Source: Nitrosospira sp. NpAV
Lineage (GTDB): Bacteria > Pseudomonadota > Gammaproteobacteria > Burkholderiales > Nitrosomonadaceae
Direction of reading: 5' to 3'
DNA length: 64,000 bases
NCBI RefSeq assembly: GCF_000832065.1
Contig: NZ_JXQM01000021.1
Span: 62,001-126,000, forward strand
Within the stretch, counting starts at the first letter, position 1; each line of letters starts with the position of its first letter. Below the pieces are notes generated by a model that saw only the letters and a program-made list of their open reading frames with translations, had not been told where the DNA came from and did not search any database. Of this stretch, positions 1-64,000 are shown piece by piece. The position numbers and the translations under genes are program-made.

Positions 1-650
1 TCGATACGGCGGACAGTTTCACGCAGATTCTCCCTGGCGTCATTGTCCTTTGCAGGCCCCCGGGCGTCGTGCAGGCTACCGCCCGAATCGAATATCGCCT
101 CGACTTCGGGTGAATCGACGGTGAGAGCGGCGGCCTTGCTGCGCAACCGGATCGCTGCCCCCACATGTGCGGCGATCTTGGGCCAGCGCCGTCTTTCCTC
201 TTCGGTCGCTCTCGACGTTTCCTTGAGCAGCATTCCAATCGATACCCCACTGCTTACACCCGACTGGCAATTGATGACCAACAGGTCTTGCACCCGGCCT
301 CTGAGCAGTTTCATGAACATCTTGTGCATGTCCGGCAACCGGGGAAACACGAGCTCACTCGCTGTCGCAATGACAACGCCCGTGCGATAGGTCAGATCCA
401 GGGATTTCTCCGTTGACAGGGCATGGGACATGCGTGCAGCATAGATCAGCGCCTTGGAGGTGCCTTCGGAAAAACTGCCCAGGGAGAAAGAAGTGGGAGT
501 GCAATTGAAGGTCCAACCAACGGGCTCGCTGCCACGGGCGAGGATCGGCGATGCCCGGTCCAAGACCCGTTTCAACCAGACGGAATCGGTGTCTTCCAGG
601 GTGTAGCTTTCTTCGACGAGAGAAACCCAATCGGCGCGCCTGCTGCTCAA
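1..650 (-). CDS. LuxR-type helix-turn-helix regulator, N-terminal sensor part (cut by left edge)
   Basis: An open minus-strand frame of about 216 residues runs off the left edge. It contains WVSLVEESYTLEDTDSVWLK near the start, then an alpha/beta sensor-like region (VGWTFNCTPTSFSLGSF, MHKMFMKLL), and ends in a run like LHDARGPAKDNDARENLRE. This order is what I know from long LuxR-family regulators whose C-terminal HTH would lie beyond position 1. No ATG is available upstream of the conserved part: the frame is stopped near 700, and the only early start I see is a TTG at 650. The 5-prime end may therefore be damaged, perhaps by the adjacent repeat element. Ligand and targets are unknown. The family call is by recall of sequence pattern, not a search. 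Confidence 0.55.
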   Translation of the reverse strand, partial: MSSRRADWVSLVEESYTLEDTDSVWLKRVLDRASPILARGSEPVGWTFNCTPTSFSLGSFSEGTSKALIYAARMSHALSTEKSLDLTYRTGVVIATASELVFPRLPDMHKMFMKLLRGRVQDLLVINCQSGVSSGVSIGMLLKETSRATEEERRRWPKIAAHVGAAIRLRSKAAALTVDSPEVEAIFDSGGSLHDARGPAKDNDARENLRETVRRI

Positions 651-742
651 TTGGCACCGTTGGGCCCAGGATGGCCAGTCCGGAATAGGGAACTTCGAAG
701 CTGGACCTTCAGGCTATCGATCCAACGGACAGAACCTGCAAG

Positions 743-829
743 CGTCATGCTGGCGAAAGCCGGCATCCAGCAGCGTGTGGCGTCTGCCTGCCAATTTAGG
801 CTGGATTCCGGGTCAAGCCCGGAATGACG
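743..829. repeat. Dispersed inverted-repeat element (AKAGIQ-type)
   Basis: The left arm GTCATGCTGGCGAAAGCCGG (from 744) and the right arm CTGGATTCCGGGTCAAGCCC, ending at GAATGAC (828), are imperfect inverted copies of each other around a short spacer. Read through, the left arm encodes LAKAGIQ, a signature of a small intergenic repeat common in proteobacterial genomes. Only one copy is seen in this window. Confidence 0.6.
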
Positions 830-1013
830 GGATTCATGGTCTTTTCTCATGACATCGATAGTGGATTTGTGGATTCGTACAAAGCTCATCTTTAACATAG
901 TTGATGAGAATGGGATGTCAAGGTTGTTTCTACCTAAATAGCGCTGGAATCTGAGTATGGGCCGCCCGTTTTTTCGACTGCGGTAAAATGCGCATCTTTC
1001 TCAAATTTGCTCC

Positions 1014-4000
1014 ATGAAAAAATCTTCTGCCACATCCAAGGTGGACGCTGCGCGGCGTCTAGCCAATCTGCCAAAACCCGTTTATCCGGAAGATCTGCCG
1101 GTGGTGGCACGGCGTGACGAGCTCATGCGCGCGATTCGGGGAAATCAGGTGGTGATCGTGTGCGGCGAAACCGGTTCGGGCAAGACGACGCAGTTGCCAA
1201 AAATATGCCTCGAACTCGGGTGCGGGGTGGCGGGGATGATCGGGCATACGCAGCCGCGGCGCATCGCGGCGCGCACGGTGGCGGCGCGCATCGCTTCTGA
1301 ACTCAAGAGCCCATTGGGCCACGCGGTGGGTTACAAGATACGTTTTTCCGACAAGGTAAGCTCGGGCACTTATATCAAGCTCATGACCGACGGCATTCTG
1401 CTAGCGGAAACCCAGGGCGACCCTTCCCTGCTCGCCTACGACACTATCATCATCGATGAGGCGCATGAGCGCAGCCTCAACATCGATTTTCTGCTCGGCT
1501 ATCTCAGGCAGCTATTGCCCAAGCGACCGGAGCTGAAGCTGATTGTCACTTCCGCCACCATCAACGCGCAGCGTTTCTCGGCGCATTTCAACGATGCGCC
1601 GGTGATTGAAGTATCCGGCCGAATGTACCCGGTGGAAGTGCGTTATCACCCTGTCGGCCTGGATCAGAATAAAACCCGGGATGGAGACAAAGAAGATGAA
1701 GGCGATCTTGAGCAGGCCATTCTTGATGCGGTGGACGAAACCAGCCGTTCGGGCGCAGGTGATATTCTGATTTTTCTCCCTGGCGAGCGCGAAATCCGGG
1801 AGACCGCCGAGGCATTGCGCAAGCATGCGTTCAACAGGCCCGGCTCGGGTCATGGTGCAGGCGTGGGCGCCGAGATTCTGCCGCTATTCGCGCGTCTGTC
1901 ATACGCCGAGCAGGAGCGCGTATTCAAGCCCGGCGGCTCCAGCGTGAGGCGCATCGTGCTGGCCACCAATGTGGCCGAGACATCGCTTACCGTGCCCGGC
2001 ATTCGCTATGTGATCGACACGGGGTTGGCGCGTCTCAACCGGTACAGTTACCGCAACAAAGTGGAACAGCTGCAGGTGGAAAAGATCTCGCGCGCTTCCG
2101 CCAACCAGCGGGCGGGACGTTGCGGGCGGGTGATGAGCGGGATATGTATCCGCCTCTATACGGAAGAAGATTATCTGGCTCGTCCGGAATTTACCGACCC
2201 CGAAATTCTGCGCTCGTCGTTGGCCGCGGTGATTTTGCGCATGAAGTCTCTAAAAATCGGCGAAGTCGAGAATTTCCCGTTCCTGGAACCCCCTCTTCCG
2301 CGCATGATCGCGGATGGCTACCAGTTGTTGGCGGAACTCGGTGCGGTGGACGACACGGTGGACAGCGGTAAGATGCTAACCCGCATAGGCTGGCGGCTGG
2401 CGAAATTTCCGATCGATCCCAAAATAGCACGCATGATATTGGCAGCCAAGGATGAGAATTGCCTGAGTGAAGTGCTCATCATTGCTTCCGCCTTGAGCGT
2501 ACAAGAGCCGCGTGATCGGCCATTCGAGCGGCAGGAAGCGGCGGACCGGGCACATCAGCGATTTCAGGACGAGCGCTCCGATTTTCTGGGCTATCTGAAG
2601 CTGTGGGATTTCTATGACGAGTTATTAAAGCATAAAAAATCCGGCCGCAAGCTGATGGCGCAATGCCAGGAGAATTTTTTGTCCCATCGCAGGATGCGCG
2701 AATGGCGTGAAATTCACGGCCAATTGCATGCGCTGGTGATGGAAATGGGGCTCAGGCCCAATCAGGTTCCCGCCGGTTACGACGAAATTCACCGCGCGCT
2801 GCTGGCGGGGCTGCTCGGCAATATCGGCTTCAAGACCGAGGAGGACGGCGAGTATCTGGGTGCACGCGGGATCAAGTTTTCCATTTTCCCCGGCTCCGTG
2901 CTGAAGAAAGCCAAGCCGAAATGGGTGGTAGCCGCGGAGCTGACCGAAACCACAAAGCTCTACGGACGCTGCGTGGCGAAAATCGATCCGCTCTGGGTGG
3001 AAAGAATCGCAGGCGGGATATGCAAAAAGCATATTTTTGATCCGCATTGGGAAAAACAGCCGGCGCAGGTAACGGCCTACGAACGGGTGACTTTGTACGG
3101 CCTTACGGTAATGCCGAAACGGCGGGTTTATTACGGAACCATCAATCCGAAAGAAGCGCGTGAAATTTTTATCCGTTCGGCGCTGGCAGCGGGGGAATAC
3201 GTCACCCAGGCACCGTTCTTCGAGCATAACCGCAAGCTGATCGCCACCGTGGAAGCGCTGGAACACAAGGCTCGCCGCCAGGATGTACTGGTGGACGAAG
3301 GGGAAATTTTCTCCTTTTACGACGCCATTGTCCCGAATGGCATCTGCAACGGTGCGGAATTCGAGAAATGGCGCAGGCAGGCGGAGCGGGACAATCCGCG
3401 CCTGCTTTATCTTACCCGGGAAATCCTGATGCGCCACGCGGCGAACAGCATTACCGGGGAACAGTATCCTGACAGCATCGTCGCGGAGGGTACCGATTTG
3501 CCGGACGGGGTTGCGCTGCCGCTTGCCTATCGCTTCGATCCGGGACACCTACTGGACGGCGTGACCGTCACCGTGCCGTTGCCGCTGCTCAATAAGCTGG
3601 ATACGGCACGATTCGACAGGCTGGTTCCCGGCTTGATTCGCGAGAAGATTACCTGGTATCTGAAGGCGCTTCCCAAGCAGATACGCCGCCACGTGGTGCC
3701 GATACCGGAGTTTGTGACCCGGTTTCTGGAAAATGAGGATTCAAGCATTACCGCGTCGCACCCATCCCCGCTCCTGCCCACATCTCTGGCCGATGCGTTA
3801 TCCCGATTTGTTCAGGCCAAAACCAGGGTTGCCGTTCCGCAAGATGCGTGGCGAGATGAAGAACCACCGCCTCACCTGCTGATGAATTACAAAATAGTCG
3901 ACGATGCGGGGCAGGAGCTGGCGATGAGCCGCGATCTCTCGCAGCTCAAGGCGCAGCTCGGCCGGGCGGCGCAGTTGACATTCTCGCGGGTGGACCCGGG

Positions 4001-4892
4001 GGAGCGCCTATCGATCGAACGCGACGATGTGAAATGTTGGGATTTTGGCGATTTGCCCGAAGAGATCGCTTTTACGCGCGCAGGCAAAAAACTTACCGGT
4101 TACCCGGCGCTGTCGGAGCGCGAGGGGAAAGTGGCTATCCATTTGTTCGATACGCGCGAGCTGGCTCGAGGCAGCATGCGCGGCGGGGTGCGGCAGCTGC
4201 TGCGGTTTGAGCTCAAGGAGCAGCTAAAGCAACTGGAAAGGAATTTGCCGGGATTGAACCAGGCGGCCTTGCAATTGCAAACCCTCATCAATCCCGGCAT
4301 GCTCAAGGAAGACATGCTGAATGCTATCGTGGACCGTGCCTTTATTGCGGACGATGCGCTCCCGCGTGGCGAAAAAGATTTCATCGCACAGCGGCAGCGA
4401 GCAAGGGTGCGCCTACCCGCCGTGACCGAGGCCGTTACGCGGATCGTGCAAAACGCCGCCAATGAGTGCCAGCCGCTGCTGATGAAATTGTCCATGGCTG
4501 GCGGGAGTTTTACGAAATCCAGAGGTGATCTCGCGGGTCAACTGCGTCTGCAACTGGATAAGCTGGTTTACCCGGGATTTCTGGGCGCCACGCCATGGGA
4601 CCGGTTGCAGCATCTGCCGCGTTATTTGAAAGGCATGGCTCTGCGGCTCGACAAATACCTCGCCAATCCGGAGCGCGACAGCCGCCATGGCGGCGTTGTC
4701 GCCGGGTTGTGGAATCAGTACGAGCAACGCCTGGAGCGGCATCGCAAGGCTGGAATCAACGACCCTATTCTCATCGAATTCCGCTGGCAGATCGAAGAAT
4801 TGCGCATCTCGCTATTCGCCCAGGAATTGAAGACGCCCTACCCTGTTTCCGTCAAGCGGCTGCAGAAATTATGGGAAGAAATACGAGCCTGA
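1014..4892 (+). CDS. hrpA: ATP-dependent RNA helicase HrpA
   Basis: A DEAH-box RNA helicase of 1292 residues, the normal full length of HrpA. Walker A GETGSGKT is at residues 51-58, DEAH at 148-151, SAT at 180-182 and motif VI QRAGRCGR at 365-372. These are followed by the helicase-associated and OB regions and the long C-terminal DUF3418 region typical of bacterial HrpA. In Escherichia coli HrpA unwinds RNA, takes part in fimbrial mRNA processing and rescues stalled ribosomes; here it is presumably a cytoplasmic RNA/ribosome factor. The start is the first ATG with conserved sequence; no strong Shine-Dalgarno is visible. It stands alone between the edge regulator and the convergent Mla operon. 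Confidence 0.97.
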   Translation: MKKSSATSKVDAARRLANLPKPVYPEDLPVVARRDELMRAIRGNQVVIVCGETGSGKTTQLPKICLELGCGVAGMIGHTQPRRIAARTVAARIASELKSPLGHAVGYKIRFSDKVSSGTYIKLMTDGILLAETQGDPSLLAYDTIIIDEAHERSLNIDFLLGYLRQLLPKRPELKLIVTSATINAQRFSAHFNDAPVIEVSGRMYPVEVRYHPVGLDQNKTRDGDKEDEGDLEQAILDAVDETSRSGAGDILIFLPGEREIRETAEALRKHAFNRPGSGHGAGVGAEILPLFARLSYAEQERVFKPGGSSVRRIVLATNVAETSLTVPGIRYVIDTGLARLNRYSYRNKVEQLQVEKISRASANQRAGRCGRVMSGICIRLYTEEDYLARPEFTDPEILRSSLAAVILRMKSLKIGEVENFPFLEPPLPRMIADGYQLLAELGAVDDTVDSGKMLTRIGWRLAKFPIDPKIARMILAAKDENCLSEVLIIASALSVQEPRDRPFERQEAADRAHQRFQDERSDFLGYLKLWDFYDELLKHKKSGRKLMAQCQENFLSHRRMREWREIHGQLHALVMEMGLRPNQVPAGYDEIHRALLAGLLGNIGFKTEEDGEYLGARGIKFSIFPGSVLKKAKPKWVVAAELTETTKLYGRCVAKIDPLWVERIAGGICKKHIFDPHWEKQPAQVTAYERVTLYGLTVMPKRRVYYGTINPKEAREIFIRSALAAGEYVTQAPFFEHNRKLIATVEALEHKARRQDVLVDEGEIFSFYDAIVPNGICNGAEFEKWRRQAERDNPRLLYLTREILMRHAANSITGEQYPDSIVAEGTDLPDGVALPLAYRFDPGHLLDGVTVTVPLPLLNKLDTARFDRLVPGLIREKITWYLKALPKQIRRHVVPIPEFVTRFLENEDSSITASHPSPLLPTSLADALSRFVQAKTRVAVPQDAWRDEEPPPHLLMNYKIVDDAGQELAMSRDLSQLKAQLGRAAQLTFSRVDPGERLSIERDDVKCWDFGDLPEEIAFTRAGKKLTGYPALSEREGKVAIHLFDTRELARGSMRGGVRQLLRFELKEQLKQLERNLPGLNQAALQLQTLINPGMLKEDMLNAIVDRAFIADDALPRGEKDFIAQRQRARVRLPAVTEAVTRIVQNAANECQPLLMKLSMAGGSFTKSRGDLAGQLRLQLDKLVYPGFLGATPWDRLQHLPRYLKGMALRLDKYLANPERDSRHGGVVAGLWNQYEQRLERHRKAGINDPILIEFRWQIEELRISLFAQELKTPYPVSVKRLQKLWEEIRA

Positions 4893-4953
4893 AAGCACGC
4901 CGGCATCCTACCGGTAGCCCGCATAGCGTATTATCGCTCAAGCTGCTCCCAAG

Positions 4954-5532
4954 CTAAATCAGAGCAGGCTGACGTGCTGAGCTTTCCTTATCGGACAAAG
5001 TTTCAAGCCATATCTGAATATCGGTTTTAGCCTGTTCGATCAATGCGATAAAACCTGCTATCGCACCGGCCGCATCCGGTGAAACGGTCTTTTGCGACAG
5101 CTTGAACGATTGCTTGCCCAGCAACCTGGAGTCCTCGCGTGAAAAAGCACTTACCGCCAAGCTCATCAAAACGTGAGAACTATTCGCCGCCTCGAATTGC
5201 TGTTCGAATTGCATCAGCTGTATTTGCAACGTGAAGGGCTGCATCCCGGCGATAATTAATTGTCGCTCCAATAATAAGGGCAACGGCGCTTCCCAGCGAT
5301 CCCGATGATAATAGCGGATGATGGTGGCATCTTCATAAAGCAAGCGGTAGCGTATCCGTTCATCCCACAGCCAGACCGGTGCATCCAGCGAAATCATGAC
5401 GCTGTCAATAATCCGTTCCGCACCCGGGCCAAGATCGTGACTGACCGGCGACTCGCGCTTGGAACCAATACTGCAGGCGGAAATGGTTATGCTCATGGCC
5501 ACTGCCAGTAGATTCTTCATGAATCGGTTCAT
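4954..5532 (-). CDS. ABC-type transport auxiliary lipoprotein (Mla/Pqi-type)
   Basis: A 192-residue predicted lipoprotein. A short basic N-terminus and hydrophobic stretch end in the lipobox ISAC, with the lipidated Cys at residue 20. The rest resembles the ABC-transport auxiliary component family (PqiC-like, formerly DUF330) that accompanies MCE-type lipid transporters. Its ATG overlaps the stop of the upstream ATPase-MCE gene (ATGA), so it is the last gene of a three-gene translationally coupled operon. It probably sits on the periplasmic face of the outer membrane and receives or passes phospholipid. A second in-frame Met at residue 5 is an alternative start. Confidence 0.85.
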   Translation of the reverse strand: MNRFMKNLLAVAMSITISACSIGSKRESPVSHDLGPGAERIIDSVMISLDAPVWLWDERIRYRLLYEDATIIRYYHRDRWEAPLPLLLERQLIIAGMQPFTLQIQLMQFEQQFEAANSSHVLMSLAVSAFSREDSRLLGKQSFKLSQKTVSPDAAGAIAGFIALIEQAKTDIQIWLETLSDKESSARQPALI

Positions 5533-7229
5533 GGCGACCCCTTGAAGTTCGGCTCGCCAGGTGCGTACGGGAGTGGCTCGGCCCCAAGCAAAAAGGCTTG
5601 CGGTTCCGTCTCCAGCATCGTCGCTACGCGATCGAAGCGGCGTGTAGCAGCTTGAATTTGCAACATTAACGTGTTGGCTCGGGGCAAGGTTGTTTGCAAC
5701 AGTTGCCGACCGACAAAAGTGCCTGTCTGCATCAATTCACCCGACTGTTTGGAAAGCGCCACCAGTTCTTGCCGCATTTGGCTGCTCAACTGTTTGAATT
5801 CGCCTGTCAACCCATTCACCTCGGCTAGCGTGCGCCGGGCATCCGCCGTTAACGACGGAACTTGAGCGAGCGCTTTACTGGCTTCATCCTGCAATGCGTT
5901 GAATCGTCCGGTGGCGGATTCGACATTGATCAGGATCCGTTCTGCATGTCGGACGTTGTTTTCATTCAACAGCCGATTCAGGCGGAGCAGCAGTTCATGG
6001 GTTTCATTGACCGTACCCTCGCCGGACACCGATAACCGGTCGATGAGCGAAGGCTTGATCGGAATGCTGTTCTCAGGATCATCGCCATTCAGCAGCGGTT
6101 CGGGATTATCACCGCTATCCTTGAGCGCGATTAGCGTTAAGCCGGTAACGCCCTGAAGTTCCAAAGTCGCATAAACGCCACGGGTAAACTGCACAGCGTT
6201 ATCGATTTCCATCGGTACAACGATAAGGTCGGGATTGTCCGGGGCGAAACGCACGGCGGTCACTTTGCCTACCGCTATGCCACGATAATAAACGGTGGAA
6301 CCGGCCTTTAGCCCGGTCACCGAATCGCGGGTCTCGGCAATATAAGTTTTGGTTTGCTGCTGGACATCGCCCAGCCAGATAATAATGATCACAATCCCGG
6401 AGATCAGTGTGACCATAAATAAGCCGGTGATCAACGCATGGCTGTCTTTACCATGAAGAGCCTCCATTGAGGTGAATATTCGTTGTGCGCGGTGATTATG
6501 AAAAAATTCCTGGATAAAAGGATGGTCGCAGGCGAGCACCTTATCCAATGTGTCGAAGGCAACTAGGCGATGGTCCGCCAGCACCGCGACTTTAGTGCAC
6601 AGGTCTCTTAGAATATCCAAGTCATGCGTGACCATAACCACGGTGAAATCGAGCTCTTGATGCAGTTGCCGCAACAAGGATACGAAATCCTCGCTGGCGA
6701 TAGGATCGAGGCCGGAAGTCGGCTCGTCCAATAACAGTAATTCTGGCTCCAGAATCAGCGCCCGGGCCAGTGCGACCCGTTTGACCATGCCACCCGATAA
6801 TTCGGAAGGCTCGCGCATGGCATCATGTGCGTTCAGTCCAACCATGCCCAGTTTCATGCACACCATTTGGCCGACCAGGTCTTCGTCATCAATGCCCAAC
6901 TCTCGCAGCGGAAATGCGATATTGTCGAACACGTTCAAGGCGCTGAACAAAGCGCCACCCTGGAATAACACACCGGTATGATTGCGCTTCTTCCTGCATT
7001 CGACCCCGGAGGTTTCCTGTATCAGTTCGCCTAAAACTCTCAGTTTTCCCTGACTGGGCGTTTCCAGACCAATCATTTCGCGCAGTAGGGTCGTCTTGCC
7101 GCTGCCGGAGGCCCCTACGAGAGACATTATTTCGCCCTTCTCGAGACACAGGCTGATATCCTGATGAATCAATTGTTCACCGAAATAGGTCCAAATGTGT
7201 TCCAGTTCTATGGCGCACGGCTTTTTCAT
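5529..7229 (-). CDS. Fused MlaF-like ATPase and MlaD-like MCE protein
   Basis: One uninterrupted 566-residue frame holds two subunits that are normally separate. Residues 1-250 are an MlaF-type ATPase: Walker A GASGSGKTT 39-47, signature LSGGM 144-148, Walker B LLLLDEP 164-170, then THD. A transmembrane segment follows at about 266-287 (ALITGLFMVTLISGIVIIII), then an MCE domain at about 293-380 and an alpha-helical tail. A Met at 255 (MEALHGKDSHALITG) marks where a separate mlaD would normally start, but there is no stop before it and no convincing ribosome site. The protein would energise lipid movement across the inner membrane and hold the periplasmic MCE ring. It overlaps both neighbours by four bases. 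Confidence 0.9.
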   Translation of the reverse strand: MKKPCAIELEHIWTYFGEQLIHQDISLCLEKGEIMSLVGASGSGKTTLLREMIGLETPSQGKLRVLGELIQETSGVECRKKRNHTGVLFQGGALFSALNVFDNIAFPLRELGIDDEDLVGQMVCMKLGMVGLNAHDAMREPSELSGGMVKRVALARALILEPELLLLDEPTSGLDPIASEDFVSLLRQLHQELDFTVVMVTHDLDILRDLCTKVAVLADHRLVAFDTLDKVLACDHPFIQEFFHNHRAQRIFTSMEALHGKDSHALITGLFMVTLISGIVIIIIWLGDVQQQTKTYIAETRDSVTGLKAGSTVYYRGIAVGKVTAVRFAPDNPDLIVVPMEIDNAVQFTRGVYATLELQGVTGLTLIALKDSGDNPEPLLNGDDPENSIPIKPSLIDRLSVSGEGTVNETHELLLRLNRLLNENNVRHAERILINVESATGRFNALQDEASKALAQVPSLTADARRTLAEVNGLTGEFKQLSSQMRQELVALSKQSGELMQTGTFVGRQLLQTTLPRANTLMLQIQAATRRFDRVATMLETEPQAFLLGAEPLPYAPGEPNFKGSP

Positions 7230-8386
7230 GGGAACCCCACATTCCTGAACAGAATGGAAAACACGGTATCGGTAAGAATCACCACGGTAATGGCGGTTAC
7301 CACGGCACGAGTGGTTTCATTGGCGAGGCTTTCAGTATTCGGCTTGATGAGAAAACCGAAATGGCAGGAGATCATCGCGATCATCATGCCAAACGTCATT
7401 CCCTTGCCCAAACCGATATAAAAATTGGCGATCGGCACCGCCGTGGGCAGGTGATCAAGAAATTGCCGATAGCCGATATCCAAAGTCAGGTGTGCCGAAA
7501 CCATGCCGCCGATAAGGGCTAGCGTATCGGTCCAGACGATCAGTAGCGGTAAGGCGAGGGACAGCGCGATGACTTTGGGCAAAACCAGCCGCATCGAATG
7601 GGAAACACCCAATGCCGACAGCGCGTCCAGTTCTTGGGTAACGCGCATGATACCAATTTCGGCAGTCATCGCTGAACCGGAGCGGCCGGCGATCAGAATG
7701 GCTGTAAGCATCGGCCCCAGTTCGCGTATGATACTGAGTCCGAGCAAGTCGATAATATAGATTTCCGCACCGAACCGTTGCAGTTGCAACGAAGACAGAT
7801 AGCTTATCGATAAGCCTACCAGAAAGCCCACTAGTGCCGTGATGCCTAGGGCGTTGGCGCCGGTTTTGTAAATGGTTAACGATATTTCTTTATAAGGTGC
7901 GGCGCGTGGATGCCGCAAAAGATAAACACTATCGAGGATCAACCGGCCAAACAAGGTCACCCAGGCGCGGAAATGACGATAAAAACCCTGTAGCCACATT
8001 GGCTTGAAACGCAATGCCTTAACAAAATCCAGCAACATCGAATGGGGTACTGGAATATTACGACCATGCCAATGGGCAAATAACCGCTGGTGTTCCGGGC
8101 GCATGATCAATCCAACCGGCAATTTTTCGCCCCAAGCCTGCCAGAGTAGAAAAGCCGCCGCGCTGTCCAGCCGTTCGATGTGGCTGATATCCCACTGTTT
8201 ATCCTTGGCTTTACCCAGGCTTTTAATCGTCCGACGTAAATCAGGGGATGCCGCTAGCGTACGCAGAATCCATGGACCTTCCAGCATGATCAGGTTACCG
8301 CCGAACTCCTCTGGAAGGACCAGAACAGGCTCATCAGCACCATGTAAGTTACTGTCAGTCATAAAACGCTCATACAGGGACGGCAT
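7226..8386 (-). CDS. mlaE: MlaE-family ABC permease with N-terminal STAS-like region
   Basis: A 386-residue integral membrane permease of the MlaE family. About the first 130 residues are soluble and STAS-like (WDISHIERLDSAAAFLLWQA); residues from about 170 on carry the MlaE core with GRSGSAMTAEIGIMRVTQEL, the cytoplasmic coupling region of the family, and several membrane spans. It is the first gene of the operon permease / ATPase-MCE fusion / lipoprotein, and its stop overlaps the next start. Role: inner-membrane channel for phospholipid transport that maintains outer-membrane asymmetry. A second in-frame Met nine codons in (8362) is an alternative start. Confidence 0.92.
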   Translation of the reverse strand: MPSLYERFMTDSNLHGADEPVLVLPEEFGGNLIMLEGPWILRTLAASPDLRRTIKSLGKAKDKQWDISHIERLDSAAAFLLWQAWGEKLPVGLIMRPEHQRLFAHWHGRNIPVPHSMLLDFVKALRFKPMWLQGFYRHFRAWVTLFGRLILDSVYLLRHPRAAPYKEISLTIYKTGANALGITALVGFLVGLSISYLSSLQLQRFGAEIYIIDLLGLSIIRELGPMLTAILIAGRSGSAMTAEIGIMRVTQELDALSALGVSHSMRLVLPKVIALSLALPLLIVWTDTLALIGGMVSAHLTLDIGYRQFLDHLPTAVPIANFYIGLGKGMTFGMMIAMISCHFGFLIKPNTESLANETTRAVVTAITVVILTDTVFSILFRNVGFP

Positions 8387-8663
8387 TTATTTCAATTGAT
8401 CGTCGATCGACAAAACCTTACTGCCCGATAAATTGAAGAATGCTGTTTTCTAAGCTCATCTGTGTTAATAGTAGACGATTTGCTTTAGAAAATCCGGACA
8501 AAGTCCAGCAAGACGGAGCGTAGATAAGTCAGTCCAAAACGCCTGCATATGCTTTGTTCGAAATTCGGTAGGTTTAATGGACTAGAAACGCTTCAGCGTG
8601 ACGCCGGAACCGGTATCCAGCGTATTTAACCACGCCGCGATTTGCGAGAGGTTTTCTCCCGCG

Positions 8664-8694
8664 ACGTATCGCCCGTGATTTCTGGGCGATACGT
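8664..8694. other. Perfect 11-bp stem-loop
   Basis: ACGTATCGCCC and GGGCGATACGT are perfect inverted arms around a 9-base loop. It lies in the 405-base gap between the mutarotase gene and the Mla operon, both on the minus strand. No U-run follows on either strand, so it may be a transcript-stabilising or weak terminator hairpin. Apart from this and the next hairpin the gap shows nothing I can name. Confidence 0.5.
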
Positions 8695-8757
8695 TTCCCA
8701 CACTTCATTGTATTATTTGCTAGGCTTCACGAGTATCGCGTTTCTTCCTGATCCGGG

Positions 8758-8774
8758 GAGGATGGATCATCCTC
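8758..8774 (-). terminator. Short hairpin just after the mutarotase gene
   Basis: GAGGATG and CATCCTC pair perfectly around a three-base loop, 18 bases beyond the mutarotase stop. There is no U-tract, so the terminator call is tentative. Confidence 0.35.
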
Positions 8775-8791
8775 AATTGGGGGAGGGGTTG

Positions 8792-9706
8792 TTACTGGTA
8801 ATTCACTCTGCGATAGTTTGCCGTTAGATGATATTCGCCGCCGGGAGCGATTTCCACCACATCCAGGTCGGCGTTGGCAGTTTCGACACACAGAAAGCGC
8901 TCGTAATCATCATCCTTCAAGTCGCCCATTTCCGCCGAGATTTTTGCCCACGGATTCCACACCACGGCGGTATTGCTGCCTTGGGAGGTAATGCGAATCC
9001 TGCGGTCTAGTACGACGTCATCGATTATCAGCTCACCTTGAGCCTTCCGATAGATACGGTCGACTTCTGCGCCGATGGATACCGCGCCGGCCTGAAGCTT
9101 GTGGGTAGCGTTATCGGCTTTATCGATGTATTCAAGCCCATCCAGCCCCAGAACGGCCGTTTGATCGATATGCCCGACCTTGAAGTAGGTGTGAAATGCC
9201 TGGGTTATAAAAAACGGCTGCTTATCGGTATTGGTGTTGCGTGTGGTTAATTCCAGATTCAGCGAATCTCCGATCGTAATCTCCAGCGAGAGGTTGAACG
9301 AATGCGGCCAGATCACCCTTGTTTCGGGCGTATCGACCAATCCCAAGGTAACGATGGTGTCGCCATCTGCGGTAACGCCTGTCCGTACCACGTTCCAGAA
9401 ACGATTTCGCACAAAACCATGCGCGGGGCGGCCGAGTCCATCGGGGTCGGGACCGAACCACGGCCAGCAAATCGGGACGCCTCCCTTGATGGCCTTGCCA
9501 GGCTGGTAATATGCCATTTCACTGAGGAACATGAGGTTGTGCGAATCATTGGCGGGCTGAAAAGAGAGAACCTGTCCCGCGTAGACCGAGATAACGGCGC
9601 TGGCTTTGTCGTTATCGATTTTGATAAAGGGGAATCCGCCCTTACCTTCGACGAATTTAAGTTGATCATCAATAGCATACTCGGCATTCAGTTGTTCGAT
9701 ATTCAT
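8792..9706 (-). CDS. D-hexose-6-phosphate mutarotase
   Basis: A 304-residue aldose-1-epimerase-fold protein of the YeaD type, which interconverts alpha and beta anomers of hexose 6-phosphates in the cytoplasm. Family landmarks are GGVPICWPWFGP near residue 80, GFVRNRFW near 100, the catalytic-type HTYF near 170 and the late CVETAN motif. Length is normal. It stands alone, minus strand, followed by hairpins. Its link here is probably sugar-phosphate metabolism for glycogen or sucrose, which is inference. Confidence 0.9.
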   Translation of the reverse strand: MNIEQLNAEYAIDDQLKFVEGKGGFPFIKIDNDKASAVISVYAGQVLSFQPANDSHNLMFLSEMAYYQPGKAIKGGVPICWPWFGPDPDGLGRPAHGFVRNRFWNVVRTGVTADGDTIVTLGLVDTPETRVIWPHSFNLSLEITIGDSLNLELTTRNTNTDKQPFFITQAFHTYFKVGHIDQTAVLGLDGLEYIDKADNATHKLQAGAVSIGAEVDRIYRKAQGELIIDDVVLDRRIRITSQGSNTAVVWNPWAKISAEMGDLKDDDYERFLCVETANADLDVVEIAPGGEYHLTANYRRVNYQ

Positions 9707-9810
9707 AATTTCACTATTTCTTGCTAAAAAAAATCATCATAACACGCCAGGATTGTTGCCGGGGGCGGCATAGGGGCTTGCCGGCGATCAGCCGCACCAG
9801 GTGCTGCGTG

Positions 9811-10257
9811 CTATCGCAGCAAAATCAGTCTTGGAATTGCGTCCGGACCTGTCCATACGATAGCATTTTGCCCGAACTCCCTGCCGAGCGCTCGTGACGT
9901 TTCAAGATCGAGTCCGAGCACAAAGTAACTTTTCTCTGCCGGCCATGCACCAGAGGGGTCGCAGCCCTTTCCCTCCAGGATCGGGCCTGCCTGGGCCAGG
10001 CAGGCCAGTTTGTCGCGCAGACGCATGCAAGCGGCAAGGTTATGCGCATGATTTTGCGGCACACTGAATGGGTTGCAGGCGGTGATGAAAGCCGCACAGC
10101 GATGATCCGATGCGGCGAGAAGCCGCGATAGCGGCTCGGAATATTCATCAATCCGCAGGGCGATTGTACCAGTACCGAATCCCGCCGCTGCTGTTACTCG
10201 ATACCTGGTTGCGCGGTAAGCAGCGATCAGGTCCGGAGAAATTTCAGATTGTGTCAA
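9811..10257 (-). CDS. DUF3293 domain protein
   Basis: About 148 residues with the DUF3293 pattern: an N-terminal LIAAYRATRYRV, a central FITACNPFS, and a C-terminal FGQNAIVWTGPDA. Function is unknown. The frame stays open upstream to 10362, but family members begin close to the AAYRAT motif, so I prefer the TTG at 10257. That choice gives a 14-base overlap with the end of the acetyltransferase gene and suggests coupled translation. No clear Shine-Dalgarno decides the start. Confidence 0.7.
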   Translation of the reverse strand: MTQSEISPDLIAAYRATRYRVTAAAGFGTGTIALRIDEYSEPLSRLLAASDHRCAAFITACNPFSVPQNHAHNLAACMRLRDKLACLAQAGPILEGKGCDPSGAWPAEKSYFVLGLDLETSRALGREFGQNAIVWTGPDAIPRLILLR

Positions 10258-10819
10258 AAGTAAGATTTCGTATGACGTTGCATGGGTTCCCGGCAGCAAA
10301 AACATTTGGCGGGATATCCCGGGTGACCACACTGCCCGCCCCGATAGTGGTACCGCTCCCAATCGTTACGCCGGGATTGATAATTACGCCACCGCAAATC
10401 CAGACGCTATCTTCGATGGCGATGGGTTTGGCGGCCTCCAGGCCCTTATTGCGTTCTTCCACGGCCAATGGGTGCGTTGCGGTATAGATCTGGACATTCG
10501 GCCCCAGGAACACATTGTTGCCAATAGTCACTTTCGCGCAATCGAGAATGGTACAGTTGAAATTGGCATAAAAATTATCACCGATGCGGATGTTGTATCC
10601 GTAATCGCAGTAAAATGGGGGTTCGATTTCAGCCTGCCCGCCCAACGCGCCCAGCAGCTCTTTCAACATGGCAACACGCTTTCCGATTTCGTCCGGAAGC
10701 GTGTCGTTGAATACTTTAAGCAATCTTCGGGCTCGTTTTCTTTCGTTACGCAATAACTCATCGCTGGATCGATATAACCGTCCCGTACTCATCTTATCTT
10801 TTTCCGTCAGCTGAGCCAC
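10244..10819 (-). CDS. Maltose/galactoside O-acetyltransferase family protein
   Basis: A 191-residue left-handed beta-helix acyltransferase. An N-terminal helical cap (MSTGRLYRSSDELLRNERKR) is followed by hexapeptide repeats from about residue 75 (IRIGDNFYANFNCTILDCAK) to the end, including the catalytic His in IYTATHPL and the terminal GVTIGSGTTIGAGSVVTRDI. It would move acetyl from acetyl-CoA to a sugar hydroxyl in the cytoplasm; the sugar is not predictable. It is the first gene of a pair with the DUF3293 gene. Confidence 0.88.
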   Translation of the reverse strand: MAQLTEKDKMSTGRLYRSSDELLRNERKRARRLLKVFNDTLPDEIGKRVAMLKELLGALGGQAEIEPPFYCDYGYNIRIGDNFYANFNCTILDCAKVTIGNNVFLGPNVQIYTATHPLAVEERNKGLEAAKPIAIEDSVWICGGVIINPGVTIGSGTTIGAGSVVTRDIPPNVFAAGNPCNVIRNLTFDTI

Positions 10820-10999
10820 CTTTATCTCATGATTTCAAGCCAACGGCGGGAAATTTGAATCCGTTTCGTGAACTCCGGCAGGCTGCCAGCATTGTTGTCA
10901 CCGTTGTTGTCAACTGCGGAGCATCTTATTCGTTGATATAAAATCAGAGTATCGATCTCTCGAATGGTCACCGTTACATGGAATTGCGGATCAATTCAG

Positions 11000-11027
11000 T
11001 TGCATTATGCAATCGATCTATTATACT
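11000..11027 (+). promoter_or_regulatory. Possible sigma70 promoter with palindromic -35
   Basis: TTGCAT (11000-11005), a 16-base spacer and TATACT (11022-11027) fit a sigma70 promoter. The -35 lies in the perfect palindrome TTGCATTATGCAA (11000-11012), which could be an operator. It is 285 bases before the next plus-strand gene, inside the 490-base gap after the acetyltransferase gene. Confidence 0.35.
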
Positions 11028-11244
11028 TTCATTGTGCAACTGATCGCGGACAGGAACGGCTATTATCTGGCTAGCGGGATGTTGAATGTTTGAGTTTCGG
11101 GTATCGAATACTATAAGATAGAAGTTCTGAGTCCGCATATCGGATAGTATATATACCTAACCCAGTCTCTAGTAAGACAATGAAATCTGTGACGGTGAGT
11201 TTTTTCCATGGGAATAAGACAAAAATCGGCTCAACCCTAGTGTT

Positions 11245-11289
11245 TTTGCCGGTTTGGCTCCGACGCTCAAAAGCGTGGAACCGGGCAAA
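11245..11289 (+). promoter_or_regulatory. Long leader hairpin before the 11312 gene
   Basis: The outer arms TTTGCCGGTT and AACCGGGCAAA pair with one bulge, and the inner arms ACGCT and AGCGT pair around CAAA. The structure ends about ten bases before the strong ribosome site AGGAGGAG of the next gene, so it lies in the 5-prime untranslated leader and could tune translation or transcript stability. Confidence 0.55.
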
Positions 11290-11311
11290 CGTAGACCAGG
11301 AGGAGTAATCA

Positions 11312-11893
11312 ATGATGATCAAGCAAGCGATGCAGGCCGGTGTATCGGTCATTACCGTCGTCATGGCGCTTTATTGCGGCGCCGCGGTTGCGCATGGGAA
11401 AGTGGCTATGGAAGAAGATACATGCATGCGCCGGCTCGGCGACAACAGCATGGTGCATTTAAGCGCTTACCAGCCACAGCATGAGCCAAGCGACCAGTAC
11501 TGCACAGAGATACCCAAAGAAGGCAATACTTTTCTGGTGGTGGATCTCGTCGACCAGGCGCTGCGCGATATTCCGATAGGAGTAAGGGTAGTGAGAGGAA
11601 CCAGCGAGGCGGAAGATGAGACGGTGACATATTTACGCCCGAGCTATCACCCTGATGGAGTGATCAGGGGAGAGACCAGCCTGGATCAGGGACTCTATAC
11701 GGTATTTATTACTGGAGAGTCGGTGCCTCCCGTTCACTATCAGTATCCATTGCGGGTAAAGATGGTCAATTATGCGAATGTTTTTCGTGCCTCGATAGGG
11801 CCACTGATCGCCATGCTGCTGTTGACCCTGTTCACTTACAAGGTCATGAAATCAAAGCGCGTACAGAATTGGCGATCTTCCCGTCGCTCATAG
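11312..11893 (+). CDS. Unknown periplasmic protein with C-terminal membrane anchor
   Basis: A 193-residue protein I cannot assign to a function. It has a signal peptide (residues 1-28, ending VAHG), a periplasmic domain with two conserved-looking cysteine regions (MEEDTCMRRLGD near 33 and DQYCTEIPKEG near 62), a beta-rich middle (VVDLVDQALRDIPIGVRVV), and a C-terminal membrane helix at about 163-178 followed by a basic tail (KSKRVQNWRSSRRS). The layout resembles accessory periplasmic proteins of ammonia and methane oxidisers, but that is only an impression. The ribosome site AGGAGGAG is strong. It is monocistronic, behind a structured leader. Confidence 0.75.
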   Translation: MMIKQAMQAGVSVITVVMALYCGAAVAHGKVAMEEDTCMRRLGDNSMVHLSAYQPQHEPSDQYCTEIPKEGNTFLVVDLVDQALRDIPIGVRVVRGTSEAEDETVTYLRPSYHPDGVIRGETSLDQGLYTVFITGESVPPVHYQYPLRVKMVNYANVFRASIGPLIAMLLLTLFTYKVMKSKRVQNWRSSRRS

Positions 11894-12083
11894 GCGATTG
11901 AGGAGTATGTTCACATTGCCATTTGTGTTGAGAGCTGCCGAGAAAGATCGGTTTCGGTTTTAGCCGCCACAATGTCCGGAGCGTCCGGAGCCGGGCGCCA
12001 GACCGGAAAAGCAATCGTGGAACAGAAACCGCGGTATGGGGTGGCTGCTGGGTCCGTGGTCAGCGATAATAAAAGGTCCGGTC

Positions 12084-12893
12084 ATGAGTAAGAAGGACAA
12101 CGAAAAGAAAACGAACGAGCCACTGCCGCCGGAGCTATCCAAAAAAGACTATGAGGAGACGCTCTACAGACTCCAGGTTGAGCTCGTCAAGCTGCAACGG
12201 CACTTTATCAAGTGCGGCGACAAGATTCTGATTATCTTCGAAGGGCGAGATGCGGCCGGCAAAGACGGCACCATCAAGCGCATCGTTCAACATCTGAGTC
12301 CGCGCGAAACGCGCGTCGTGGCGCTTGGCAAGCCTTCGGACAGAGATCGCAGTTCATGGTATTTTCAGCGTTATACCCCATATCTGCCCGCGGCACAGGA
12401 ACTGGTGTTGTTCAACCGCAGCTGGTACAACCGGGCGGGGGTGGAACCAGTAATGGGTTTTTGCACGGACACCGAGTATGATGAATTCATGACCTCGGTG
12501 CCGGAGTTCGAACATATGCTGGTCCGCTCGGGCGTTAAACTCATGAAGTACTATCTCGACATCAGCAAATCGGAGCAGGCGGAGCGGTTGGATGCTCGCA
12601 AGAAGGACCCGCTCGCGCAATGGAAGATCAGCGCGCTAGACGAACATGCAATCAAGAAATGGAAGGAATACAGCCTGGCACGCGACAAGATGTTGGCCCA
12701 TACCCATAATCTCACGACACCATGGACAATAGTCCATGCCGACGATAAGCAGTTGGCGCGCATCAACATCATCAAGGATCTCCTCAGCCGCCTCGATTAT
12801 GAGAATAAAGACGAACGGCTGGTCATGCCGGACAAGCGCATCGTGATGGAATTTGAGATTTCATTTATTGAGCACGGTGTGCTGGCGTCGTAA
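12084..12893 (+). CDS. ppk2: Polyphosphate kinase 2 (PPK2)
   Basis: A 269-residue single-domain PPK2, which moves phosphate between polyphosphate and nucleoside di- or monophosphates in the cytoplasm. Walker A GRDAAGKDG is at residues 54-62, the Walker B-like FNRSWYNRAG near 125, and the lid region RLDARKKDPLAQWK near 185. The length and the single domain fit class I enzymes. The start at 12084 is preferred because AAAGG lies seven bases upstream; the frame itself is open further up to 12036. It would serve phosphate storage and energy buffering. No partner gene is adjacent. Confidence 0.92.
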   Translation: MSKKDNEKKTNEPLPPELSKKDYEETLYRLQVELVKLQRHFIKCGDKILIIFEGRDAAGKDGTIKRIVQHLSPRETRVVALGKPSDRDRSSWYFQRYTPYLPAAQELVLFNRSWYNRAGVEPVMGFCTDTEYDEFMTSVPEFEHMLVRSGVKLMKYYLDISKSEQAERLDARKKDPLAQWKISALDEHAIKKWKEYSLARDKMLAHTHNLTTPWTIVHADDKQLARINIIKDLLSRLDYENKDERLVMPDKRIVMEFEISFIEHGVLAS

Positions 12894-13008
12894 TCAACCC
12901 GGAGTTGCCGCCAGGCCAAAGTTCAACCCCCATGGTGCCGTCGGCGCCTGATCGCTATTCGTAGCCGCACCTTCACAAGTCATCATCGGAGTTATCGCTG
13001 CATGGATT

Positions 13009-13027
13009 ATTGCAATAATGTTGCAAT
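13009..13027 (+). promoter_or_regulatory. 19-bp palindrome, candidate Zur operator
   Basis: ATTGCAATAATGTTGCAAT has seven-base perfect arms around a five-base centre, 37 bases before the start of the ZrgA-like gene. A TACAAT box at 13038-13043 could be the -10. Assignment to Zur rests on the zinc-linked genes downstream and the Fur-family gene in the same window. Confidence 0.5.
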
Positions 13028-13063
13028 GATCATGGTCTACAATTGCTAATGGAGAGACAAAAA

Positions 13064-13672
13064 ATGAGACGAATACAGCGGTTTCCGGGTCAGGCAATGC
13101 TCATCGCGATCATCGTATCGGGGCTGCCCGTTTGGGCGCATGAGCCCGGTGCTCATGTGCATGGCCGTGCAGCGCTGGAAATTGCCATTGACGGAGCGGT
13201 GGCACAGGTCAACTTGAATAGCCCGCTGGATAATCTACTGGGATTCGAGCATGCCCCGAGAAACGAAAAAGAGCGTCAAGCCATCAAAGCCATGGCATCG
13301 AAATTGAATGAAGCCAGCAGCCTTTTCGTTTTCACGCCGGCAGCCCAGTGTCGATTGGAATCGGCTGATTTGAACTCTCCCGTACTTTCCGCGGACTTGC
13401 TGCCACCTGCCTCCGGTTCCGGCAAAAGTGCTGATAAAAATAGCGGAGCATCCGAATTTTCCCCGCCCGCCTCTTCCGCTGCCGTCGATGCGCATGCGGA
13501 ATTGGACGCCACCTGGCAGTTCCAGTGCGCGAAGCCACAGGCCTTGCAAGGAGTCGATGTGCAGTTGTTCCGGATGTTTCCCGGTCTGCGGCGTCTCGAT
13601 GTCGCCATAGCGGGCCCCAAGGGGCAGTCAAGCACGAAGTTATCGCCTGAATCCACCCGCTTAAAATGGTAA
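13064..13672 (+). CDS. DUF2796 zinc-binding periplasmic protein (ZrgA-like)
   Basis: About 202 residues with a signal peptide ending PVWA, then HEPGAHVHGRAALEIAIDG, the His-rich opening typical of DUF2796/ZrgA. The middle is low-complexity (Ser, Ala, Asp rich), and the C-terminal part has DATWQFQCAKP and LFRMFPGLRRLDV as in the family. In Vibrio cholerae ZrgA belongs to a zinc-regulated uptake system (ZrgABCDE). GGAGAG eight bases upstream fixes the ATG at 13064. It opens an operon with an ABC ATPase, a PstS-like protein, a permease and a DUF3299 protein. Zinc binding is inferred from the His clusters and the family. Confidence 0.85.
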   Translation: MRRIQRFPGQAMLIAIIVSGLPVWAHEPGAHVHGRAALEIAIDGAVAQVNLNSPLDNLLGFEHAPRNEKERQAIKAMASKLNEASSLFVFTPAAQCRLESADLNSPVLSADLLPPASGSGKSADKNSGASEFSPPASSAAVDAHAELDATWQFQCAKPQALQGVDVQLFRMFPGLRRLDVAIAGPKGQSSTKLSPESTRLKW

Positions 13673-13691
13673 TTGAGTGGGTGGATGAGGA

Positions 13692-14393
13692 ATGAGTCCA
13701 TTTGTGATCGATATTCAGAATCTGGTTTTTCAATGGCCTGGCAAGCATGGTTTTCGTCTGTCGATCCCTCAATTTCTGGTAAGACGCGGGGAGCGTGTTT
13801 TTCTGCAAGGCGCGAGCGGCAGCGGTAAAAGTACCCTGCTGAGCTTGCTGGGCGGTGTCCTGCAGCCGCAGCCATGCCACCTGCGCGTGCTCGATACCGA
13901 CTTGACAACGCTCACATCCAGCGCTCGCGACCGGTTTCGTGTAGATCATGTTGGTTTCCTGTTCCAGCAGTTTAATCTGGTGCCATATTTGTCCGTGCTC
14001 GAAAACGTGCTCCTGCCTTGCCGATTTTCGCAGCGCAGGCGGCGGCAGGCGCTTGAATCAGCAACCTCGCTCGAGCAGTCGGCGGACCGGCTGCTGGGTC
14101 AGTTGGGACTGGATGCGACGCTGGCGCGGCAACCGGTAACCGCATTATCGGTTGGGCAACAGCAGCGTGTGGCGGCTGCTCGGGCACTGATCGGCCACCC
14201 CGAGCTGATCATTGCCGATGAGCCGACTTCCGCACTGGATGCGGGCCGGCAAGCGGAATTTCTTGATCTTCTGCTGAGCCGCTGCGATGATGAGAATGTC
14301 ACGCTGATCTTTGTCAGCCATGACCAGCGGCTGGGATCCCATTTCAGCCGCACCGTCGACTTGAATGAATTGTGCGAAACCACAGCCCTCTGA
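13692..14393 (+). CDS. ABC transporter ATP-binding protein (Zrg-type zinc importer)
   Basis: A 233-residue ATPase of the LolD/MacB-like group. Walker A GASGSGKS is at 40-47, the Q-loop Gln near 92, signature LSVGQ at 152-156 and Walker B LIIADE at 172-177, followed by the switch His in FVSHD. It would energise the FtsX-like permease downstream. It starts 20 bases after the DUF2796 gene with GGATGAGG upstream. Its 3-prime end (DLNELCETTAL) reappears as a decayed copy just before the permease gene, which indicates that the PstS-like gene between them was inserted. Confidence 0.9.
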   Translation: MSPFVIDIQNLVFQWPGKHGFRLSIPQFLVRRGERVFLQGASGSGKSTLLSLLGGVLQPQPCHLRVLDTDLTTLTSSARDRFRVDHVGFLFQQFNLVPYLSVLENVLLPCRFSQRRRRQALESATSLEQSADRLLGQLGLDATLARQPVTALSVGQQQRVAAARALIGHPELIIADEPTSALDAGRQAEFLDLLLSRCDDENVTLIFVSHDQRLGSHFSRTVDLNELCETTAL

Positions 14394-14414
14394 CCAATCG
14401 AATGGAGAGAAAAA

Positions 14415-15434
14415 ATGTCACTATCACATAATCTTAAAGTAGTGGGTGCAGCCGTTGTACTGGGTGCATTGATGAGCGTCGAGGGCATGGCGGGCGCCGA
14501 TACGGTCATAAAAGTCGATGGCTCCAGCACCATGTATCCCATCACGGAAGAGGGGGCAAAGAAATTTCAGACGACCAAAAAAGAGGCGGTCAAGGTATCG
14601 GTCGGCATCTCCGGTACCGGCGGTGGCTTCACGAAATTCTGCCGTGGTGAAATAGATATCGTCAATGCTTCCCGCCCCATTCAAAGAGCGGAAATGAAGG
14701 CGTGCAGCAAGGCTGGTGTGCAATACGTCGAATTGCCGATGGCGTTCGATGCGTTGACCGTAGTGGTGAATCCGAACAATACCTGGAGCAAAACCATGAC
14801 CGTTGCCGAGTTGAAAAAAATATGGGAACCCGCCGCTCAGGGTAAGATTACCAAATGGAGTCAGGTAAATCCGGCATGGCCTGATGAAAAATTCAAGCTC
14901 TATGCCGCAGGCCCGGATTCCGGCACGCTCGATTACTTTACGCAAGCGATTGTGGGCAAGGCCAAATCCAGCCGTAGCGACTTTACGGCATCCGAGGAGG
15001 ACAATAACACACTGATGCAGAATGTGGCTAAGGACAAGAATGCGCTGGGGTTCGTTGGTTTCGGATACTATATGCAGAATCAGGACAAGATCAGCGCTGT
15101 CGCGGTGGATGACGGCAGAAACGGCGGAGTTCTTCCCTCCGCTGAAACGGTGGAGGACGGAACCTATCAACCTTTGTCACGCCCCATCTTCATCTATGTG
15201 AACATGAAGGCGGCGGAGAAACCCGAACTTAAGGAGTTTGTCGCATTCTATATGAAGAATGCATCCGCCCTGGTAAGGGGATTCCAGTATATTCCACTAC
15301 CACCCAGAGCCTACGCCGCCAACATGGAATTCTTCAAGACGAAGCGGTTGGGAACGGTATTCGATGGCTTTGTGCCAGGGGGTCTCACCCTCGATGACCT
15401 GCTCCGGCGAGAAGCCCGCTTTTATGAAAATTGA
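14415..15434 (+). CDS. PstS-like phosphate substrate-binding protein
   Basis: A 339-residue periplasmic binding protein: a signal peptide (cleavage near residue 28, AGA/DT), then the phosphate-binding pattern VDGSSTMYP near 35, [19 protein letters not shown] near 64 and [12 protein letters not shown] near 175. These match PstS/SphX-type proteins that bind phosphate. GGAGAG precedes the ATG. No pstCAB genes are present here; instead it is embedded in the putative zinc importer between ATPase and permease. It may be co-regulated with zinc genes, may be a metal-phosphate scavenger, or may simply be a passenger. Family assignment is firm, role here unknown. Confidence 0.9.
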
Positions 15435-15447
15435 TCATCGCATTGCC

Positions 15448-15534
15448 GTCACCTGCGATTCGCGATTGAGGCTCCATTCGCGACGAACCGCCAGCTTGAA
15501 TGAATTGTGCCGAAGTGCGGGGGAAGCGGGCTGA
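15448..15534 (+). pseudogene. Decayed second copy of the ABC ATPase 3-prime end
   Basis: Read in frame from 15448 this gives VTCDSRLRLHSRRTASLNEL and then C, ending at a TGA at 15532. The intact ATPase ends VSHDQRLGSHFSRTVDLNEL then C. About 12 of 21 residues agree, and 16 bases (CTTGAATGAATTGTGC) are identical at 14360-14375 and 15495-15510. The remnant runs into the start of the permease gene. It is the scar of a duplication or insertion that placed the PstS-like gene inside the operon. Confidence 0.75.
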
Positions 15535-16793
15535 AATCGCTGTTTTCCCTTGCATTTGCCAGCGCGTGGAACCGGCGCGCCACGCTGGGATTGATGGCGG
15601 TCAGTATCGCGCTTTCGGTCATGCTCCTGTTGGGCGTAGAGCAGTTGCGCACCCAGGCGCGCGAAAGCTTCTCGCAGTCCATATCCGGCACCGATCTGGT
15701 GGTGGGTGCGCGCACCAGTCCGATCCAACTCATGCTCTATGCCGTGTTCCGCCTGGGGGATGCCACTCATAACATCCGCTGGGCAAGCTTCCAGGCGATG
15801 GCAGCACATCCGGCGGTGGCATGGGCGGTGCCGATTTCCCTGGGTGATTCGCATCGCGATTTCGCGGTGATAGGCACCACTTCCGCTTATTTCAAATATT
15901 TTCGTTATGGCGATCGCCGACTGCTGGCATTTGCGGCTGGCAAGCCTTTTACGGATATTTTTGACGCGGTTATCGGCGCAGATGTCGCCGCGCAGCTTGG
16001 CTACCAGGTGGGTGACAGTATCGTGCTCAATCATGGCGCGAAAGGCCTCGGGCTGACCGAGCACGCCGATAAACCGTTTAAGGTGAGCGGCATTCTCAAG
16101 CGGACCGGCCTACCCGTGGATCGGAGCGTTCATGTCAGTCTCGAGGGTATTGAAGCCATTCATCTTGACTGGCAAGGTGGCGCTCCGATGCCTGGCGTAT
16201 CCATTCCGGCGGAATATGTACGTAAATTCGACCTGGCTCCAAAGGAAATTACGGCGGCGCTTATCGGGCTGAAAAGCCGTGCGGGGGTTTTTCAGATGCA
16301 GCGGTTCATTAATCAGTACAAGGGAGAGCCATTGCTGGCGGTGCTTCCCGGCGTAGCGCTGGACGAGCTGTGGTCCATCGTCGGCATTGTCGAAAAGTCG
16401 CTGCTGGCTATTTCCGCACTGGTGGTTGCGGTGGGTCTGAGTGGGTTGGTGGCTGTTGTGCTGGCCGGCCTGGGCGAACGCAGGCGCGAACTGGCCATTC
16501 TGCGCTCAGTGGGTGCCGGCCCGCGCGTGGTTTTCCTGCTGTTGGCCATCGAGGGATTGATGGTGGTCGTGGCTGGCGCATTGCTGGGTGTACTGGGCCT
16601 GGCCGTGCTCAGCCTCTTTGCCGCGCCTGTTCTGGAGGCTCGCTTGGGGATTTCGCTGGCGGTAGGTATGCTATCGGCCGAAGCTTGGCAACTACTGTTG
16701 CTTGTCATGGCAATTGGGTTTCTGGTCAGCCTCGTACCCGGTTATCGCGCCTATCGGTTATCCTTAAGCGATGGTTTGACGCCAAGATTATAA
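15507..16793 (+). CDS. FtsX-like ABC transporter permease (Zrg-type)
   Basis: A 428-residue MacB/FtsX-type permease. One membrane span lies near residues 25-45 (LGLMAVSIALSVMLLLGV), then a large periplasmic domain, then three spans from about 295 to 420 containing GLGERRRELAILRSVGAGPR, the conserved cytoplasmic coupling loop. It would pair with the ATPase at 13692. A GTG start at 15507 is used, and it lies inside the decayed ATPase tail; in the ancestral operon ATPase and permease would have overlapped by about 28 bases. Substrate is inferred as zinc, or a zinc complex, from neighbours. Confidence 0.88.
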   Translation: MPKCGGSGLKSLFSLAFASAWNRRATLGLMAVSIALSVMLLLGVEQLRTQARESFSQSISGTDLVVGARTSPIQLMLYAVFRLGDATHNIRWASFQAMAAHPAVAWAVPISLGDSHRDFAVIGTTSAYFKYFRYGDRRLLAFAAGKPFTDIFDAVIGADVAAQLGYQVGDSIVLNHGAKGLGLTEHADKPFKVSGILKRTGLPVDRSVHVSLEGIEAIHLDWQGGAPMPGVSIPAEYVRKFDLAPKEITAALIGLKSRAGVFQMQRFINQYKGEPLLAVLPGVALDELWSIVGIVEKSLLAISALVVAVGLSGLVAVVLAGLGERRRELAILRSVGAGPRVVFLLLAIEGLMVVVAGALLGVLGLAVLSLFAAPVLEARLGISLAVGMLSAEAWQLLLLVMAIGFLVSLVPGYRAYRLSLSDGLTPRL

Positions 16794-16807
16794 AAAAGGA
16801 TATCAAT

Positions 16808-17440
16808 ATGACTGTTTCTCAGTACGTCGCCCTTCCTCGTTTTTTCATTCTATTTTTAATCGCCTTGCTGGTTTTTACCGCACAAATAGCCATCGCGGCG
16901 GATAAGGATTATAAGGTTGGCGATCGATTGTCAGCGCCAGCGCCAGGCGCGGCCAAGAATAAATCTGCGCCTTCGGCACCCGCCTCAGCCGGTTACAAGG
17001 AAAAGACCTGGGATGATCTGATGCCCAAGAACTGGGACCCGATGGCGCCGCTGAAAGGATTGAAGCTGGACAATCTTAAGGATGGCGACCCCCGTGCCAT
17101 CGAAGCGCTGGAAAAAATACGCGCAGCCTGGAATAACGCACCCATCGAGCCCGCCTTGGATGGTGAGCGTATCCGTATTCCCGGCTTCGTCATTCCCCTG
17201 GAGCGAGCAGGCAACAATGTCAGCGAATTCCTGCTCGTCCCCTACTTTGGCGCGTGCATCCATACGCCTCCGCCACCCTCCAACCAGATCATTCATGTGC
17301 GGACATCGAAACCCCTGGCCAATATGCGCACCATGGATACCATGTGGGTCAGCGGGGTGATGCATGCCGGCAAGATCGACACGGAAATGGGCCAGGCGGG
17401 TTATCAATTGAAGGCTGAGTGGATTACGCCTTATCCGTAA
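16808..17440 (+). CDS. DUF3299 periplasmic protein
   Basis: A 210-residue exported protein with a signal peptide (residues 1-31, ending IAIA/AD), a Pro/Ala/Lys-rich linker, and the DUF3299 domain: WDDLMPKNWDP near 72, RIPGFVIPLE near 125, and LLVPYFGACIHTPPPPSNQI near 143, where Cys and His may bind metal. DUF3299 genes are commonly next to DUF2796 and an ABC pair, which supports membership in the same zinc system. Start ATG 16808 has AAAGGA upstream. It is the last gene of the operon. Confidence 0.85.
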   Translation: MTVSQYVALPRFFILFLIALLVFTAQIAIAADKDYKVGDRLSAPAPGAAKNKSAPSAPASAGYKEKTWDDLMPKNWDPMAPLKGLKLDNLKDGDPRAIEALEKIRAAWNNAPIEPALDGERIRIPGFVIPLERAGNNVSEFLLVPYFGACIHTPPPPSNQIIHVRTSKPLANMRTMDTMWVSGVMHAGKIDTEMGQAGYQLKAEWITPYP

Positions 17441-17570
17441 AAACCATGAACAGGAAGCGTTGGGACATTACCCTCCATTGAGAGAATGACGGCAGATCCG
17501 TGACGCCGCCCTATCGTCATGGATTGACTGCGTTTTTCCAGCAAAGCTCATCACCTTGTCGATATCTCTA

Positions 17571-17602
17571 TTGATAATAATATCTCATTATATTATAATC
17601 AA
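17571..17602 (+). promoter_or_regulatory. Sigma70 promoter inside a 32-bp palindrome (candidate Zur site)
   Basis: TTGATA (17571-17576), 17 bases, TATAAT (17594-17599) is a near-consensus promoter. The whole stretch is an inverted repeat: 12 of the 13 outer base pairs match. A repressor bound here would block polymerase. Its downstream gene starts at 17656. Confidence 0.65.
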
Positions 17603-17655
17603 ACTGTTCAAATCATTTTCGCTATAACGATAACGCATCTTATCCTGGAGTTTCC

Positions 17656-18477
17656 ATGAAGAACCTATTCTCCGGCTTGGCCTTAACTGCCGTGCTTGTC
17701 GCGCCCCAGGCCGGCCATGCCTTCAGTTACGATGTGCGGGTGGGCGTCTCGGGCGGACAACTCACGACTGGATTTCATGCTCATGGCAGCCTGCCCCCAG
17801 GCGGTGGATTCGCCAATGATTTCATAACCGGACAGAATTTGTATCCGACTGATTTTGGCGATTTTGGCGGCGGGCCATCGGCAACCAACGACCCTGGGTT
17901 CCAAAGTTTCGCCGGCACCCTCGCCCCCGGGACTGTCGTCTCTATCCAGGGAATAGGAAGCCTGGAGTATTGGACACCCGCAAACCAGACGTGGGCAGCG
18001 CCATCCAATGGCGAACTGATACGGGTGCACGGTGCGATCCCGACGGATATCGCCCTGGCTTATACTTTCTGCCAGAGCGGAGGCGTGCTTTGCGACCCCG
18101 CTCTGGCCGGTCAATATCCATTTTATGCCCAGGGTACCCACTTTTCCGCAAACGGCATTTCCGGCCCCAATCCGGCGATTATCGACGACGCAGATTCTCA
18201 GGGAGCCTTCCATGCACATCTGGATTGGTTTATCGAGAATCCTAATGGAACACCCGCTCCCGGCGCATACCTTGCCACCTTTGCATTGGTTGCGGATGGC
18301 TATCTTGCATCGGAGCCGGTCAAGGTGCTGTTCAACTACGGATTGACGGATGGGCAGTACTTGCTCGCTTTCGAATCCCGCATACAACCCGTTCCCGAGC
18401 CTTCCGCTGTGGCACTCATGCTTGCCGGTCTCGCGTTTCTGGGATTATGGGTCCGTCGGCAATCGGTGTTCGTCTGA
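17656..18477 (+). CDS. PEP-CTERM protein of the zinc island
   Basis: 273 residues with a signal peptide ending GHA, a central domain with GDFGGGPSATNDPGFQSF and a late QGAFHAHLDWFIE, and the C-terminal sorting tail VPEPSAVALMLAGLAFLGLW plus Arg residues. PEP-CTERM tails direct proteins to exosortase for release or anchoring at the cell surface. It is a distant paralogue of the protein at 21152: both have a GDxGG...DPGF segment and a HAH[LI]D motif. Metal binding through the histidines is inference. GGAG lies seven bases before the ATG, behind the palindromic promoter. Confidence 0.85.
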   Translation: MKNLFSGLALTAVLVAPQAGHAFSYDVRVGVSGGQLTTGFHAHGSLPPGGGFANDFITGQNLYPTDFGDFGGGPSATNDPGFQSFAGTLAPGTVVSIQGIGSLEYWTPANQTWAAPSNGELIRVHGAIPTDIALAYTFCQSGGVLCDPALAGQYPFYAQGTHFSANGISGPNPAIIDDADSQGAFHAHLDWFIENPNGTPAPGAYLATFALVADGYLASEPVKVLFNYGLTDGQYLLAFESRIQPVPEPSAVALMLAGLAFLGLWVRRQSVFV

Positions 18478-18629
18478 TCAATCCGGCTTTGGCGTCGCCT
18501 GGAACCGAGCCCAACCCCCTTGCCGTTCAGATAATGTCCTGGCAACCATTCTTCTCTCAGCGGCGTATTCCTTGAGGATGATCCAGCGGTATTCCCGTAC
18601 CGAATAGCGGAAAACGCACTCCCCGGCTC

Positions 18630-20783
18630 TCAGAAAACCAGTTCTATACCCAGTTCGATGCTTCGCCCGGGTTCCGGGCTGAAGTTTCTCAGGAAGGAGG
18701 TCGAGCTGCGGATCTCCTCGTTAAGCAGATTGCGGGCCCGCACAAATACGGACGCTGGCCGACCCATTACCTTGTGCCGGTAGGATGCATGCAGGTTCAA
18801 CAAATTGTAGCCCTTGGTTTCGGTTTCATTGACGCCTGCCCTGTCCTGCGCATTGGCATGCGTGTAGCGGATGCGTGCCGACCATGGCCCGGAGGCTGTG
18901 GCCAGCTGCACTCCATAGCGCAAGGGAGGTTGCCGAGGCACGTTTTCATTTATCGCGGTAAGCCTGGCATGAACATAATCCGAAAATAGAGTGACTTCCA
19001 CTGGCGGCACGATATCCGAGAGCATACGCAGCGTTGCTTCGGCTTCGTACCCCATGAAACGTGCGCTGGCTTGCTCATAATTAATAACCGGCAGGCACTC
19101 ATCGAGACTCACGCAACGCGTTCGGAATCGTCCTTCGTCCGCGTCGAAAAAAATATTGGGAATGCTTCGCTGAAAGACGAAATTATCCACGTCATTGAGA
19201 AACAAGGCCCCGTTGAGGCGTATCCATCTCGCATCGGCGTTCCAGGTCAAGTCTAGACTCCTCATCGATTCCACCTTCAGATTAGAATTGCCGACATCAA
19301 AAGTGTGAGTCGCCAAGTGCGGACCGAAGGAATACAGCTCATGCACTTCCGGCGCTCGCTTGGATCCTGAAAAGATGATGCCGACCGCACTTTTGTCGGC
19401 ATACTGCCAGGTCAAGGAAATGGAACGGCTCTCCACGCTGAAACTACGGCCAGGAAAATTGAGAATCCGTCCATCGACAGTCGATTGCGGACCCGCCACC
19501 AATCTCAGTTGATCGTAGCGCCAGCCACCCTCCAGACGCAGCGTGTCGGTAATATCGAGCCGTTCGTGGATATAGGCGGCGGTGCTGAAGGTATTCGTTT
19601 CCGGGATAAATGCCTCGGCTCCAAGCGCGGAGAAATCGCGGTTCATCATTTGGCCGCCAACCACACCGGAAATGCGTGAGCCCAGCCGATGCTCCACTTC
19701 CAGACGCCCATCCAGCGCCTCGTTGCGAAAAGTGGTCGCGATGCTGCTGCCGGCTTTTTCATGATGCCGGTAGTGAACCCGGCTGACGTTCAGCCTGATA
19801 CGGTCGATCCATTTGCCTGATCCCCATAGCTCCATCCGGCCGTCGTAACGGCGATTGGCCAGATCGATGCTCACATCGCTGCTTCCGCCCCCATGGGAAT
19901 GCGAGCCCGCACTGGGGGGAATGCCATAGGTATTATCCAGCATGGTAGCCGAGGCCCCCACCATTCCCATGCCGGCAAACAATGATCCTCCCACGCTGCC
20001 ACCCTGCGACTGTGCGCCGGTATTGGCGACATGGCCGCAGGTATTGCGCATATTGATAAGGCCGAATTGCTGCTGAATGGCCTTGTCATCGACCGCGCAG
20101 CCATTGATGGAAATGTTGTCACGGCGACGCATGAATCCATCGATATGCATCGCGAATCTGCCGGTGCCCGCGTCGACCTTGAAGGCATTGGTGCTTTCGT
20201 TGCCATTAGCGTTATAGCGCGATTGCACCATTCCGGTAATCACCTGTTTGGGGATACGCTGGGGAATACGGTTGTCTATCACATTCACGGCGCCGCCGAT
20301 GGCATTGCCACCATAACGAATGGTTGCCGGGCCTCGCATTACCTGTATTTCATCCGCCAGAATGGATTCAATGCTGGCGGCATGATCCGGGCTGAACGTT
20401 GTCGCGTCATGCGTGGCAAGTCCATTGCTCAGGAGGCGCACGCGCGGGCCCGACATCCCTCGGATTACCGGCAGGCCAACCCCCGGGCCGAAGGTCGAAT
20501 TGGAAATGCCGGCTTCGTCACTCAGCGTCTCCCCAAGCGTATTGCCTGCACGTTCCCTGAGTGTGTCGCCACGCAGCTTTACAGTCGGCCTGAGCGGTTC
20601 ACGCGGCCCCTCCTCCGGTGCCGCCTTGATTTCTATCGGCTTGAGTGTCGTTTCAGTTGTGGCAGCGGCGGGCTGGTGTGCGGCTGTCTGTGCAAATGCC
20701 GCTGGTAAAGAGACTGTCATAACAGAATTGATAATTACGAACCATGACAGCGTCAGGCACGGCACACGCAGGGTTGAATACAT
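18630..20783 (-). CDS. TonB-dependent outer-membrane receptor (ZnuD-like)
   Basis: 717 residues: signal peptide (ending AAFA), plug domain with LPVIRGMSGPRVRLLSNGLA and DEIQVMRGPATIRYGGNAIG, and a beta-barrel ending in an aromatic-type C-terminus (IELGIELVF). A His-rich loop (SAGSHSHGGGSS, near residue 295) and an extracellular Cys pair are like the zinc receptor ZnuD. It would import zinc or zinc complexes across the outer membrane with TonB energy. It is convergent with the PEP-CTERM gene at 17656 and divergent from the one at 21152. No strong ribosome site is seen. Confidence 0.88.
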   Translation of the reverse strand: MYSTLRVPCLTLSWFVIINSVMTVSLPAAFAQTAAHQPAAATTETTLKPIEIKAAPEEGPREPLRPTVKLRGDTLRERAGNTLGETLSDEAGISNSTFGPGVGLPVIRGMSGPRVRLLSNGLATHDATTFSPDHAASIESILADEIQVMRGPATIRYGGNAIGGAVNVIDNRIPQRIPKQVITGMVQSRYNANGNESTNAFKVDAGTGRFAMHIDGFMRRRDNISINGCAVDDKAIQQQFGLINMRNTCGHVANTGAQSQGGSVGGSLFAGMGMVGASATMLDNTYGIPPSAGSHSHGGGSSDVSIDLANRRYDGRMELWGSGKWIDRIRLNVSRVHYRHHEKAGSSIATTFRNEALDGRLEVEHRLGSRISGVVGGQMMNRDFSALGAEAFIPETNTFSTAAYIHERLDITDTLRLEGGWRYDQLRLVAGPQSTVDGRILNFPGRSFSVESRSISLTWQYADKSAVGIIFSGSKRAPEVHELYSFGPHLATHTFDVGNSNLKVESMRSLDLTWNADARWIRLNGALFLNDVDNFVFQRSIPNIFFDADEGRFRTRCVSLDECLPVINYEQASARFMGYEAEATLRMLSDIVPPVEVTLFSDYVHARLTAINENVPRQPPLRYGVQLATASGPWSARIRYTHANAQDRAGVNETETKGYNLLNLHASYRHKVMGRPASVFVRARNLLNEEIRSSTSFLRNFSPEPGRSIELGIELVF

Positions 20784-20880
20784 AATCTTAATTTAGCGAT
20801 TAGCGACAGCCTGATTGTTATTATTCCTTCCGCTGCCAGCCACTTGCGCGCGGACTCGCCCGGCTTGCCATCCCCCAGAT

Positions 20881-20930
20881 AAGCCAGATATATGCCAGAA
20901 GAATATATCGTAGAAAAATAAATCTGGCTT
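20881..20930. other. Inverted repeat upstream of the TonB receptor
   Basis: AAGCCAGAT (20881-20889) and ATCTGGCTT (20922-20930) are perfect nine-base arms 32 bases apart, about 100 bases upstream of the receptor start in the divergent gap. Function unknown. It could be a leader structure. Confidence 0.3.
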
Positions 20931-21038
20931 TATCCCCGTATCTTCAAAGCATCAGAGCATTCGGCGATGCTGGTTTCAACAATTTCCAGAATAGGAGCGG
21001 CGATATTGTTGACAAAGCCCACGGCGTTTATTACATTA

Positions 21039-21068
21039 TTGATAACGAGTTCTCAGTAGTATTATAAG
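21039..21068 (+). promoter_or_regulatory. Sigma70-like promoter, candidate zinc-regulated
   Basis: TTGATA (21039-21044), 18 bases, TATAAG (21063-21068). Aligned with the promoter at 17571, it shares TATTGATAA, a central TTCTCA/ATCTCA and TATTATAA at nearly the same spacing. An eight-base direct repeat GAGTTCTC follows. Confidence 0.5.
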
Positions 21069-21151
21069 AGTTCTCGTTTTGAAAGACAATCTCATCAGGC
21101 GACATAAATGCTTGAGATTCATTAGGCAACCCAAACTATAGGAGTGATACG

Positions 21152-21883
21152 ATGTTCAGACCCATGCATGTGACTTTCGGCGCAGCGCTCACCACGCTGG
21201 CCATGATGATTTCTCCTCAGGTTCTCGCGCAGCACGCCGATATCGAGGCGGTTGTGGTCGGCGGCAAGCTGATTGTCGATGAGGAAAATACCGCGCCGGT
21301 CGCATTTGGAACCGGCTACAAGATTTTTGAAGGAGACTTTGGCGATCTGCCGGGCGGGCTTACGGGAACGGACGACCCAGGGTTTTTGGCGCCCTCTGGC
21401 ACGTTTCTCTCCGGGGAGCAGCTCTGGTACCATGCCCTTGGCACTTTGAGCTTCTGGAATGGCACGAGTTGGGCGGCCGCTCCAAGCGGAATTTCGCTGA
21501 CTGTCGAAGATGTACTGGGAAATGAAACACTCATTTCATCCCTCGGTGCAACCAATCCATATGGAGTCATCGATCAGGTCGACTCTACAGGCGGCATTCA
21601 CGCTCATATCGATTTCTCGATATCAAGCGTTAATCCGGTGGGTGCCTATCTCGCGACTTTTGAACTTACCTCGCGCGACGCCTCCGGTAATCTGCCTTCT
21701 CCCTATCTGGATGGCGACCCGTTTCAGATTGCTTTCAACCGTGGGCTGAGCCACGAGGCTTTCGGGGCTTCCATCAGCGCCCTGGTATCTCCTGTTCCCG
21801 AGCCTCAAACCTATGCGATGCTTCTGGCCGGCCTGGCGTTATGCGGTGCCGTCGCCAGGCGCCGCAAGGAAATAGCCGGATAG
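21152..21883 (+). CDS. PEP-CTERM protein, paralogue of the 17656 product
   Basis: 243 residues: signal peptide (ending VLA/QHAD), the domain segment GDLPGGLTGTDDPGFLAPSG, a HAHIDFSIS motif near 150, and the PEP-CTERM tail VPEPQTYAMLLAGLALCGAV plus RRRK. AGGAG precedes the ATG. It shares its overall plan with the 17656 protein. It is divergently placed to the TonB receptor across a 368-base gap holding a candidate regulated promoter. Probably exported and surface-associated; function unknown. Confidence 0.85.
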   Translation: MFRPMHVTFGAALTTLAMMISPQVLAQHADIEAVVVGGKLIVDEENTAPVAFGTGYKIFEGDFGDLPGGLTGTDDPGFLAPSGTFLSGEQLWYHALGTLSFWNGTSWAAAPSGISLTVEDVLGNETLISSLGATNPYGVIDQVDSTGGIHAHIDFSISSVNPVGAYLATFELTSRDASGNLPSPYLDGDPFQIAFNRGLSHEAFGASISALVSPVPEPQTYAMLLAGLALCGAVARRRKEIAG

Positions 21884-21925
21884 CTGCCGGCCTCCCGATC
21901 AGTTTACACATATCTATCTCTTTTT

Positions 21926-21953
21926 ATCCGCAACCCGTTTCAGGGTTGCGGAT
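21926..21953 (+). terminator. Perfect 11-bp hairpin after the PEP-CTERM gene
   Basis: ATCCGCAACCC and GGGTTGCGGAT form a perfect stem with a six-base loop, 42 bases after the stop. The run of T is on the 5-prime side, so on the plus strand it lacks a U-tail. A terminator role is tentative. Confidence 0.4.
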
Positions 21954-22113
21954 ACCTCCTGATAAATACGCTATCGGTAAAAATAGAAGCATATCCGGAA
22001 ATTACATGGCTTTCTGTCCAGCTCGGAGCAACCATGGGAACCGCCCGTGGGATGATTTCCGTAGTTGAGCCGATCGACATGGTTACGCCAAGCTGGATAT
22101 CAGCGTTTCCGGG

Positions 22114-22133
22114 CTTGCCGAGCAGGCGGCAAG
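22114..22133 (-). terminator. Hairpin after amoC
   Basis: CTTGCCG and CGGCAAG pair perfectly around six bases, 14 bases beyond the amoC stop on the minus strand. No U-tract follows, so this may be a stabilising or weak terminator hairpin. Confidence 0.35.
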
Positions 22134-22146
22134 ACAGCACCCAAAA

Positions 22147-22956
22147 CTAGATCCGGTTAAGAATGATTCTGCTCTGATTGTTCCAGACGACATCAGTCAG
22201 GTTGGAAAAGCGGGTGATCATCTGCGCTGCGATACCGCCGGCAAACAGCCCCGACCAGCTCAGGATCACGAAACCCCAGTGCAGCGGTGCGCTGAAGAGC
22301 TCTTCCATAAACCAGAAAGCATGACCCCATTCGTTGAAACCGACGTTAGGCAGGATCATTAGCGGTCCTGCGATTGCCATTACCAAGGGAAACGAGACGC
22401 CCCTGGCATATAACGGCAAGCGGGTCCTGGCATACAAGAATGTCGCCACTCCGCAGGTGATATACATCGGGAACGAGCCATAAAATACAACGATATGGCT
22501 GGGGGTGAAGCTGGTATCCCGGATGATGACTTGATGCCAGGAGGCGTCCTGCTCGGTGAAGAAGCTGCCGCCCCAATAAACTCCGAAGAGATAGATGCCG
22601 GCCCACATGAGCAAGTAAAAATTACGCTTGATCTCCAGTTTCGGATCCAGGTTAGCCAACTCCTCCTCGGTATCCCGTGTTTTCCAGATCCAGCCCCAGG
22701 TAGCCAGCGCAAAAACCGGCATCACGATCATGTGCGCCCGCCATAGGCCCATCCAGACCTTTTCAAATTCGGGCTCCATCGAATCCATTCCATGTGAATA
22801 CGCAAAGGTTCGCTGGTACCAGATCCAGAATATTGCTACGGCCAGCATGGCTAGCAATCCCATCTTGTAATACTTCGAATCGTACCACTGAGACATGTTG
22901 TCTCCGCGATCCAATTCTTCTACCGCCGCTTTCGCGTCTCTCAATGCTGTTGACAT
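22147..22956 (-). CDS. amoC: Ammonia monooxygenase subunit C, solitary copy
   Basis: 269 residues of AmoC, the multi-span membrane subunit of the copper enzyme that oxidises ammonia to hydroxylamine. Recognisable stretches are [52 protein letters not shown] and [20 protein letters not shown], including the conserved Asp/His metal-site residues. AGGAGG seven bases upstream fixes the start at 22956, although the frame is open to 23061. amoA and amoB are absent nearby, so this is a solitary amoC; such copies in Nitrosomonas are stress-induced. Its leader carries three copies of a 20-base repeat. Confidence 0.96.
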
Positions 22957-22995
22957 TTGAATTCCTCCTATTCCGTAATTAAAACCAAAACTGCT

Positions 22996-23085
22996 GGACG
23001 GATGGTCAGAGTCCTCGATATAAACCGGCATTGCGCCGACGGACAGGTATTCAGAGTCCAACTGCGGACGGGTGGTCAGAGTCCT
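22996..23085. repeat. Three 20-bp repeats in the amoC leader
   Basis: Copies at 22996-23015, 23041-23060 and 23066-23085 follow the plus-strand pattern GGACGGATGGTCAGAGTCC with one to four changes. They lie 40-130 bases upstream of the amoC ATG and match the two copies upstream of the 23577 gene in sequence and orientation. Each copy has GGAC and GTCC ends. Confidence 0.8.
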
Positions 23086-23208
23086 AAGATGACAGGCAAA
23101 CCTGTATGCTTATTGATGCATCCGAGTTTGCCTTGCCAAGTACGGCCTGTATCACTTACCTACTGTTTGTGGCATTTGGCCGTCATGAATCTCATAATTG
23201 GGCTGAGG

Positions 23209-23577
23209 TTATTGCGCCATTTGGCGATGGGAAGCAGCCTCCTCCATATTTGATCGCGCAGCTTGCTCATACTTGCGTATCAAGGCCGCGGTACGCGATT
23301 TCAAATTGTGGGATTGCCAGCCATACAAACGCATCTCCTCATACTGTTCAAGCAGTTTCTTTTGTTCATCCGCCTTGGCTTGCATTTCCCTGGCGGCATC
23401 TTCAAAATGCTCTACCAAAGCACAATGTTCGCTTAGAGATGCAACATTCTGAACAGCTGATTGACTAGAGGGAGTTTCTGCTTTTACGGCATTTATTGGC
23501 GCACATACAGCCAATAAACCAAGTAGAGAAAAAGCCGTAAGAATATCTTTTGCTTTTTTGCCGAGAGTCGTTGCCAT
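23209..23577 (-). CDS. Small secreted helical protein, family member 1 of 3
   Basis: 122 residues: an N-terminal hydrophobic segment with LLAVCAPINA (possible lipobox LAVC), then a long charged helical region with VEHFEDAAREMQAKADEQKK and LLEQYEEMRLYG. The pattern H[FY]E..A..M..KA..Q...L..YE recurs in the proteins at 30278 and 47214, making a paralogous family. AGGAGA lies upstream of the ATG. It is next to amoC on the same strand, with the same repeat block in its leader. Function unknown; coiled-coil-like envelope protein is as far as the sequence goes. Confidence 0.75.
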   Translation of the reverse strand: MATTLGKKAKDILTAFSLLGLLAVCAPINAVKAETPSSQSAVQNVASLSEHCALVEHFEDAAREMQAKADEQKKLLEQYEEMRLYGWQSHNLKSRTAALIRKYEQAARSNMEEAASHRQMAQ

Positions 23578-23613
23578 TTTGATTCTCCTGTTCCAATTGA
23601 TTAGATCAATATC

Positions 23614-23662
23614 GGACGGATAGTCAGAGTCCTTTTACTTCCGGACAGATGGTCAGAGTCGT
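23614..23662. repeat. Two more copies of the amoC-leader repeat
   Basis: Copies at 23614-23633 (GGACGGATAGTCAGAGTCCT) and 23643-23662 (GGACAGATGGTCAGAGTCGT). They sit 37-85 bases upstream of the start of the small protein gene at 23577, in the same orientation to it as the three copies are to amoC. Confidence 0.8.
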
Positions 23663-24210
23663 AGGAGTGAGTCCATATTAACCCCGATGCCACTATGGAG
23701 ATATTGGGGAAACCCTGATTCGATACTAAGGAAATGCTTGATTTTGTACTAAGGGAAATCCTTAGATAATGGAAAAAATCAGAAATACAATCCGATACTG
23801 GAGCTTGATCGCGAGATAAAAATTCAACAGCAGCAGCTTAAAGAAGCGCAATTATCATAGATAAATTCGAGGATCCAGACTGTCAATCCGGAGCTCCGGA
23901 ATTGAAGGAGGATCAGCTCATCCAATGATTTTAGGGATGGCCTTTCTCAGAAAACTCATGAGCGCGCTAAGAAATTGGAATCTTTCGCCAGCTGCACCGA
24001 AGGAGATCCTAGCTGTCCCGAGCCACAATAAATAAATCATTGGAAAGAATTACAGCACCTCCCTTTATTGCCTCGGATTCCTCCGATGCGCAAGCAGGCG
24101 ATACCATATGCTCTTCCTCCGCTTGAACCATTGGCCGAAAGGAAATCACTTCCTGCGCCGCTAATTGGAAACAACTTCAGACGAGTAGCGGAACATCCGG
24201 CATGCTCCAT
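23663..24210. other. Gap without a recognisable gene
   Basis: 548 bases. Short Gln/Lys-rich open stretches occur around 23800-23860 but lack starts and continuity, and may be remnants of an old gene. No RNA gene or clear repeat seen. Confidence 0.4.
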
Positions 24211-24588
24211 TCAAGGTTTGGGCTGACACTCGCTGCATCGGCCATAAAGAATCAGATCGTATTTTTCGATTACGAAATCGCGAGGGACCAGAAGATTGCT
24301 CTTCTTGATCCTCTCGTGTATGTCGAATACCCTGCTGCAAGCACTACACTTGAAATGATAATGATCGCCTAGCTGGGTCATCTCATAGCGATCTGCCTCG
24401 CCAGGTAGCTTGACCGGCAAAATCCAGCTCTCGGCCGTCAAGTCCTTCAATGTCCGATAAACCGTTGCGATGCTCAGTGACGGCACTACTGCCTGCCCCG
24501 CCGCGAGTATTTCCTGCGTGGAAAGCGGCCTTCCCGCTTCCGAGATGGCATCAAGAATCGCATTGCGCTGCCGGGTATTACGTTCCAT
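24211..24588 (-). CDS. Fur-family repressor, probable Zur
   Basis: 125 residues, normal for the family. The winged helix lies in the first 70 residues (LSIATVYRTLKDL at about 38-50 is the recognition helix). It has the metal motif HYHFKC at 76-81 and two CxxC pairs, C81/C84 and C118/C121, for structural zinc. Fur and Zur cannot be separated from sequence alone; the surrounding zinc-scarcity genes make Zur likely. It would repress uptake genes when zinc is sufficient. GAGGGG lies upstream of the ATG. It is divergent from the all3515-like gene, and its own promoter overlaps a palindrome, suggesting autoregulation. Confidence 0.88.
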   Translation of the reverse strand: MERNTRQRNAILDAISEAGRPLSTQEILAAGQAVVPSLSIATVYRTLKDLTAESWILPVKLPGEADRYEMTQLGDHYHFKCSACSRVFDIHERIKKSNLLVPRDFVIEKYDLILYGRCSECQPKP

Positions 24589-24681
24589 GGATTCCCCTCA
24601 ACAATATCGATTTCGGGATGGGTTGCTGGCGATATCAGCACAAGCAGCCCAATCTTTGGTTCATGGCATTAACAAGCCTTG

Positions 24682-24711
24682 ACTATATGCTATTGATAAC
24701 TTATTATCAAT
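24682..24711 (-). promoter_or_regulatory. Promoter of the Fur/Zur gene overlapping a 20-bp palindrome
   Basis: On the minus strand TTGATA (24705-24710), 17 bases, TATAGT (24682-24687). The -35 is in the palindrome ATTGATAACTTATTATCAAT (24692-24711), which has perfect eight-base arms. It sits between the divergent repressor and PEP-CTERM genes and could control both. Confidence 0.6.
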
Positions 24712-24806
24712 TAATCCATGTCGATCATGATATAGAAAAATTGGATCCTAATAGAGATGAAAGTAGTAGCACATGTTCATTTTATAACTGTAAAAGGAGA
24801 AAGTAT

Positions 24807-25640
24807 ATGCGGCTTACATTGAGAAGCACTGCTATGAACCTGGCAGGCCTGCTTATTCTGGCGTCGTTCAACGCATCAGCGTCACGGCATGATGAAGGTA
24901 TTGGTTTTTACGTCGGTTACGACGGGCTAGCCACGATTGCTTCCGGCACCTACGGCGAACTCCCCAACCCAAACTCAGACCGCCTCACCCTTCTGCTCGA
25001 CCACGGCAATCACTTTCATGGCATCGGGGCATATAGTTACAGCGGACCGGCGGCTGCACCGAAGGTATTGTCCACCAGCCCCAATAATCGTATTCCCGAA
25101 ATTTCTTCGCGCGAGGAACCGCTTTCCCTGGCAGCGGGTAGCGGGCTCTATGCCGGAACGTTGCGAACCCATATAGACAGCTCCGAATACAGCTATCTCG
25201 GCATCGCTTCCATCCAATCCCTGGCGGGCCATTCTTCAGGCAGCACTGAAGACGTCCTTTTCCATAGCAGCAGCGATCGCTGGTCGGGGCAACTGGATAA
25301 CGCTGAGATCGGCCTAAGATTGGTCGAAAGCACTCCAGGACTGCATATTGGAACCGAGACAACGCGGGATATTTATAGCCATGGCGACCTATTCACGCTG
25401 GGAGCAGGCAACAGCTTCGAATTCAAGCCGATTTACTGGGTCGATGAAAATGCCGCGGCGGGCGTTTACTCGGCAACATTCGAATTGTTGAATATGGGCG
25501 CGAATTCAGCTTTCCAGGACTCAGGCACGTTCCAATTCGATTTTGCCGTTTCACCGGTGCCGGAACCGAGCTCTTATGCAATGCTCGTCGCAGGCCTGTT
25601 TGTATTGACATGGACAGCGCGCCGACGAACCCAGTATTGA
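24807..25640 (+). CDS. PEP-CTERM protein resembling the all3515 Zur-repressed family
   Basis: 277 residues: signal peptide (ending ASA/SRHDE), FYVGYDGLATIASGTYGELP near 34, a His cluster DHGNHFHGIGAYSYSG near 68, and the tail VPEPSSYAMLVAGLFVLTW plus ARRRTQY. The N-terminal pattern is as I recall for the cyanobacterial all3515-type family, annotated as Zur-repressed PEP-CTERM proteins. AAGGAGA precedes the ATG. It is divergent from the Fur/Zur gene with a shared palindrome. Likely exported under zinc limitation and metal-binding at the surface (inference). Confidence 0.85.
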   Translation: MRLTLRSTAMNLAGLLILASFNASASRHDEGIGFYVGYDGLATIASGTYGELPNPNSDRLTLLLDHGNHFHGIGAYSYSGPAAAPKVLSTSPNNRIPEISSREEPLSLAAGSGLYAGTLRTHIDSSEYSYLGIASIQSLAGHSSGSTEDVLFHSSSDRWSGQLDNAEIGLRLVESTPGLHIGTETTRDIYSHGDLFTLGAGNSFEFKPIYWVDENAAAGVYSATFELLNMGANSAFQDSGTFQFDFAVSPVPEPSSYAMLVAGLFVLTWTARRRTQY

Positions 25641-25704
25641 TTTAAGCATACCCAGTTTCTCCTGACCAACCTGAGCGCTGGCCACCCACTTAGCCAGTTA
25701 ATCT

Positions 25705-25751
25705 GCCAACTATCGGCCAACTAAGCAGCCAACTAAGCAGCCAACTAAGCG
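25705..25751. repeat. Short tandem repeat before the COG0523 gene
   Basis: Four direct units, GCCAACTATCG then three of GCCAACTAAGC[AG], end nine bases before the ATG at 25760. They occupy the ribosome-site region, and no normal Shine-Dalgarno is seen. Confidence 0.7.
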
Positions 25752-25759
25752 AGATCGTT

Positions 25760-27019
25760 ATGACAATAAGGGATGAGCGTCTGCCGGTTACGGTCCTTTC
25801 CGGCTTTCTGGGTGCAGGCAAGACTACGTTGCTTAATCACGTTCTGGCGAATCGTGCAGGATTGCGTGTAGCAGTGATCGTGAATGACATGAGCGAAGTG
25901 AATATCGATGCCTCCCTGATTGAAAGAAGCACCGAGAATGCGGGAGCGGCATTGTCCCGCACTGAAGAAAGGCTGGTCGAGATGAGCAACGGCTGTATCT
26001 GTTGCACGTTGCGCGAGGATTTACTTACGGAGGTGCGCAAGCTCTCGGTGGAGGGGCGCTTCGATTATCTTTTGATCGAATCGACAGGAATCGGCGAACC
26101 GATGCCTGTCGCGGCAACGTTTGATTTCCGGGACGAAGAAGGCAGTTCGCTAAACGATATCGCGCGCATAGACACCATGGTCACGGTGGTGGATGCAGTT
26201 AACCTGCTGGATGATTTCTCAAGCGAGGATTCGCTGGCGCAACGCGGCGAGGTTGCGGGAGACGAGGACAACCGGACGTTAGCCAGTTTATTGACCGAGC
26301 AAATCGAGTTTGCGGATGTCATTGTGGTAAGTAAGGTGGATCGAGTCAGCCTGAATAAATTGAGGGAAGTGACCGGCGCGATCAAGGCATTGAACCCGGT
26401 GGCGGAAATCGTTTACGCCGAACATGGTGATGTTCCCTTAAGAAAAATTCTTGGCACCGGCCGATTCGATCTGGATCGTGCCAGCGGCATGGCGGGCTGG
26501 GCTAAGGAGATGGCTGGGGAGCATACCCCGGAAACAGAGGAATACGGCATCAGCAGTTTCGTCCTGCGCATACGCCAGCCCCTCCATCCCCAGCGTTTTG
26601 CAGCCTTTCTAGAAATGCCGCTGCCGGGTGTATTACGGGCTAAAGGCTATGTATGGTTGGCCAGCCGGCCGGAATGGGCAATATCCTATTCACGTTCCGG
26701 CAATACTGCTGCGGTGGAGCCGGTGGGGCGGTGGTGGGCGGCGGTACCGAAACAACGCTGGCCCGCCGAGGGAAGCCATGAGCGAGCCTTGATAGAGCAG
26801 AATTGGCAGCCGCCCTACGGGGACCGTATCAATGAAGTAGTCTTCATTGGTCGCCATAAGGATTGGGATCGGGCATTGATTGAAATGGCCTTTGCAACAT
26901 GCCGCCTTACATCCACGGAAATCCGCAAGGGTGTGGAGCATTGGCGCACACTGACGGACCAGTTTCCTGAGTGGACTGCCACGGTGGCATCGACAGGGGA
27001 GGAAGCGAACCATCCATGA
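25760..27019 (+). CDS. COG0523 G3E GTPase, zinc metallochaperone (CobW/ZigA-like)
   Basis: 419 residues. P-loop GFLGAGKTT at 15-23, the metal motif CICC at 79-82 inside [12 protein letters not shown], a Mg/switch segment [10 protein letters not shown] near 113, a base-recognition SKVD near 192, and the CobW C-terminal domain. COG0523 proteins of this subgroup deliver zinc to client proteins under zinc starvation. It leads a tightly packed operon with a small protein, a DksA paralogue and a DUF1826 protein, an association known for zinc-linked COG0523 genes. Its stop overlaps the next ATG (ATGA). Confidence 0.93.
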
Positions 27020-27234
27020 GTGCGATAATCCCGGAGACTTTCGGTGAATGGCATCATTGCATCGAGCATGACTGTGGCATTCGGTTGACCGAAGAATTCA
27101 TCCAAGGGCGGTTGATGGTATTGCGCGACTCGCAGCATGAGGAAACACAACGTTTTATTCGGCACTATGGGGAAGCGCACTGGCAAAGAACCGTGAGCTG
27201 GTTTGAGCGTGCAAATAATGACATTCATCGCTGA
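27016..27234 (+). CDS. Small acidic/His-rich protein in the zinc operon
   Basis: 72 residues, overlapping the GTPase stop by four bases, so translation is coupled. It is rich in His, Glu and aromatic residues, with [20 protein letters not shown] near the start. The pair C-x(4)-C with adjacent His could hold a metal. No family recognised. Its place between GTPase and DksA paralogue suggests a role in zinc handling. Confidence 0.65.
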
Positions 27235-27277
27235 CGGCACATTATCCGTGGCGGGCAGCTTCTTATTGGTGAGAGCC

Positions 27278-27703
27278 ATGAAAAAAGAACGATCGCCTGA
27301 TCTTACAAAGAAAGCTATTCGCGCGGTCCCGCCGGGCGAATATATGTGCCCTGCACAGCTGGGGTTCTTTCGTCTCCGCCTGGAAGACGAACGGAACAAG
27401 CTGCTGGAAAATGCGCAAGGCACGCTTGAGCAGATGCAGGCCATTGTTTCCGAGCCTGATCCAAATGACCGGGCAAGCACGGAGGAAAAATTTTCCCTTG
27501 AGTTCCGAGTAAGAGACCGGGAGCGTAAATTACTTAAAAAAATCGAGGATACCCTTTTGCGCATTGAAAACGGCACCTATGGCTGGTGCGCGGATACAGG
27601 CGAACCCATCGGCCTCCCCCGTTTGCTGGCGAGGCCAACAGCCACGCTCTGCATTGAAGCACAGGAGCGCCACGAACTTCATGAGCGAAGCTATGGCATC
27701 TAA
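27278..27703 (+). CDS. dksA: DksA paralogue with half of the zinc cysteines (DksA2-like)
   Basis: 141 residues. A coiled-coil region with acidic tip (EPDPNDRAST, Asp61 and Asp64) is followed by the C-terminal globular part GTYGWCADTGEPIGLPRL. The four zinc cysteines of DksA are reduced to two: C104 and C125 remain, while the partners are Thr107 and Ala128. This is the pattern of Pseudomonas DksA2, which works without zinc and replaces DksA in zinc starvation. It would bind RNA polymerase and act with ppGpp. It lies between the COG0523 GTPase and the DUF1826 gene. Confidence 0.88.
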   Translation: MKKERSPDLTKKAIRAVPPGEYMCPAQLGFFRLRLEDERNKLLENAQGTLEQMQAIVSEPDPNDRASTEEKFSLEFRVRDRERKLLKKIEDTLLRIENGTYGWCADTGEPIGLPRLLARPTATLCIEAQERHELHERSYGI

Positions 27704-28436
27704 CGGTTTCTCCCCCGTAAACAGATGCGAATTCCGGGATAAGCAGTCTTCGTCCATGCCTGCCAGCGTACTTGAAGAACCTTCTTCTACAGCCCATTCT
27801 CTTCAGCGGTATGCATGGACAACGCGCCAACCGGATGAGCTGCCCCGGATTTTTGATGCCGGCATTCAGGTTGTCCGCTGGCAACGGCAGGAGGAGCAGG
27901 CTATCAGGGCATATTTCCAGCATGCACTGACCAGCGGCGCTCTGGGCAGCGGTTTTCGTACAATTATTGGGCTGGGTGAACGATTAAAATCCGCCTTTCT
28001 GCCAAATCTACCTGGTCAGAATGCTATCGTTGATGACATCTGCCAGCTTTCAGATATCTATTCGGAACTTCTTGGATGCGACGCGGTGGGCCTGCGCCTG
28101 GAAATTCTCCATGGAGCGATGTGCCCGCGCTTTCACGTGGACCGTACCGGCATACGGCTGGCTTGCGCTTACCTCGGTTCGGGTACGGAATGGATCGACG
28201 ACCGATGGGTCGACCGCAGCAAGCTTGGCCTCGGATCAAACGGGGTTTCCGACGAAGTTTCCGGTTTGTACGATCACAGAACCATGGTGGAAGCAGCCGC
28301 GCCTTTTGATGTGGTGTTTTTTAAAGGCATACTATGGCAAGGGAATAATGGAAGGGGCGCAATCCATCGCTCGCCAGCTGTCGCGCCTGGTAACGGGCCA
28401 CGTGTCCTCCTCGTAATAGACGCGATCTGGAATTGA
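27681..28436 (+). CDS. DUF1826 domain protein
   Basis: About 251 residues of the DUF1826 family, with WTTRQPDELPRIFDAGIQVV near 50, LLGCDAVGLRLEILHGAMCP near 152, a following RFHVDRTGIRL and YLGSGTEWI. The conserved Cys, His and Asp could bind metal. DUF1826 genes often sit next to zinc-linked COG0523 GTPases. Start chosen at 27681 overlaps the end of the DksA gene by 23 bases; an ATG at 27693 is an alternative. Function unknown. Confidence 0.82.
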   Translation: MSEAMASNGFSPVNRCEFRDKQSSSMPASVLEEPSSTAHSLQRYAWTTRQPDELPRIFDAGIQVVRWQRQEEQAIRAYFQHALTSGALGSGFRTIIGLGERLKSAFLPNLPGQNAIVDDICQLSDIYSELLGCDAVGLRLEILHGAMCPRFHVDRTGIRLACAYLGSGTEWIDDRWVDRSKLGLGSNGVSDEVSGLYDHRTMVEAAAPFDVVFFKGILWQGNNGRGAIHRSPAVAPGNGPRVLLVIDAIWN

Positions 28437-28535
28437 GCGAGGAAGAGGAGCGGCAAATCCTAAAGCGGGCTATCGTCATTAGCCGGATCAATATCGATCT
28501 GATGGCATTGAACTTCTGAGCAATGCAAGGGCTTC

Positions 28536-29810
28536 TCAATTCAGCAAGATTTGCAAGCCGCCGAGCCAGCCTGCCGCGATAGTCAGCAGCAGTCCCGGAA
28601 TAACCTGTGATGCGAAACGGCTGCCGCCGTTCGATGCCGCCAACACCATTTTGGTTATGGTGTTTGCGCTCATGGCAAGAAGGATAGGCAATAGCGTTTC
28701 GGCGGGTTTAAGCTTACCTCCGGCAGCTAGCGAGGCTACCGACACCGCAGGCGAGTGCGTATCGGCGAAACCGGCGATTGCCGTGCCGGCAATCAGCCCC
28801 GCGCTGCCCAGCCAGGTATTGAGTGCAGCAGCGATCAGGAGAACCGCCCCCATTGTCGACGCAAGGATGAGCGCGCTACGAAAGCTGAAGGCCCTGCCCA
28901 TCTCGATTGTTTCAGGTGCTTTTTGTCGCAGCGCCTTTATAAAAAACCATGCTCCATAGGCCACCGCCATCAGCCCCGCCAATATGAGCGGCATCGCCAT
29001 GGCGGCAAGCGTGGCGGGATGGGTTACGCCAAGCACAACCACCATTTGCACAATGGTGGCGACAGTCGAGAGAACGGCACCTCCTACCGCAGCTGGCATG
29101 AGCTCCGGTTTCTGTTTTGCGAGCGCACCCATGGAGGCTATCGTCGCCGAACTGGATACGAATCCCGAGGCTAACCCAGCCACGGGCAATCCATAGCGCG
29201 GACCAAACAGGCGCAAGGCGATATACCCGCCTGCACTGATCGACATCATCAGTACCACGATGATCCACAAAGTATGCGGATTGATCGCATTGAAGGGGCC
29301 CATGTAGCGGTCCGGCATGAGGGGCAGCACCACCAGCGCCGCTCCGGCAAGAACCAGTGCATCATGCAGTTCCGCTTCGGTCAGGGTTTTTCGCACGAAG
29401 ATGTGAATGCGGGTTCGTGCCGCGAGCAGCAGTGCTACCGTAACACCGAGGCTGGATGCAAGCAGCGGTTCGCGCATGGCAAGCGCGCCAAGCAATAGTG
29501 TCAGAAGTTGCACAAATTCGCTTGTAAGACCAGGATCGCGTTGACTGCGCGTGCGAAAATAACCCAATGCGATGAAGCCGGCTACCGAAACGGTTACTAC
29601 CGCAAGTAACGGAATTCCCCCTAATTGGAATCCAATCGCACCTAGAAGAGCTGTGATCGCGTAGGTGCGAATTCCCGCCGGGGCGCGGTCCCGCCCCCCG
29701 CCTTTCCTGCGTTCGCGCTCGACGCCTATCAACAGGCCAATGCCCAGCGCCACGGCGACTTGCATCCAGTTATCGGTGAGAGAGGTCATCGTGGCAATCA
29801 ATTCCGACAA
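28536..29810 (-). CDS. MgtC/SapB and DUF4010 membrane protein
   Basis: 424 residues, strongly hydrophobic, about a dozen spans. The N-terminal MgtC-like part holds ALGIGLLIGVERERRKGGGR and GIRTYAITALLGAIGF; the C-terminal half is DUF4010 (GLPVAGLASGFVSSSATIAS, IAGFADTHSPAVSVASLAAG). Proteins of this kind are predicted inner-membrane transporters; substrate unknown. It is convergent with the zinc operon and monocistronic. Confidence 0.88.
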   Translation of the reverse strand: MSELIATMTSLTDNWMQVAVALGIGLLIGVERERRKGGGRDRAPAGIRTYAITALLGAIGFQLGGIPLLAVVTVSVAGFIALGYFRTRSQRDPGLTSEFVQLLTLLLGALAMREPLLASSLGVTVALLLAARTRIHIFVRKTLTEAELHDALVLAGAALVVLPLMPDRYMGPFNAINPHTLWIIVVLMMSISAGGYIALRLFGPRYGLPVAGLASGFVSSSATIASMGALAKQKPELMPAAVGGAVLSTVATIVQMVVVLGVTHPATLAAMAMPLILAGLMAVAYGAWFFIKALRQKAPETIEMGRAFSFRSALILASTMGAVLLIAAALNTWLGSAGLIAGTAIAGFADTHSPAVSVASLAAGGKLKPAETLLPILLAMSANTITKMVLAASNGGSRFASQVIPGLLLTIAAGWLGGLQILLN

Positions 29811-30156
29811 TACCGCGGCGCAACGACGAGGATGACATCCAAAACCCCAGTTGCATATGCTCCGCGGAAGTAATATCTAGATTGTTTTCGCCGGTCCCTG
29901 CCTAATAAGAAGCGTTTCTCCGGCCATCCCTCTCCATCACCATCGTGGGAAACCATGGATCATGAATCACATGGAGCGGGTGAAGCCAGGCACGGCCCAT
30001 CGAGTTGTCTCCGCACCTTGCCCGCCAATACCCGCAGGTTGAGCTATGGCGTGCGGTCCTAACGAACTGCGCTTCTCCGGGGTCATATCAGAAGGCTATA
30101 AATTATTATAGTGTACTAACTACCCATTTTCTGGCTAAGGCGCCAAGCGTTCTTAA
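29811..30156. other. Gap without a recognisable gene
   Basis: 346 bases upstream of the MgtC-type gene. No open frame, RNA or repeat I can support; an AT-rich patch near 30100-30120 could hold a promoter. Confidence 0.4.
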
Positions 30157-30206
30157 GACACTTTAAACATAACAATGTTGACAAAGTGTCCAGCGACTGA
30201 TAGGCT
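30157..30206 (+). promoter_or_regulatory. 34-bp palindrome overlapping a promoter-like -35
   Basis: GACACTTT (30157-30164) and AAAGTGTC (30183-30190) are outer arms, and AACAT (30166-30170) and ATGTT (30175-30179) inner arms. TTGACA at 30178-30183 with a weak TAGGCT 17 bases later could be the promoter of the 30278 gene, so a protein bound to the palindrome would control it. Confidence 0.5.
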
Positions 30207-30277
30207 ATGTCCACGTGCCGCACTTTGCCCACGCGTTCTTCTCATCGTAGCGATGAGATTTTTCAAGCAGGTGTCGT

Positions 30278-30736
30278 ATGAAAGCCACCCAATATGTAGC
30301 GCTGGCATCCATGCTCGGTTTATTGGCCGCTTGTGCCCCGATGAGTCCCCACGAGGCAATCCACAGTCCCGTTCTCCGTAAAGCGGTTCAAAGTGCAAGA
30401 ACCCGCAGCGACCATACCGCCTTGTGGAAGCATTTTGAGAAACTGGCTCTGGAGATGCGAGTAAAGGCGGAAGAGCAAAGACAATTGCTCGAACATTACC
30501 AGGAAAAGAGTTATCTCTATGGGCGGCAGGCACAAGATCGGCAATCGCATACATGGGCTTTGATGAACAGGTATGAACTGGCTGTCGAACGAAGCCTTGC
30601 CGAGGCGGATTCCCACCGGCGAAAAGCAGCGAGCCTCGCGCGGGATGATCAGGGCGTTTTTGTCCGGAAAACGACTAATGCTCCCACTGAGGTAAAGTAC
30701 AAGCTGCGCCTGAATGACGACATAGGTAGCAATTAG
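30278..30736 (+). CDS. Small lipoprotein, family member 2 of 3
   Basis: 152 residues. Lipobox LAAC with Cys at residue 19 (MLGLLAACAPMSP), then a helical charged domain with WKHFEKLALEMRVKAEEQRQ, LLEHYQEKSYLYGRQAQDRQ and a 30-residue basic tail absent from its paralogues. It matches the proteins at 23209 and 47214 over the H-[FY]-E ... KA-E-E-Q ... L-x-x-Y core. Probably envelope-anchored; function unknown. A large palindrome lies in its promoter region. Confidence 0.78.
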   Translation: MKATQYVALASMLGLLAACAPMSPHEAIHSPVLRKAVQSARTRSDHTALWKHFEKLALEMRVKAEEQRQLLEHYQEKSYLYGRQAQDRQSHTWALMNRYELAVERSLAEADSHRRKAASLARDDQGVFVRKTTNAPTEVKYKLRLNDDIGSN

Positions 30737-30879
30737 CGGGCGTAACAACTCGATAAATAACTCGCTGCATGAATTCATGGGTTTCATCGATGGATATGCG
30801 ATCAAGCAGGCCTGGATGCAACGCTGATGAAACGAGTTGCGCCGGATGAGTCAAAAGGTGGAACATCGCAAAGGAGCAA

Positions 30880-31596
30880 ATGCAAATGCGGACAGATTTG
30901 GAACCAGTGGAAAATAAAGCGCGCGTGAGATGCGACGATGCATTAATGGAAGCTCATGCGTTGATTGATTGGGAAGGGCTTCGCGGCGGCCTTGTCGAGG
31001 TCTATAGGCGCGAGATCAACCAGAATGGAGAGCAAAAACCCATCGACCCGGTGATCATGTTCAAAGCAGTATTGCTGGGCCAGTGGCACAGCCTGTCGAA
31101 TCCGAAGCTGGAAGAGGCGCTGCATATGCGTACCGACTTCATGGACTTCTGCGGTGTGGGCGGCTTTGATGATGCGCCGGATGAAACCATGCTGTGCCGC
31201 TTTCGCAATCGCCTGATCACATCGGGCAAGCTGGCCGGAATACTTGCTGGCGTGAATGCGGAGTTGCAAGCCAACGGCATCGTGATCAAGAATTCACATA
31301 GTCCAGCCACTGCCCCCATTCGCATGCAATCGCCCCCTTTTTCCACAGGCGACACGATGAGTGGCAATCCAAATATCGCGGAGGCCCCCAAGGCTGACGA
31401 AATTGCCGGCAAGTCAGTTAAAATGACGATAGAATATCCAAAGTTGGCCAGCTTTACCAAGATCCGGCACCTTGAGCCGGATGCGACCTGGGTCGGAAAA
31501 AACAGGAAAAAATACTCTGGCTACGTCAGTTACGCAAGTGTGGCCAATGACGATAGCTATATCCCAAGAAGCGCCCATGGCGGCCAGCAAAAATAA
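30880..31596 (+). pseudogene. IS5-family transposase relic
   Basis: The N-terminal part matches IS5-type transposases (DUF772-like: NQNGEQKPIDPVIMFKAVLL, LEEALHMRTDFMDFCGVGGF, DETMLCRFRNRL). After about residue 145 the normal catalytic region is missing or scrambled; a short later piece, EPDATWVGKNRKKYSGYVSY, resembles the DDE region, then the frame stops at 238 residues against about 320-360 for intact members. No terminal inverted repeats were recognised. Non-functional in my reading. Confidence 0.75.
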
Positions 31597-31837
31597 AATC
31601 GGTTTGGCGTCTTATGCCAGGGAGGCGGTATTGGTAAAAAAATGGTTCCCGCTCATACTTCTTATTGTTTTTACAGTAATCAGCATGGCTGCATTAACTG
31701 GATTAGCGAGAAATCTGGCCCAGAGAACAACCCTTCTCAGTGATCCATTATGCCGGGTGGTATGGAAAAAGAAAAAGCCATCTCTGCTTGCACAAACCAT
31801 AGCCCAGGCAAGAGAGCTGCAAACGGTCGAGAAGTAG
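31577..31837 (+). CDS. Possible small membrane protein
   Basis: An 86-residue frame with one clear hydrophobic segment (FPLILLIVFTVISMAALTGL) and a basic C-terminal half. It starts inside the transposase relic and no ribosome site stands out. It may be real or chance; no family recognised. Confidence 0.25.
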   Translation: MAASKNKIGLASYAREAVLVKKWFPLILLIVFTVISMAALTGLARNLAQRTTLLSDPLCRVVWKKKKPSLLAQTIAQARELQTVEK

Positions 31838-31933
31838 TTTTCCTGCTTTATCACGCGTGCCGCCGGGCAAGCGGTAGGTACGCCGAGTGCGCCAAAGGCA
31901 CGGTAAGGCAGGCAGGTGTCGATGCTGACGGAG

Positions 31934-31996
31934 TCCTCATGGCGGGAGGCATCAGGCTTCCACGTCGGCTATGACGGGCTAGCGGTGATCGCTTCG
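31934..31996 (+). pseudogene. Fragment of an all3515-type PEP-CTERM gene
   Basis: The frame reads SSWREASGFHVGYDGLAVIA then S, matching GFYVGYDGLATIAS of the intact protein at 24807 in 13 of 15 residues over its core, with clear base-level similarity. No start, no remaining body and no PEP-CTERM tail follow. It lies between the transposase relic and the YeeE genes and shows that a second such gene was once here. Confidence 0.65.
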
Positions 31997-32029
31997 GCGG
32001 CATCGCTAGCCGCTGGCGTTCGGGTAGTC

Positions 32030-32692
32030 TTATGGAGAATACTTTTCTATTCCAAGAAGAATCAGGATCAATAAGGGTACAAAGCCGATTATGAAAATTG
32101 CAAGCCGCGCTCCCATCAGGTCGGGAAGCATGATTCTGCCACGGTTGCCCCACTTCAGAATCGTCGCATCCAGGTAACCCGACAATTCGGCATAGAGATA
32201 GCTACCCGCCAGCAGGCCCATGATGCCTGCAATCGCATCGTAATTGCCCTGCCCTAGCGCCGCGGCGCCAGTGCCGGGGCAATAGCCCAGCAATGCGAAG
32301 CCAGCACCAAAAATCAACCCCCCGATTATGTTTGCAGCATAATGCGTAGGCTTTACGTGCAGCTGCACGAGTCCCATGCGATGCATCGAGAAAATGCCGA
32401 TCATGCCAACGGCAATCGCAGTGAGCATGATCTTCATTACCGTGAAATCGGTCAGAAAAAGCGCTCCCAATAATACGTCATATTTGGCAACACCGCCCTT
32501 TTGGAGCAGAAAACCGAATACGATACCAAAAATAAGCCCAAGTACAAGTTGCCTGGGTCCATTTGCCTTTTCTCGCAACGGCTTTTCCGATGTCTCTTTT
32601 TCATTTTTGGGTTTCTCCCGAGGAATCGGGAAAGTAACGGAGAGAAACATTTCCTGCGCTGTTGGCGTAATGGGATTCACGGCGGATGGCAT
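32030..32692 (-). CDS. YeeE/YedE family sulfur transporter half, second gene
   Basis: 220 residues: an about 45-residue charged N-terminal extension, then about five spans with GFALLGYCPGTGAAALGQGN, the conserved Cys-containing signature of YeeE/YedE (TsuA-like) proteins. These move thiosulfate or related sulfur compounds across the inner membrane. It directly follows the other half gene, stop and start adjacent. Association with the MBL-rhodanese gene nearby supports a sulfur role (inference). Confidence 0.85.
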   Translation of the reverse strand: MPSAVNPITPTAQEMFLSVTFPIPREKPKNEKETSEKPLREKANGPRQLVLGLIFGIVFGFLLQKGGVAKYDVLLGALFLTDFTVMKIMLTAIAVGMIGIFSMHRMGLVQLHVKPTHYAANIIGGLIFGAGFALLGYCPGTGAAALGQGNYDAIAGIMGLLAGSYLYAELSGYLDATILKWGNRGRIMLPDLMGARLAIFIIGFVPLLILILLGIEKYSP

Positions 32693-33202
32693 CTATATGC
32701 TGAACATCAGTCTTGCGGTGACAACGCCACCCGCAAAAAAGCATATCAGCGCGATCCACGAACCCACCGAGAGTTGCAAAGTTCCACTAATGCCGTGCCC
32801 GCTCGTGCATCCGCCTGCGAGCCGCGCACCAAACGCCATGACCGTGCCGCCGATAAACGCCACCCCCAGGCGCAACGTGCGACTCGAGCCAAAGCGCTCT
32901 TCCCACAAGGGCGGTATCCATTGCGCCGTGATCTCGCCCCCTGTATAAGCGGCCAGAAAAGCACCGAGGATGATGCCGATCATGAGCATCACCCCCCACT
33001 CAATCTGCGGTTTTGTTTCCTGAAAAAACTTGAGGGATTCGGTATGTCCCTTGGAAAACAGGTTTCCTATAAGGCCGGCAATCCGCGCGAAAGACGTCGA
33101 GGCACCAATGGGCTGGTTGGAGAAGTAAAATGTCGCCATCGAGAGCACCCCGATGAGCGCTCCGACCAAATAGGGAGACCATGCACCGCCGTCATATTCC
33201 AT
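32693..33202 (-). CDS. YeeE/YedE family sulfur transporter half, first gene
   Basis: 169 residues with four to five predicted spans and the Cys signature GARLAGGCTSGHGISG near residue 130. It pairs with the gene at 32030; two half-size YeeE genes in tandem are common in proteobacteria and together equal one full-length transporter. Same strand, no gap. Likely substrate is a reduced sulfur species. Confidence 0.87.
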   Translation of the reverse strand: MEYDGGAWSPYLVGALIGVLSMATFYFSNQPIGASTSFARIAGLIGNLFSKGHTESLKFFQETKPQIEWGVMLMIGIILGAFLAAYTGGEITAQWIPPLWEERFGSSRTLRLGVAFIGGTVMAFGARLAGGCTSGHGISGTLQLSVGSWIALICFFAGGVVTARLMFSI

Positions 33203-33313
33203 CGATGCCTCGCGTCAGATTCAGGTAGCCCCCGGTGCACCTGATGAAGTTAATGCGGTGAAATAGCGCCTTCATTCAATCTTCTCCATCTCATTCCTCA
33301 TTGATTTCTGCGA

Positions 33314-34282
33314 TCAATACTTTATTTTCAGAAGATTCCTCCTTGTCCCCATTGCGGCTAGCCCCACTCCCAGCAACGCCAGGGAGATGGGCTCCGGCAC
33401 TGGCGCGACCCGGGTGAAAATTGCCGACGAGTCGCTCATCAGGATCAGATTGGGTCCATTAATTCCATTGATCCTTCCGACGGTATTGATGCCGCATTCC
33501 AAGCCACCTAGCGTATTGGAGCCCACGCCATTTATTAGCGTGCCAGCGCCATTCTTGAAGCAGGATGATGGGTCGGTCCGTGAAAAGGGAGCATTGAACA
33601 GGGTGTGGAAATCGAGATTGAGTCCGGCTGCCAGCCCACCAGGAAAATAGCGTGGATCAAGGCTCTCAACAGTTATTCCGAGCGTATCGTTCCCAACTGC
33701 TGTGATGCTTTTCACGCCCGGGTAATTGCCGGAACCAAAATTATCGAGGCTGCCGGGCGGCACATTCCGGGCGGAAATTGCCGTTTGCCCTGCGGAAGGG
33801 TTCACCGTGCCGGATAATATGAGTACGGGGTCGCTATTCGTGGCATCCGGCCCGAACCCAGTCCCATTCCCCATGTTGGCGTCCGGCGTTGGATCGAAAT
33901 ACAATCTGAAGAAATTGTCGCCGCCCCTGATCGTACCCAGTACAACACTGTTGCCTACGGTGGAGACTACTTGTTGCTGATAGCCTGCAATATATGTCCA
34001 TCCGTTCGATCCCGGGTTCCCGGTGCTACCGCCGTTGCTGTCCAGGAACCCGCCGAGCGAAGCATGGGCGTAGAGTTGGAACACATTTCCCAGAGGATGG
34101 GTAAGTATTGACGCATTACCGACCGGCGTCAACAGCGTGTTGCCGGGCGCCCAATCCAGGCCTTTCACATCTATCGCGGAACCAGGGCCGCCGCCATCGG
34201 CATTAATGATAATTGCATGCGATGCGGTTGCCAGCATCATAGATGCGATGGCGAAGGATAGTTTGCGTTGCAGGCTCATCAT
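33314..34282 (-). CDS. PEP-CTERM protein
   Basis: 322 residues: signal peptide (ending SHA/IIINAD), a beta-rich Gly/Asn/Ser domain with DWAPGNTLLT, FQLYAHASLGGFLD and FRLYFDPTPDA, a disulfide-capable Cys pair (SSCFKNG, GGLECGIN), and the tail VPEPISLALLGVGLAAMG plus RR. Exported through exosortase. AGGAG lies before two adjacent ATGs at 34282 and 34279; the second has the better spacing. Function unknown; not part of the zinc-type PEP-CTERM group. Confidence 0.85.
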   Translation of the reverse strand: MMSLQRKLSFAIASMMLATASHAIIINADGGGPGSAIDVKGLDWAPGNTLLTPVGNASILTHPLGNVFQLYAHASLGGFLDSNGGSTGNPGSNGWTYIAGYQQQVVSTVGNSVVLGTIRGGDNFFRLYFDPTPDANMGNGTGFGPDATNSDPVLILSGTVNPSAGQTAISARNVPPGSLDNFGSGNYPGVKSITAVGNDTLGITVESLDPRYFPGGLAAGLNLDFHTLFNAPFSRTDPSSCFKNGAGTLINGVGSNTLGGLECGINTVGRINGINGPNLILMSDSSAIFTRVAPVPEPISLALLGVGLAAMGTRRNLLKIKY

Positions 34283-34429
34283 AGGCTCCTGAAGTCTGGT
34301 CTGGTATGTGGTTGGGGTTCCCTATTCAATAGCCTGAGAAATTCGCTACCATAAAAAGTATAGCTTTGCTGCTCACCATGCCACGGCATGCCCGCAACGT
34401 AGAAACAAAGCTGGATGACCCTGTGTAGT

Positions 34430-35812
34430 TTACTTTGTGGTTACCCCATTTTCCAATGGCAGATCCCGCCCTTCCCACGCACATAACCCCCCCAGCATGT
34501 TATAAATCCGGGTAAACCCATTCCGTTCCAGGATGCTGGCAGCCAGCCCGGCCCGGTGGCCGACGCTACAGTGAACCACCAGTTCGCTGTCTTTGGGAAG
34601 CTGGGGAATGTTGTCCTCCAGATAGCCCACAAAGGTATGGAGGGCGCCCGGTATGTGTTTTTTTATCCATTCACCATCATCCCGTACATCGAGCACGTTT
34701 GTTTTGCGGTCCTGCATCCAGTTGGCGCATTCCTCGGCACTGATGGTGCCCAGCCCGTAGATGGGTAATCCCCGCTCCCGCCAGGCTTCCACGCCGCCTG
34801 CCAGCATGCCTTCCACCCGGTCGATGCCGATGCGGGACAGGGATGTCACCGCCTCTTGAATATGGCCCGGCTCATCGAGCACGAGAAGTATGGTCGTGCT
34901 TTCATCCGCTATCCAGCCGCCGAAGGCCGGAAGTCCTCCCAGCCAGATGTTGTAGGATAGGGGAATATGCGCCGCCGCAAAGGCATCTGGCGAGCGGCAA
35001 TCGATCACGATTGCATCCTTCATCTTTTCCTGGAACTCTTTGGGTTGAAGAACGCGAAATTCCGCCGATAATCCGGGTGGTCTTCCCCCCATCAGGTTGA
35101 CCCGTTCCATATGGGAGAAATAGGGCGGGCGCGGCAGCTTCTCGGCCATCTTGTGATCGACGAATTCCATACGGCTTACCTTGAAGACGAGGTTGGTTTC
35201 TTTTTCGATACCCAGCGTGGAGTCGTCGCGCTTGGAAATATTCCCGCCGCAGGCCGAGCCGGACCCATGTGCCGGAAAAAGCAGGGTCTGGTCACCCAGC
35301 GGCGCAATCTTTCGGTGAATGGAATCATAGAGAATGCCGGCGTTTTCACCGGTCTTGTCCGGATCCGGCAGATCGGTGCGCCCGGTTTCGCTGACGAAAA
35401 GCGCGTCGCCGGTGAAGACGCCCCAGCACTTATCCTTGGTATCCTGCGGATAGACGGCATACGTTACGCTTTCCGGCGTATGGCCGGGCGTTTCAAGTGC
35501 AACAAAGCGCGTGGTGCCCACCTGGAACTCTTTTTTATCCGCAAGCTTGACATCCGAGTGGCCGAACAGCTCATGCGTGCCCGTCACGATTCTGGCGCCT
35601 GTCATTGCGGCCAGCGTTCGCGAACCGAATTCAAAATCTTCCTGACGGTGCGTTTCGAAAATATAGGCGATGCTCAAATCATTTTTCTGGGCGAGTTCCA
35701 GATATTCGTCGATATCGCGCCGCGGGTCGATCACTACGGCGAGCCCTTCCCCGCACCCAAGCACGTAAGAATTCTGCCCCAGGCCTAAAGCTTTTAGTCT
35801 TCTGAAAAACAT
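34430..35812 (-). CDS. MBL-fold protein fused to two rhodanese domains
   Basis: 460 residues. The N-terminal metallo-beta-lactamase domain carries IFETHRQEDFEFGSRTL, LETPGHTPESVTY, FTGDALF and FPAHGSGS. The first motif has THxxED instead of the usual HxHADH, a known variant of persulfide dioxygenase-like proteins. Two rhodanese domains follow: the first lacks the catalytic Cys (LVLDEPGH), the second has it (VVHCSVGHRAGLAAS). It probably handles persulfide or thiosulfate sulfur in the cytoplasm, in line with the YeeE pair nearby. Start at 35812 has GGGGGC upstream; the frame is open to 35893. Confidence 0.85.
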   Translation of the reverse strand: MFFRRLKALGLGQNSYVLGCGEGLAVVIDPRRDIDEYLELAQKNDLSIAYIFETHRQEDFEFGSRTLAAMTGARIVTGTHELFGHSDVKLADKKEFQVGTTRFVALETPGHTPESVTYAVYPQDTKDKCWGVFTGDALFVSETGRTDLPDPDKTGENAGILYDSIHRKIAPLGDQTLLFPAHGSGSACGGNISKRDDSTLGIEKETNLVFKVSRMEFVDHKMAEKLPRPPYFSHMERVNLMGGRPPGLSAEFRVLQPKEFQEKMKDAIVIDCRSPDAFAAAHIPLSYNIWLGGLPAFGGWIADESTTILLVLDEPGHIQEAVTSLSRIGIDRVEGMLAGGVEAWRERGLPIYGLGTISAEECANWMQDRKTNVLDVRDDGEWIKKHIPGALHTFVGYLEDNIPQLPKDSELVVHCSVGHRAGLAASILERNGFTRIYNMLGGLCAWEGRDLPLENGVTTK

Positions 35813-35902
35813 TTGTTGCCCCCTGCCCTGGCTCAAGCTCGATAAATCCGGTTGGATTTGATTGAAGAATACAGCGTCTACAGACACTTTCATGTTTGGA
35901 CC

Positions 35903-35950
35903 ATTATGTTACGGGTGCTCCATATTGATCAGTGCGCTGGGGCACATAAT
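35903..35950. repeat. Dispersed repeat, copy 1
   Basis: ATTATGTTACGGGTGC, a short variable centre, then CTGGGGCACATAAT. The ATTATGT/ACATAAT ends are inverted. A second copy is at 45325-45366. Both are intergenic next to other relics, so a mini mobile element is possible. Confidence 0.6.
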
Positions 35951-36090
35951 CCAGAAGGTGAGGCTACGTCTCGAAATAAGCCAGCATTGGCGGCTGATGA
36001 ACGCTATTCGCAGCAGCCCGATTGATTTCTATGGGGTCAGACTCGATTGGCTTTAGAGCTCTACAGCCGCCAACGCTTCGGGAATGATTC

Positions 36091-36277
36091 AGGTCGTAAG
36101 TATCCACAAAATGATTACTTCGAGGTCGTAGCATCCCCTAAATAACCACTTTTAGGTCGCGGGATTCACAAAATGACCACTTTAAGGTTGAAATATTCAC
36201 AAAATGACCACTTTGAGGTCTCAATATTCACAAAATGACCATTTTCAGGACTCAATATTCACCAAATGACCACCAAT
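36091..36277. repeat. Six tandem 31-bp repeats
   Basis: Units start at 36091, 36123, 36154, 36185, 36216 and 36247, each beginning AGG[TA] and most containing ATTCACAAAATGACCACTTT. Units 3-5 are the most alike; the outer ones are more diverged. There are no unique spacers, so it is not CRISPR. It resembles iterons or the multiple transposase sites at IS21-type ends. Confidence 0.85.
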
Positions 36278-36346
36278 ATGCAATATTTCCCTGACAAGGG
36301 GTGTGGTAACTTGATTTCGTCCTTAAAAAGGAAAACTTGGAAGCTC

Positions 36347-37372
36347 ATGGCACTGCAACTCACCATCCATACGATTGACGTCGAACAGGAAGAAAGTGCG
36401 CTCGTTGTTGCGGCAGATGTAGCAGCCGGGCGACAACGAACGATATTGATCGATGGCGGACTACTCGGGTATGCGGAGACAGTCCACAACTTTATCAATC
36501 CCATCCTCAGAGGTTACGGTTACTCCCTCGATCACATTCTCCTCAGCCACTACGACAAGGACCACTCAGGGGGAGTCATAGGACTCCTGAATGCGGACAA
36601 CATGCGAGTCGTAAGCGAAGCTATTTCGAATGCGGTGGCAAATGCGGCGCAATGGGCCGCAGTAGGCACGCGCCCCCAGCAAATCGCCTGTGGAGCTGTG
36701 GCTGCGGCGGCGACCATCCTCGGAGCGTACCGCCTGAACGTGCACAAAATCCTGACAATGTGCCAAGTTGTTTTTCCCCGAGCGGTCGGGAAGACCGACG
36801 ACGAGGCCGCCGAGATTGGATTTAACTATGCCCTGGAGCATACCAACACGCTTCAGAGTTTTCCCACCCTGCAGGTCGGCGAAACTGGCAGATGCAAAAA
36901 TATCGCAAAAATATCCTCGGTCGCTGCGGCGATTGCCATCGCGTCGGGAAACAATCCGGCGACTGCAGCCTTCGGCGCCATCTTCCTCCTGATTGGCAAA
37001 ACACTTCCTAATCAGCCACGGTTCGATACCGCGGGTCGATACTGTAACGTCCATCTTATCGATATCAGGCAACCCATCTGGCCATCACAATCTGCCAGAT
37101 ATATACCACCGTGGCGATCGGGCAAATACCTAAACATAACGAAGGCGAATCGGATGATAACGCCTGACATAAACCGGACCCTGACAACGCCTGTGTCAGG
37201 GGACGAGATTCTCCGGAATAGCTGGGCCGGTCCGACTCCCGCTTCCCCCCATTCTCCTGGGATATTCTGCCGGGCGATCAACTCCTGGGTTTGGCAAGGG
37301 ATCGGCAATAATCCTGTTCAGACCGTTTGGAGGCGCAAGGCTGCAGGCCGCACGCCTAAACTTGAGTCGTAA
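36347..37372 (+). CDS. MBL-fold (ComEC-like) hydrolase, C-terminus doubtful
   Basis: About 341 residues. The N-terminal half has IDVEQEESALVV, TILIDGG and LLSHYDKDHSGGVIGLL, the metal-site pattern of beta-lactamase-fold proteins of the ComEC/Rec2 soluble type. Residues beyond about 260 are low in structure and Pro/Arg/Ser rich (SWAGPTPASPHSPG), and no later metal motifs are visible, so a frameshift or decay near 37080 is possible. The start at 36347 (MALQLTIHTID) is preferred; the frame opens at 36266 inside the repeat array. Substrate unknown. Confidence 0.55.
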   Translation: MALQLTIHTIDVEQEESALVVAADVAAGRQRTILIDGGLLGYAETVHNFINPILRGYGYSLDHILLSHYDKDHSGGVIGLLNADNMRVVSEAISNAVANAAQWAAVGTRPQQIACGAVAAAATILGAYRLNVHKILTMCQVVFPRAVGKTDDEAAEIGFNYALEHTNTLQSFPTLQVGETGRCKNIAKISSVAAAIAIASGNNPATAAFGAIFLLIGKTLPNQPRFDTAGRYCNVHLIDIRQPIWPSQSARYIPPWRSGKYLNITKANRMITPDINRTLTTPVSGDEILRNSWAGPTPASPHSPGIFCRAINSWVWQGIGNNPVQTVWRRKAAGRTPKLES

Positions 37373-37413
37373 TAATTGCCAGTTTTTTACCGAAGGTATA
37401 AGAGGAAAATAGT

Positions 37414-40400
37414 ATGAACCAGATAGTACTTATTGCGTTACGCAGGCCTTACACCTTCGTGGTTCTTTCAATTCTGATCGTCATATTCGGAATCCGGGCA
37501 ATACGGCATTCGCCGACAGACGTCTTTCCCACTATCAAGATTCCCGTGATCTCCGTAGTCTGGGCTTACGCCGGTATGTTGCCGACGGATGTGTCGGGTC
37601 GGATCACTTTTTTCTTCGAACGCTTCTTGACCTCGACGGTGGAAGGTATCTCGGACATCGTCAGCCAGTGTTACTACGGCATCAGTATCACGAATATTTT
37701 TTTACAGCCCCACACCAACCTCCCTGGCGCAGAAGCGGAAGTCACCGCCATAGCCCAGACGATTGTCAAGGCGCTGCCGCCGGATATTTCCCCGCCCATG
37801 ATCATGCGGCTGGAAGCCTCTCAGGTAGCGGTTGCCAGCCTGCAGGTTACCTCGGACGAGATGACGCCGGCAGACCTCTATAATCTTTCTTATAACCAGC
37901 TCAGGCCCTTGATTGTCGTGATCCCCGGGGCAATTGTTCCGCATCCTTACGGTGGAAAGCCCAAGCAGCTTCTGGTATCCCTCGATCAAGACAAGATGCT
38001 GGCCCGCAATATATCGCCAACCGATGTCCATGCGGCTTTCGATCGCCAGAATATCGTGCTGCCCGCGGGCGATATGAAGATAAAGCAGACCGACTGGATG
38101 GTCCAGACAAACGCGATGCCGCCGGAGATTCCGGAATTCAACGATATTCCGATTAAAAGGGAAGGAAATTCGTTCGTTTTCTTGCGCGACGTCGCCGATG
38201 TTCAGCTGGCAGGGCCGCCGCAAACAAACTCCGTCATCGTGGACGGCAAACAGGCCGTCATTATTGTCGTCATGAAAAGCGGCGAGGCGTCGACCCTGGA
38301 CGTGGTCGACGGCATCAGGGCAACCCTTCCGCGTATCAAGGAGATCGTGCCGTCCCATGTGGACGTTAGAATCATCACCGATGCATCGGTCTTCGTGCGG
38401 GAATCCATCAACGAGGTGACGCATGAGATGCTGATCGCGGGCCTGCTTGTAGGTTTGATCGTCATGCTCATGCTTGGCTCGTGGCGCCCCATGATAGTCG
38501 TTACGACTTCCATTCCGTTGTGTATTCTGACCTCCCTCATCTTCCTGCAAGTGCTGGGCGAGTCAATGAATGTCATGACGCTGGGCGGATTGGCGCTCGC
38601 CGTAGGGATTCTCGTCGACGATGCGACAGTGATGATCGAGAACATCGATACTCACCTGGAAATGGGCAAGGAACTCGACGAGGCAATCATCGATGCGGCA
38701 AACCAGATCGTTATTCCGACGCTGCTCGCCACGTTATGCATATGCATTGTCTGGCTGCCACTATTCACGCTTTCCGGCGTATCGGGCTATCTGTTCAAGC
38801 CAATGGCGCTGGCGGTGATATTTGCCATGCTGGCGTCCTTCATCCTGTCGCGTACGCTCGTGCCGACCATGGCGAAATATCTTATCAAGCATCCCCACGC
38901 CGAAGAACACGAAAAGGAAGGCCACCATGGCGAGGAACAGCCGCCGGGGCAGGCGCCCGGTTTCAAGGAGAAGTTAAAATATCATCTGGGGGCTTTCTCC
39001 CGTTTTCAGCAGGGATTCGAGGCTCGATTCCTTCAATTCTGCGGCTGGTATGGCGGGCTGCTCGAACGAACCATTGAAAATCGCCGCCGGTTCGTAACGA
39101 TCATGCTGGCTTTCGCGCTCCTCTCTCTTATCCTGTTCTACTTCAACGGCCGCGATTTTTTCCCGGAGGTCAGGTCGGGGACCATCCAGATGCATATGCG
39201 GGCGCCTCTCGGCACGCGGATGGAATCCGTAAACCGCATCACCACGCTCGTTTCGGAGGATATCTCGCGCATGCTTCCCGGGCAGGTTGAAGGCGTCATC
39301 AGCAATTGCGGCTTGCCCGTCGGGCCGCATAATCTGGCTTTTATTCCGACGCCCACGATCGGGACGCAGGACTGCGACCTGACGATCACTCTGTTCGACG
39401 ACAAATCAGCGGTGTGGGATCTCCGGAAAATTATCCATGACGGTTTGAAGGAGCGCTACCCGGGGAGCGAATTCACCTTCCAGCCAGCCGACCTGATAGC
39501 GAAAATCTTGAATTTCGGTGCCCCTTCTCCGATTACCGTTCAGGTTAACGGGATGGATATATACGGCAACTACGAATACGCGCGCAAATTGCAAGGCAGG
39601 TTGCGCAAAATCGCCGGCTCCTCCGACGTGGTGATCCAGCAAACCATGCGCACGCCCACCATGTTTGTTGAAGGCCAAAGGACATACGGACTCGGTGTTG
39701 ACAGGAGTGAATCCGATATTGCCCTGAATATGTTGTTGACGACTAACGGAAGCCAGCAGATCGACCAGAAATACTGGCTGGACCTGAAGACCGGCATGTC
39801 ATACCAGATCAACATCTATCAGCCTCAACCTTGGGTCTCAAGCACTAATGAGTTGAACAGGATTCCTGTGAAGCCGGTGGGTGAGGCAGGCCTGGATCAG
39901 GATTATCAGCTCCTGGGCAACCTGACGCAGAAGACGCCGGTAGGCACGCCCGGCCTGGTCACCCATAGGGGCATCATGCCGTTGGTTGAAGTGTATGTAT
40001 CCGCCGAAGGACGGGGGCTGGGCGACGTGCTGGACGACGTCAAGAAAATCGTCGCGGAGATGGACGAAGAAGTACCGCGCGGCTCCGATGTCCAAATCGC
40101 CGGCCAGGCCGCGAATATGGTTACCACCTATGGCGAACTGCTTGTCGGCCTTGCAGCGGCTGTGGTGCTGATCTATCTCTTGCTTGTCGTCAATTTTCAA
40201 TCATGGCTGGTTCCCTTCATCATCATTACAGCCCTGCCCGGCGCTTTGGCAGGCATTGCCTGGGCCCTGTTCCTGACCCAGACGAATATTTCCGTCCCTG
40301 CGCTGACAGGCGCCATCATGGCCATGGGAACGGCCACGGCAAATTCCATACTGGTGGTGTCCTATGCCCTGGAGCGCATCGAAGCGCATGGCGATCCGCT

Positions 40401-40674
40401 GCTAGCCGCCATCGAGGCCGGCAAAGCCCGGATTCGCCCCGTTCTCATGACGGCGGCGGCCATGATCATGGGCATGCTCCCGATGGCGTTGGGAGGATCC
40501 ACCAATGCGCCGCTGGGCCGTGCAGTGATTGGCGGCTTGATGTTTGCAACGGTATATACCCTGTTCTTTGTCCCGGCTGTGTATGCCATCATGTATTACG
40601 CCCGAAGCGTTTCTAAAGATAAGGAAAGCATTCCTGGCGACAAGGAAATCGCTCCTCAACTCGGAAATTCCTGA
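37414..40674 (+). CDS. RND-family inner-membrane efflux pump
   Basis: 1086 residues of the AcrB/HAE-like RND type. Twelve spans in two repeats, two periplasmic domains, and the proton-relay segment GILVDDATVMIENI near residue 400. A charged His/Glu insertion (HPHAEEHEKEGHHGEEQ, near 495-511) lies in the central cytoplasmic loop. It is first in an operon with adaptor and outer-membrane factor, an order different from acrAB-tolC. AGAGGAAA precedes the ATG. Substrates cannot be told; the heavy-metal signature of CusA-type pumps is absent. The adaptor starts one base after the stop. Confidence 0.92.
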   Translation: MNQIVLIALRRPYTFVVLSILIVIFGIRAIRHSPTDVFPTIKIPVISVVWAYAGMLPTDVSGRITFFFERFLTSTVEGISDIVSQCYYGISITNIFLQPHTNLPGAEAEVTAIAQTIVKALPPDISPPMIMRLEASQVAVASLQVTSDEMTPADLYNLSYNQLRPLIVVIPGAIVPHPYGGKPKQLLVSLDQDKMLARNISPTDVHAAFDRQNIVLPAGDMKIKQTDWMVQTNAMPPEIPEFNDIPIKREGNSFVFLRDVADVQLAGPPQTNSVIVDGKQAVIIVVMKSGEASTLDVVDGIRATLPRIKEIVPSHVDVRIITDASVFVRESINEVTHEMLIAGLLVGLIVMLMLGSWRPMIVVTTSIPLCILTSLIFLQVLGESMNVMTLGGLALAVGILVDDATVMIENIDTHLEMGKELDEAIIDAANQIVIPTLLATLCICIVWLPLFTLSGVSGYLFKPMALAVIFAMLASFILSRTLVPTMAKYLIKHPHAEEHEKEGHHGEEQPPGQAPGFKEKLKYHLGAFSRFQQGFEARFLQFCGWYGGLLERTIENRRRFVTIMLAFALLSLILFYFNGRDFFPEVRSGTIQMHMRAPLGTRMESVNRITTLVSEDISRMLPGQVEGVISNCGLPVGPHNLAFIPTPTIGTQDCDLTITLFDDKSAVWDLRKIIHDGLKERYPGSEFTFQPADLIAKILNFGAPSPITVQVNGMDIYGNYEYARKLQGRLRKIAGSSDVVIQQTMRTPTMFVEGQRTYGLGVDRSESDIALNMLLTTNGSQQIDQKYWLDLKTGMSYQINIYQPQPWVSSTNELNRIPVKPVGEAGLDQDYQLLGNLTQKTPVGTPGLVTHRGIMPLVEVYVSAEGRGLGDVLDDVKKIVAEMDEEVPRGSDVQIAGQAANMVTTYGELLVGLAAAVVLIYLLLVVNFQSWLVPFIIITALPGALAGIAWALFLTQTNISVPALTGAIMAMGTATANSILVVSYALERIEAHGDPLLAAIEAGKARIRPVLMTAAAMIMGMLPMALGGSTNAPLGRAVIGGLMFATVYTLFFVPAVYAIMYYARSVSKDKESIPGDKEIAPQLGNS

Positions 40675-40675
40675 C

Positions 40676-41947
40676 ATGGAAAAATCACGTAAAAAAAGTA
40701 CGCTAATTATTGCGATCGCTCTGTTTGCTTCTGTTTTCTATCTGGGTTACCGAGTGGTTGAATCCCGTAACCATATGGATTCTTTAACAGAAAAGGCGAA
40801 GGAAAATGATGTTCGGACTGTAGCTATCGTCCATGCCGAACCGCTGCCTGCCCAGGAAACCATCCAGCTTCCGGGTACCATCGAGGCATGGTTTCAGGCG
40901 CCGATCTATGCCCAGGTATCCGGTTACGTCAAGATGTGGCACAAGGATTGGGGGGCGAGAGTCAAAAGAGGAGATGTCCTTGCCGAAATCAATGCGCCGG
41001 CGCTCGATGCGCAATACCGGCAAGCCAAAGCCGATCTGGCGTCGGAAGTGGCCCTTAATGATCTGGCCATACTTACCGCGGACCGGTGGATAGCCTTGCG
41101 CAAGAACCAGGCGGTATCCGAGCAAGCGATTTCGGTAAAGGTGGCTGAGGCAAAAGCCCAACAGGCAAAAGTCAATGCCGCCGCGCAGAATGTCCGTAAC
41201 TTCGAGGCATTGATTGGGTTTAAGACGATTATTGCACCGTATGACGGCGTAGTCATCAACCGTGCCATTAACGTGGGTGACTTCATCAATAAGGAAGGCA
41301 CTATCAGCACCCCGCAAGGTGATATCCGCAATCTTTATACTGTCGCGGACATCAGCCGGCTGCGTTTGTTTGTCAGCGTGCCCGAGCGGTTCGGCGCCCT
41401 TATGCATGATGGCCTGAAAGCCAACCTGACGGTACCGCAATTTCCCAATCGGCGTTTCACTGCCGAATTTCTGACCACTGCTCGCGGCTTCGATGTGAGC
41501 ACTCGTACGGTGGTCACCCAGTTCGTGATTGAAAATGAAGAGAAGGATCTGTGGCCCGGCTCCTATGCATCAGTCAACCTGACCGTGGATGTGGAGAACA
41601 AGCACCTCTCCATTCCATCCAGCTCACTGGTATTTGATGAGATGGGGACGCGAGTGGCCGTGGTGGATGACAACAACATTGTTCACTTCAAGCCGATCAA
41701 AATACAAAGAATCCTTGATGCTACTGTCGAATTAAGCGAGGGTATCTCAACAGAGGACCGGATTATAAATAACCCCAGCGCCGCCATACTTGAAGGCGAC
41801 AAGGTGACCATCGTAACGCCTGCACCGGGATATGACATGATCAACAAACCAAAAGAGCCGGCTCAGGAGTCATCGAAACCAGCTTCCCATTCGAAAATGC
41901 CAGATCCGGGATCAAAACAAGCCTTAAACGGATCATATGCACCATGA
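40676..41947 (+). CDS. RND periplasmic adaptor (membrane fusion protein)
   Basis: 423 residues: an N-terminal membrane anchor (LIIAIALFASVFYLGYRV), then the lipoyl/barrel-sandwich parts (LPGTIEAWFQAPIYAQVSGY, KRGDVLAEINAPALDAQYRQ), a helical hairpin of about 85 residues (125-210), and beta-barrel and proximal domains (VPERFGALMHDGLKA). It bridges the pump at 37414 and the outer-membrane factor. The ATG is one base after the pump stop, and its own stop overlaps the next start. The C-terminal tail is Pro/Ser/Lys rich. Confidence 0.92.
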   Translation: MEKSRKKSTLIIAIALFASVFYLGYRVVESRNHMDSLTEKAKENDVRTVAIVHAEPLPAQETIQLPGTIEAWFQAPIYAQVSGYVKMWHKDWGARVKRGDVLAEINAPALDAQYRQAKADLASEVALNDLAILTADRWIALRKNQAVSEQAISVKVAEAKAQQAKVNAAAQNVRNFEALIGFKTIIAPYDGVVINRAINVGDFINKEGTISTPQGDIRNLYTVADISRLRLFVSVPERFGALMHDGLKANLTVPQFPNRRFTAEFLTTARGFDVSTRTVVTQFVIENEEKDLWPGSYASVNLTVDVENKHLSIPSSSLVFDEMGTRVAVVDDNNIVHFKPIKIQRILDATVELSEGISTEDRIINNPSAAILEGDKVTIVTPAPGYDMINKPKEPAQESSKPASHSKMPDPGSKQALNGSYAP

Positions 41948-43758
41948 CTATGATTGACTTGCGGCATAAAAAAGAAACTCGTATTTCAGATCTTTGTCGT
42001 CTCGGCGTCAGATTTGGTGGTTTTCTATTTCTGACAACCCTGGCGGGGTGCGCCTCCCTTCCTTTTCCTGCATTCGATCTGTCACCCACTTATAAATCGA
42101 CCGAATTTGTTGTCCCGGACTCCTGGGAGGGAACGAGTGATTTCGTTAAGGCTAATCCGTCGGATGATATACTCCGGCCCGACTGGTGGACACTATATAA
42201 CGATCCAATACTGAATGGTCTTGTGGAACAGGGGATTGCAGCCAATCCAGACTTGCAGGCAACAGCTGAACGGTTCATTCAAGCGCGCCATTCAATGATG
42301 AAGGCGCGGTCTCGATATTTCCCCCAGCTCGGCTTTGGGTTCGGCGGCAGTAATAACAAACAATCCGATCATACGCTCTTCCGTGCTCCTGGAGAACCTG
42401 ACAGCGATACCCAGGTATTGATGGAGGGAATTGCATCCTGGGAACCGGATTTCTGGTCGAGACTTCGGAATGAGGCGCAAGCCAGGATCTATCGTGCTGA
42501 AGAACGTGCGGCGGATTATGGGCTCGCGCGCCTTATTTTACAGGCGGAAATTACATCAAATTATTTCACGCTGCGCGGATTGGATGCGCAAATCGCGATT
42601 TACAAACAGTCGATTGATCTTTACAAGTACTCATTAGCCGTTGTAGTGACTCAGTTTGAAGGCGCGATCGCCTCTAATCTCGACGTGGCACGGGCCGAGT
42701 CGCTGCTGTTCGCTACCGAGTCAAAATTGGCCCTGATGCACGGTGAGCGCAAGGTGATGGAGCAGGCCATTGCAATCCTGCTTAATCTCGCTCCGGCCAG
42801 CTTCAAGATCGAGCCAGTAGACGATCTCCTTACCACGAATTTTCGCCTTCCACAGACGGTTCCATCTACTCTACTTGAACGCCGGCCCGATATTGCCGCA
42901 ATGGAGCGCCGGATGGCACAGGCCAACCGCACCATTGGAATTGCACGTGCCGCTTTTTTTCCGAATGTAGCCTTCCGGCTGGGAGGAGGATTCGAGGATG
43001 CCGGACTCAATCTCCTCAGCCTGGCTAACAGTTTCTGGGCCTATGGTTCCTCTTTTTCCATCCCGCTTTTCCAGGGCGGATATCGTCGGGCCCAATTGCA
43101 ACAATCGTGGTCGGTCTATCGCGAGACGGAGAATTTATATCGTTCGACCGTGTTGAATGCCTTTCGTGAAGTTGAAAATAACCTGACCCAGACGTATTGG
43201 ATGACTATTGCTGCCGAGCGGCAGGACGCTGCCGTGGGAGCCGCACGTACAACACAAAACCTTACCATGGACCTCTATAAGGGCGGTTTGGCCACCAGCC
43301 TTGAACTCATTTATGCCCAGCTCGGCACACTGACGTCAAGCATCGATTCTGTACAGATCAAGACTGATCGGCTGAAAGCATCGGTGGCGCTTATTCGTTC
43401 GCTTGGAGGAGGCTGGAACCGCGATCAATTACCCGCTGACCATGAAATTCAACCCTTTGGCATATTACAATATACGGGTCTTGATAAGCCATCACCCGCC
43501 GGAGGAATTGATGTCAATGTGGACTCCGAGGACAGAAACAACAAAAACAATAATTTTACAAAGCCCCTGATTCCATCTGTGGGTAATGGCGATAGAAACA
43601 GCAAAAACAGTGATTTTACAAAGTCAATAATTCCATACGTGGGTAATAATAGAGATAGAAACAACAAAAACAATTTGACGGCTCCCTGGGTTCCCTATGC
43701 GGATAATAGCGATAGAAGCAGCAAAAACAATAATTTGACACAACCCGCAGTTCCATAG
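41944..43758 (+). CDS. RND outer-membrane factor (NodT/OprM type) with repeat tail
   Basis: 604 residues. A lipoprotein-type N-terminus (TLAGCASLPFPAF, Cys near 36) is followed by two outer-membrane-efflux domains with PDWWTLYNDPILNGLVEQGI, ERRPDIAAMERRMAQANRTI and LGGGWN, as in OprM/NodT factors. Normal members end about here; this one adds about 95 residues, including four imperfect copies of a 19-20 residue unit (DRNNKNNNFTKPLIPSVGN type) rich in Asn, Lys and Asp. It completes the tripartite pump. Its ATG overlaps the adaptor stop (ATGA). Confidence 0.9.
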   Translation: MTMIDLRHKKETRISDLCRLGVRFGGFLFLTTLAGCASLPFPAFDLSPTYKSTEFVVPDSWEGTSDFVKANPSDDILRPDWWTLYNDPILNGLVEQGIAANPDLQATAERFIQARHSMMKARSRYFPQLGFGFGGSNNKQSDHTLFRAPGEPDSDTQVLMEGIASWEPDFWSRLRNEAQARIYRAEERAADYGLARLILQAEITSNYFTLRGLDAQIAIYKQSIDLYKYSLAVVVTQFEGAIASNLDVARAESLLFATESKLALMHGERKVMEQAIAILLNLAPASFKIEPVDDLLTTNFRLPQTVPSTLLERRPDIAAMERRMAQANRTIGIARAAFFPNVAFRLGGGFEDAGLNLLSLANSFWAYGSSFSIPLFQGGYRRAQLQQSWSVYRETENLYRSTVLNAFREVENNLTQTYWMTIAAERQDAAVGAARTTQNLTMDLYKGGLATSLELIYAQLGTLTSSIDSVQIKTDRLKASVALIRSLGGGWNRDQLPADHEIQPFGILQYTGLDKPSPAGGIDVNVDSEDRNNKNNNFTKPLIPSVGNGDRNSKNSDFTKSIIPYVGNNRDRNNKNNLTAPWVPYADNSDRSSKNNNLTQPAVP

Positions 43759-43847
43759 CTATATCTTGCAAGAGTTCCGCAGCTCTTTGATATGCCTGGT
43801 TAGGTGGAATAGACGTTGAACTGTTTCCCTAACCTACCAAGGGGGAG

Positions 43848-44043
43848 CCCGGCTCTGCCGGGGAGGCAGTTAAAGTTTGACATTAACTGAGGAAATATCT
43901 GGGTGAGAGGCGTTCCGCAAACTGGCTATCCAGAAGGAGAGCCGGATAGAGGAGCGGCATTTGATGCCGGATCGCGAACACATGCGGATAAGGATTCCGC
44001 CGAAGCATGCGGTGTCACAGGTAATCGGGTTTATCGAAGGTGT
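43848..44043 (+). mobile_element. IS200-type element relic
   Basis: From 43906 the frame reads EAFRKLAIQKESRIEERHLM, then PDREHMRIRIPPKHAVSQVI and GFIEG, the middle part of an IS200/IS605 Y1 transposase (the HLMPDHVHM region; here His-Met remain but the catalytic context is altered). A stop lies just before and the rest is missing. Two hairpins precede it, CCCGGC/GCCGGG (43848-43862) and CAGTTAA/TTAACTG (43867-43889), as expected near ends of such elements. Non-autonomous remnant. Confidence 0.7.
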
Positions 44044-44342
44044 AGTCGTCAGCTGTAGTAGTCTAGGCTTCATCTGACAGTTACCCGGTTTGACGGGTGC
44101 AATGCGTCAGATCAGATTCAGCTTCAGCTATACTCGTGCTTCAAGCCGCTTAGCTCTTTTTTCATCTCCTGAGCCTTTCACCTTACTGGCTCGGTTAAAA
44201 GAAGTTCGTCGGAAATCATCTTTAGCTCAGAGCGCCACCCAACCTGGGCAGCTCGATCACTATTCGATCAATCAAAGACAGCGCTCTATCAAGGAGCAGT
44301 TCGGGGGTCATCGGTCATGCCTCATTGTCCTGCCCGGGCCTT

Positions 44343-44750
44343 TCATTTCTCCGGACATAAAAGCCTCATCAATTCTTCCCCCATGCTCTTCGGGGCTATA
44401 TCTATGTATTCAATATCTTTTTCTGGATAGGAATATGAAAGAATAAGAGCTCCATTTTTACCATAGGCATATATAGCCGTCCTAGCAAACTTATGTTCAT
44501 TACAATTTATATTTCCCTTGGTTACGGTGTAGGAATAGTCCTTAAAAGAAGGGTCCACTGCAATTGATTGTCTTAAAACCTCCTCTGTTATCACAAATTT
44601 TTCCCATATGGAAATAACACCATTTCCCAAGTCCTTTATTTTGCTGTCATCGTAATAAGCAGGTCCGGTGGTGCCAAGTGCAAACTGTACCCATTTCGCA
44701 CTTGCGCTTGTGGAAAAGATTACTATTAACATTGCTGCCAAATACCTCAT
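44343..44750 (-). CDS. Secreted protein resembling surface-adhesin E domain
   Basis: 135 residues: signal peptide (residues 1-18, ending ASA/KW), then WVQFALGTTGPAYYDDSKIK, ISIWEKFVI, a Cys-containing NCNEHKFA and a C-terminal LLCPEK that could form a disulfide. The pattern (a tyrosine-Asp strand followed by a W-E-K strand) is that of the short adhesin-E-like domain common in proteobacterial periplasmic proteins of unknown role. It stands alone next to the IS200 relic. Confidence 0.7.
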   Translation of the reverse strand: MRYLAAMLIVIFSTSASAKWVQFALGTTGPAYYDDSKIKDLGNGVISIWEKFVITEEVLRQSIAVDPSFKDYSYTVTKGNINCNEHKFARTAIYAYGKNGALILSYSYPEKDIEYIDIAPKSMGEELMRLLCPEK

Positions 44751-45087
44751 TTTGGCATCTCTACCATGTCATGAGAAATCCTGTCAGGCATCAACCTAAA
44801 TGGCGTTTTCATTTTCTCTCTTTTTGTCGGTCATGTGGTCGTCGGTAATATCTATTGTACGGCTTCCCCGAAAAGAGAAAAACCCCGAGGGCTGGCCCAT
44901 TGGAATTTTATTTCTGCCAGCCACGCGACAAAGGGCAGTTGCCGCTGGGCTGTAATAATTAACTGCTTGGTTACGCTCATTGCTACTGCCATTCCTGCTA
45001 TTTACGCTATTACACAGTCGAGTTTACCTGACTTGAATTGCCGGCGGCGTTTTTCCCGCGCCTGCAAGGATGCCTCTGGTGGCTGCC
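44751..45087. other. Gap without a recognisable gene
   Basis: 337 bases. Short open frames exist but none has a ribosome site or family pattern. I see no RNA gene or repeat. Confidence 0.4.
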
Positions 45088-45306
45088 TTATCCGCAGCAG
45101 TCTGATTGCATCTGGACCGGCGGACATTTGACGGTCCCAAAGGAACAAAAGACACAACAATCGCCGGGATGGGGGCGCAGCAGAACCTTACAGCTGCTGC
45201 ATTCATAGTAGAACTGGCAGGCATGGGTCGGCATGATTTCCGGCTTGGCATATCCGCAGTGCGGGCATGTCAGAACTGATTCCAGGATTGGCAAATTGTG
45301 AATCAT
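45088..45306 (-). CDS. GDCCVxC-type small cysteine protein
   Basis: 72 residues with ten cysteines: CPHCGYAK, a C-x-x-C in YECSSCKVLL, the signature GDCCVFCSFGTVKCPP, and a terminal DCCG. It matches small GDCCVxC-domain proteins, some of which are selenoproteins elsewhere; here all positions are Cys. Probably binds metal in the cytoplasm. These genes are frequent near metal-resistance loci, and a copper cluster lies a few kilobases on. No partner gene. Confidence 0.8.
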   Translation of the reverse strand: MIHNLPILESVLTCPHCGYAKPEIMPTHACQFYYECSSCKVLLRPHPGDCCVFCSFGTVKCPPVQMQSDCCG

Positions 45307-45324
45307 AAAGAGACTCGAGCAGGC

Positions 45325-45366
45325 ATGTTACGGGTGCCTACTGGTCGGTGCACTGGGGCACATAAT
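45325..45366. repeat. Dispersed repeat, copy 2
   Basis: ATGTTACGGGTGC ... GCACTGGGGCACATAAT, matching 35903-35950 at both arms with a variable centre. It lies in the 346-base gap before the next PEP-CTERM gene; nothing else in that gap is recognisable. Confidence 0.6.
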
Positions 45367-45652
45367 CAGAATATGAATTATCACACGGCTTACCTGAGCG
45401 ATGGCGCCACAATGAATTAGGAAGCTATGGATGAGATTGATGGAGATAGATTAGTCCGAATTGACCATAGACAGAGATCTTGGCAAAACCTAATTTTAAA
45501 ATGACGACTTGATGAATTGCTTGACTTGAATCATATGAATATTGTGATGCAAAACTTAGCTTGCGGGGAAGCACGCGCATGGAGAACGGGTAATTCCCTG
45601 AATGGATTATGGATTTCGGCTTCGCTTATTTCTCTTCATAGGAGGCAAAGAA

Positions 45653-46486
45653 ATGTTAAAACGAATCACAGTCCCTGCCGCGGCGATCATGGCGATTATC
45701 GGATATCCTGTACATGCCCAGGAAGTCACCGTCCCTAATACCGCCGCAAGCTTTTCCGCAAGCGCAATACCGGTGACAGCAGGAACCATCGATTTCTGGG
45801 CAAAGTTGAGCGGTTTCTCTGGAGCTATTCCTAATAATGGCCCGCATTTCTTTATTTTCAATCACGATTTGACGAACTATTCGGTAGGGTTTACTGCAAA
45901 TGATGGGACGGGCAATCACGGACTGACGGGTATAGCGGGGCGTCAGTTTCATACGGGGTCGGTAGGCAACTCCTATGAGGATATACTGGGTACCGGAGGT
46001 GAGGACACATGGCATCACTACGCCCTGAAGTGGGACCAAGACGGTCTTGCTGATGTTCCAAATCAAAAAGTCGCTGTATACCTCGATGGTGCATTGGCAT
46101 CAGCCAGTTGGGGGATGGGGGGTGGTTTGTCGGTGGGGACGTTTCCCGCGCTGCCGGGTGGGACCTTAAATTTGATCACTGGCGATACGACTATTGGGAG
46201 GATTGCCATCGATGAATTCAAGGTTTTTGATGGCAACAACAACTTGGTGCTCTACAACACTCTCGATTCCATCAATGATGTTACACATAGCGCTGTAGGA
46301 TCGAATGGGTCATTCAACGGATTCGGTGACCCCACATTTGTTACAGGGATACTTGGAAACGCGTTGGAAGCCACTCCAGTCTATCTCCTGGCTCCGATTC
46401 CGGAGCCTGAGACTTATGCCATGATGCTGGCTGGGCTTGGACTGCTTGGCTTCATAGGGTGTCGCAGGCAAGTTTCCCCCAGGTAA
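45653..46486 (+). CDS. PEP-CTERM protein with LamG-like domain
   Basis: 277 residues: signal peptide (ending VHA/QEV), a concanavalin/LamG-like beta-sandwich (TIDFWAKLSG, WHHYALKWDQDG, VAVYLDGALASA, TIGRIAIDEFKVFDG), and the tail IPEPETYAMMLAGLGLLGF then GCRRQ. LamG-like folds bind sugars or proteins, so a surface or matrix adhesion role is plausible. AGGAGG upstream fixes the ATG at 45653 although the frame opens at 45602. Confidence 0.85.
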   Translation: MLKRITVPAAAIMAIIGYPVHAQEVTVPNTAASFSASAIPVTAGTIDFWAKLSGFSGAIPNNGPHFFIFNHDLTNYSVGFTANDGTGNHGLTGIAGRQFHTGSVGNSYEDILGTGGEDTWHHYALKWDQDGLADVPNQKVAVYLDGALASASWGMGGGLSVGTFPALPGGTLNLITGDTTIGRIAIDEFKVFDGNNNLVLYNTLDSINDVTHSAVGSNGSFNGFGDPTFVTGILGNALEATPVYLLAPIPEPETYAMMLAGLGLLGFIGCRRQVSPR

Positions 46487-46511
46487 TCGACGCTCAAATC
46501 AAATCCAGGCC

Positions 46512-46527
46512 GGGAGCATCAGCTCCC
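46512..46527 (+). terminator. Hairpin after the LamG-type PEP-CTERM gene
   Basis: GGGAGC-ATCA-GCTCCC, 25 bases beyond the stop, without a clear U-tract. Confidence 0.35.
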
Positions 46528-46680
46528 TGCTTGTGCGACTACCACATAGCTGAAGCGGCTGGCGCATTGGAATCTTTTGCTGGCAGCCCTGGGAACTGAA
46601 ATATCCACCTAAACTACCCACAAGTTCGATAGCAGATCACCTTATTTTTCCGTTTTTCCTTTATGTTTGATTGCCAGGGC

Positions 46681-47043
46681 TCAGCAACTCACATGAAAGA
46701 GTCCGATGGCTGAGCCTTTAGCCTTGTTCCAGTGGTGAATGGCTTTGGGAGTGGGTGAAAGCTCGATCCGCACGTTCTCCTTCTTGAAGTACTCGGAGGC
46801 TTCTTTAGAGAGCCTTACATTGTCATTGTGGCCTGAGCCAATGATGAGCCGTTCGGTCCCTTTTTCGAATATGTGCTCAGCCTCGTCAAGCGAGATTTTA
46901 TGAGATGTGCCGAACACCGCCTTGGATAGTTTTTTCTTTCTCTTCTTGATCTTGCCTGAAAGCCGGATGAGAACATCATGTTCGATCTCAGATCCATCTA
47001 TAGTAATGGAGCCAAATTTAGTACCGTCAATTTTGGGTTTCAT
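46681..47043 (-). CDS. MTH938-like (DUF498) protein
   Basis: 120 residues of the Mth938 fold family, with FGSITIDGSEIEHDVLIRLS at the start and ERLIIGSGHNDNVRLS, then SPTPKAIHHWNKAKG near the end. Small cytoplasmic proteins of unknown function; a human member takes part in adipogenesis and bacterial members are uncharacterised. Monocistronic on the minus strand. Confidence 0.78.
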   Translation of the reverse strand: MKPKIDGTKFGSITIDGSEIEHDVLIRLSGKIKKRKKKLSKAVFGTSHKISLDEAEHIFEKGTERLIIGSGHNDNVRLSKEASEYFKKENVRIELSPTPKAIHHWNKAKGSAIGLFHVSC

Positions 47044-47213
47044 AATAGCATTCCTGTTGTTTGCGCCTAACGTTTGATCGAACGGACCGCAAAGGCCGCA
47101 GGCTGGAGGGTCCGCTCGATGGAAGGGCTGGGGTCGTGCGGCGGCAAGCGCCCCATCTTTGTCGATCCGGTCCTATCTTCCGTAGGGTCTATCCCGGAAC
47201 TTCTTGCCAGGCA

Positions 47214-47570
47214 TCATTCCTTGGCCTGGTCCGCCATCTGGCGCTGAGCTTCCGCCAATTTCCTGTTTGCTTCCGCGGCCTCCTCATAGAGGCGCGCCAG
47301 TGCCTTGGTATGCTCTTTCAGATCTTCGGTCACCCTGCCGTAGTAATAGCTGTGACCCTCGTATTCCGCAAGCCTGTTTTTTTGTATTTGCGCCTTTTCC
47401 TGCATTTTTTTTGCCGCGTCTTCATAATGCTTGGCCAGCGCGTTATGGTCCGCTTTGGTCTTGGCATTGCGAATGGCGCTTGACATGTCCATGGGATGGG
47501 GATCGAGATGCGCACACGACGCCAACGAGCCGAGGACAACCAGGGTTGCGAAGACGCTTTTGAGTTTCAT
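47214..47570 (-). CDS. Small lipoprotein, family member 3 of 3
   Basis: 118 residues. Lipobox LASC with Cys at residue 19, then a helical domain AKHYEDAAKKMQEKAQIQKN, RLAEYEGHSYYYGRVTEDLK and a heptad-like tail EEAAEANRKLAEAQRQMADQ. It shares the core pattern of the proteins at 23209 and 30278. GGAGG before 47570 fixes the start. It lies 64 bases after the copper P-type ATPase on the same strand, so it may be the last gene of that unit. Function unknown. Confidence 0.8.
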   Translation of the reverse strand: MKLKSVFATLVVLGSLASCAHLDPHPMDMSSAIRNAKTKADHNALAKHYEDAAKKMQEKAQIQKNRLAEYEGHSYYYGRVTEDLKEHTKALARLYEEAAEANRKLAEAQRQMADQAKE

Positions 47571-47634
47571 GATGTACCTCCGTGATGGGGTTGATATGAA
47601 AAAAAGATAATACGCGGGAACATACGACTGTATT

Positions 47635-49857
47635 TCATAAATTGATGCGATTAAGCCGCAAGGCATTGGTGACGACGGATACCGAACTCATCGCCATGGC
47701 GGCACCGGCGAACATCGGCGACAGCAGCAGCCCGAAAGCCGGATACAGCACACCGGCTGCCAGTGGAATGCCAAGCGCGTTGTAGCCGAAAGCAAAGGCA
47801 AGGTTTTGCCGGATGTTACGCATGGTGGCGCGTGACAGCACGATGGCCCGTTCAATGCCTCGCAGATCGCCCTTGACCAGTGTAATGCCCGCGCTTTCCA
47901 TTGCCACGTCGGTGCCGGTGCCCATGGCGATGCCGACTTCGGCTTGGGCCAGCGCGGGCGCATCATTGATGCCGTCGCCCGCCATCGCGACGATGCGGCC
48001 TTCCGCCTGCAAGCGTTTCACGTGACCGGCCTTGTCCTCGGGAAGCACTTCCGCCAATGCCTCATCAATGCCCAGTTGCCGTGCCACCGCATCGGCGGTG
48101 CGCTGTGAATCGCCGGTGAGCATGACGATATGCACGCCCAGATGCCGCAGTGCCGCGATGGCTTCCGGCGTGCTTTCCTTGACCGGGTCGGCGACTGCGG
48201 CGATGCCGGCGGCCATGCCGTCTACGGCGAAGAACATCACGGTCTTCGATTCCGCACGCCAGGTTTCCGCACGCGCTTCCCAACGCTGTGTATCCACATT
48301 ATGCTGTGCGAGAAAATTGCGGCTGCCGACCAGCACGCGCTTACCATTGATATCGGCTTGCACGCCGAGACCATTGATGGCACTGAAGGCTTCCGCCGGG
48401 CGTGGCGTCAAGCTGCGTGCTTTTGCACCCTCAAGAATTGCAAGCCCGATCGGATGTTCGGAAAGCTGCTCTACGCCGGCGACCAGCTCGAGAGCTTCAT
48501 CGTCCGCGAACCCCTCGGCGATGAAATCAGTCAGCGCGGGGCGCCCCAACGTCAGTGTGCCGGTCTTGTCCACCACCACGGTATCGACATCTCGCATACG
48601 CTCGATCGCATCGGCATTGCGGAACAGGATGCCCACGCGCGCGCCCTGCCCCATCGCGACGGTCATCGAGATGGGTGTGGCAAGACCGACCGCGCAGGGG
48701 CAGGCGATGATGAGAACGGCAATGGCATTGAGAAACGCGTAAGCAAATTTTGGCTCCGGGCCGAGAAACCACCATGCCAGCGCCGTAACGATGGCGATGG
48801 CAATGACGCTCTGGACGAAATAGGCGGCGATGACATCCGCAAGCCTCTGGATGGGCGCACGGGTACGCTGCGCTTCCCCGACCATATGGACGATACGTGC
48901 CAGCAGCGTGTCGGCGCCCACGCGCTCGGCGCGAATGATCAGCGAACCATTGCTATTCATGGTCGCGCCAGTGACTTTGTCGCCCGTGACTTTGGCCACC
49001 GGCACCGGTTCGCCGGTAATCATGGATTCATCCACCCGGCTTGAGCCTTCCAGCACCGTCCCATCGACAGGAATTTTTTCTCCCGGTTTCACACGCAGCC
49101 GGTCACCGGCGACGACCTTCTCAAGCGCGACCTGTTCCTCCGTTCCATCGTCACTCAATCGCCATGCCTGGTTAGGCGCGAGCTTCAGCAATTGCTGGAT
49201 TGCCCGGCTGGTCTGGCCCATTGCACGCGTCTGAAGGTAGTCACCGAGTGTCACCAGCGTCACGATAACCGCCGCTGCCTCGAAATAAGTCCCCACTGCG
49301 CCATCGTGGGCGCGGAACGCCTGCGGAAACCAGCCAGGCATGAGGACCGCCGCGAGGCTGAAGAGATAGGCGAACCCCACTCCCAGACCGATCAGCGTGT
49401 ACATATTGAGTGCGCGGTGCAGGAGCGAAAGCCAGAATTTGTGCAGGATCGGCCAGCCGACCCACAGCACGACGGGTGTCCCCAGTAGGAATTCGACCCG
49501 GCCGCGTGCATACGGCTCGAGCCCGAACGGTTCATGAATGCCCATCATGGGCGCCATCGCGAGCGCCACCAGCGGGAGCGACAAGGCGATGCCGGCCCAT
49601 AATCGGCGCGCAAGGCCGCGCAATTCCGAATCGTCGGCTTCCGTGCCGCCTGTACCTGCAACAGGTACCAGGGCCATGCCGCAGATCGAGCAGTCGCCCG
49701 GCGCATCCCTCAGGATTTCCGGGTGCATGGGGCATGTCCATTGGCTTCCCGCGGCTGCCTGAGCGGGAGCTGGAGGTGCGGCCGCGTGCTGGCGATCGTG
49801 CGCGTGTTCGTGCCGGTGATCGTGTGATGGATGCGTAGGGTTCATGCCTGCATTCAT
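47635..49857 (-). CDS. copA: Copper-type P1B ATPase
   Basis: 740 residues. The His-rich N-terminus ([16 protein letters not shown]) and a metal-binding segment with CPMHPEI and [12 protein letters not shown] replace the usual HMA domains. P-type core: [20 protein letters not shown] (transport-site CPC), DKTGTLT with the phosphorylated Asp, SEHPIG, and [11 protein letters not shown]. The last span has [15 protein letters not shown], the MxxSS pattern of Cu(I) pumps. It exports Cu(I) or Ag(I) from the cytoplasm. It lies after cusA on the same strand, 198 bases away. Met5 (49845) is an alternative start. Confidence 0.93.
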
Positions 49858-50055
49858 TTCTGACTTTCGGTGAAATCGCGCCGTGGAATCGGGCTCGGTC
49901 AGCTATCGTTGTGAACCATAATTCATATTAGACCAGCTTTTACTGTTTGGACAATTTTCGGAAATTATTGTGTTGCCGGGCAGATTGAGGGTTACTTGCT
50001 CCGCCCGGCCGCCAAAGCCACCTGGGAACAGCTGCCTGCGCTCGTCAGGCGCATG

Positions 50056-53000
50056 TCATACTTCCTCTTGCTTGCGCAGATTCCATTCCTTCACCAGCGC
50101 ATAGATGGCGGGGATGACGATCAAGGTGAGCAGGGTCGAGGACACCATTCCGCCGACCATGGGTGCGGCGATGCGTCGCATCACTTCCGAGCCCGTGCCG
50201 CTGCCCCACATGATCGGCAGCAGACCCGCCATGATCGCCACCACGGTCATCAGCTTTGGGCGCACGCGCTCGACCGCGCCTTCCATGACTGCCGCATACA
50301 GGTCGGCCACCGTCGGCTTGCCTCCTGTGGCTGCGCGTTTCGTCTTGATGGCTTCCCAGGCATGGTCGAGATAGATCAGCATCACGACCCCCGTCTCGGC
50401 GGCAACGCCGGCGAGCGCGATGAAGCCCACGCCTACCGCGACACTGAGGTTGTAGCCGAGCAGCCATATCAGCCAGACGCCGCCCACCAATGAAAAGGGT
50501 ACCGAGAGCATGACAATGAAGGTTTCGGTGAAGCGGCGGAAATTGAGGTAGAGGAGCAGAAAAATGATCGTCAGGGTGAGCGGCACCACTACTTTCAGCT
50601 TTTGCTGAGCCCGTTCCATATATTCGAACTGACCGCTCCATGTGGCATAGTATCCCGGGGGGAATTTAACCTGCTCGCGTACCGCTTGCTGTGCCTCGGC
50701 CACGTAACCACCGATATCGCGGTTACGAATGTCAACGAAGATGTATGCTGAAAGCAGTGCGTTCTCGGTGCGAATGCTGGGCGGCCCCTTGACCGTTTTG
50801 ACACTGGCCAGCTGTCCCAAAGGGATCATGCCGCCGTTCATGATCGGTATCAGGATCTGGCTGGCAATAGCCGATGGATCCTGCCGCAGTTCACGCGGAT
50901 AACGCACGGTGACACCGAAGCGCTCGCGGCCCTCCACCGTGGTCGTCAGCATCTCGCTTCCCAGGGCTACCGAAATCACTTCCAGCAGGTCGCCGACCGC
51001 TAGGCCATAGCGGGCAAGCGCCAGACGGTCGGGCTCGATATCGAGGTAGTAACCGCCGGTCGTGCGTTCGGCATAGGCACTGGTGGTTCCAGGCACCGTT
51101 TTTACAACAGCCTCGATCTGCCGGGCGAGCTCCTCCATTTCCCCCAGGTCCTTACCGAACACTTTGATGCCGACCGGGGTGCGGATGCCGGTAGCGAGCA
51201 TGTCGATCCGGTTTTTGATGGGCATGGTCCAGGCATTGCTGACCCCCGGTATCTGCAGCGCCTGGTCCAGTTCGGCAATCAGTTTGTCGATAGTCATGCC
51301 GGCGCGCCATTCACTCTCCGGTTTCAGGTTGATAACGGTTTCGGCCATTTCCAGCGGAGCCGGGTCAGTGGCCGTATTGGCGCGTCCGGCCTTGCCGAAC
51401 ACCGAATCGACTTCAGGAAAGGTCTTGATGATCTTGTCCTGGGTCTGCAACAACTCCGCGGATTTGGTGACCGACAACGCCGGCAACGTAATTGGCATAA
51501 ACAGCAAGCTTCCCTCGTTCAACACCGGCATGAACTCGCTGCCCAGTTTCATCGCCGGAAATACCGAAAGTGCAAGCGTGATCAGGGCCATTACAATGGT
51601 AAGCTTCTTCCAGCGCATGACCCAGGCGATAACGGGGCGGTAAATCCATATCAGAAAGCGGTTAACGGGGTTTTTCCGCTCAGGCATGATCTTGCCGCGG
51701 ATGCAAAGGAACATCAGTACCGGCACCAGCGTGATGGAGAGCAGCGCCGCCCCCGCCATGGCGAAAGTCTTGGTATAGGCGAGCGGCGCGAACATGCGCC
51801 CTTCCTGCGCCTCCAGCGTAAATACAGGCAGGAACGAAACCGTGATGATCAGCAGGCTGAAGAATAATGCGGGCCCGACTTCGCGGCAGGCGTCGATCAT
51901 GATCTGCAAGCGGGGCGCGCCCGGGGGAGCGCGCTCCAGATGTTTGTGGGCATTCTCGATCATGACGATTGCGGCATCCACCATGGCGCCGATGGCGATG
52001 GCGATGCCGCCCAAGCTCATGATATTGGAATTGAGCCCCAGCACATGCATGGCGATCAATGCGATAAGCACGCCGATTGGCAGCATTATGATCGCCACCA
52101 ATGCGCTTCTCGCATGCATGAGAAACACCATGCAGACCACGGCCACGACGATGCTCTCCTCGATCAGGACCCGTTTCAAATTGTCGATGGCGCGGTGGAT
52201 CAGGTCGGAACGGTCATAGACAGCCTGTAACGACACGCCTTCCGGCAGGCCGCTGGATATTTCTTCGATCTTGCTTTTCAGGTTGTCAATAACATCAAGC
52301 GCGTTCTGGCCGTAACGTGCCACGGCGATGCCGGAGACCACCTCACCTTCACCGTTCAGCTCCGCGATCCCGCGCCGTTCGTCCGGCGCCAGTTCGACCC
52401 GCGCCACGTCGCGGACCAGCACCGGCGTGCCTTGTTCCGCCTTGAGCACAAGATTCTCGATGTCGGCGATGCCATTCAGGTAGCCACGGCCTCGCACCAC
52501 ATATTCGGTCTCCGCCATCTCGATCACCCGCCCGCCCACGTCGCGATTGCTGGCGCGGATCACCGCGGCGACCGTGTTGAGAGGAATGCCGTATGCCTGC
52601 AGTTTGCGCGGCTCTACCGTGACTTGATAGGTTTTGACAAATCCGCCCACGCTCGCCACCTCGGCCACGCCTTGGGCCTTAGTGAGCTGATAACGCACGA
52701 ACCAGTCTTGCAGGGTGCGCAGTTCCGCCAACGTATGCTGGGCAGCGACCACAATATATTGATACACCCAGCCGACCCCTGTGGCATCCGGCCCCAAAGT
52801 GGGGGTGACGCCGCGCGGCATGCGCCCGGCCGCAAAATTAAGATATTCAAGCACCCGGCTCCGCGCCCAGTAGATGTCGGTGTGGTCCTCGAAAATGACG
52901 TAGATAAAGGAGGCGCCAAATACCGACAACCCTCGTACCACCTTCGATTTCGGCACGGCCAGCATGGCGGTGCTCAAAGGATAGGTAACCTGGTCTTCCA

Positions 53001-53181
53001 CCACCTGCGGCGCCTGGCCTGGATATTCGGTGTAGATGATGACCTGCACATCCGAGAGATCGGGGATCGCATCCAGCGGTGTGCGGAATACGGCGTAAAT
53101 ACCGAGACTGATCACGAAGGCTGTCGCCAGCAATACCAGGAATATGTTGCGCGCGGACCATTCGATAATTCGGCCCAGCAT
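50056..53181 (-). CDS. cusA: CusA-type heavy-metal RND pump
   Basis: About 1041 residues, HME-RND family. RSRVLEYLNFAAGRMPRGV and WTMPIKNRIDMLATGIRTPV are CusA-type signatures for monovalent copper/silver export, and GGIAIAIGAMVDAAIVMIEN is the proton-relay span. It works with CusB and CusC to expel Cu(I)/Ag(I) from periplasm and cytoplasm. The ATG at 53181 is preferred over the upstream GTG at 53193 because AGGG lies upstream and the family begins MLGRIIEWSARN; it follows the cusB stop by one base. Confidence 0.93.
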   Translation of the reverse strand: MLGRIIEWSARNIFLVLLATAFVISLGIYAVFRTPLDAIPDLSDVQVIIYTEYPGQAPQVVEDQVTYPLSTAMLAVPKSKVVRGLSVFGASFIYVIFEDHTDIYWARSRVLEYLNFAAGRMPRGVTPTLGPDATGVGWVYQYIVVAAQHTLAELRTLQDWFVRYQLTKAQGVAEVASVGGFVKTYQVTVEPRKLQAYGIPLNTVAAVIRASNRDVGGRVIEMAETEYVVRGRGYLNGIADIENLVLKAEQGTPVLVRDVARVELAPDERRGIAELNGEGEVVSGIAVARYGQNALDVIDNLKSKIEEISSGLPEGVSLQAVYDRSDLIHRAIDNLKRVLIEESIVVAVVCMVFLMHARSALVAIIMLPIGVLIALIAMHVLGLNSNIMSLGGIAIAIGAMVDAAIVMIENAHKHLERAPPGAPRLQIMIDACREVGPALFFSLLIITVSFLPVFTLEAQEGRMFAPLAYTKTFAMAGAALLSITLVPVLMFLCIRGKIMPERKNPVNRFLIWIYRPVIAWVMRWKKLTIVMALITLALSVFPAMKLGSEFMPVLNEGSLLFMPITLPALSVTKSAELLQTQDKIIKTFPEVDSVFGKAGRANTATDPAPLEMAETVINLKPESEWRAGMTIDKLIAELDQALQIPGVSNAWTMPIKNRIDMLATGIRTPVGIKVFGKDLGEMEELARQIEAVVKTVPGTTSAYAERTTGGYYLDIEPDRLALARYGLAVGDLLEVISVALGSEMLTTTVEGRERFGVTVRYPRELRQDPSAIASQILIPIMNGGMIPLGQLASVKTVKGPPSIRTENALLSAYIFVDIRNRDIGGYVAEAQQAVREQVKFPPGYYATWSGQFEYMERAQQKLKVVVPLTLTIIFLLLYLNFRRFTETFIVMLSVPFSLVGGVWLIWLLGYNLSVAVGVGFIALAGVAAETGVVMLIYLDHAWEAIKTKRAATGGKPTVADLYAAVMEGAVERVRPKLMTVVAIMAGLLPIMWGSGTGSEVMRRIAAPMVGGMVSSTLLTLIVIPAIYALVKEWNLRKQEEV

Positions 53182-53182
53182 G

Positions 53183-54799
53183 TCAGTGTCCACCCTGATT
53201 GCTGGCGGCTGAACTTGCGCCCAGCGGCTGGATGCGAACGATGACGTATTCGCCAGCCGGCTCCTCGATTATCTTGAAGTCCACCCTTTGACCGGGCTTC
53301 AGCGGCCGCAGCAATGCGGGATCCTTGGTGCGAAAATCCATGGTCATTGCCGGCCAATTAAGGCTGGCAATCGGATCATGGGCGATGGTTACCGTCGCGT
53401 GCGCCCAATCCATCGCTTCTATGCTGCCGACGCCATGATGGTTCGCCGGCATCGATGCACCTGACGAAGTGCCGGGTTTGACCTGTTCGCTTGCGCCAGG
53501 CGTGGAAGCCGGGGCGTTGTAGCCGAAGCCGTTGAGTGCCGCCCTGAGATTGCTCTCGGCGTCGATCAGAAAGTTGGCGCTGACCACAACCGCTTCTCCC
53601 GCGGCAAGCCCGTCCAGCACTTCAGCGTAGCCCTCCGCATGTATGCCCAGTTTTACCGTGCGCGGCTCGAACCGGCCTTCGCCCAGAGCCACCAGCACCA
53701 GCCGCCGCGTGCCGGTATCGAGCACCGCCGAGTCGGGCACGGCAAGCACCTTGTCCTTGCTGTGGAATGAAGCGAACTCCACTCTCCCGTACATGTCCGG
53801 CTTGAGCAGACCTTGCTTGTTAGGGAGTTCGATGCGTACTTTGGCGGTTCGCGTCTCCGGCATCACCGTGGGGTAGATGAACGTCACCTCGCCGTTGAAC
53901 ACTTTGTCCGGATACGCATCCATCCTGATGGTGGCGCTCTGTCCCCGATGCACCATGCTCAGATCCTGTTCGAAAACGTCCGCCAGCATCCATACCTTGG
54001 TGAGATCGGCAATCTGGTAAAGTATCTCTCCGGGCATGAAGCGTTTTCCCTGGATTGCAAGTTTTTCGATCACCACGCCGCTGGCTGCGGAGCGCAAGGT
54101 GAGATACCGCCTGATCTGACCTTCCTGCTGCAGCATTTGCAGGTCGGTCTCCGATATGTCCCAGTTGCGCAGTCTTTGCAAGGCATTTTCTGACAGCCGC
54201 TGCATGCCTGCCTGAACCTCCAGGCCGCTCCCCTCGACCGATTGCATCCCCTTCCTGGCGATGAGATATTCATGCTGCGCCGTGATGAGTTCAGGGCTGT
54301 ACACTTCCATCAACGCTTCCCCTTTGCTTACCGCCTGGCCGGTGGTATTCACATGGAGCCGCTGAATCCAGCCTTCGAACTTGGGTGCCACGGTGTACAG
54401 CCGCCGCTCGTCCGTCTGCACCGTCGCCACCGCCCTCACCGTGCGGGTGAGTTCGCGCAGTGCGGCGATCTCGGTTTTCACACCCAGCTTTTGCACTTTC
54501 TCGGTACTGATCTTCACCACTGAATTGTCGGATGGGGGTTCTTCTCCCTCGTAAACCGGGAGATAGTCCATCCCCATCGAATCTTTCTTGGGCAGCGGTG
54601 AAGTGTCGGGGTGTCCCATCGGGTTGCGGTAATAGAGAACCTTGCCCTGAGTCTTGCCCTGTGGTTTTGTAGCCTCGGGCGCCGGTTTGGACGGCATGAG
54701 CGCCAAGGCGGGCGATTTGCCGCTGCCCCACCAATACCCCGTGGCCAAAGCCATCGCAGCCAGGATGATGACCGCTATTAATTTGGCAGCGGTTTTCAT
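53183..54799 (-). CDS. cusB: CusB adaptor with fused C-terminal CusF domain
   Basis: 538 residues: an N-terminal anchor (VIILAAMALATGYWWGSG), a Met-rich metal segment (RNPMGHPDTSPLPKKDSMGM), the adaptor core (IQRLHVNTTGQAVSKGEALM, PGEILYQIADLTKVWMLADV), then a linker and from about residue 455 a CusF domain with the copper-site pattern HDPIASLNWPAMTMDF. The fusion would deliver Cu(I)/Ag(I) straight to the pump. Its ATG overlaps the cusC stop (ATGA). A separate cusF is also present at the start of the operon. Confidence 0.92.
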   Translation of the reverse strand: MKTAAKLIAVIILAAMALATGYWWGSGKSPALALMPSKPAPEATKPQGKTQGKVLYYRNPMGHPDTSPLPKKDSMGMDYLPVYEGEEPPSDNSVVKISTEKVQKLGVKTEIAALRELTRTVRAVATVQTDERRLYTVAPKFEGWIQRLHVNTTGQAVSKGEALMEVYSPELITAQHEYLIARKGMQSVEGSGLEVQAGMQRLSENALQRLRNWDISETDLQMLQQEGQIRRYLTLRSAASGVVIEKLAIQGKRFMPGEILYQIADLTKVWMLADVFEQDLSMVHRGQSATIRMDAYPDKVFNGEVTFIYPTVMPETRTAKVRIELPNKQGLLKPDMYGRVEFASFHSKDKVLAVPDSAVLDTGTRRLVLVALGEGRFEPRTVKLGIHAEGYAEVLDGLAAGEAVVVSANFLIDAESNLRAALNGFGYNAPASTPGASEQVKPGTSSGASMPANHHGVGSIEAMDWAHATVTIAHDPIASLNWPAMTMDFRTKDPALLRPLKPGQRVDFKIIEEPAGEYVIVRIQPLGASSAASNQGGH

Positions 54800-56172
54800 A
54801 GAGGCTCCGCTGGTGTAGAAGGATTAATCGGCGGTTTGCCGGTGAGCCAATCGATTTCCGCAAGCGCCTTGTTATAACCGGCCATGGCTGCCGCCAAACT
54901 GATTTCATAGTTGAGCACCGTCATCTGGCTATCGAGCAGCGTGAGGAAGTCGACGCGATTGACCCGATATGCGGCTAACGCCGATTCAACCGTAAGCCGG
55001 GCCTGCGGCAGAATGGCGGTTTGGTAAAGCCGCGCCGATTGCAAATTTTGCTCAGCCAGCGCCATCTGCTGACGCAGGCTGGCGGTCACCTCATTGCGCT
55101 GCGCTTCGTACAGGCTCTGGGCTTGATCGCGCTTCGCCACGGCTTCCGCGATGCGCGGCGTGAGCTTGTTTTCCCGCCACACCGGCAGATTGACCGCCAC
55201 GGTCAGGGTCACCATGTCCGGGCGCCGGGAGCCGTCCAGCATGTTGTCGCGCTGGCCGTACGCCAAGCGCACGTCGAAGTCGGGGTAGTAATTCCTGCGT
55301 GCCAGATCCATCGCTTTTTCGTTGCGCGCAACAATACTTTGCAGTGCCAGCAATTGCGGCCGCCGCGAAAGAGCGGATTCCCGCAGCGATTCCAGGCTCA
55401 GGATTTCTTCCCTCAGTTGCGGCGGCTCCGGTACCGGCACCGGGATATTTGCGTTTCGGCCAAGCGCACGAATGAGCTCGGCTTCGATCGCAGGCCGTTC
55501 ACGCGCGAGCCTGAGCAGTTCATCCACTATTCTGGATACCTGCGTCTGCGCCTTCAGCGCATCGGCTTGGCTTCCCAGTCCTATTCCATAGTGTTTCTCG
55601 GCGATGTGGAGAAGATCCTCCAGGATCAGTTTGTTTTTCTCGACCAGCCGGGTCCTTTCGAGCGTGAGTCCCAGATCGAAATAAGCGACCTTGATATCCC
55701 GCACCACACGGTTCACGGTTTCCTGGTGGCCGTAGCCGACGCTCTGCGCATCCTGGGTGGCGACATCCTTGCGTAAACCTCGTTTACCTGGGAATGGCAG
55801 GCGCTGGGACAGACCAATCATTTTCATGGTCATGTCTTCGCGATTGAAAGTCGATGAAGTCAGCGGCGCATTGACCACTCCCGCTTCAAGCACCGGATCG
55901 TCGAGCGCTTCCGCGGGTGCTATTCGCTGGCTTGCGGCCTCTCGCTCCCGTAGTGCGGCCCGAATTTCGGGGTTGTTCTCCAGTGCCTCCGAAATAAGGG
56001 AAGAAAGGAGAGGGGAATTATCGGCGTTTCCCGTTGCGGGGGCCTTTGGAGGGGCGGCCGCGAAAGTCTGTATACCCGCTTCCATGCGGGTGCCGCCTGG
56101 GCCCTCAGCTTGTGCATTGACTGAGACCATTGCCCCGGCAAGCACTAGGACAATGGCTTCGCCGCGGATCAA
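54796..56172 (-). CDS. cusC: CusC-type outer-membrane efflux protein
   Basis: About 458 residues of the TolC family. Signal peptide (IVLVLAGAMVSVNAQA), then two coiled helical repeats: SLISEALENNPEIRAALRER, LSQRLPFPGKRGLRKDVATQ, ARRNYYPDFDVRLAYGQRDN and LNYEISLAAAMAGYNKALAE. It provides the outer-membrane channel for the CusBA pump. A TTG start at 56172 is chosen: GGGAG precedes it by eight bases and it overlaps the cusF stop as TTGA. The frame extends to 56328 but that part overlaps cusF and lacks a signal. Confidence 0.88.
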   Translation of the reverse strand: MIRGEAIVLVLAGAMVSVNAQAEGPGGTRMEAGIQTFAAAPPKAPATGNADNSPLLSSLISEALENNPEIRAALREREAASQRIAPAEALDDPVLEAGVVNAPLTSSTFNREDMTMKMIGLSQRLPFPGKRGLRKDVATQDAQSVGYGHQETVNRVVRDIKVAYFDLGLTLERTRLVEKNKLILEDLLHIAEKHYGIGLGSQADALKAQTQVSRIVDELLRLARERPAIEAELIRALGRNANIPVPVPEPPQLREEILSLESLRESALSRRPQLLALQSIVARNEKAMDLARRNYYPDFDVRLAYGQRDNMLDGSRRPDMVTLTVAVNLPVWRENKLTPRIAEAVAKRDQAQSLYEAQRNEVTASLRQQMALAEQNLQSARLYQTAILPQARLTVESALAAYRVNRVDFLTLLDSQMTVLNYEISLAAAMAGYNKALAEIDWLTGKPPINPSTPAEPL

Positions 56173-56636
56173 TGCGAATCTCCCTTTACAGGTACCTGTT
56201 TCCGAAATTTCACGATGACGTAATTTGAACCTGATTTTTCCATGAAGAACTCCACCGCATCGCCTTCCTTCACATGATCGGCTAACGCGCGTTCCTTGAG
56301 GCGAAAAGGCATGGTCATTCTTGGCCAATCCAGCGCGGGAATAGGATCGTGATCGATTTTTACCGTGGCTTTGGCCCTATCCACATGCAAGACGACTCCC
56401 TTCGCCGGAATGAGATCCGAAGATGTCGTATTTCCGGATACACCCGCAACGACTGTGCGCTCGTTTTTTTCCAGCATGGGTTCTTGCTTCGGGGAAAGCC
56501 GTTTATCGGGAACTGCTGACCCGGACTGAGTCGAGAAAGCAACCCGCACCGTATCGGCCGGAGCTGCGAGTGTTGGAGCAGCTATGGATGCGAATACCAG
56601 CCCCAAGTGCAACATGACAGAGAACGGAATATTCAT
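56169..56636 (-). CDS. cusF: CusF-like periplasmic copper-binding protein
   Basis: 155 residues: signal peptide (ending LAA/PAD), a 60-residue linker, and the CusF OB fold with VVLHVDRAKATVKIDHDPIP, a following WPRMTMPFRLKE and VKEGDAVEFFMEKSG. The His, Trp and two Met of the Cu(I)/Ag(I) site are present. It carries periplasmic copper to CusB. AGGAGG precedes the ATG, and its stop overlaps the cusC start. Confidence 0.9.
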   Translation of the reverse strand: MNIPFSVMLHLGLVFASIAAPTLAAPADTVRVAFSTQSGSAVPDKRLSPKQEPMLEKNERTVVAGVSGNTTSSDLIPAKGVVLHVDRAKATVKIDHDPIPALDWPRMTMPFRLKERALADHVKEGDAVEFFMEKSGSNYVIVKFRKQVPVKGDSH

Positions 56637-56815
56637 TCTGACCTCCTGGAAATTTGTAACCGCTGCGATACCGCGTCCGCAATGGCCGGATAGCGGTTAC
56701 CGCTTACGACCTGTCGAACCTTGCACCGCAAAGGCGCTGCGCTCGGATGCAGGCTCAATAAAAGTTAAAAACGATGGTTTGCCCTTGTTACAGGCGGATT
56801 TCTTCTGTCGAAGAA

Positions 56816-57187
56816 TTAAGCGAGAGGAGGATGCTGCGGTTGCTGAAGAATGGCTGAAGTAAAGCGGGAGTCAAAAGCGGTGGCGTAAGAGAAGCTGCTG
56901 GTGGAGATCAACGAGGCGTGTGTTGCGGGAAGCAGTGTACTGAAACTTGCGTAGCAAGGGAGGCTTTCACACGGCAGGCTGGATGTCATGTCACTGGGTG
57001 CATTGTGCGTCGCCGAAGCTTCCTCACCCTCATCGTGAAGGTCGCAAGGGGCAGTAACGGCGGGAATATCAAGGCTTGCGCCCATTTGCTTCGCCTGCAC
57101 GCACAACGGCATGATGGCGGCGATCGCGCCTTGCAGCGGGAGCCACAGCATGATTAAAACCAGTAGAAGCTTTCGTCCGGACACCAT
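56816..57187 (-). CDS. Small secreted protein at the head of the cus cluster
   Basis: 123 residues with a signal peptide (LLLVLIMLWLPLQGAIAAIM) and a mature part rich in Ser, Ala and His with cysteines (PLCVQAK, PCDLHDEGEE, PCESLPCYASF). It resembles small Cys/His secreted proteins often placed first in copper clusters (DUF2946-like), but I cannot confirm the family. Possibly a periplasmic copper binder. The ATG at 57187 (MVSGRKLLL) is chosen to start at the signal peptide; no strong ribosome site. It is divergent from the helicase gene. Confidence 0.6.
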   Translation of the reverse strand: MVSGRKLLLVLIMLWLPLQGAIAAIMPLCVQAKQMGASLDIPAVTAPCDLHDEGEEASATHNAPSDMTSSLPCESLPCYASFSTLLPATHASLISTSSFSYATAFDSRFTSAILQQPQHPPLA

Positions 57188-57320
57188 GATAGTCTCAGTA
57201 TAGGTGACTTTTCCTGTGAGAGGCAAGCTGTCTGTAAGCGAGACCCCGTTTTATGGTCGCACTAAATTGGATAAATACAAGATCCTGCACTATCATGGCA
57301 CCCATTCGCCCCCCTTCTCC

Positions 57321-59288
57321 ATGCCTGATATCGACTCATTTTTTGCGCCCACCGGTCCGCTTGGCAAAACCGTGCCGGGCTATCGCATGCGCGCGCAGCA
57401 ACTGGAAATGGCACAGGCAATTGCGGGCACCATCGCCGCCAATACCATCCTCGTTGCCGAGGCGGGTACCGGCACAGGCAAGACCTTTGCCTATCTGGTG
57501 CCGGCGTTGCTGGCGGGGGGCAAGGTGATTATTTCCACCGGTACCAAAACCCTGCAAGACCAGCTTTTCAATCGCGATATTCCTACTGTGCGGGCCGCGC
57601 TCAAGGCGCCGGTTACCGTGGCGTTATTGAAAGGGCGCGCCAACTATGTGTGCCATTATCATCTGGAGCGCACATTGCAGGATGGGCGCGCAAGCTTTGC
57701 CAGCCGTGAGGAAGCGAAGTATCTGCAGCTGATCGAGCGTTATGCGGGTGTGACCCAAAGCGGCGATAAAAGCGGTCTGAGCGAAGTGCCTGAAAACGCC
57801 GAAGTCTGGCAACGGGTAACTTCAACGCGCGACAATTGCCTGGGTTCCGATTGCCCGAACTATAAGAATTGCTTCGTCATGGAGGCGCGCAAACAGGCGC
57901 TTGCGGCGGATGTGGTGGTTGTCAATCACCATCTTTTTTTCGCCGACGTGATGCTGCGTGACGAAGGATTGTCGGAACTGCTGCCCGCCTGCAACACGGT
58001 GATATTCGACGAGGCCCATCAATTGCCCGAAACCGCAAGCCTGTTTTTCGGCGAATCGGTGAGCACCAGTCAATTGCTGGAGCTCGCTCGCGATGCCGAG
58101 GCCGAAGCACTGCTGGGCGCGAAGGATTTTGCCGCTCTGCCCCCGGCTATTGCGGCAATGGAAAAATCGGCGCGTGATTTGCGCCTGACAATAGAAGGCG
58201 AGAATACGCGCATGCCGCTGGCCGCGGTGATGCAAAACGGCAAATTCGGTGGCGCGCTGAATGAATTGATAGGCAACCTCGATGCGCTGGGCGCAATGCT
58301 GGAAACCCAGGCAGAGCGCTCAGAGGGGCTGGAGAACTGCTGGCAGCGCGCGCGTGAAATTGCCGGCGATATCAAGCGTTGGCGCGACCAGGCCGAAGCC
58401 GAGGGATTCGTGCGCTGGGTGGAAGTGTTCAGCCACGCGCTGCAACTCAATGCCACCCCGCTTTCCATTGCGGAAATATTCAACAAGCAATTGAGCGGTT
58501 CGCCGCGTGCCTGGGTTTTCACCTCCGCCACATTATCGGTAAAAGGCGATTTCTCGCATTACAATAGTGAAATGGGCTTGAGCACGGCGTCGAGTGCCGC
58601 GCAATCCGCCTGCTGGGAAAGCCCCTTCGATTTCGCCAATCAAGCTCTGCTCTATGTGCCAGCCGGCCTGCCCGAACCGAACAGCCGCGAATACACCGAA
58701 GAAGTTGTCAAAGCGGTGCTGCCGGTACTGAAGGCGAGCCGCGGCCGCGCATTTTTCCTGTGCACCAGCCTGCGGGCGATGCAACGCGTGCACGAATTGC
58801 TGCTGGTGGCGTTTGAGCGCGAGAAACTCGACTACCCCATACTCTTGCAAGGCCAGGGTTCGCGCTCCCACATGCTCGAACGCTTCCGCAAAATGGGCAA
58901 TGCCGTGCTGATCGGCAGCCAATCCTTCTGGGAAGGCGTGGATGTGCGCGGCGAGGCGTTATCGCTGGTGGTGATCGACAAACTGCCCTTCGCGCCGCCT
59001 GATGATCCGGTGCTCTCGGCGCGCATCGAGAAAATCAACAAGGAAGGACGCAATGCCTTCATGGAGTATCAACTGCCACGCGCCGTCATCAATCTCAAGC
59101 AAGGAGCGGGACGGCTGATTCGCGACGAGACCGACCATGGCGTATTGATGATCTGCGACCCGCGCCTCATCACCAAAGCCTATGGCAAAAGGATCTGGCA
59201 AAGCCTGCCACCGATGAAGCGCACGCGTGAGTTGTCGGAAGTGGAGGAATTCTTTACGAGAAGTGATGCGCTCGCTCAAAGCGAATAA
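57321..59288 (+). CDS. dinG: DinG/YoaA-family iron-sulfur DNA helicase
   Basis: 655 residues, XPD-like superfamily 2. Walker A AGTGTGKT at 48-55; four cysteines for a 4Fe-4S cluster at 111, 173, 178 and 184 (NYVCHYHLE, DNCLGSDCPNYKNC); DEAH at 230-233; and the C-terminal motifs FFLCTSLRAMQRVHELL, GSQSFWEGVDV and QGAGRLIRDETD. Length fits YoaA better than DinG. It unwinds DNA in repair and restart of blocked replication. The ATG at 57321 fits family N-termini; the frame opens at 57204. Monocistronic. Confidence 0.92.
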   Translation: MPDIDSFFAPTGPLGKTVPGYRMRAQQLEMAQAIAGTIAANTILVAEAGTGTGKTFAYLVPALLAGGKVIISTGTKTLQDQLFNRDIPTVRAALKAPVTVALLKGRANYVCHYHLERTLQDGRASFASREEAKYLQLIERYAGVTQSGDKSGLSEVPENAEVWQRVTSTRDNCLGSDCPNYKNCFVMEARKQALAADVVVVNHHLFFADVMLRDEGLSELLPACNTVIFDEAHQLPETASLFFGESVSTSQLLELARDAEAEALLGAKDFAALPPAIAAMEKSARDLRLTIEGENTRMPLAAVMQNGKFGGALNELIGNLDALGAMLETQAERSEGLENCWQRAREIAGDIKRWRDQAEAEGFVRWVEVFSHALQLNATPLSIAEIFNKQLSGSPRAWVFTSATLSVKGDFSHYNSEMGLSTASSAAQSACWESPFDFANQALLYVPAGLPEPNSREYTEEVVKAVLPVLKASRGRAFFLCTSLRAMQRVHELLLVAFEREKLDYPILLQGQGSRSHMLERFRKMGNAVLIGSQSFWEGVDVRGEALSLVVIDKLPFAPPDDPVLSARIEKINKEGRNAFMEYQLPRAVINLKQGAGRLIRDETDHGVLMICDPRLITKAYGKRIWQSLPPMKRTRELSEVEEFFTRSDALAQSE

Positions 59289-59313
59289 TATAAGCTCGAT
59301 TCCGTATTTATTC

Positions 59314-60099
59314 TTATGAAGACTGCTGCATCCGTGGCCTGGAGCGGTAGAGGACGGCGAGTAGACCGATGCCAAGGAGAATCCAGGCGGAAGGCTCGGG
59401 TACGAGCGTTACTGATGCGGAGGCGTAACCTTCGGGCCAACCGTTACCATACACAGTCCAGTGATGCGTCAAGGTTAAATCGGCGCCAGGGGTTATTTGC
59501 GAAACATCAACCGGCCTCGTTAGGTCGCTTAAAATCGTTAGGTCGCTTAAAACAATGTTCGGATTTGGGCGGCCAGTGATAAAGTCTCCTTCTGCAAAGT
59601 CACCCGTAACACTCAATTCTCCTCCATCGACATTAACAGTTCCTTGCGCAATCATCTTATTGGAGTTTGTTTCAAAGAACTGAAAGCTGTATTGGGCGTT
59701 GCCCGCTCCCGCCGCCGATAGCTGAACGGAGGGAAGGAGAATATTCTGCGATCCATCGTTCCCTGTTTTTACAAAATCCGCAAAGCTCGCATGGATGGCG
59801 ACAAAACCATTCGCTCCGAATGAATCTGATCCTCCCCCCTCCCCGACTGCCTCACCGAAAACTTTTAAATCCGGCTGTACTGAAGCGCGAGCTACACCAT
59901 AGCCTCCTAGACCCGCACCGACCGCTCGAGTGCTAAGCGTCGTGGAGAGGCTTCCTTCTACGCTGTCCATATCCTGAACAGGCTCAAGGAATGAACTTGC
60001 TGCAAAAGCGTGAACGCTCAACTCCGCTGTCTTGGCCAAGGCGGGAGGGTTGAAAATCAATGACAGAATGAATAAGGGAAGAGAGATCTTAATCGGCAT
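59314..60099 (-). CDS. PEP-CTERM protein with an in-frame 18-bp duplication
   Basis: 261 residues: signal peptide (ending ALA/KTAEL), a Gly/Ala/Ser-rich beta domain (STRAVGAGLGGYGVARASVQ, GANGFVAIHASFADFV), and the tail VPEPSAWILLGIGLLAVLY plus RSRPR. An 18-base tandem duplication (59519-59554) doubles a six-residue piece, giving LSDLTILSDLT. No function recognised. It follows the two HAF-repeat genes on the same strand, separated from them by a strong terminator. Confidence 0.82.
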   Translation of the reverse strand: MPIKISLPLFILSLIFNPPALAKTAELSVHAFAASSFLEPVQDMDSVEGSLSTTLSTRAVGAGLGGYGVARASVQPDLKVFGEAVGEGGGSDSFGANGFVAIHASFADFVKTGNDGSQNILLPSVQLSAAGAGNAQYSFQFFETNSNKMIAQGTVNVDGGELSVTGDFAEGDFITGRPNPNIVLSDLTILSDLTRPVDVSQITPGADLTLTHHWTVYGNGWPEGYASASVTLVPEPSAWILLGIGLLAVLYRSRPRMQQSS

Positions 60100-60109
60100 G
60101 ATCGCTAGC

Positions 60110-60140
60110 TAAAAAATTGTTCCGATCCTGGACCGGAACA
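60110..60140 (-). terminator. Rho-independent terminator after HAF-repeat gene 2
   Basis: On the minus strand TGTTCCG and CGGAACA pair around nine bases and are followed by ATTTTTT. It lies 43 bases beyond the stop at 60183 and ends that transcript before the next PEP-CTERM gene. Confidence 0.85.
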
Positions 60141-60182
60141 TGACTGCTGTTTCCTCAATTGTTGCCCTATTGATGCGGACCT

Positions 60183-61337
60183 CTAAGCCGACGCTCCGTT
60201 GCGCCTTGCCATGAAGCCGACCAGGCCCAATCCGGCCAGCATCAGGGCGCAGGATGCCGGCTCCGGGATAGTAGAAATGAGAGTAGCGATTACCTGCCCC
60301 TGATTATTGATCCCCTGAGCATTGCTTAGATAGCTCCCACTTGAAAGATCTGCAATCGAATTAAGATCGATCATTCCCACGCCGTCGGGACCGGTGATGA
60401 AGGCGTGGTGAAAACCATCTCTGGAATAACTGACTCCCACTACCTGCCCGGAATCGTTGATACCGTTAGCTTCGCTTTGAAACCCGTCCAGTGTGCCAAG
60501 ATCGGTCATTTCCATGCCGTTGGGACCAGTGATGAAGGCGTGGCTAAAACCATCTACGCTACTCCATCCTGCCACCTGTCCGGATTCGTTGATAGCGGAA
60601 GCTTCGCTGACAAGCCCACCCAACGTGCCGAGGTCGGTCATCCCCACGCCGTCGGGTCCGGTTATGAAGGCACGGCCATAATTAATGAGGTTACCGTATT
60701 CATCATAATCGACTACATGGTAATTTCCCGCCACCTGTCCGGAATCGTTGATGCCTTGAGGGGCTTTTTCGCCGAGATCGGTTATCCCTGCGCCATTAGG
60801 CCCGGTGATAAAGCCGCGCCAAGAAAGATCTACTATATTGGAAGCTTGTCCCACCACCTGTCCGGAATCGTTGATACCATAATAACCGAAGCCGCCCTCC
60901 GTGCCAAGATCAGTCATCCCTACGCCATTAGGTCCGGTGATGAAGCCATGCGGGCCTCCATCCGCGGCTATACTTGTTCCCGCTACCTGTCCGGAGTTAT
61001 TGATGCTGCGGGCTTCGCTGTAATTCCCGCCCAGCGTGCCAAGATCGGTTACCCCTACGCCATTAGGTCCGGTAATGAAGACATGTATATGACCATCAAA
61101 GATACTCCTTCCCACTACCTGTCCGGAATCGTTGATGCCGAAAGCGACGTTGTTGTAATTCCCCCCTCTCGTGTCAAGATAGGTTATTTTGCCGTCAGGA
61201 TTCACGATGACTTGGGCCTCACGAGTGTTTTGGGCAAAGGCCGAAGACGCGAAGCCGCCACCAGCACTAATGCCAAGGGCTATCGCAAGGATTAAACCAT
61301 GGGCTCCGCGAGCCTCAAAGATGCGGATGATTTTCAT
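60183..61337 (-). CDS. HAF-repeat PEP-CTERM protein, copy 2
   Basis: 384 residues: a signal region (RGAHGLILAIALGISAGGGF), then seven repeats of about 45 residues, each with HAFITGPNGVGMTDLGTLGG and [GS]IN[DN]SGQVVG (HAF-type repeats, predicted beta-propeller-like blades), and the tail IPEPASCALMLAGLGLVGF then MARRN. Exported and surface-displayed through exosortase. GGAG nine bases before 61337 fixes the start. It is a close paralogue of the 61522 gene in tandem; the shared N-terminus (MKIIRIFEARGA) shows recent duplication. Confidence 0.88.
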   Translation of the reverse strand: MKIIRIFEARGAHGLILAIALGISAGGGFASSAFAQNTREAQVIVNPDGKITYLDTRGGNYNNVAFGINDSGQVVGRSIFDGHIHVFITGPNGVGVTDLGTLGGNYSEARSINNSGQVAGTSIAADGGPHGFITGPNGVGMTDLGTEGGFGYYGINDSGQVVGQASNIVDLSWRGFITGPNGAGITDLGEKAPQGINDSGQVAGNYHVVDYDEYGNLINYGRAFITGPDGVGMTDLGTLGGLVSEASAINESGQVAGWSSVDGFSHAFITGPNGMEMTDLGTLDGFQSEANGINDSGQVVGVSYSRDGFHHAFITGPDGVGMIDLNSIADLSSGSYLSNAQGINNQGQVIATLISTIPEPASCALMLAGLGLVGFMARRNGASA

Positions 61338-61521
61338 GGGAATCGCTCCGGTAAAGATCGAACAATTGATGAGCAAAACCTATCTCTATTGCCAGTATTC
61401 CGTCTATCATCAGGAAAATGATAGGGAACACTGGATACCTTGCATCGCGAAGCAACGGGAAGTTTTGACCGTCATGGTTTCCTAGAGCAAGCATCCGCTC
61501 CATCCCTGATGCGGGTCCCCT

Positions 61522-62652
61522 CTAAGCTGACGCTCCGTTGCGCCTGGCCATGAAGCCGAGCAGACTCAATCCGGCCAGCATCAGGGCGTAGGATGCGGGC
61601 TCCGGGACTATCGTGGCAATCACCTGCCCCTCATTATTGATCCCCTGAGCACTGGTTAGGTTGCTCCCACTTGGGAGATCCGCAATCGAATTAAGATCGA
61701 TCATCCCTACGCCATTGGGCCCGGTGATGAAGGCGTGATCATCATTATCACTTGCGTATCTACTGTATCCCACCACTTGCCCGGAATCGTTGATGCCGTA
61801 TGCAACGCTGACAGGTCCGCCCAGTGTGCCAAGATCGGTCATTCCTACGCCATTGGGCCCGGTGATGAAGGCATGAACAATATCAGGTGCGACCTCAGAG
61901 TATCCCACCACCTGTCCGGAATTGTTAATACCGAAAGCGTGGGTATTTCGCCCACCCAGCGTCCCAAGATCCGTCATTCCTACACCATTCGGTCCGGTGA
62001 TAAAAGCGTGCGTGGTAAAAGTGTTAGCGGTTTGGCTGTTTCCCACCACCTGTCCGGAATTGTTGATGTCAAGACCAACGCTATGGACAAACCCGCTCAG
62101 GGTGCCAAGATCGGTCATCCCTACGCCATTAGGCCCAGTGATGAAGGCGTGGCTATAACCACCATTTATCTTGTTACTGCCGGATCCTGTCACCTGTCCG
62201 GAATCATTGATGCCGTAAGCGTCGCTGAAGTCCAGCCCACCGAGATCGGTCATCCCTACGCCATTGGGCCCGGTGATGAATGCCTTGGCATGATTATCAC
62301 TGTTTCCCACTACCTGTCCGGAATTGTTGATACCGAAGGCGTAGCTATAACGCGCGCCCTGCGTGCCAAGGTCGGTCATCCCTATGCCGTCGGGCCCGGT
62401 GATGAAGGCGTGGGCAGTATAAGGTGCGACATCAGAGAATCCCGCCACCTGTCCGGAATCGTTGATACTGCGAGCATCGGTGAAAAACTCGCCCAGCGAG
62501 CCGAGATCCCTCACCTTGCCGTCAGGATTCACGATAACCGCGGGATGGGCGAAGGCCGAAGACACGAAGCCACCACCAACACTGATGCCAAGGCTTATCG
62601 CAAGGATTAAACCACGAGCCCCACGGGCTTCAAAGATGCGGATGATTTTCAT
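61522..62652 (-). CDS. HAF-repeat PEP-CTERM protein, copy 1
   Basis: 376 residues with the same plan as its downstream paralogue: N-terminus MKIIRIFEARGARGLILAIS, seven SGQV repeats with HAFITGPNGVGMTDLGTL blocks, and the tail VPEPASYALMLAGLSLLGF then MARRN. The repeats differ in number of residues between blocks, so expansion and loss of units has occurred since duplication. GGAG lies upstream. Function unknown; repeats of this sort occur in secreted proteins of varied roles. Confidence 0.88.
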   Translation of the reverse strand: MKIIRIFEARGARGLILAISLGISVGGGFVSSAFAHPAVIVNPDGKVRDLGSLGEFFTDARSINDSGQVAGFSDVAPYTAHAFITGPDGIGMTDLGTQGARYSYAFGINNSGQVVGNSDNHAKAFITGPNGVGMTDLGGLDFSDAYGINDSGQVTGSGSNKINGGYSHAFITGPNGVGMTDLGTLSGFVHSVGLDINNSGQVVGNSQTANTFTTHAFITGPNGVGMTDLGTLGGRNTHAFGINNSGQVVGYSEVAPDIVHAFITGPNGVGMTDLGTLGGPVSVAYGINDSGQVVGYSRYASDNDDHAFITGPNGVGMIDLNSIADLPSGSNLTSAQGINNEGQVIATIVPEPASYALMLAGLSLLGFMARRNGASA

Positions 62653-63699
62653 GGGAGGCGCTCCGGTAAGATGGGCTCAAGCAGGCCGGCGCAAGGCGCA
62701 TTTGATAACCAGAAACATATCACCGACAGGATCGAGCCGTTGTTTAATAGGCGGACAAGATACTTTAACGACATATATACTTATATATCCATGATTTTTA
62801 CGACTGTAAATCTTCCGATCGGACTATAGCAAGCCCTCTCCTTTTCGGTGATGTGTTGATCCGGCATTGCCGGAAAGTGGCGCCCACAAATCCCTGCAGG
62901 TTTTCCTATTCCGGGTGCCAGGCATTTCTCTGTCACCCCGCGCACAGCAGAAGGCTGTCAATAATCAATGAGGATACGGAATGGCGCTTTCGAAGCAAGT
63001 GCGACAAATTGTCGCGCGGCAATATGCCGCATTCCTGCATCGATAAAAATCGATTATTCTGATGGCGGATACTATTTCAAGAGCTGGATAGTTGCCACGC
63101 TTAACAAGAGTGTCTGTCATTGCGATTCAAGTGTTGTCGCAAGCTTGTAGTTCCATGGTTGTTTTACGTGTTACTTTCCTTCAAATTCCGGGTTCGTCGC
63201 ACCTTGCTCTAGGTGTTACGAACCCTTCTCTTTTTCAGAAATATGACTTACTGCCATCGAGTGCGGGAATTTCTTGCATCAACTGTCTTTGATAAAACGA
63301 AATGCGGCAGCCCTCAATAGATGTCAGCCAACCCGATGATAAGTACTGCGCGCGAACGCTTCCACCCTCCCGGCAGCGCGCTATCCAACAATTTGCCCAG
63401 GTATCGTTCTGAGGGCAAGACGCACGGGAAAACAGGCATTTCCTTTCCATACAGCCTTAACATCTGGATTGCTCGATGACCTTTCTGGGCAAGGCCGAGA
63501 TGATGGCAATTGCCGGGCGGCCAAACGATCGCTGGGGCCAGGTCGGGTGTTGTTTAAGTGGATGGCAAGACTCTTTTCCAAGATCCAGTGTTGCTTTACT
63601 ATCAGTGAAATAGTTCGGTATTTCAGGGATTCCCAAGCTAAGATAGCCAGGCTGATAAGCAATGGAAAAGTCGTCACCCATCGCAATACGTCCCCCGAG
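62653..63699. other. Long gap without a recognisable gene
   Basis: About 1050 bases between the HAF pair and the XRE repressor. Several open frames of 60-100 codons exist on both strands but none shows a ribosome site together with a family pattern. It may be an eroded accessory region. No tRNA, rRNA or array seen. Confidence 0.45.
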
Positions 63700-63728
63700 T
63701 TTACAATATGTTAACCAATATTTAATAT
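63700..63728 (+). promoter_or_regulatory. Promoter of the XRE repressor with internal dyad
   Basis: TTTACA (63700-63705), 17 bases, TAATAT (63723-63728). AATAT and ATATT arms lie within and could bind the repressor itself. Confidence 0.5.
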
Positions 63729-63776
63729 CTATCCTGTCACGATGGAATGGCAAGATTATCAATCTTGAGATATAAG

Positions 63777-64000
63777 ATGAATATGGGACCGAGACTTATT
63801 GAATTGAGGCGTAAATACAAACTCAGCCAGACTCAGCTAGGGGAAATATGCGGGGTCTCGAAAGCCGCCGTGTCGCAATGGGAAACCGGTGTTTCCACGC
63901 CGGAAATCAGGAAGCTTCTCATTATCCGGTCCAAACTCGCTTTTTCCTTCGACTGGCTGATTACCGGCGAGGGCGAGATAGACTCTGATTTCCTTTCGGC
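63777..64000 (+). CDS. XRE-type HTH repressor (cut by right edge)
   Basis: 74 residues are visible, continuing past the edge. The N-terminal HTH_3 domain is complete: LIELRRKYKLSQTQLGEICG, then VSKAAVSQWETGVSTPEIRK, then FDWLITGEGE. The WLxTGEG ending is typical of phage-type CI/C2-like repressors whose C-terminal half is often a LexA-like peptidase. It may therefore mark the start of a prophage or accessory region to the right. Two ATGs are possible (63777, 63783). Confidence 0.85.
   Translation, partial: MNMGPRLIELRRKYKLSQTQLGEICGVSKAAVSQWETGVSTPEIRKLLIIRSKLAFSFDWLITGEGEIDSDFLS

Follow-up and report, generated by a model that had tools for sequence, protein, structure and literature searches.

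A zinc-scarcity island of Nitrosospira sp. NpAV that probably carries two control switches and candidate HAH surface-capture proteins

In the available text of the 2024 ZepA paper (Sarasa-Buisan et al., PMC10957091), zepA (all3515) lies beside Fur-family, COG0523, DksA, TonB-receptor and PEP-CTERM genes, a 16-bp operator precedes zepA in proteobacteria, and a secreted protein is proposed to pass zinc to a TonB receptor, the partner being left to find. A second described system, ZrgABCDE, is a zinc importer of Vibrio that comprises a DUF2796 protein, an ABC ATPase, a permease and a DUF3299 protein, with a metal-type operator upstream, as the accessible part of PMC9817125 has it. A Burkholderia Zur box is mentioned as a figure only in the corresponding part of PMC10563805.

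We analyzed a 64-kb stretch of Nitrosospira sp. NpAV DNA (hereafter the window) and, within it, the island at 13009-28436. Family assignments by Pfam and NCBIfam profiles agreed with the gene list of the original prediction, which had lacked a PstS-like gene, the zrg identity of one operon and the identity of one of the island's three PEP-CTERM proteins (ZepA, HAH1 and HAH2) as all3515/ZepA. The zrg, zepA, COG0523, DksA and DUF1826 components are known in kind already, and the island as a whole is less surprising than first supposed, because the available text of PMC10957091 shows zepA with many of the same neighbors and the 16-bp operator. Its reading as a zinc-scarcity island is well supported: this role, control by a Fur-family protein and surface-displayed capture are all backed by the family assignments, by the conserved operators and by what has been published on homologs of ZrgA and ZepA in zinc handling. 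With moderate confidence, and judging from sequence comparisons, we favor the reading that this zinc-scarcity island has two control switches and includes surface capture by HAH proteins.

The zrg operon lies on the forward strand and starts with zrgA (DUF2796, 13043..13672), encoding a predicted periplasmic zinc-binding protein (PF10986, 168.5 bits, cut-off 27.4; NF047873, 103.7 bits, below its stricter cut-off of 185), for which an ATG at 13064 is a possible alternative start. It is followed by genes for a zrgC-like ABC transporter ATPase (13692..14393, assigned by PF00005 and operon position), a PstS-family substrate-binding protein (14415..15434; TIGR02136, 285.9 bits, cut-off 206.6), a zrgB-like FtsX/MacB-type ABC permease (15507..16793; PF12704 and PF02687) and a zrgE-like DUF3299 protein (16808..17440, its start set at ATG 16808; PF11736, 155.7 bits on 16937-17440, cut-off 22). 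ZrgA above its Pfam cut-off, together with the ATPase, permease and DUF3299 genes in one operon, marks this as a Zrg-type importer. It differs from the Vibrio system, as far as the available text of PMC9817125 describes it, in the PstS-like gene inserted between the two ABC genes (present too in zrg loci L119, L120, L121, L122 and L124), in the lack of a DUF2607 match among the scanned genes and in its operator, which is TGCAAC-N3-GTTGCA where a TGTTATATTATAACA-type site is reported for V. parahaemolyticus.

At the far side of the island, also on the forward strand, zepA (24807..25640) encodes a predicted zinc-handling PEP-CTERM exoprotein of the all3515 family (NF040463, 290.2 bits, cut-off 75), which carries the H-x2-9-H-F/Y-H motif as HGNHFH and a PEP-CTERM end with a VPEP tail; the histidines of columns 66, 69 and 71 were invariant in all 15 aligned sequences. 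Downstream lie genes for a COG0523/ZigA-like GTPase (25760..27019; PF02492; NF038288, 575.2 bits, below the cut-off of 600), a DksA paralog (27278..27703; TIGR02420, 138.6 bits, cut-off 115.5) and a DUF1826 protein (27693..28436, start uncertain; PF08856, 162.3 bits, cut-off 22). Read directly from its sequence, the DksA paralog keeps two of the four zinc cysteines (CADT...CIEA), and the genome holds three more DksA/TraR zinc-finger genes.

Between these two blocks lie a ZnuD-like TonB-dependent receptor gene (18630..20783, reverse strand) and, flanking it, the forward-strand genes of two PEP-CTERM proteins, HAH1 (17656..18477, HAHLDW motif) and HAH2 (21152..21883, HAHIDF motif). The receptor resembles ZnuD as a TonB receptor with NF038289 as its best NCBIfam match, and departs from ZnuD sensu stricto in its score (338.8 bits, below the strict cut-off of 950) and in its HAH neighbors. 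HAH1 and HAH2 are homologs (E 5e-29 in a four-sequence comparison) and, by sequence, form one family without a name, sharing an H-x-H motif and new here: Pfam and NCBIfam matched only the PEP-CTERM end region of HAH1, and a literature search, which had no family name to work with and left subscription journals mostly uncovered, found no paper naming it. The available text of the ZepA paper likewise defines no HAH family, HAH-receptor tie or second operator type (PMC10957091). A comparison of profiles aligned HAH and ZepA in their last strands and PEP-CTERM tail only, so we rejected a single family and kept the two apart.

An HAH gene adjoined a ZnuD-like receptor gene in 35 of 39 loci, the window included, and in 20 of 21 loci from Nitrosomonas and methanotrophs, a set that partly overlaps the 39. 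The HAH core was joined to varied surface modules (PEP-CTERM, autotransporter, Kelch, PKD and dockerin-like) with the H-x-H motif the same across them, and one locus (L295) contained a single 2134-aa open reading frame combining HAH1, an autotransporter and a TonB receptor. HAH and receptor genes often shared an intergenic operator. The Nitrosomonas ZnuD-HAH promoter has a palindrome resembling the usual Zur core, matching at least 11/12 in 10 of 13 loci. It is unlikely, against this constancy of neighbor and motif, that HAH has an ordinary role at the surface or in biofilms and merely travels with the receptor gene, a reading that draws on two loci (L030 and L302) with an HAH gene and no receptor, on the want of solved or curated relatives and on the weak pilin-like fold matches given next. 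The HAH profile found no solved structure at E<=1, a viral structure library gave nothing at E<=0.001, and a fold search reached a TM of 0.43 at best, touching pilin-like beta-sandwiches weakly; the AlphaFold2 model of HAH2 has a pLDDT of 83.8. With no close structural relative, it is the H-x-H motif, together with context, that suggests metal binding by HAH. We take HAH to be a putative surface zinc-capture partner of the ZnuD-like receptor. The wider proposal, that HAH proteins are a new family of zinc catchers tethered to the surface and devoted to ZnuD-like receptors, in which ammonia and methane oxidizers and other bacteria anchor the same domain variously (by exosortase anchor, autotransporter or other modules), even fuse it with the receptor, and place it under three unrelated operators, is tentative, and we give it slightly less than an even chance.

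The original prediction had treated four palindromes as related, and this held for three of them. Operator 1, ATTGATAA-N4-TTATCAAT, is common to the sites at 17567..17592, 5' of HAH1, at 21035..21060, between the ZnuD-like gene and HAH2, and at 24689..24714, in the divergent promoter of zepA and the island's own Fur-family regulator gene (24211..24588, reverse strand), where it overlaps TTGACT-17-TATTAT (24679-24707), including the -10 in the window. A matrix for this island-type operator, trained on 11 other genomes, gave these sites as its three best matches in the window (22.4, 20.6 and 33.7 bits, respectively), the next-best match dropping to 10.3 bits, and 0.004 matches of at least 20.5 bits would be expected per 64 kb of random sequence with the window's neighbor-base frequencies. 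The operator also occurred at the HAH1 position in L029 (11.2 bits), L035 (14.7) and L039 (18.7) and at the ZnuD-like/HAH2 position in L035, L039 and L117, the latter intergenic region of L029 having no match above 9 bits; at HAH promoters it was not found outside Nitrosomonadaceae.

The fourth palindrome, ATTGCAATAATGTTGCAAT at 13009..13027, 5' of the zrg operon, belongs to another type, operator 2 (TGCAAC-N3-GTTGCA). Promoters of a second Fur-family gene, taken from other genomes, were the only training set of a second matrix, which placed this site first in the window (23.9 bits, the next match scoring 11.3). In this genome the second Fur-family gene, E. coli-Zur-like, lies on another contig (C297), outside the window. 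Operator 2 was present, at 12 or more of 16 positions, in all 30 promoters of this gene that were examined, its own genome included (31/3000 shuffles in the control), the 30 coming from 58 genomes with a match to the second regulator at E<=1e-49. Since the 13009-type box precedes another Fur-family gene in 30/30 orthologs, two repressors most likely have operators in the island. Operator 2 also preceded zrgA in L119 and L121, with none in the other five of seven aligned zrg loci; in a scan of 14 zrg-bearing loci, the remaining 12 had no match at zrgA exceeding 13.5 bits.

Elsewhere, operator 2 was found 5' of a second ZnuD-like receptor gene in L229-L232 and 5' of a short NicO-family gene (156 aa), and matches of 16.5-18.9 bits lay off mapped gene starts in L105/L241, L118/L245, L236 and L253. 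A search of the genome itself with the 13009 pattern (up to 2 mismatches) gave 25 matches, 20 of whose regions were fetched; besides the NicO site, only L165 exceeded 13 bits among these (18.6), and it was dropped as lying inside a long open frame. C85:196590 was dropped because it sits amid frames that overlap one another and show no gene start, and C85:84500 and C297:70536 scored 5.1 and 0.4.

Among solved structures, the C297 protein comes closest to 4mtd, named "Zinc uptake regulation protein" (E 4e-9), which we take to be E. coli Zur, and it lies farther from 3eyy (E 1.4e-4), presumably Nur; its best NCBIfam match is Zur (46.5 bits, below the cut-off of 167). Together with operator 2 at zepA, HAH, ZnuD-like or ZigA-like starts in five of the 15 loci of an order search (L292, L294, L296, L297 and L298; 0/4 at HAH, zepA or receptor starts in the class loci L225-L228), this makes it improbable that the second regulator is a Nur-like nickel sensor and that the zrg-PstS operon answers to nickel. 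That alternative has in its favor the NicO-family target and the likeness of operator 2 to the Streptomyces Nur box, given as tTGCaa-N5-ttGCAA in the available part of PMC3919588, and has against it that the ZrgA of Vibrio is a zinc protein, according to the corresponding part of PMC9817125.

The island regulator itself is a Fur-family protein (PF01475, 66.5 bits, cut-off 23.1) that appears Zur-like by context only. Its nearest solved chain is 2fe3, "Peroxide operon regulator" (E 1.2e-10), its top NCBIfam matches are PerR models, every one below cut-off, and 3mwm, which we take to be Zur, ranks fifth of 19 solved chains (E 2e-7), PerR and Fur chains being nearer, so that by sequence it stands closer to PerR/Fur than to the Zur of proteobacteria. 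The PerR matches are what speaks for a Fur-, Mur- or PerR-like regulator answering to iron, manganese or peroxide, with the cluster as a general metal-stress set. Pointing to a Zur-type role instead are the conserved operator over its own promoter, present in the fetched regions of all 12 family genomes with the gene, and the zinc-type targets (ZepA, COG0523, the zinc-poor DksA and the ZnuD-like receptor); moreover, a separate Fur-family gene (C1) has the best FUR score (153 bits), and Anabaena zepA is under Zur in the text available from PMC10957091, so we regard the iron or peroxide reading as having little probability. The family's two other zepA genomes (G074 and G088) had no island-type regulator match in their fetched regions. 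Regulator relatives with 60% identity in L292 and L293 had no operator 1 upstream (best scores below 0), and hence the pairing of regulator and operator 1 was not seen outside the family.

The original prediction of one Zur regulon was not supported: the zrg operator matches in type the one that precedes the second Fur-family gene, and the other three match that in the island regulator's own promoter. That the island regulator acts on all four palindromes is highly improbable, for although each of the four sits in the promoter of a zinc-type gene, one locus (L117 of G022) holds both Fur-family genes, and in L293 operator 2 lies 18-36 bases 5' of a tonB-exbB-exbD set followed by an island-type regulator, the 13009 site is not among the 25 best window matches of the island-type matrix, the three island-type sites are not among the eight best of the second, and G034 and G036 carry a 13009-type box at zrgA with no zepA match.

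The interleaving with amoC, which had been noted as unexpected, is not conserved: the fetched regions of 12 other zepA genomes had no amoC match, and neither operator type lay at amoC among the window's best matches to the two matrices. We thus rejected amoC as a regulon member, and it looks like a local intruder; on its upstream side a 20-bp repeat occurs in four near-copies. In L117, an amoC fragment stands at the contig start, with the gene of the second regulator ~7 kb away.

Under the favored reading of two switches, the island Fur-family repressor would, at high zinc, occupy operator 1 over three promoters and shut off itself, zepA, the COG0523 GTPase, the zinc-poor DksA, DUF1826, HAH1, HAH2 and the ZnuD-like receptor, while the E. 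coli-Zur-like repressor on operator 2 would silence the zrg importer, its own gene, the second ZnuD-like receptor and the NicO-family gene. The pairing of each repressor with its operator, and zinc as the signal for both switches, we infer. Falling zinc would release both repressors; ZepA and the HAH proteins would be exported, held at the surface and catch zinc there, the ZnuD-like receptor presumably being handed it for passage across the outer membrane, with Zrg as the transporter across the inner one, and the GTPase and alternative DksA would spare or redirect zinc.

How scarce zinc reaches the outer-membrane receptors of Gram-negative bacteria is the question for which HAH and its receptor offer a concrete candidate pair: one domain, one adjoining receptor and, in one genome, a single open frame that contains the two. 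The island further suggests that a "Zur regulon" can be divided, within one island, between two repressors, and therefore that regulon predictions built on a single motif would miss part of it.

The island is a real zinc-scarcity set whose parts are largely known, and it lies on contig C107 of a draft genome of 3.45 Mb in 315 contigs that is 99.9% complete. Its first block (13043-17440) comprises zrgA, an ABC ATPase, a PstS-family protein, an FtsX/MacB permease and DUF3299, and, PstS excepted, resembles the Vibrio Zrg zinc importer set, which the passages of PMC9817125 on this importer describe as repressed by zinc via Zur. The second block (17656-28436) holds two PEP-CTERM proteins with an H-x-H motif, HAH1 (17656-18477, plus strand) and HAH2 (21152-21883, plus strand), around a ZnuD-like receptor (18630-20783, minus strand), together with amoC, a Fur-family gene (24211-24588, minus strand; the island regulator), zepA (24807-25640), a ZigA-like GTPase, a DksA with two of the four zinc cysteines present, and DUF1826. 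Among 91 family genomes, zepA was found in 13 and ZrgA above the cut-off in 29. Both blocks occur together in G054 (L039) and G056 (L035, where a zrgA lies at the far end), the regulator-zepA-GTPase-DksA-DUF1826 part comes without a ZrgA match in L031, L032, L034, L036, L037, L038 and L040, and at L119 and L121 a zrg-PstS operon lies between PPK2 and an MgtC-like gene, with block 2 absent at that place. The PstS-family (phosphate-type) binding protein gene within the zrg operon (14415-15434) has counterparts at L119, L120, L121, L122 and L124, five further zrg loci from the genus, all of which also carry a polyphosphate kinase 2 match.

Two kinds of operator were found in the island. The first, operator 1, is present as GCTATTGATAACTTATTATCAATAGC or a near form 5' of the island regulator in 12 of 12 family genomes (the window and 11 others, among them G022, a genome without zepA); for the remaining two zepA genomes, G074 and G088, the fetched regions contained no match to the regulator. 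At the regulator promoter in the window it overlaps TTGACT-17-TATTAT. A matrix built from the 11 other genomes recovered the window sites at 24689, 17567 and 21035, with everything else at or below 10.3 bits, while random sequence with the window's neighbour-base frequencies yielded 4 matches of at least 20.5 bits in 63.5 Mb, a rate of 0.004 per 64 kb. L029, L035 and L039 share the HAH1-promoter site; the one between the receptor gene and HAH2 recurs in L035, L039 and L117 but was not found in L029. A pattern derived from the window site itself, with up to three mismatches allowed, had 16 matches in the own genome, three of which belong to the island, versus 6 for the reversed control; one of the 16, with two mismatches, precedes a MerC-family gene on contig C202 by ~110 bases. 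Outside the family, no operator 1 was seen before the regulator relatives of 60% identity in L292 and L293. The closest solved chain to the island regulator is 2fe3, 'Peroxide operon regulator'.

The palindrome at 13009-13027 is of the second kind, operator 2. Its pattern was matched 25 times in the own genome within two mismatches (reversed control, 6), one match lying in the promoter of a further Fur-family gene, on contig C297. Orthologs of this C297 regulator are present in 58 of the 91 family genomes (E<=1e-49), and AATGCAACTnnGTTGCAAT or a near form was found in all 30 promoters examined, from 30 of these 58 genomes; 28 of the 30 agreed with it at no fewer than 13 of the 16 positions (shuffles, 3 of 3000), and in most of the promoter sequences displayed it adjoined a TATAGT-like -10. 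With the own genome excluded, the operator 2 matrix placed 13009 as the window's top match at 23.9 bits, the next reaching 11.3. Operator 2 also precedes a second ZnuD-like receptor beside a C297-type regulator in 4 of 4 genomes fetched (L229-L232; 27.2, 27.4, 26.4 and 15.6 bits) and a NicO-family gene on C202 (26.5 bits). A scan of 14 other zrg-bearing loci placed it at zrgA in two. In L229 (4242-6485) the second receptor (NF038289, 477 bits) adjoins the E. coli-Zur-like regulator gene and a small protein gene. The C297 protein is closest to the solved chain 4mtd, 'Zinc uptake regulation protein', in line with the placement of N. europaea NE1722, a possible ortholog, among Zur proteins in PMC3050691.

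The original prediction thus stands as to the zinc-scarcity set but not as to a single Zur regulon, since 13009-13027 is a different box and the top match of the C297-type matrix; control of the island most likely lies with two Fur-family repressors rather than one. That the two are wired together is suggested by an island-type regulator under operator 2 in L293 and by the presence of both regulator genes in one G022 locus, L117, which also holds a ZnuD-like receptor and HAH2 and lacks zepA. In L293 (6292-8717), operator 2 lies 18-36 bases before tonB (26.4 bits), which is followed in the same direction by exbB, exbD and the island-regulator relative; a ZIP zinc transporter fragment is on the other side, and HAH2, the ZnuD-like receptor and zrg genes are close by. 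Both operator types also meet at one small locus of the own genome (L163; C202, 160000-168000), where the MerC-family gene with its operator 1-type box 5' is followed by the short NicO-family gene directly behind an operator 2 box.

The signal behind operator 2 is likelier to be zinc. In five of the 15 order-search loci (L292, L294, L296, L297 and L298; 15.7 to 22.9 bits), operator 2 stands at the start of a zepA, HAH, ZnuD-like or ZigA-like gene; the chance rate at 15 bits is 0.13 per 64 kb for the window's base make-up, and the 15 loci total 246 kb. These positions, together with the tonB set of L293, tie it to zinc in those loci, because ZepA is a shown zinc protein (PMC10957091). It was not seen at such starts in the remaining order-search loci or in L225-L228, and several matches of 16.5-18.9 bits sit apart from mapped gene starts. 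A nickel signal, with a Nur-like C297 protein, would fit the agreement of operator 2 with the Nur consensus as given in PMC3919588 and the NicO gene among its targets; we consider it less likely than zinc, however, given those same gene starts in 5 of the 15 loci.

The interleaved amoC, unexpected in the original prediction, is taken here as an incidental insertion: the complete gene (22147 to about 22957) lies without amoA/B among its neighbours, the regions fetched from the 12 further zepA genomes, each roughly 10-40 kb long, gave no amoC match, and neither operator matrix listed a site at it. The only other amoC copy in the draft genome is partial, at a contig end. A 20-bp repeat, GGACGGATGGTCAGAGTCCT, is present in four near-copies at 22996-23662, within ~700 bases upstream of amoC (shuffles, 0), and a small, possibly exported protein is encoded beside them (23209-23577).

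HAH1 and HAH2 are homologous to each other (31% identity; E 5e-29 when four sequences were compared), and their Pfam and NCBIfam matches cover the PEP-CTERM end region only. Residues D30, T73, P76, G77, W107, H150 and H152 are invariant in alignments of 18, 30 and 25 rows, and 68 of the 69 sequences collected, a set with some double entries, contain H-x-H-L/I/V. One candidate, at 6440 in L117, matched by its tail only, lacks this motif and was rejected as a false member; kinship with ZepA was likewise rejected, as profile comparison relates the two no further than the tail. HMM searches, each counting the own genome, found HAH in 5 of the 369 genomes of the class and in 15 of the 399 of the order (G003 by a weak C-terminal match only); BLAST (at least 78 bits) found it in 19 of 91 family genomes. 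Nitrosomonas species, Methylomonas methanica and two Methylococcaceae MAGs are among the named holders. An AlphaFold2 model is beta-rich (pLDDT 83.8), and no close solved fold was found for it (best TM 0.43).

A ZnuD-like receptor gene was found in 35 of 39 HAH loci, counted as one per fetched place (19 family, 4 class, 15 order and the window, certain genomes supplying two). The closest HAH match lies within ~405 bases of the receptor in 34 of these 35, and in L295 the two share an open frame. Of the four loci lacking a receptor, two, L105 and L306, are truncated at a contig end, and the other two, L030 and L302, are second HAH copies beside zepA, the other copies (L118 and L303) having the receptor. 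In the named set, which partly overlaps the 39 loci, 20 of 21 carried it, the lone miss lying at a contig end.

The Nitrosomonas receptor-HAH1-HAH2 set carries yet another palindrome, ATGATATAACAT/ATGTTATAACAT. Scored against the 12 positions of the usual Zur core, 10 of 13 Nitrosomonas loci (L028, L106-L116 and L118) reached 11 or 12 of 12 and the other three 10; shuffles pooled over all loci reached 11 in 6 of 1710, a rate likely higher for AT-rich Nitrosomonas promoters alone. A further locus of the genus, L301, scored 9, the named loci L240 and L246 scored 8 and 10, and the Methylococcaceae loci L252, L251 and L255 scored 12, 9 and 8. Three groups thus have the same module under operators of three types.

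The HAH core is followed by C-terminal parts of several kinds. Most order relatives, like the window's genus, have a PEP-CTERM end, and Nitrosomonas HAH1, as tested in L108, carries a dockerin-like stretch. L225 and L227 have an autotransporter domain at this place, L228 has Kelch repeats and L255 a PKD domain; several further C-terminal parts had no Pfam match. In L295 (4223-10627), a single 2134-aa open frame joins HAH1, passenger repeats, an autotransporter barrel, a plug and a TonB receptor, possibly through a lost stop codon or an assembly error. The surface-type C-terminal parts, the receptor adjacency and this joint frame together argue that the HAH domain lies outside the cell beside the receptor. 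HAH is a new family of surface proteins linked to the island's outer-membrane receptor.
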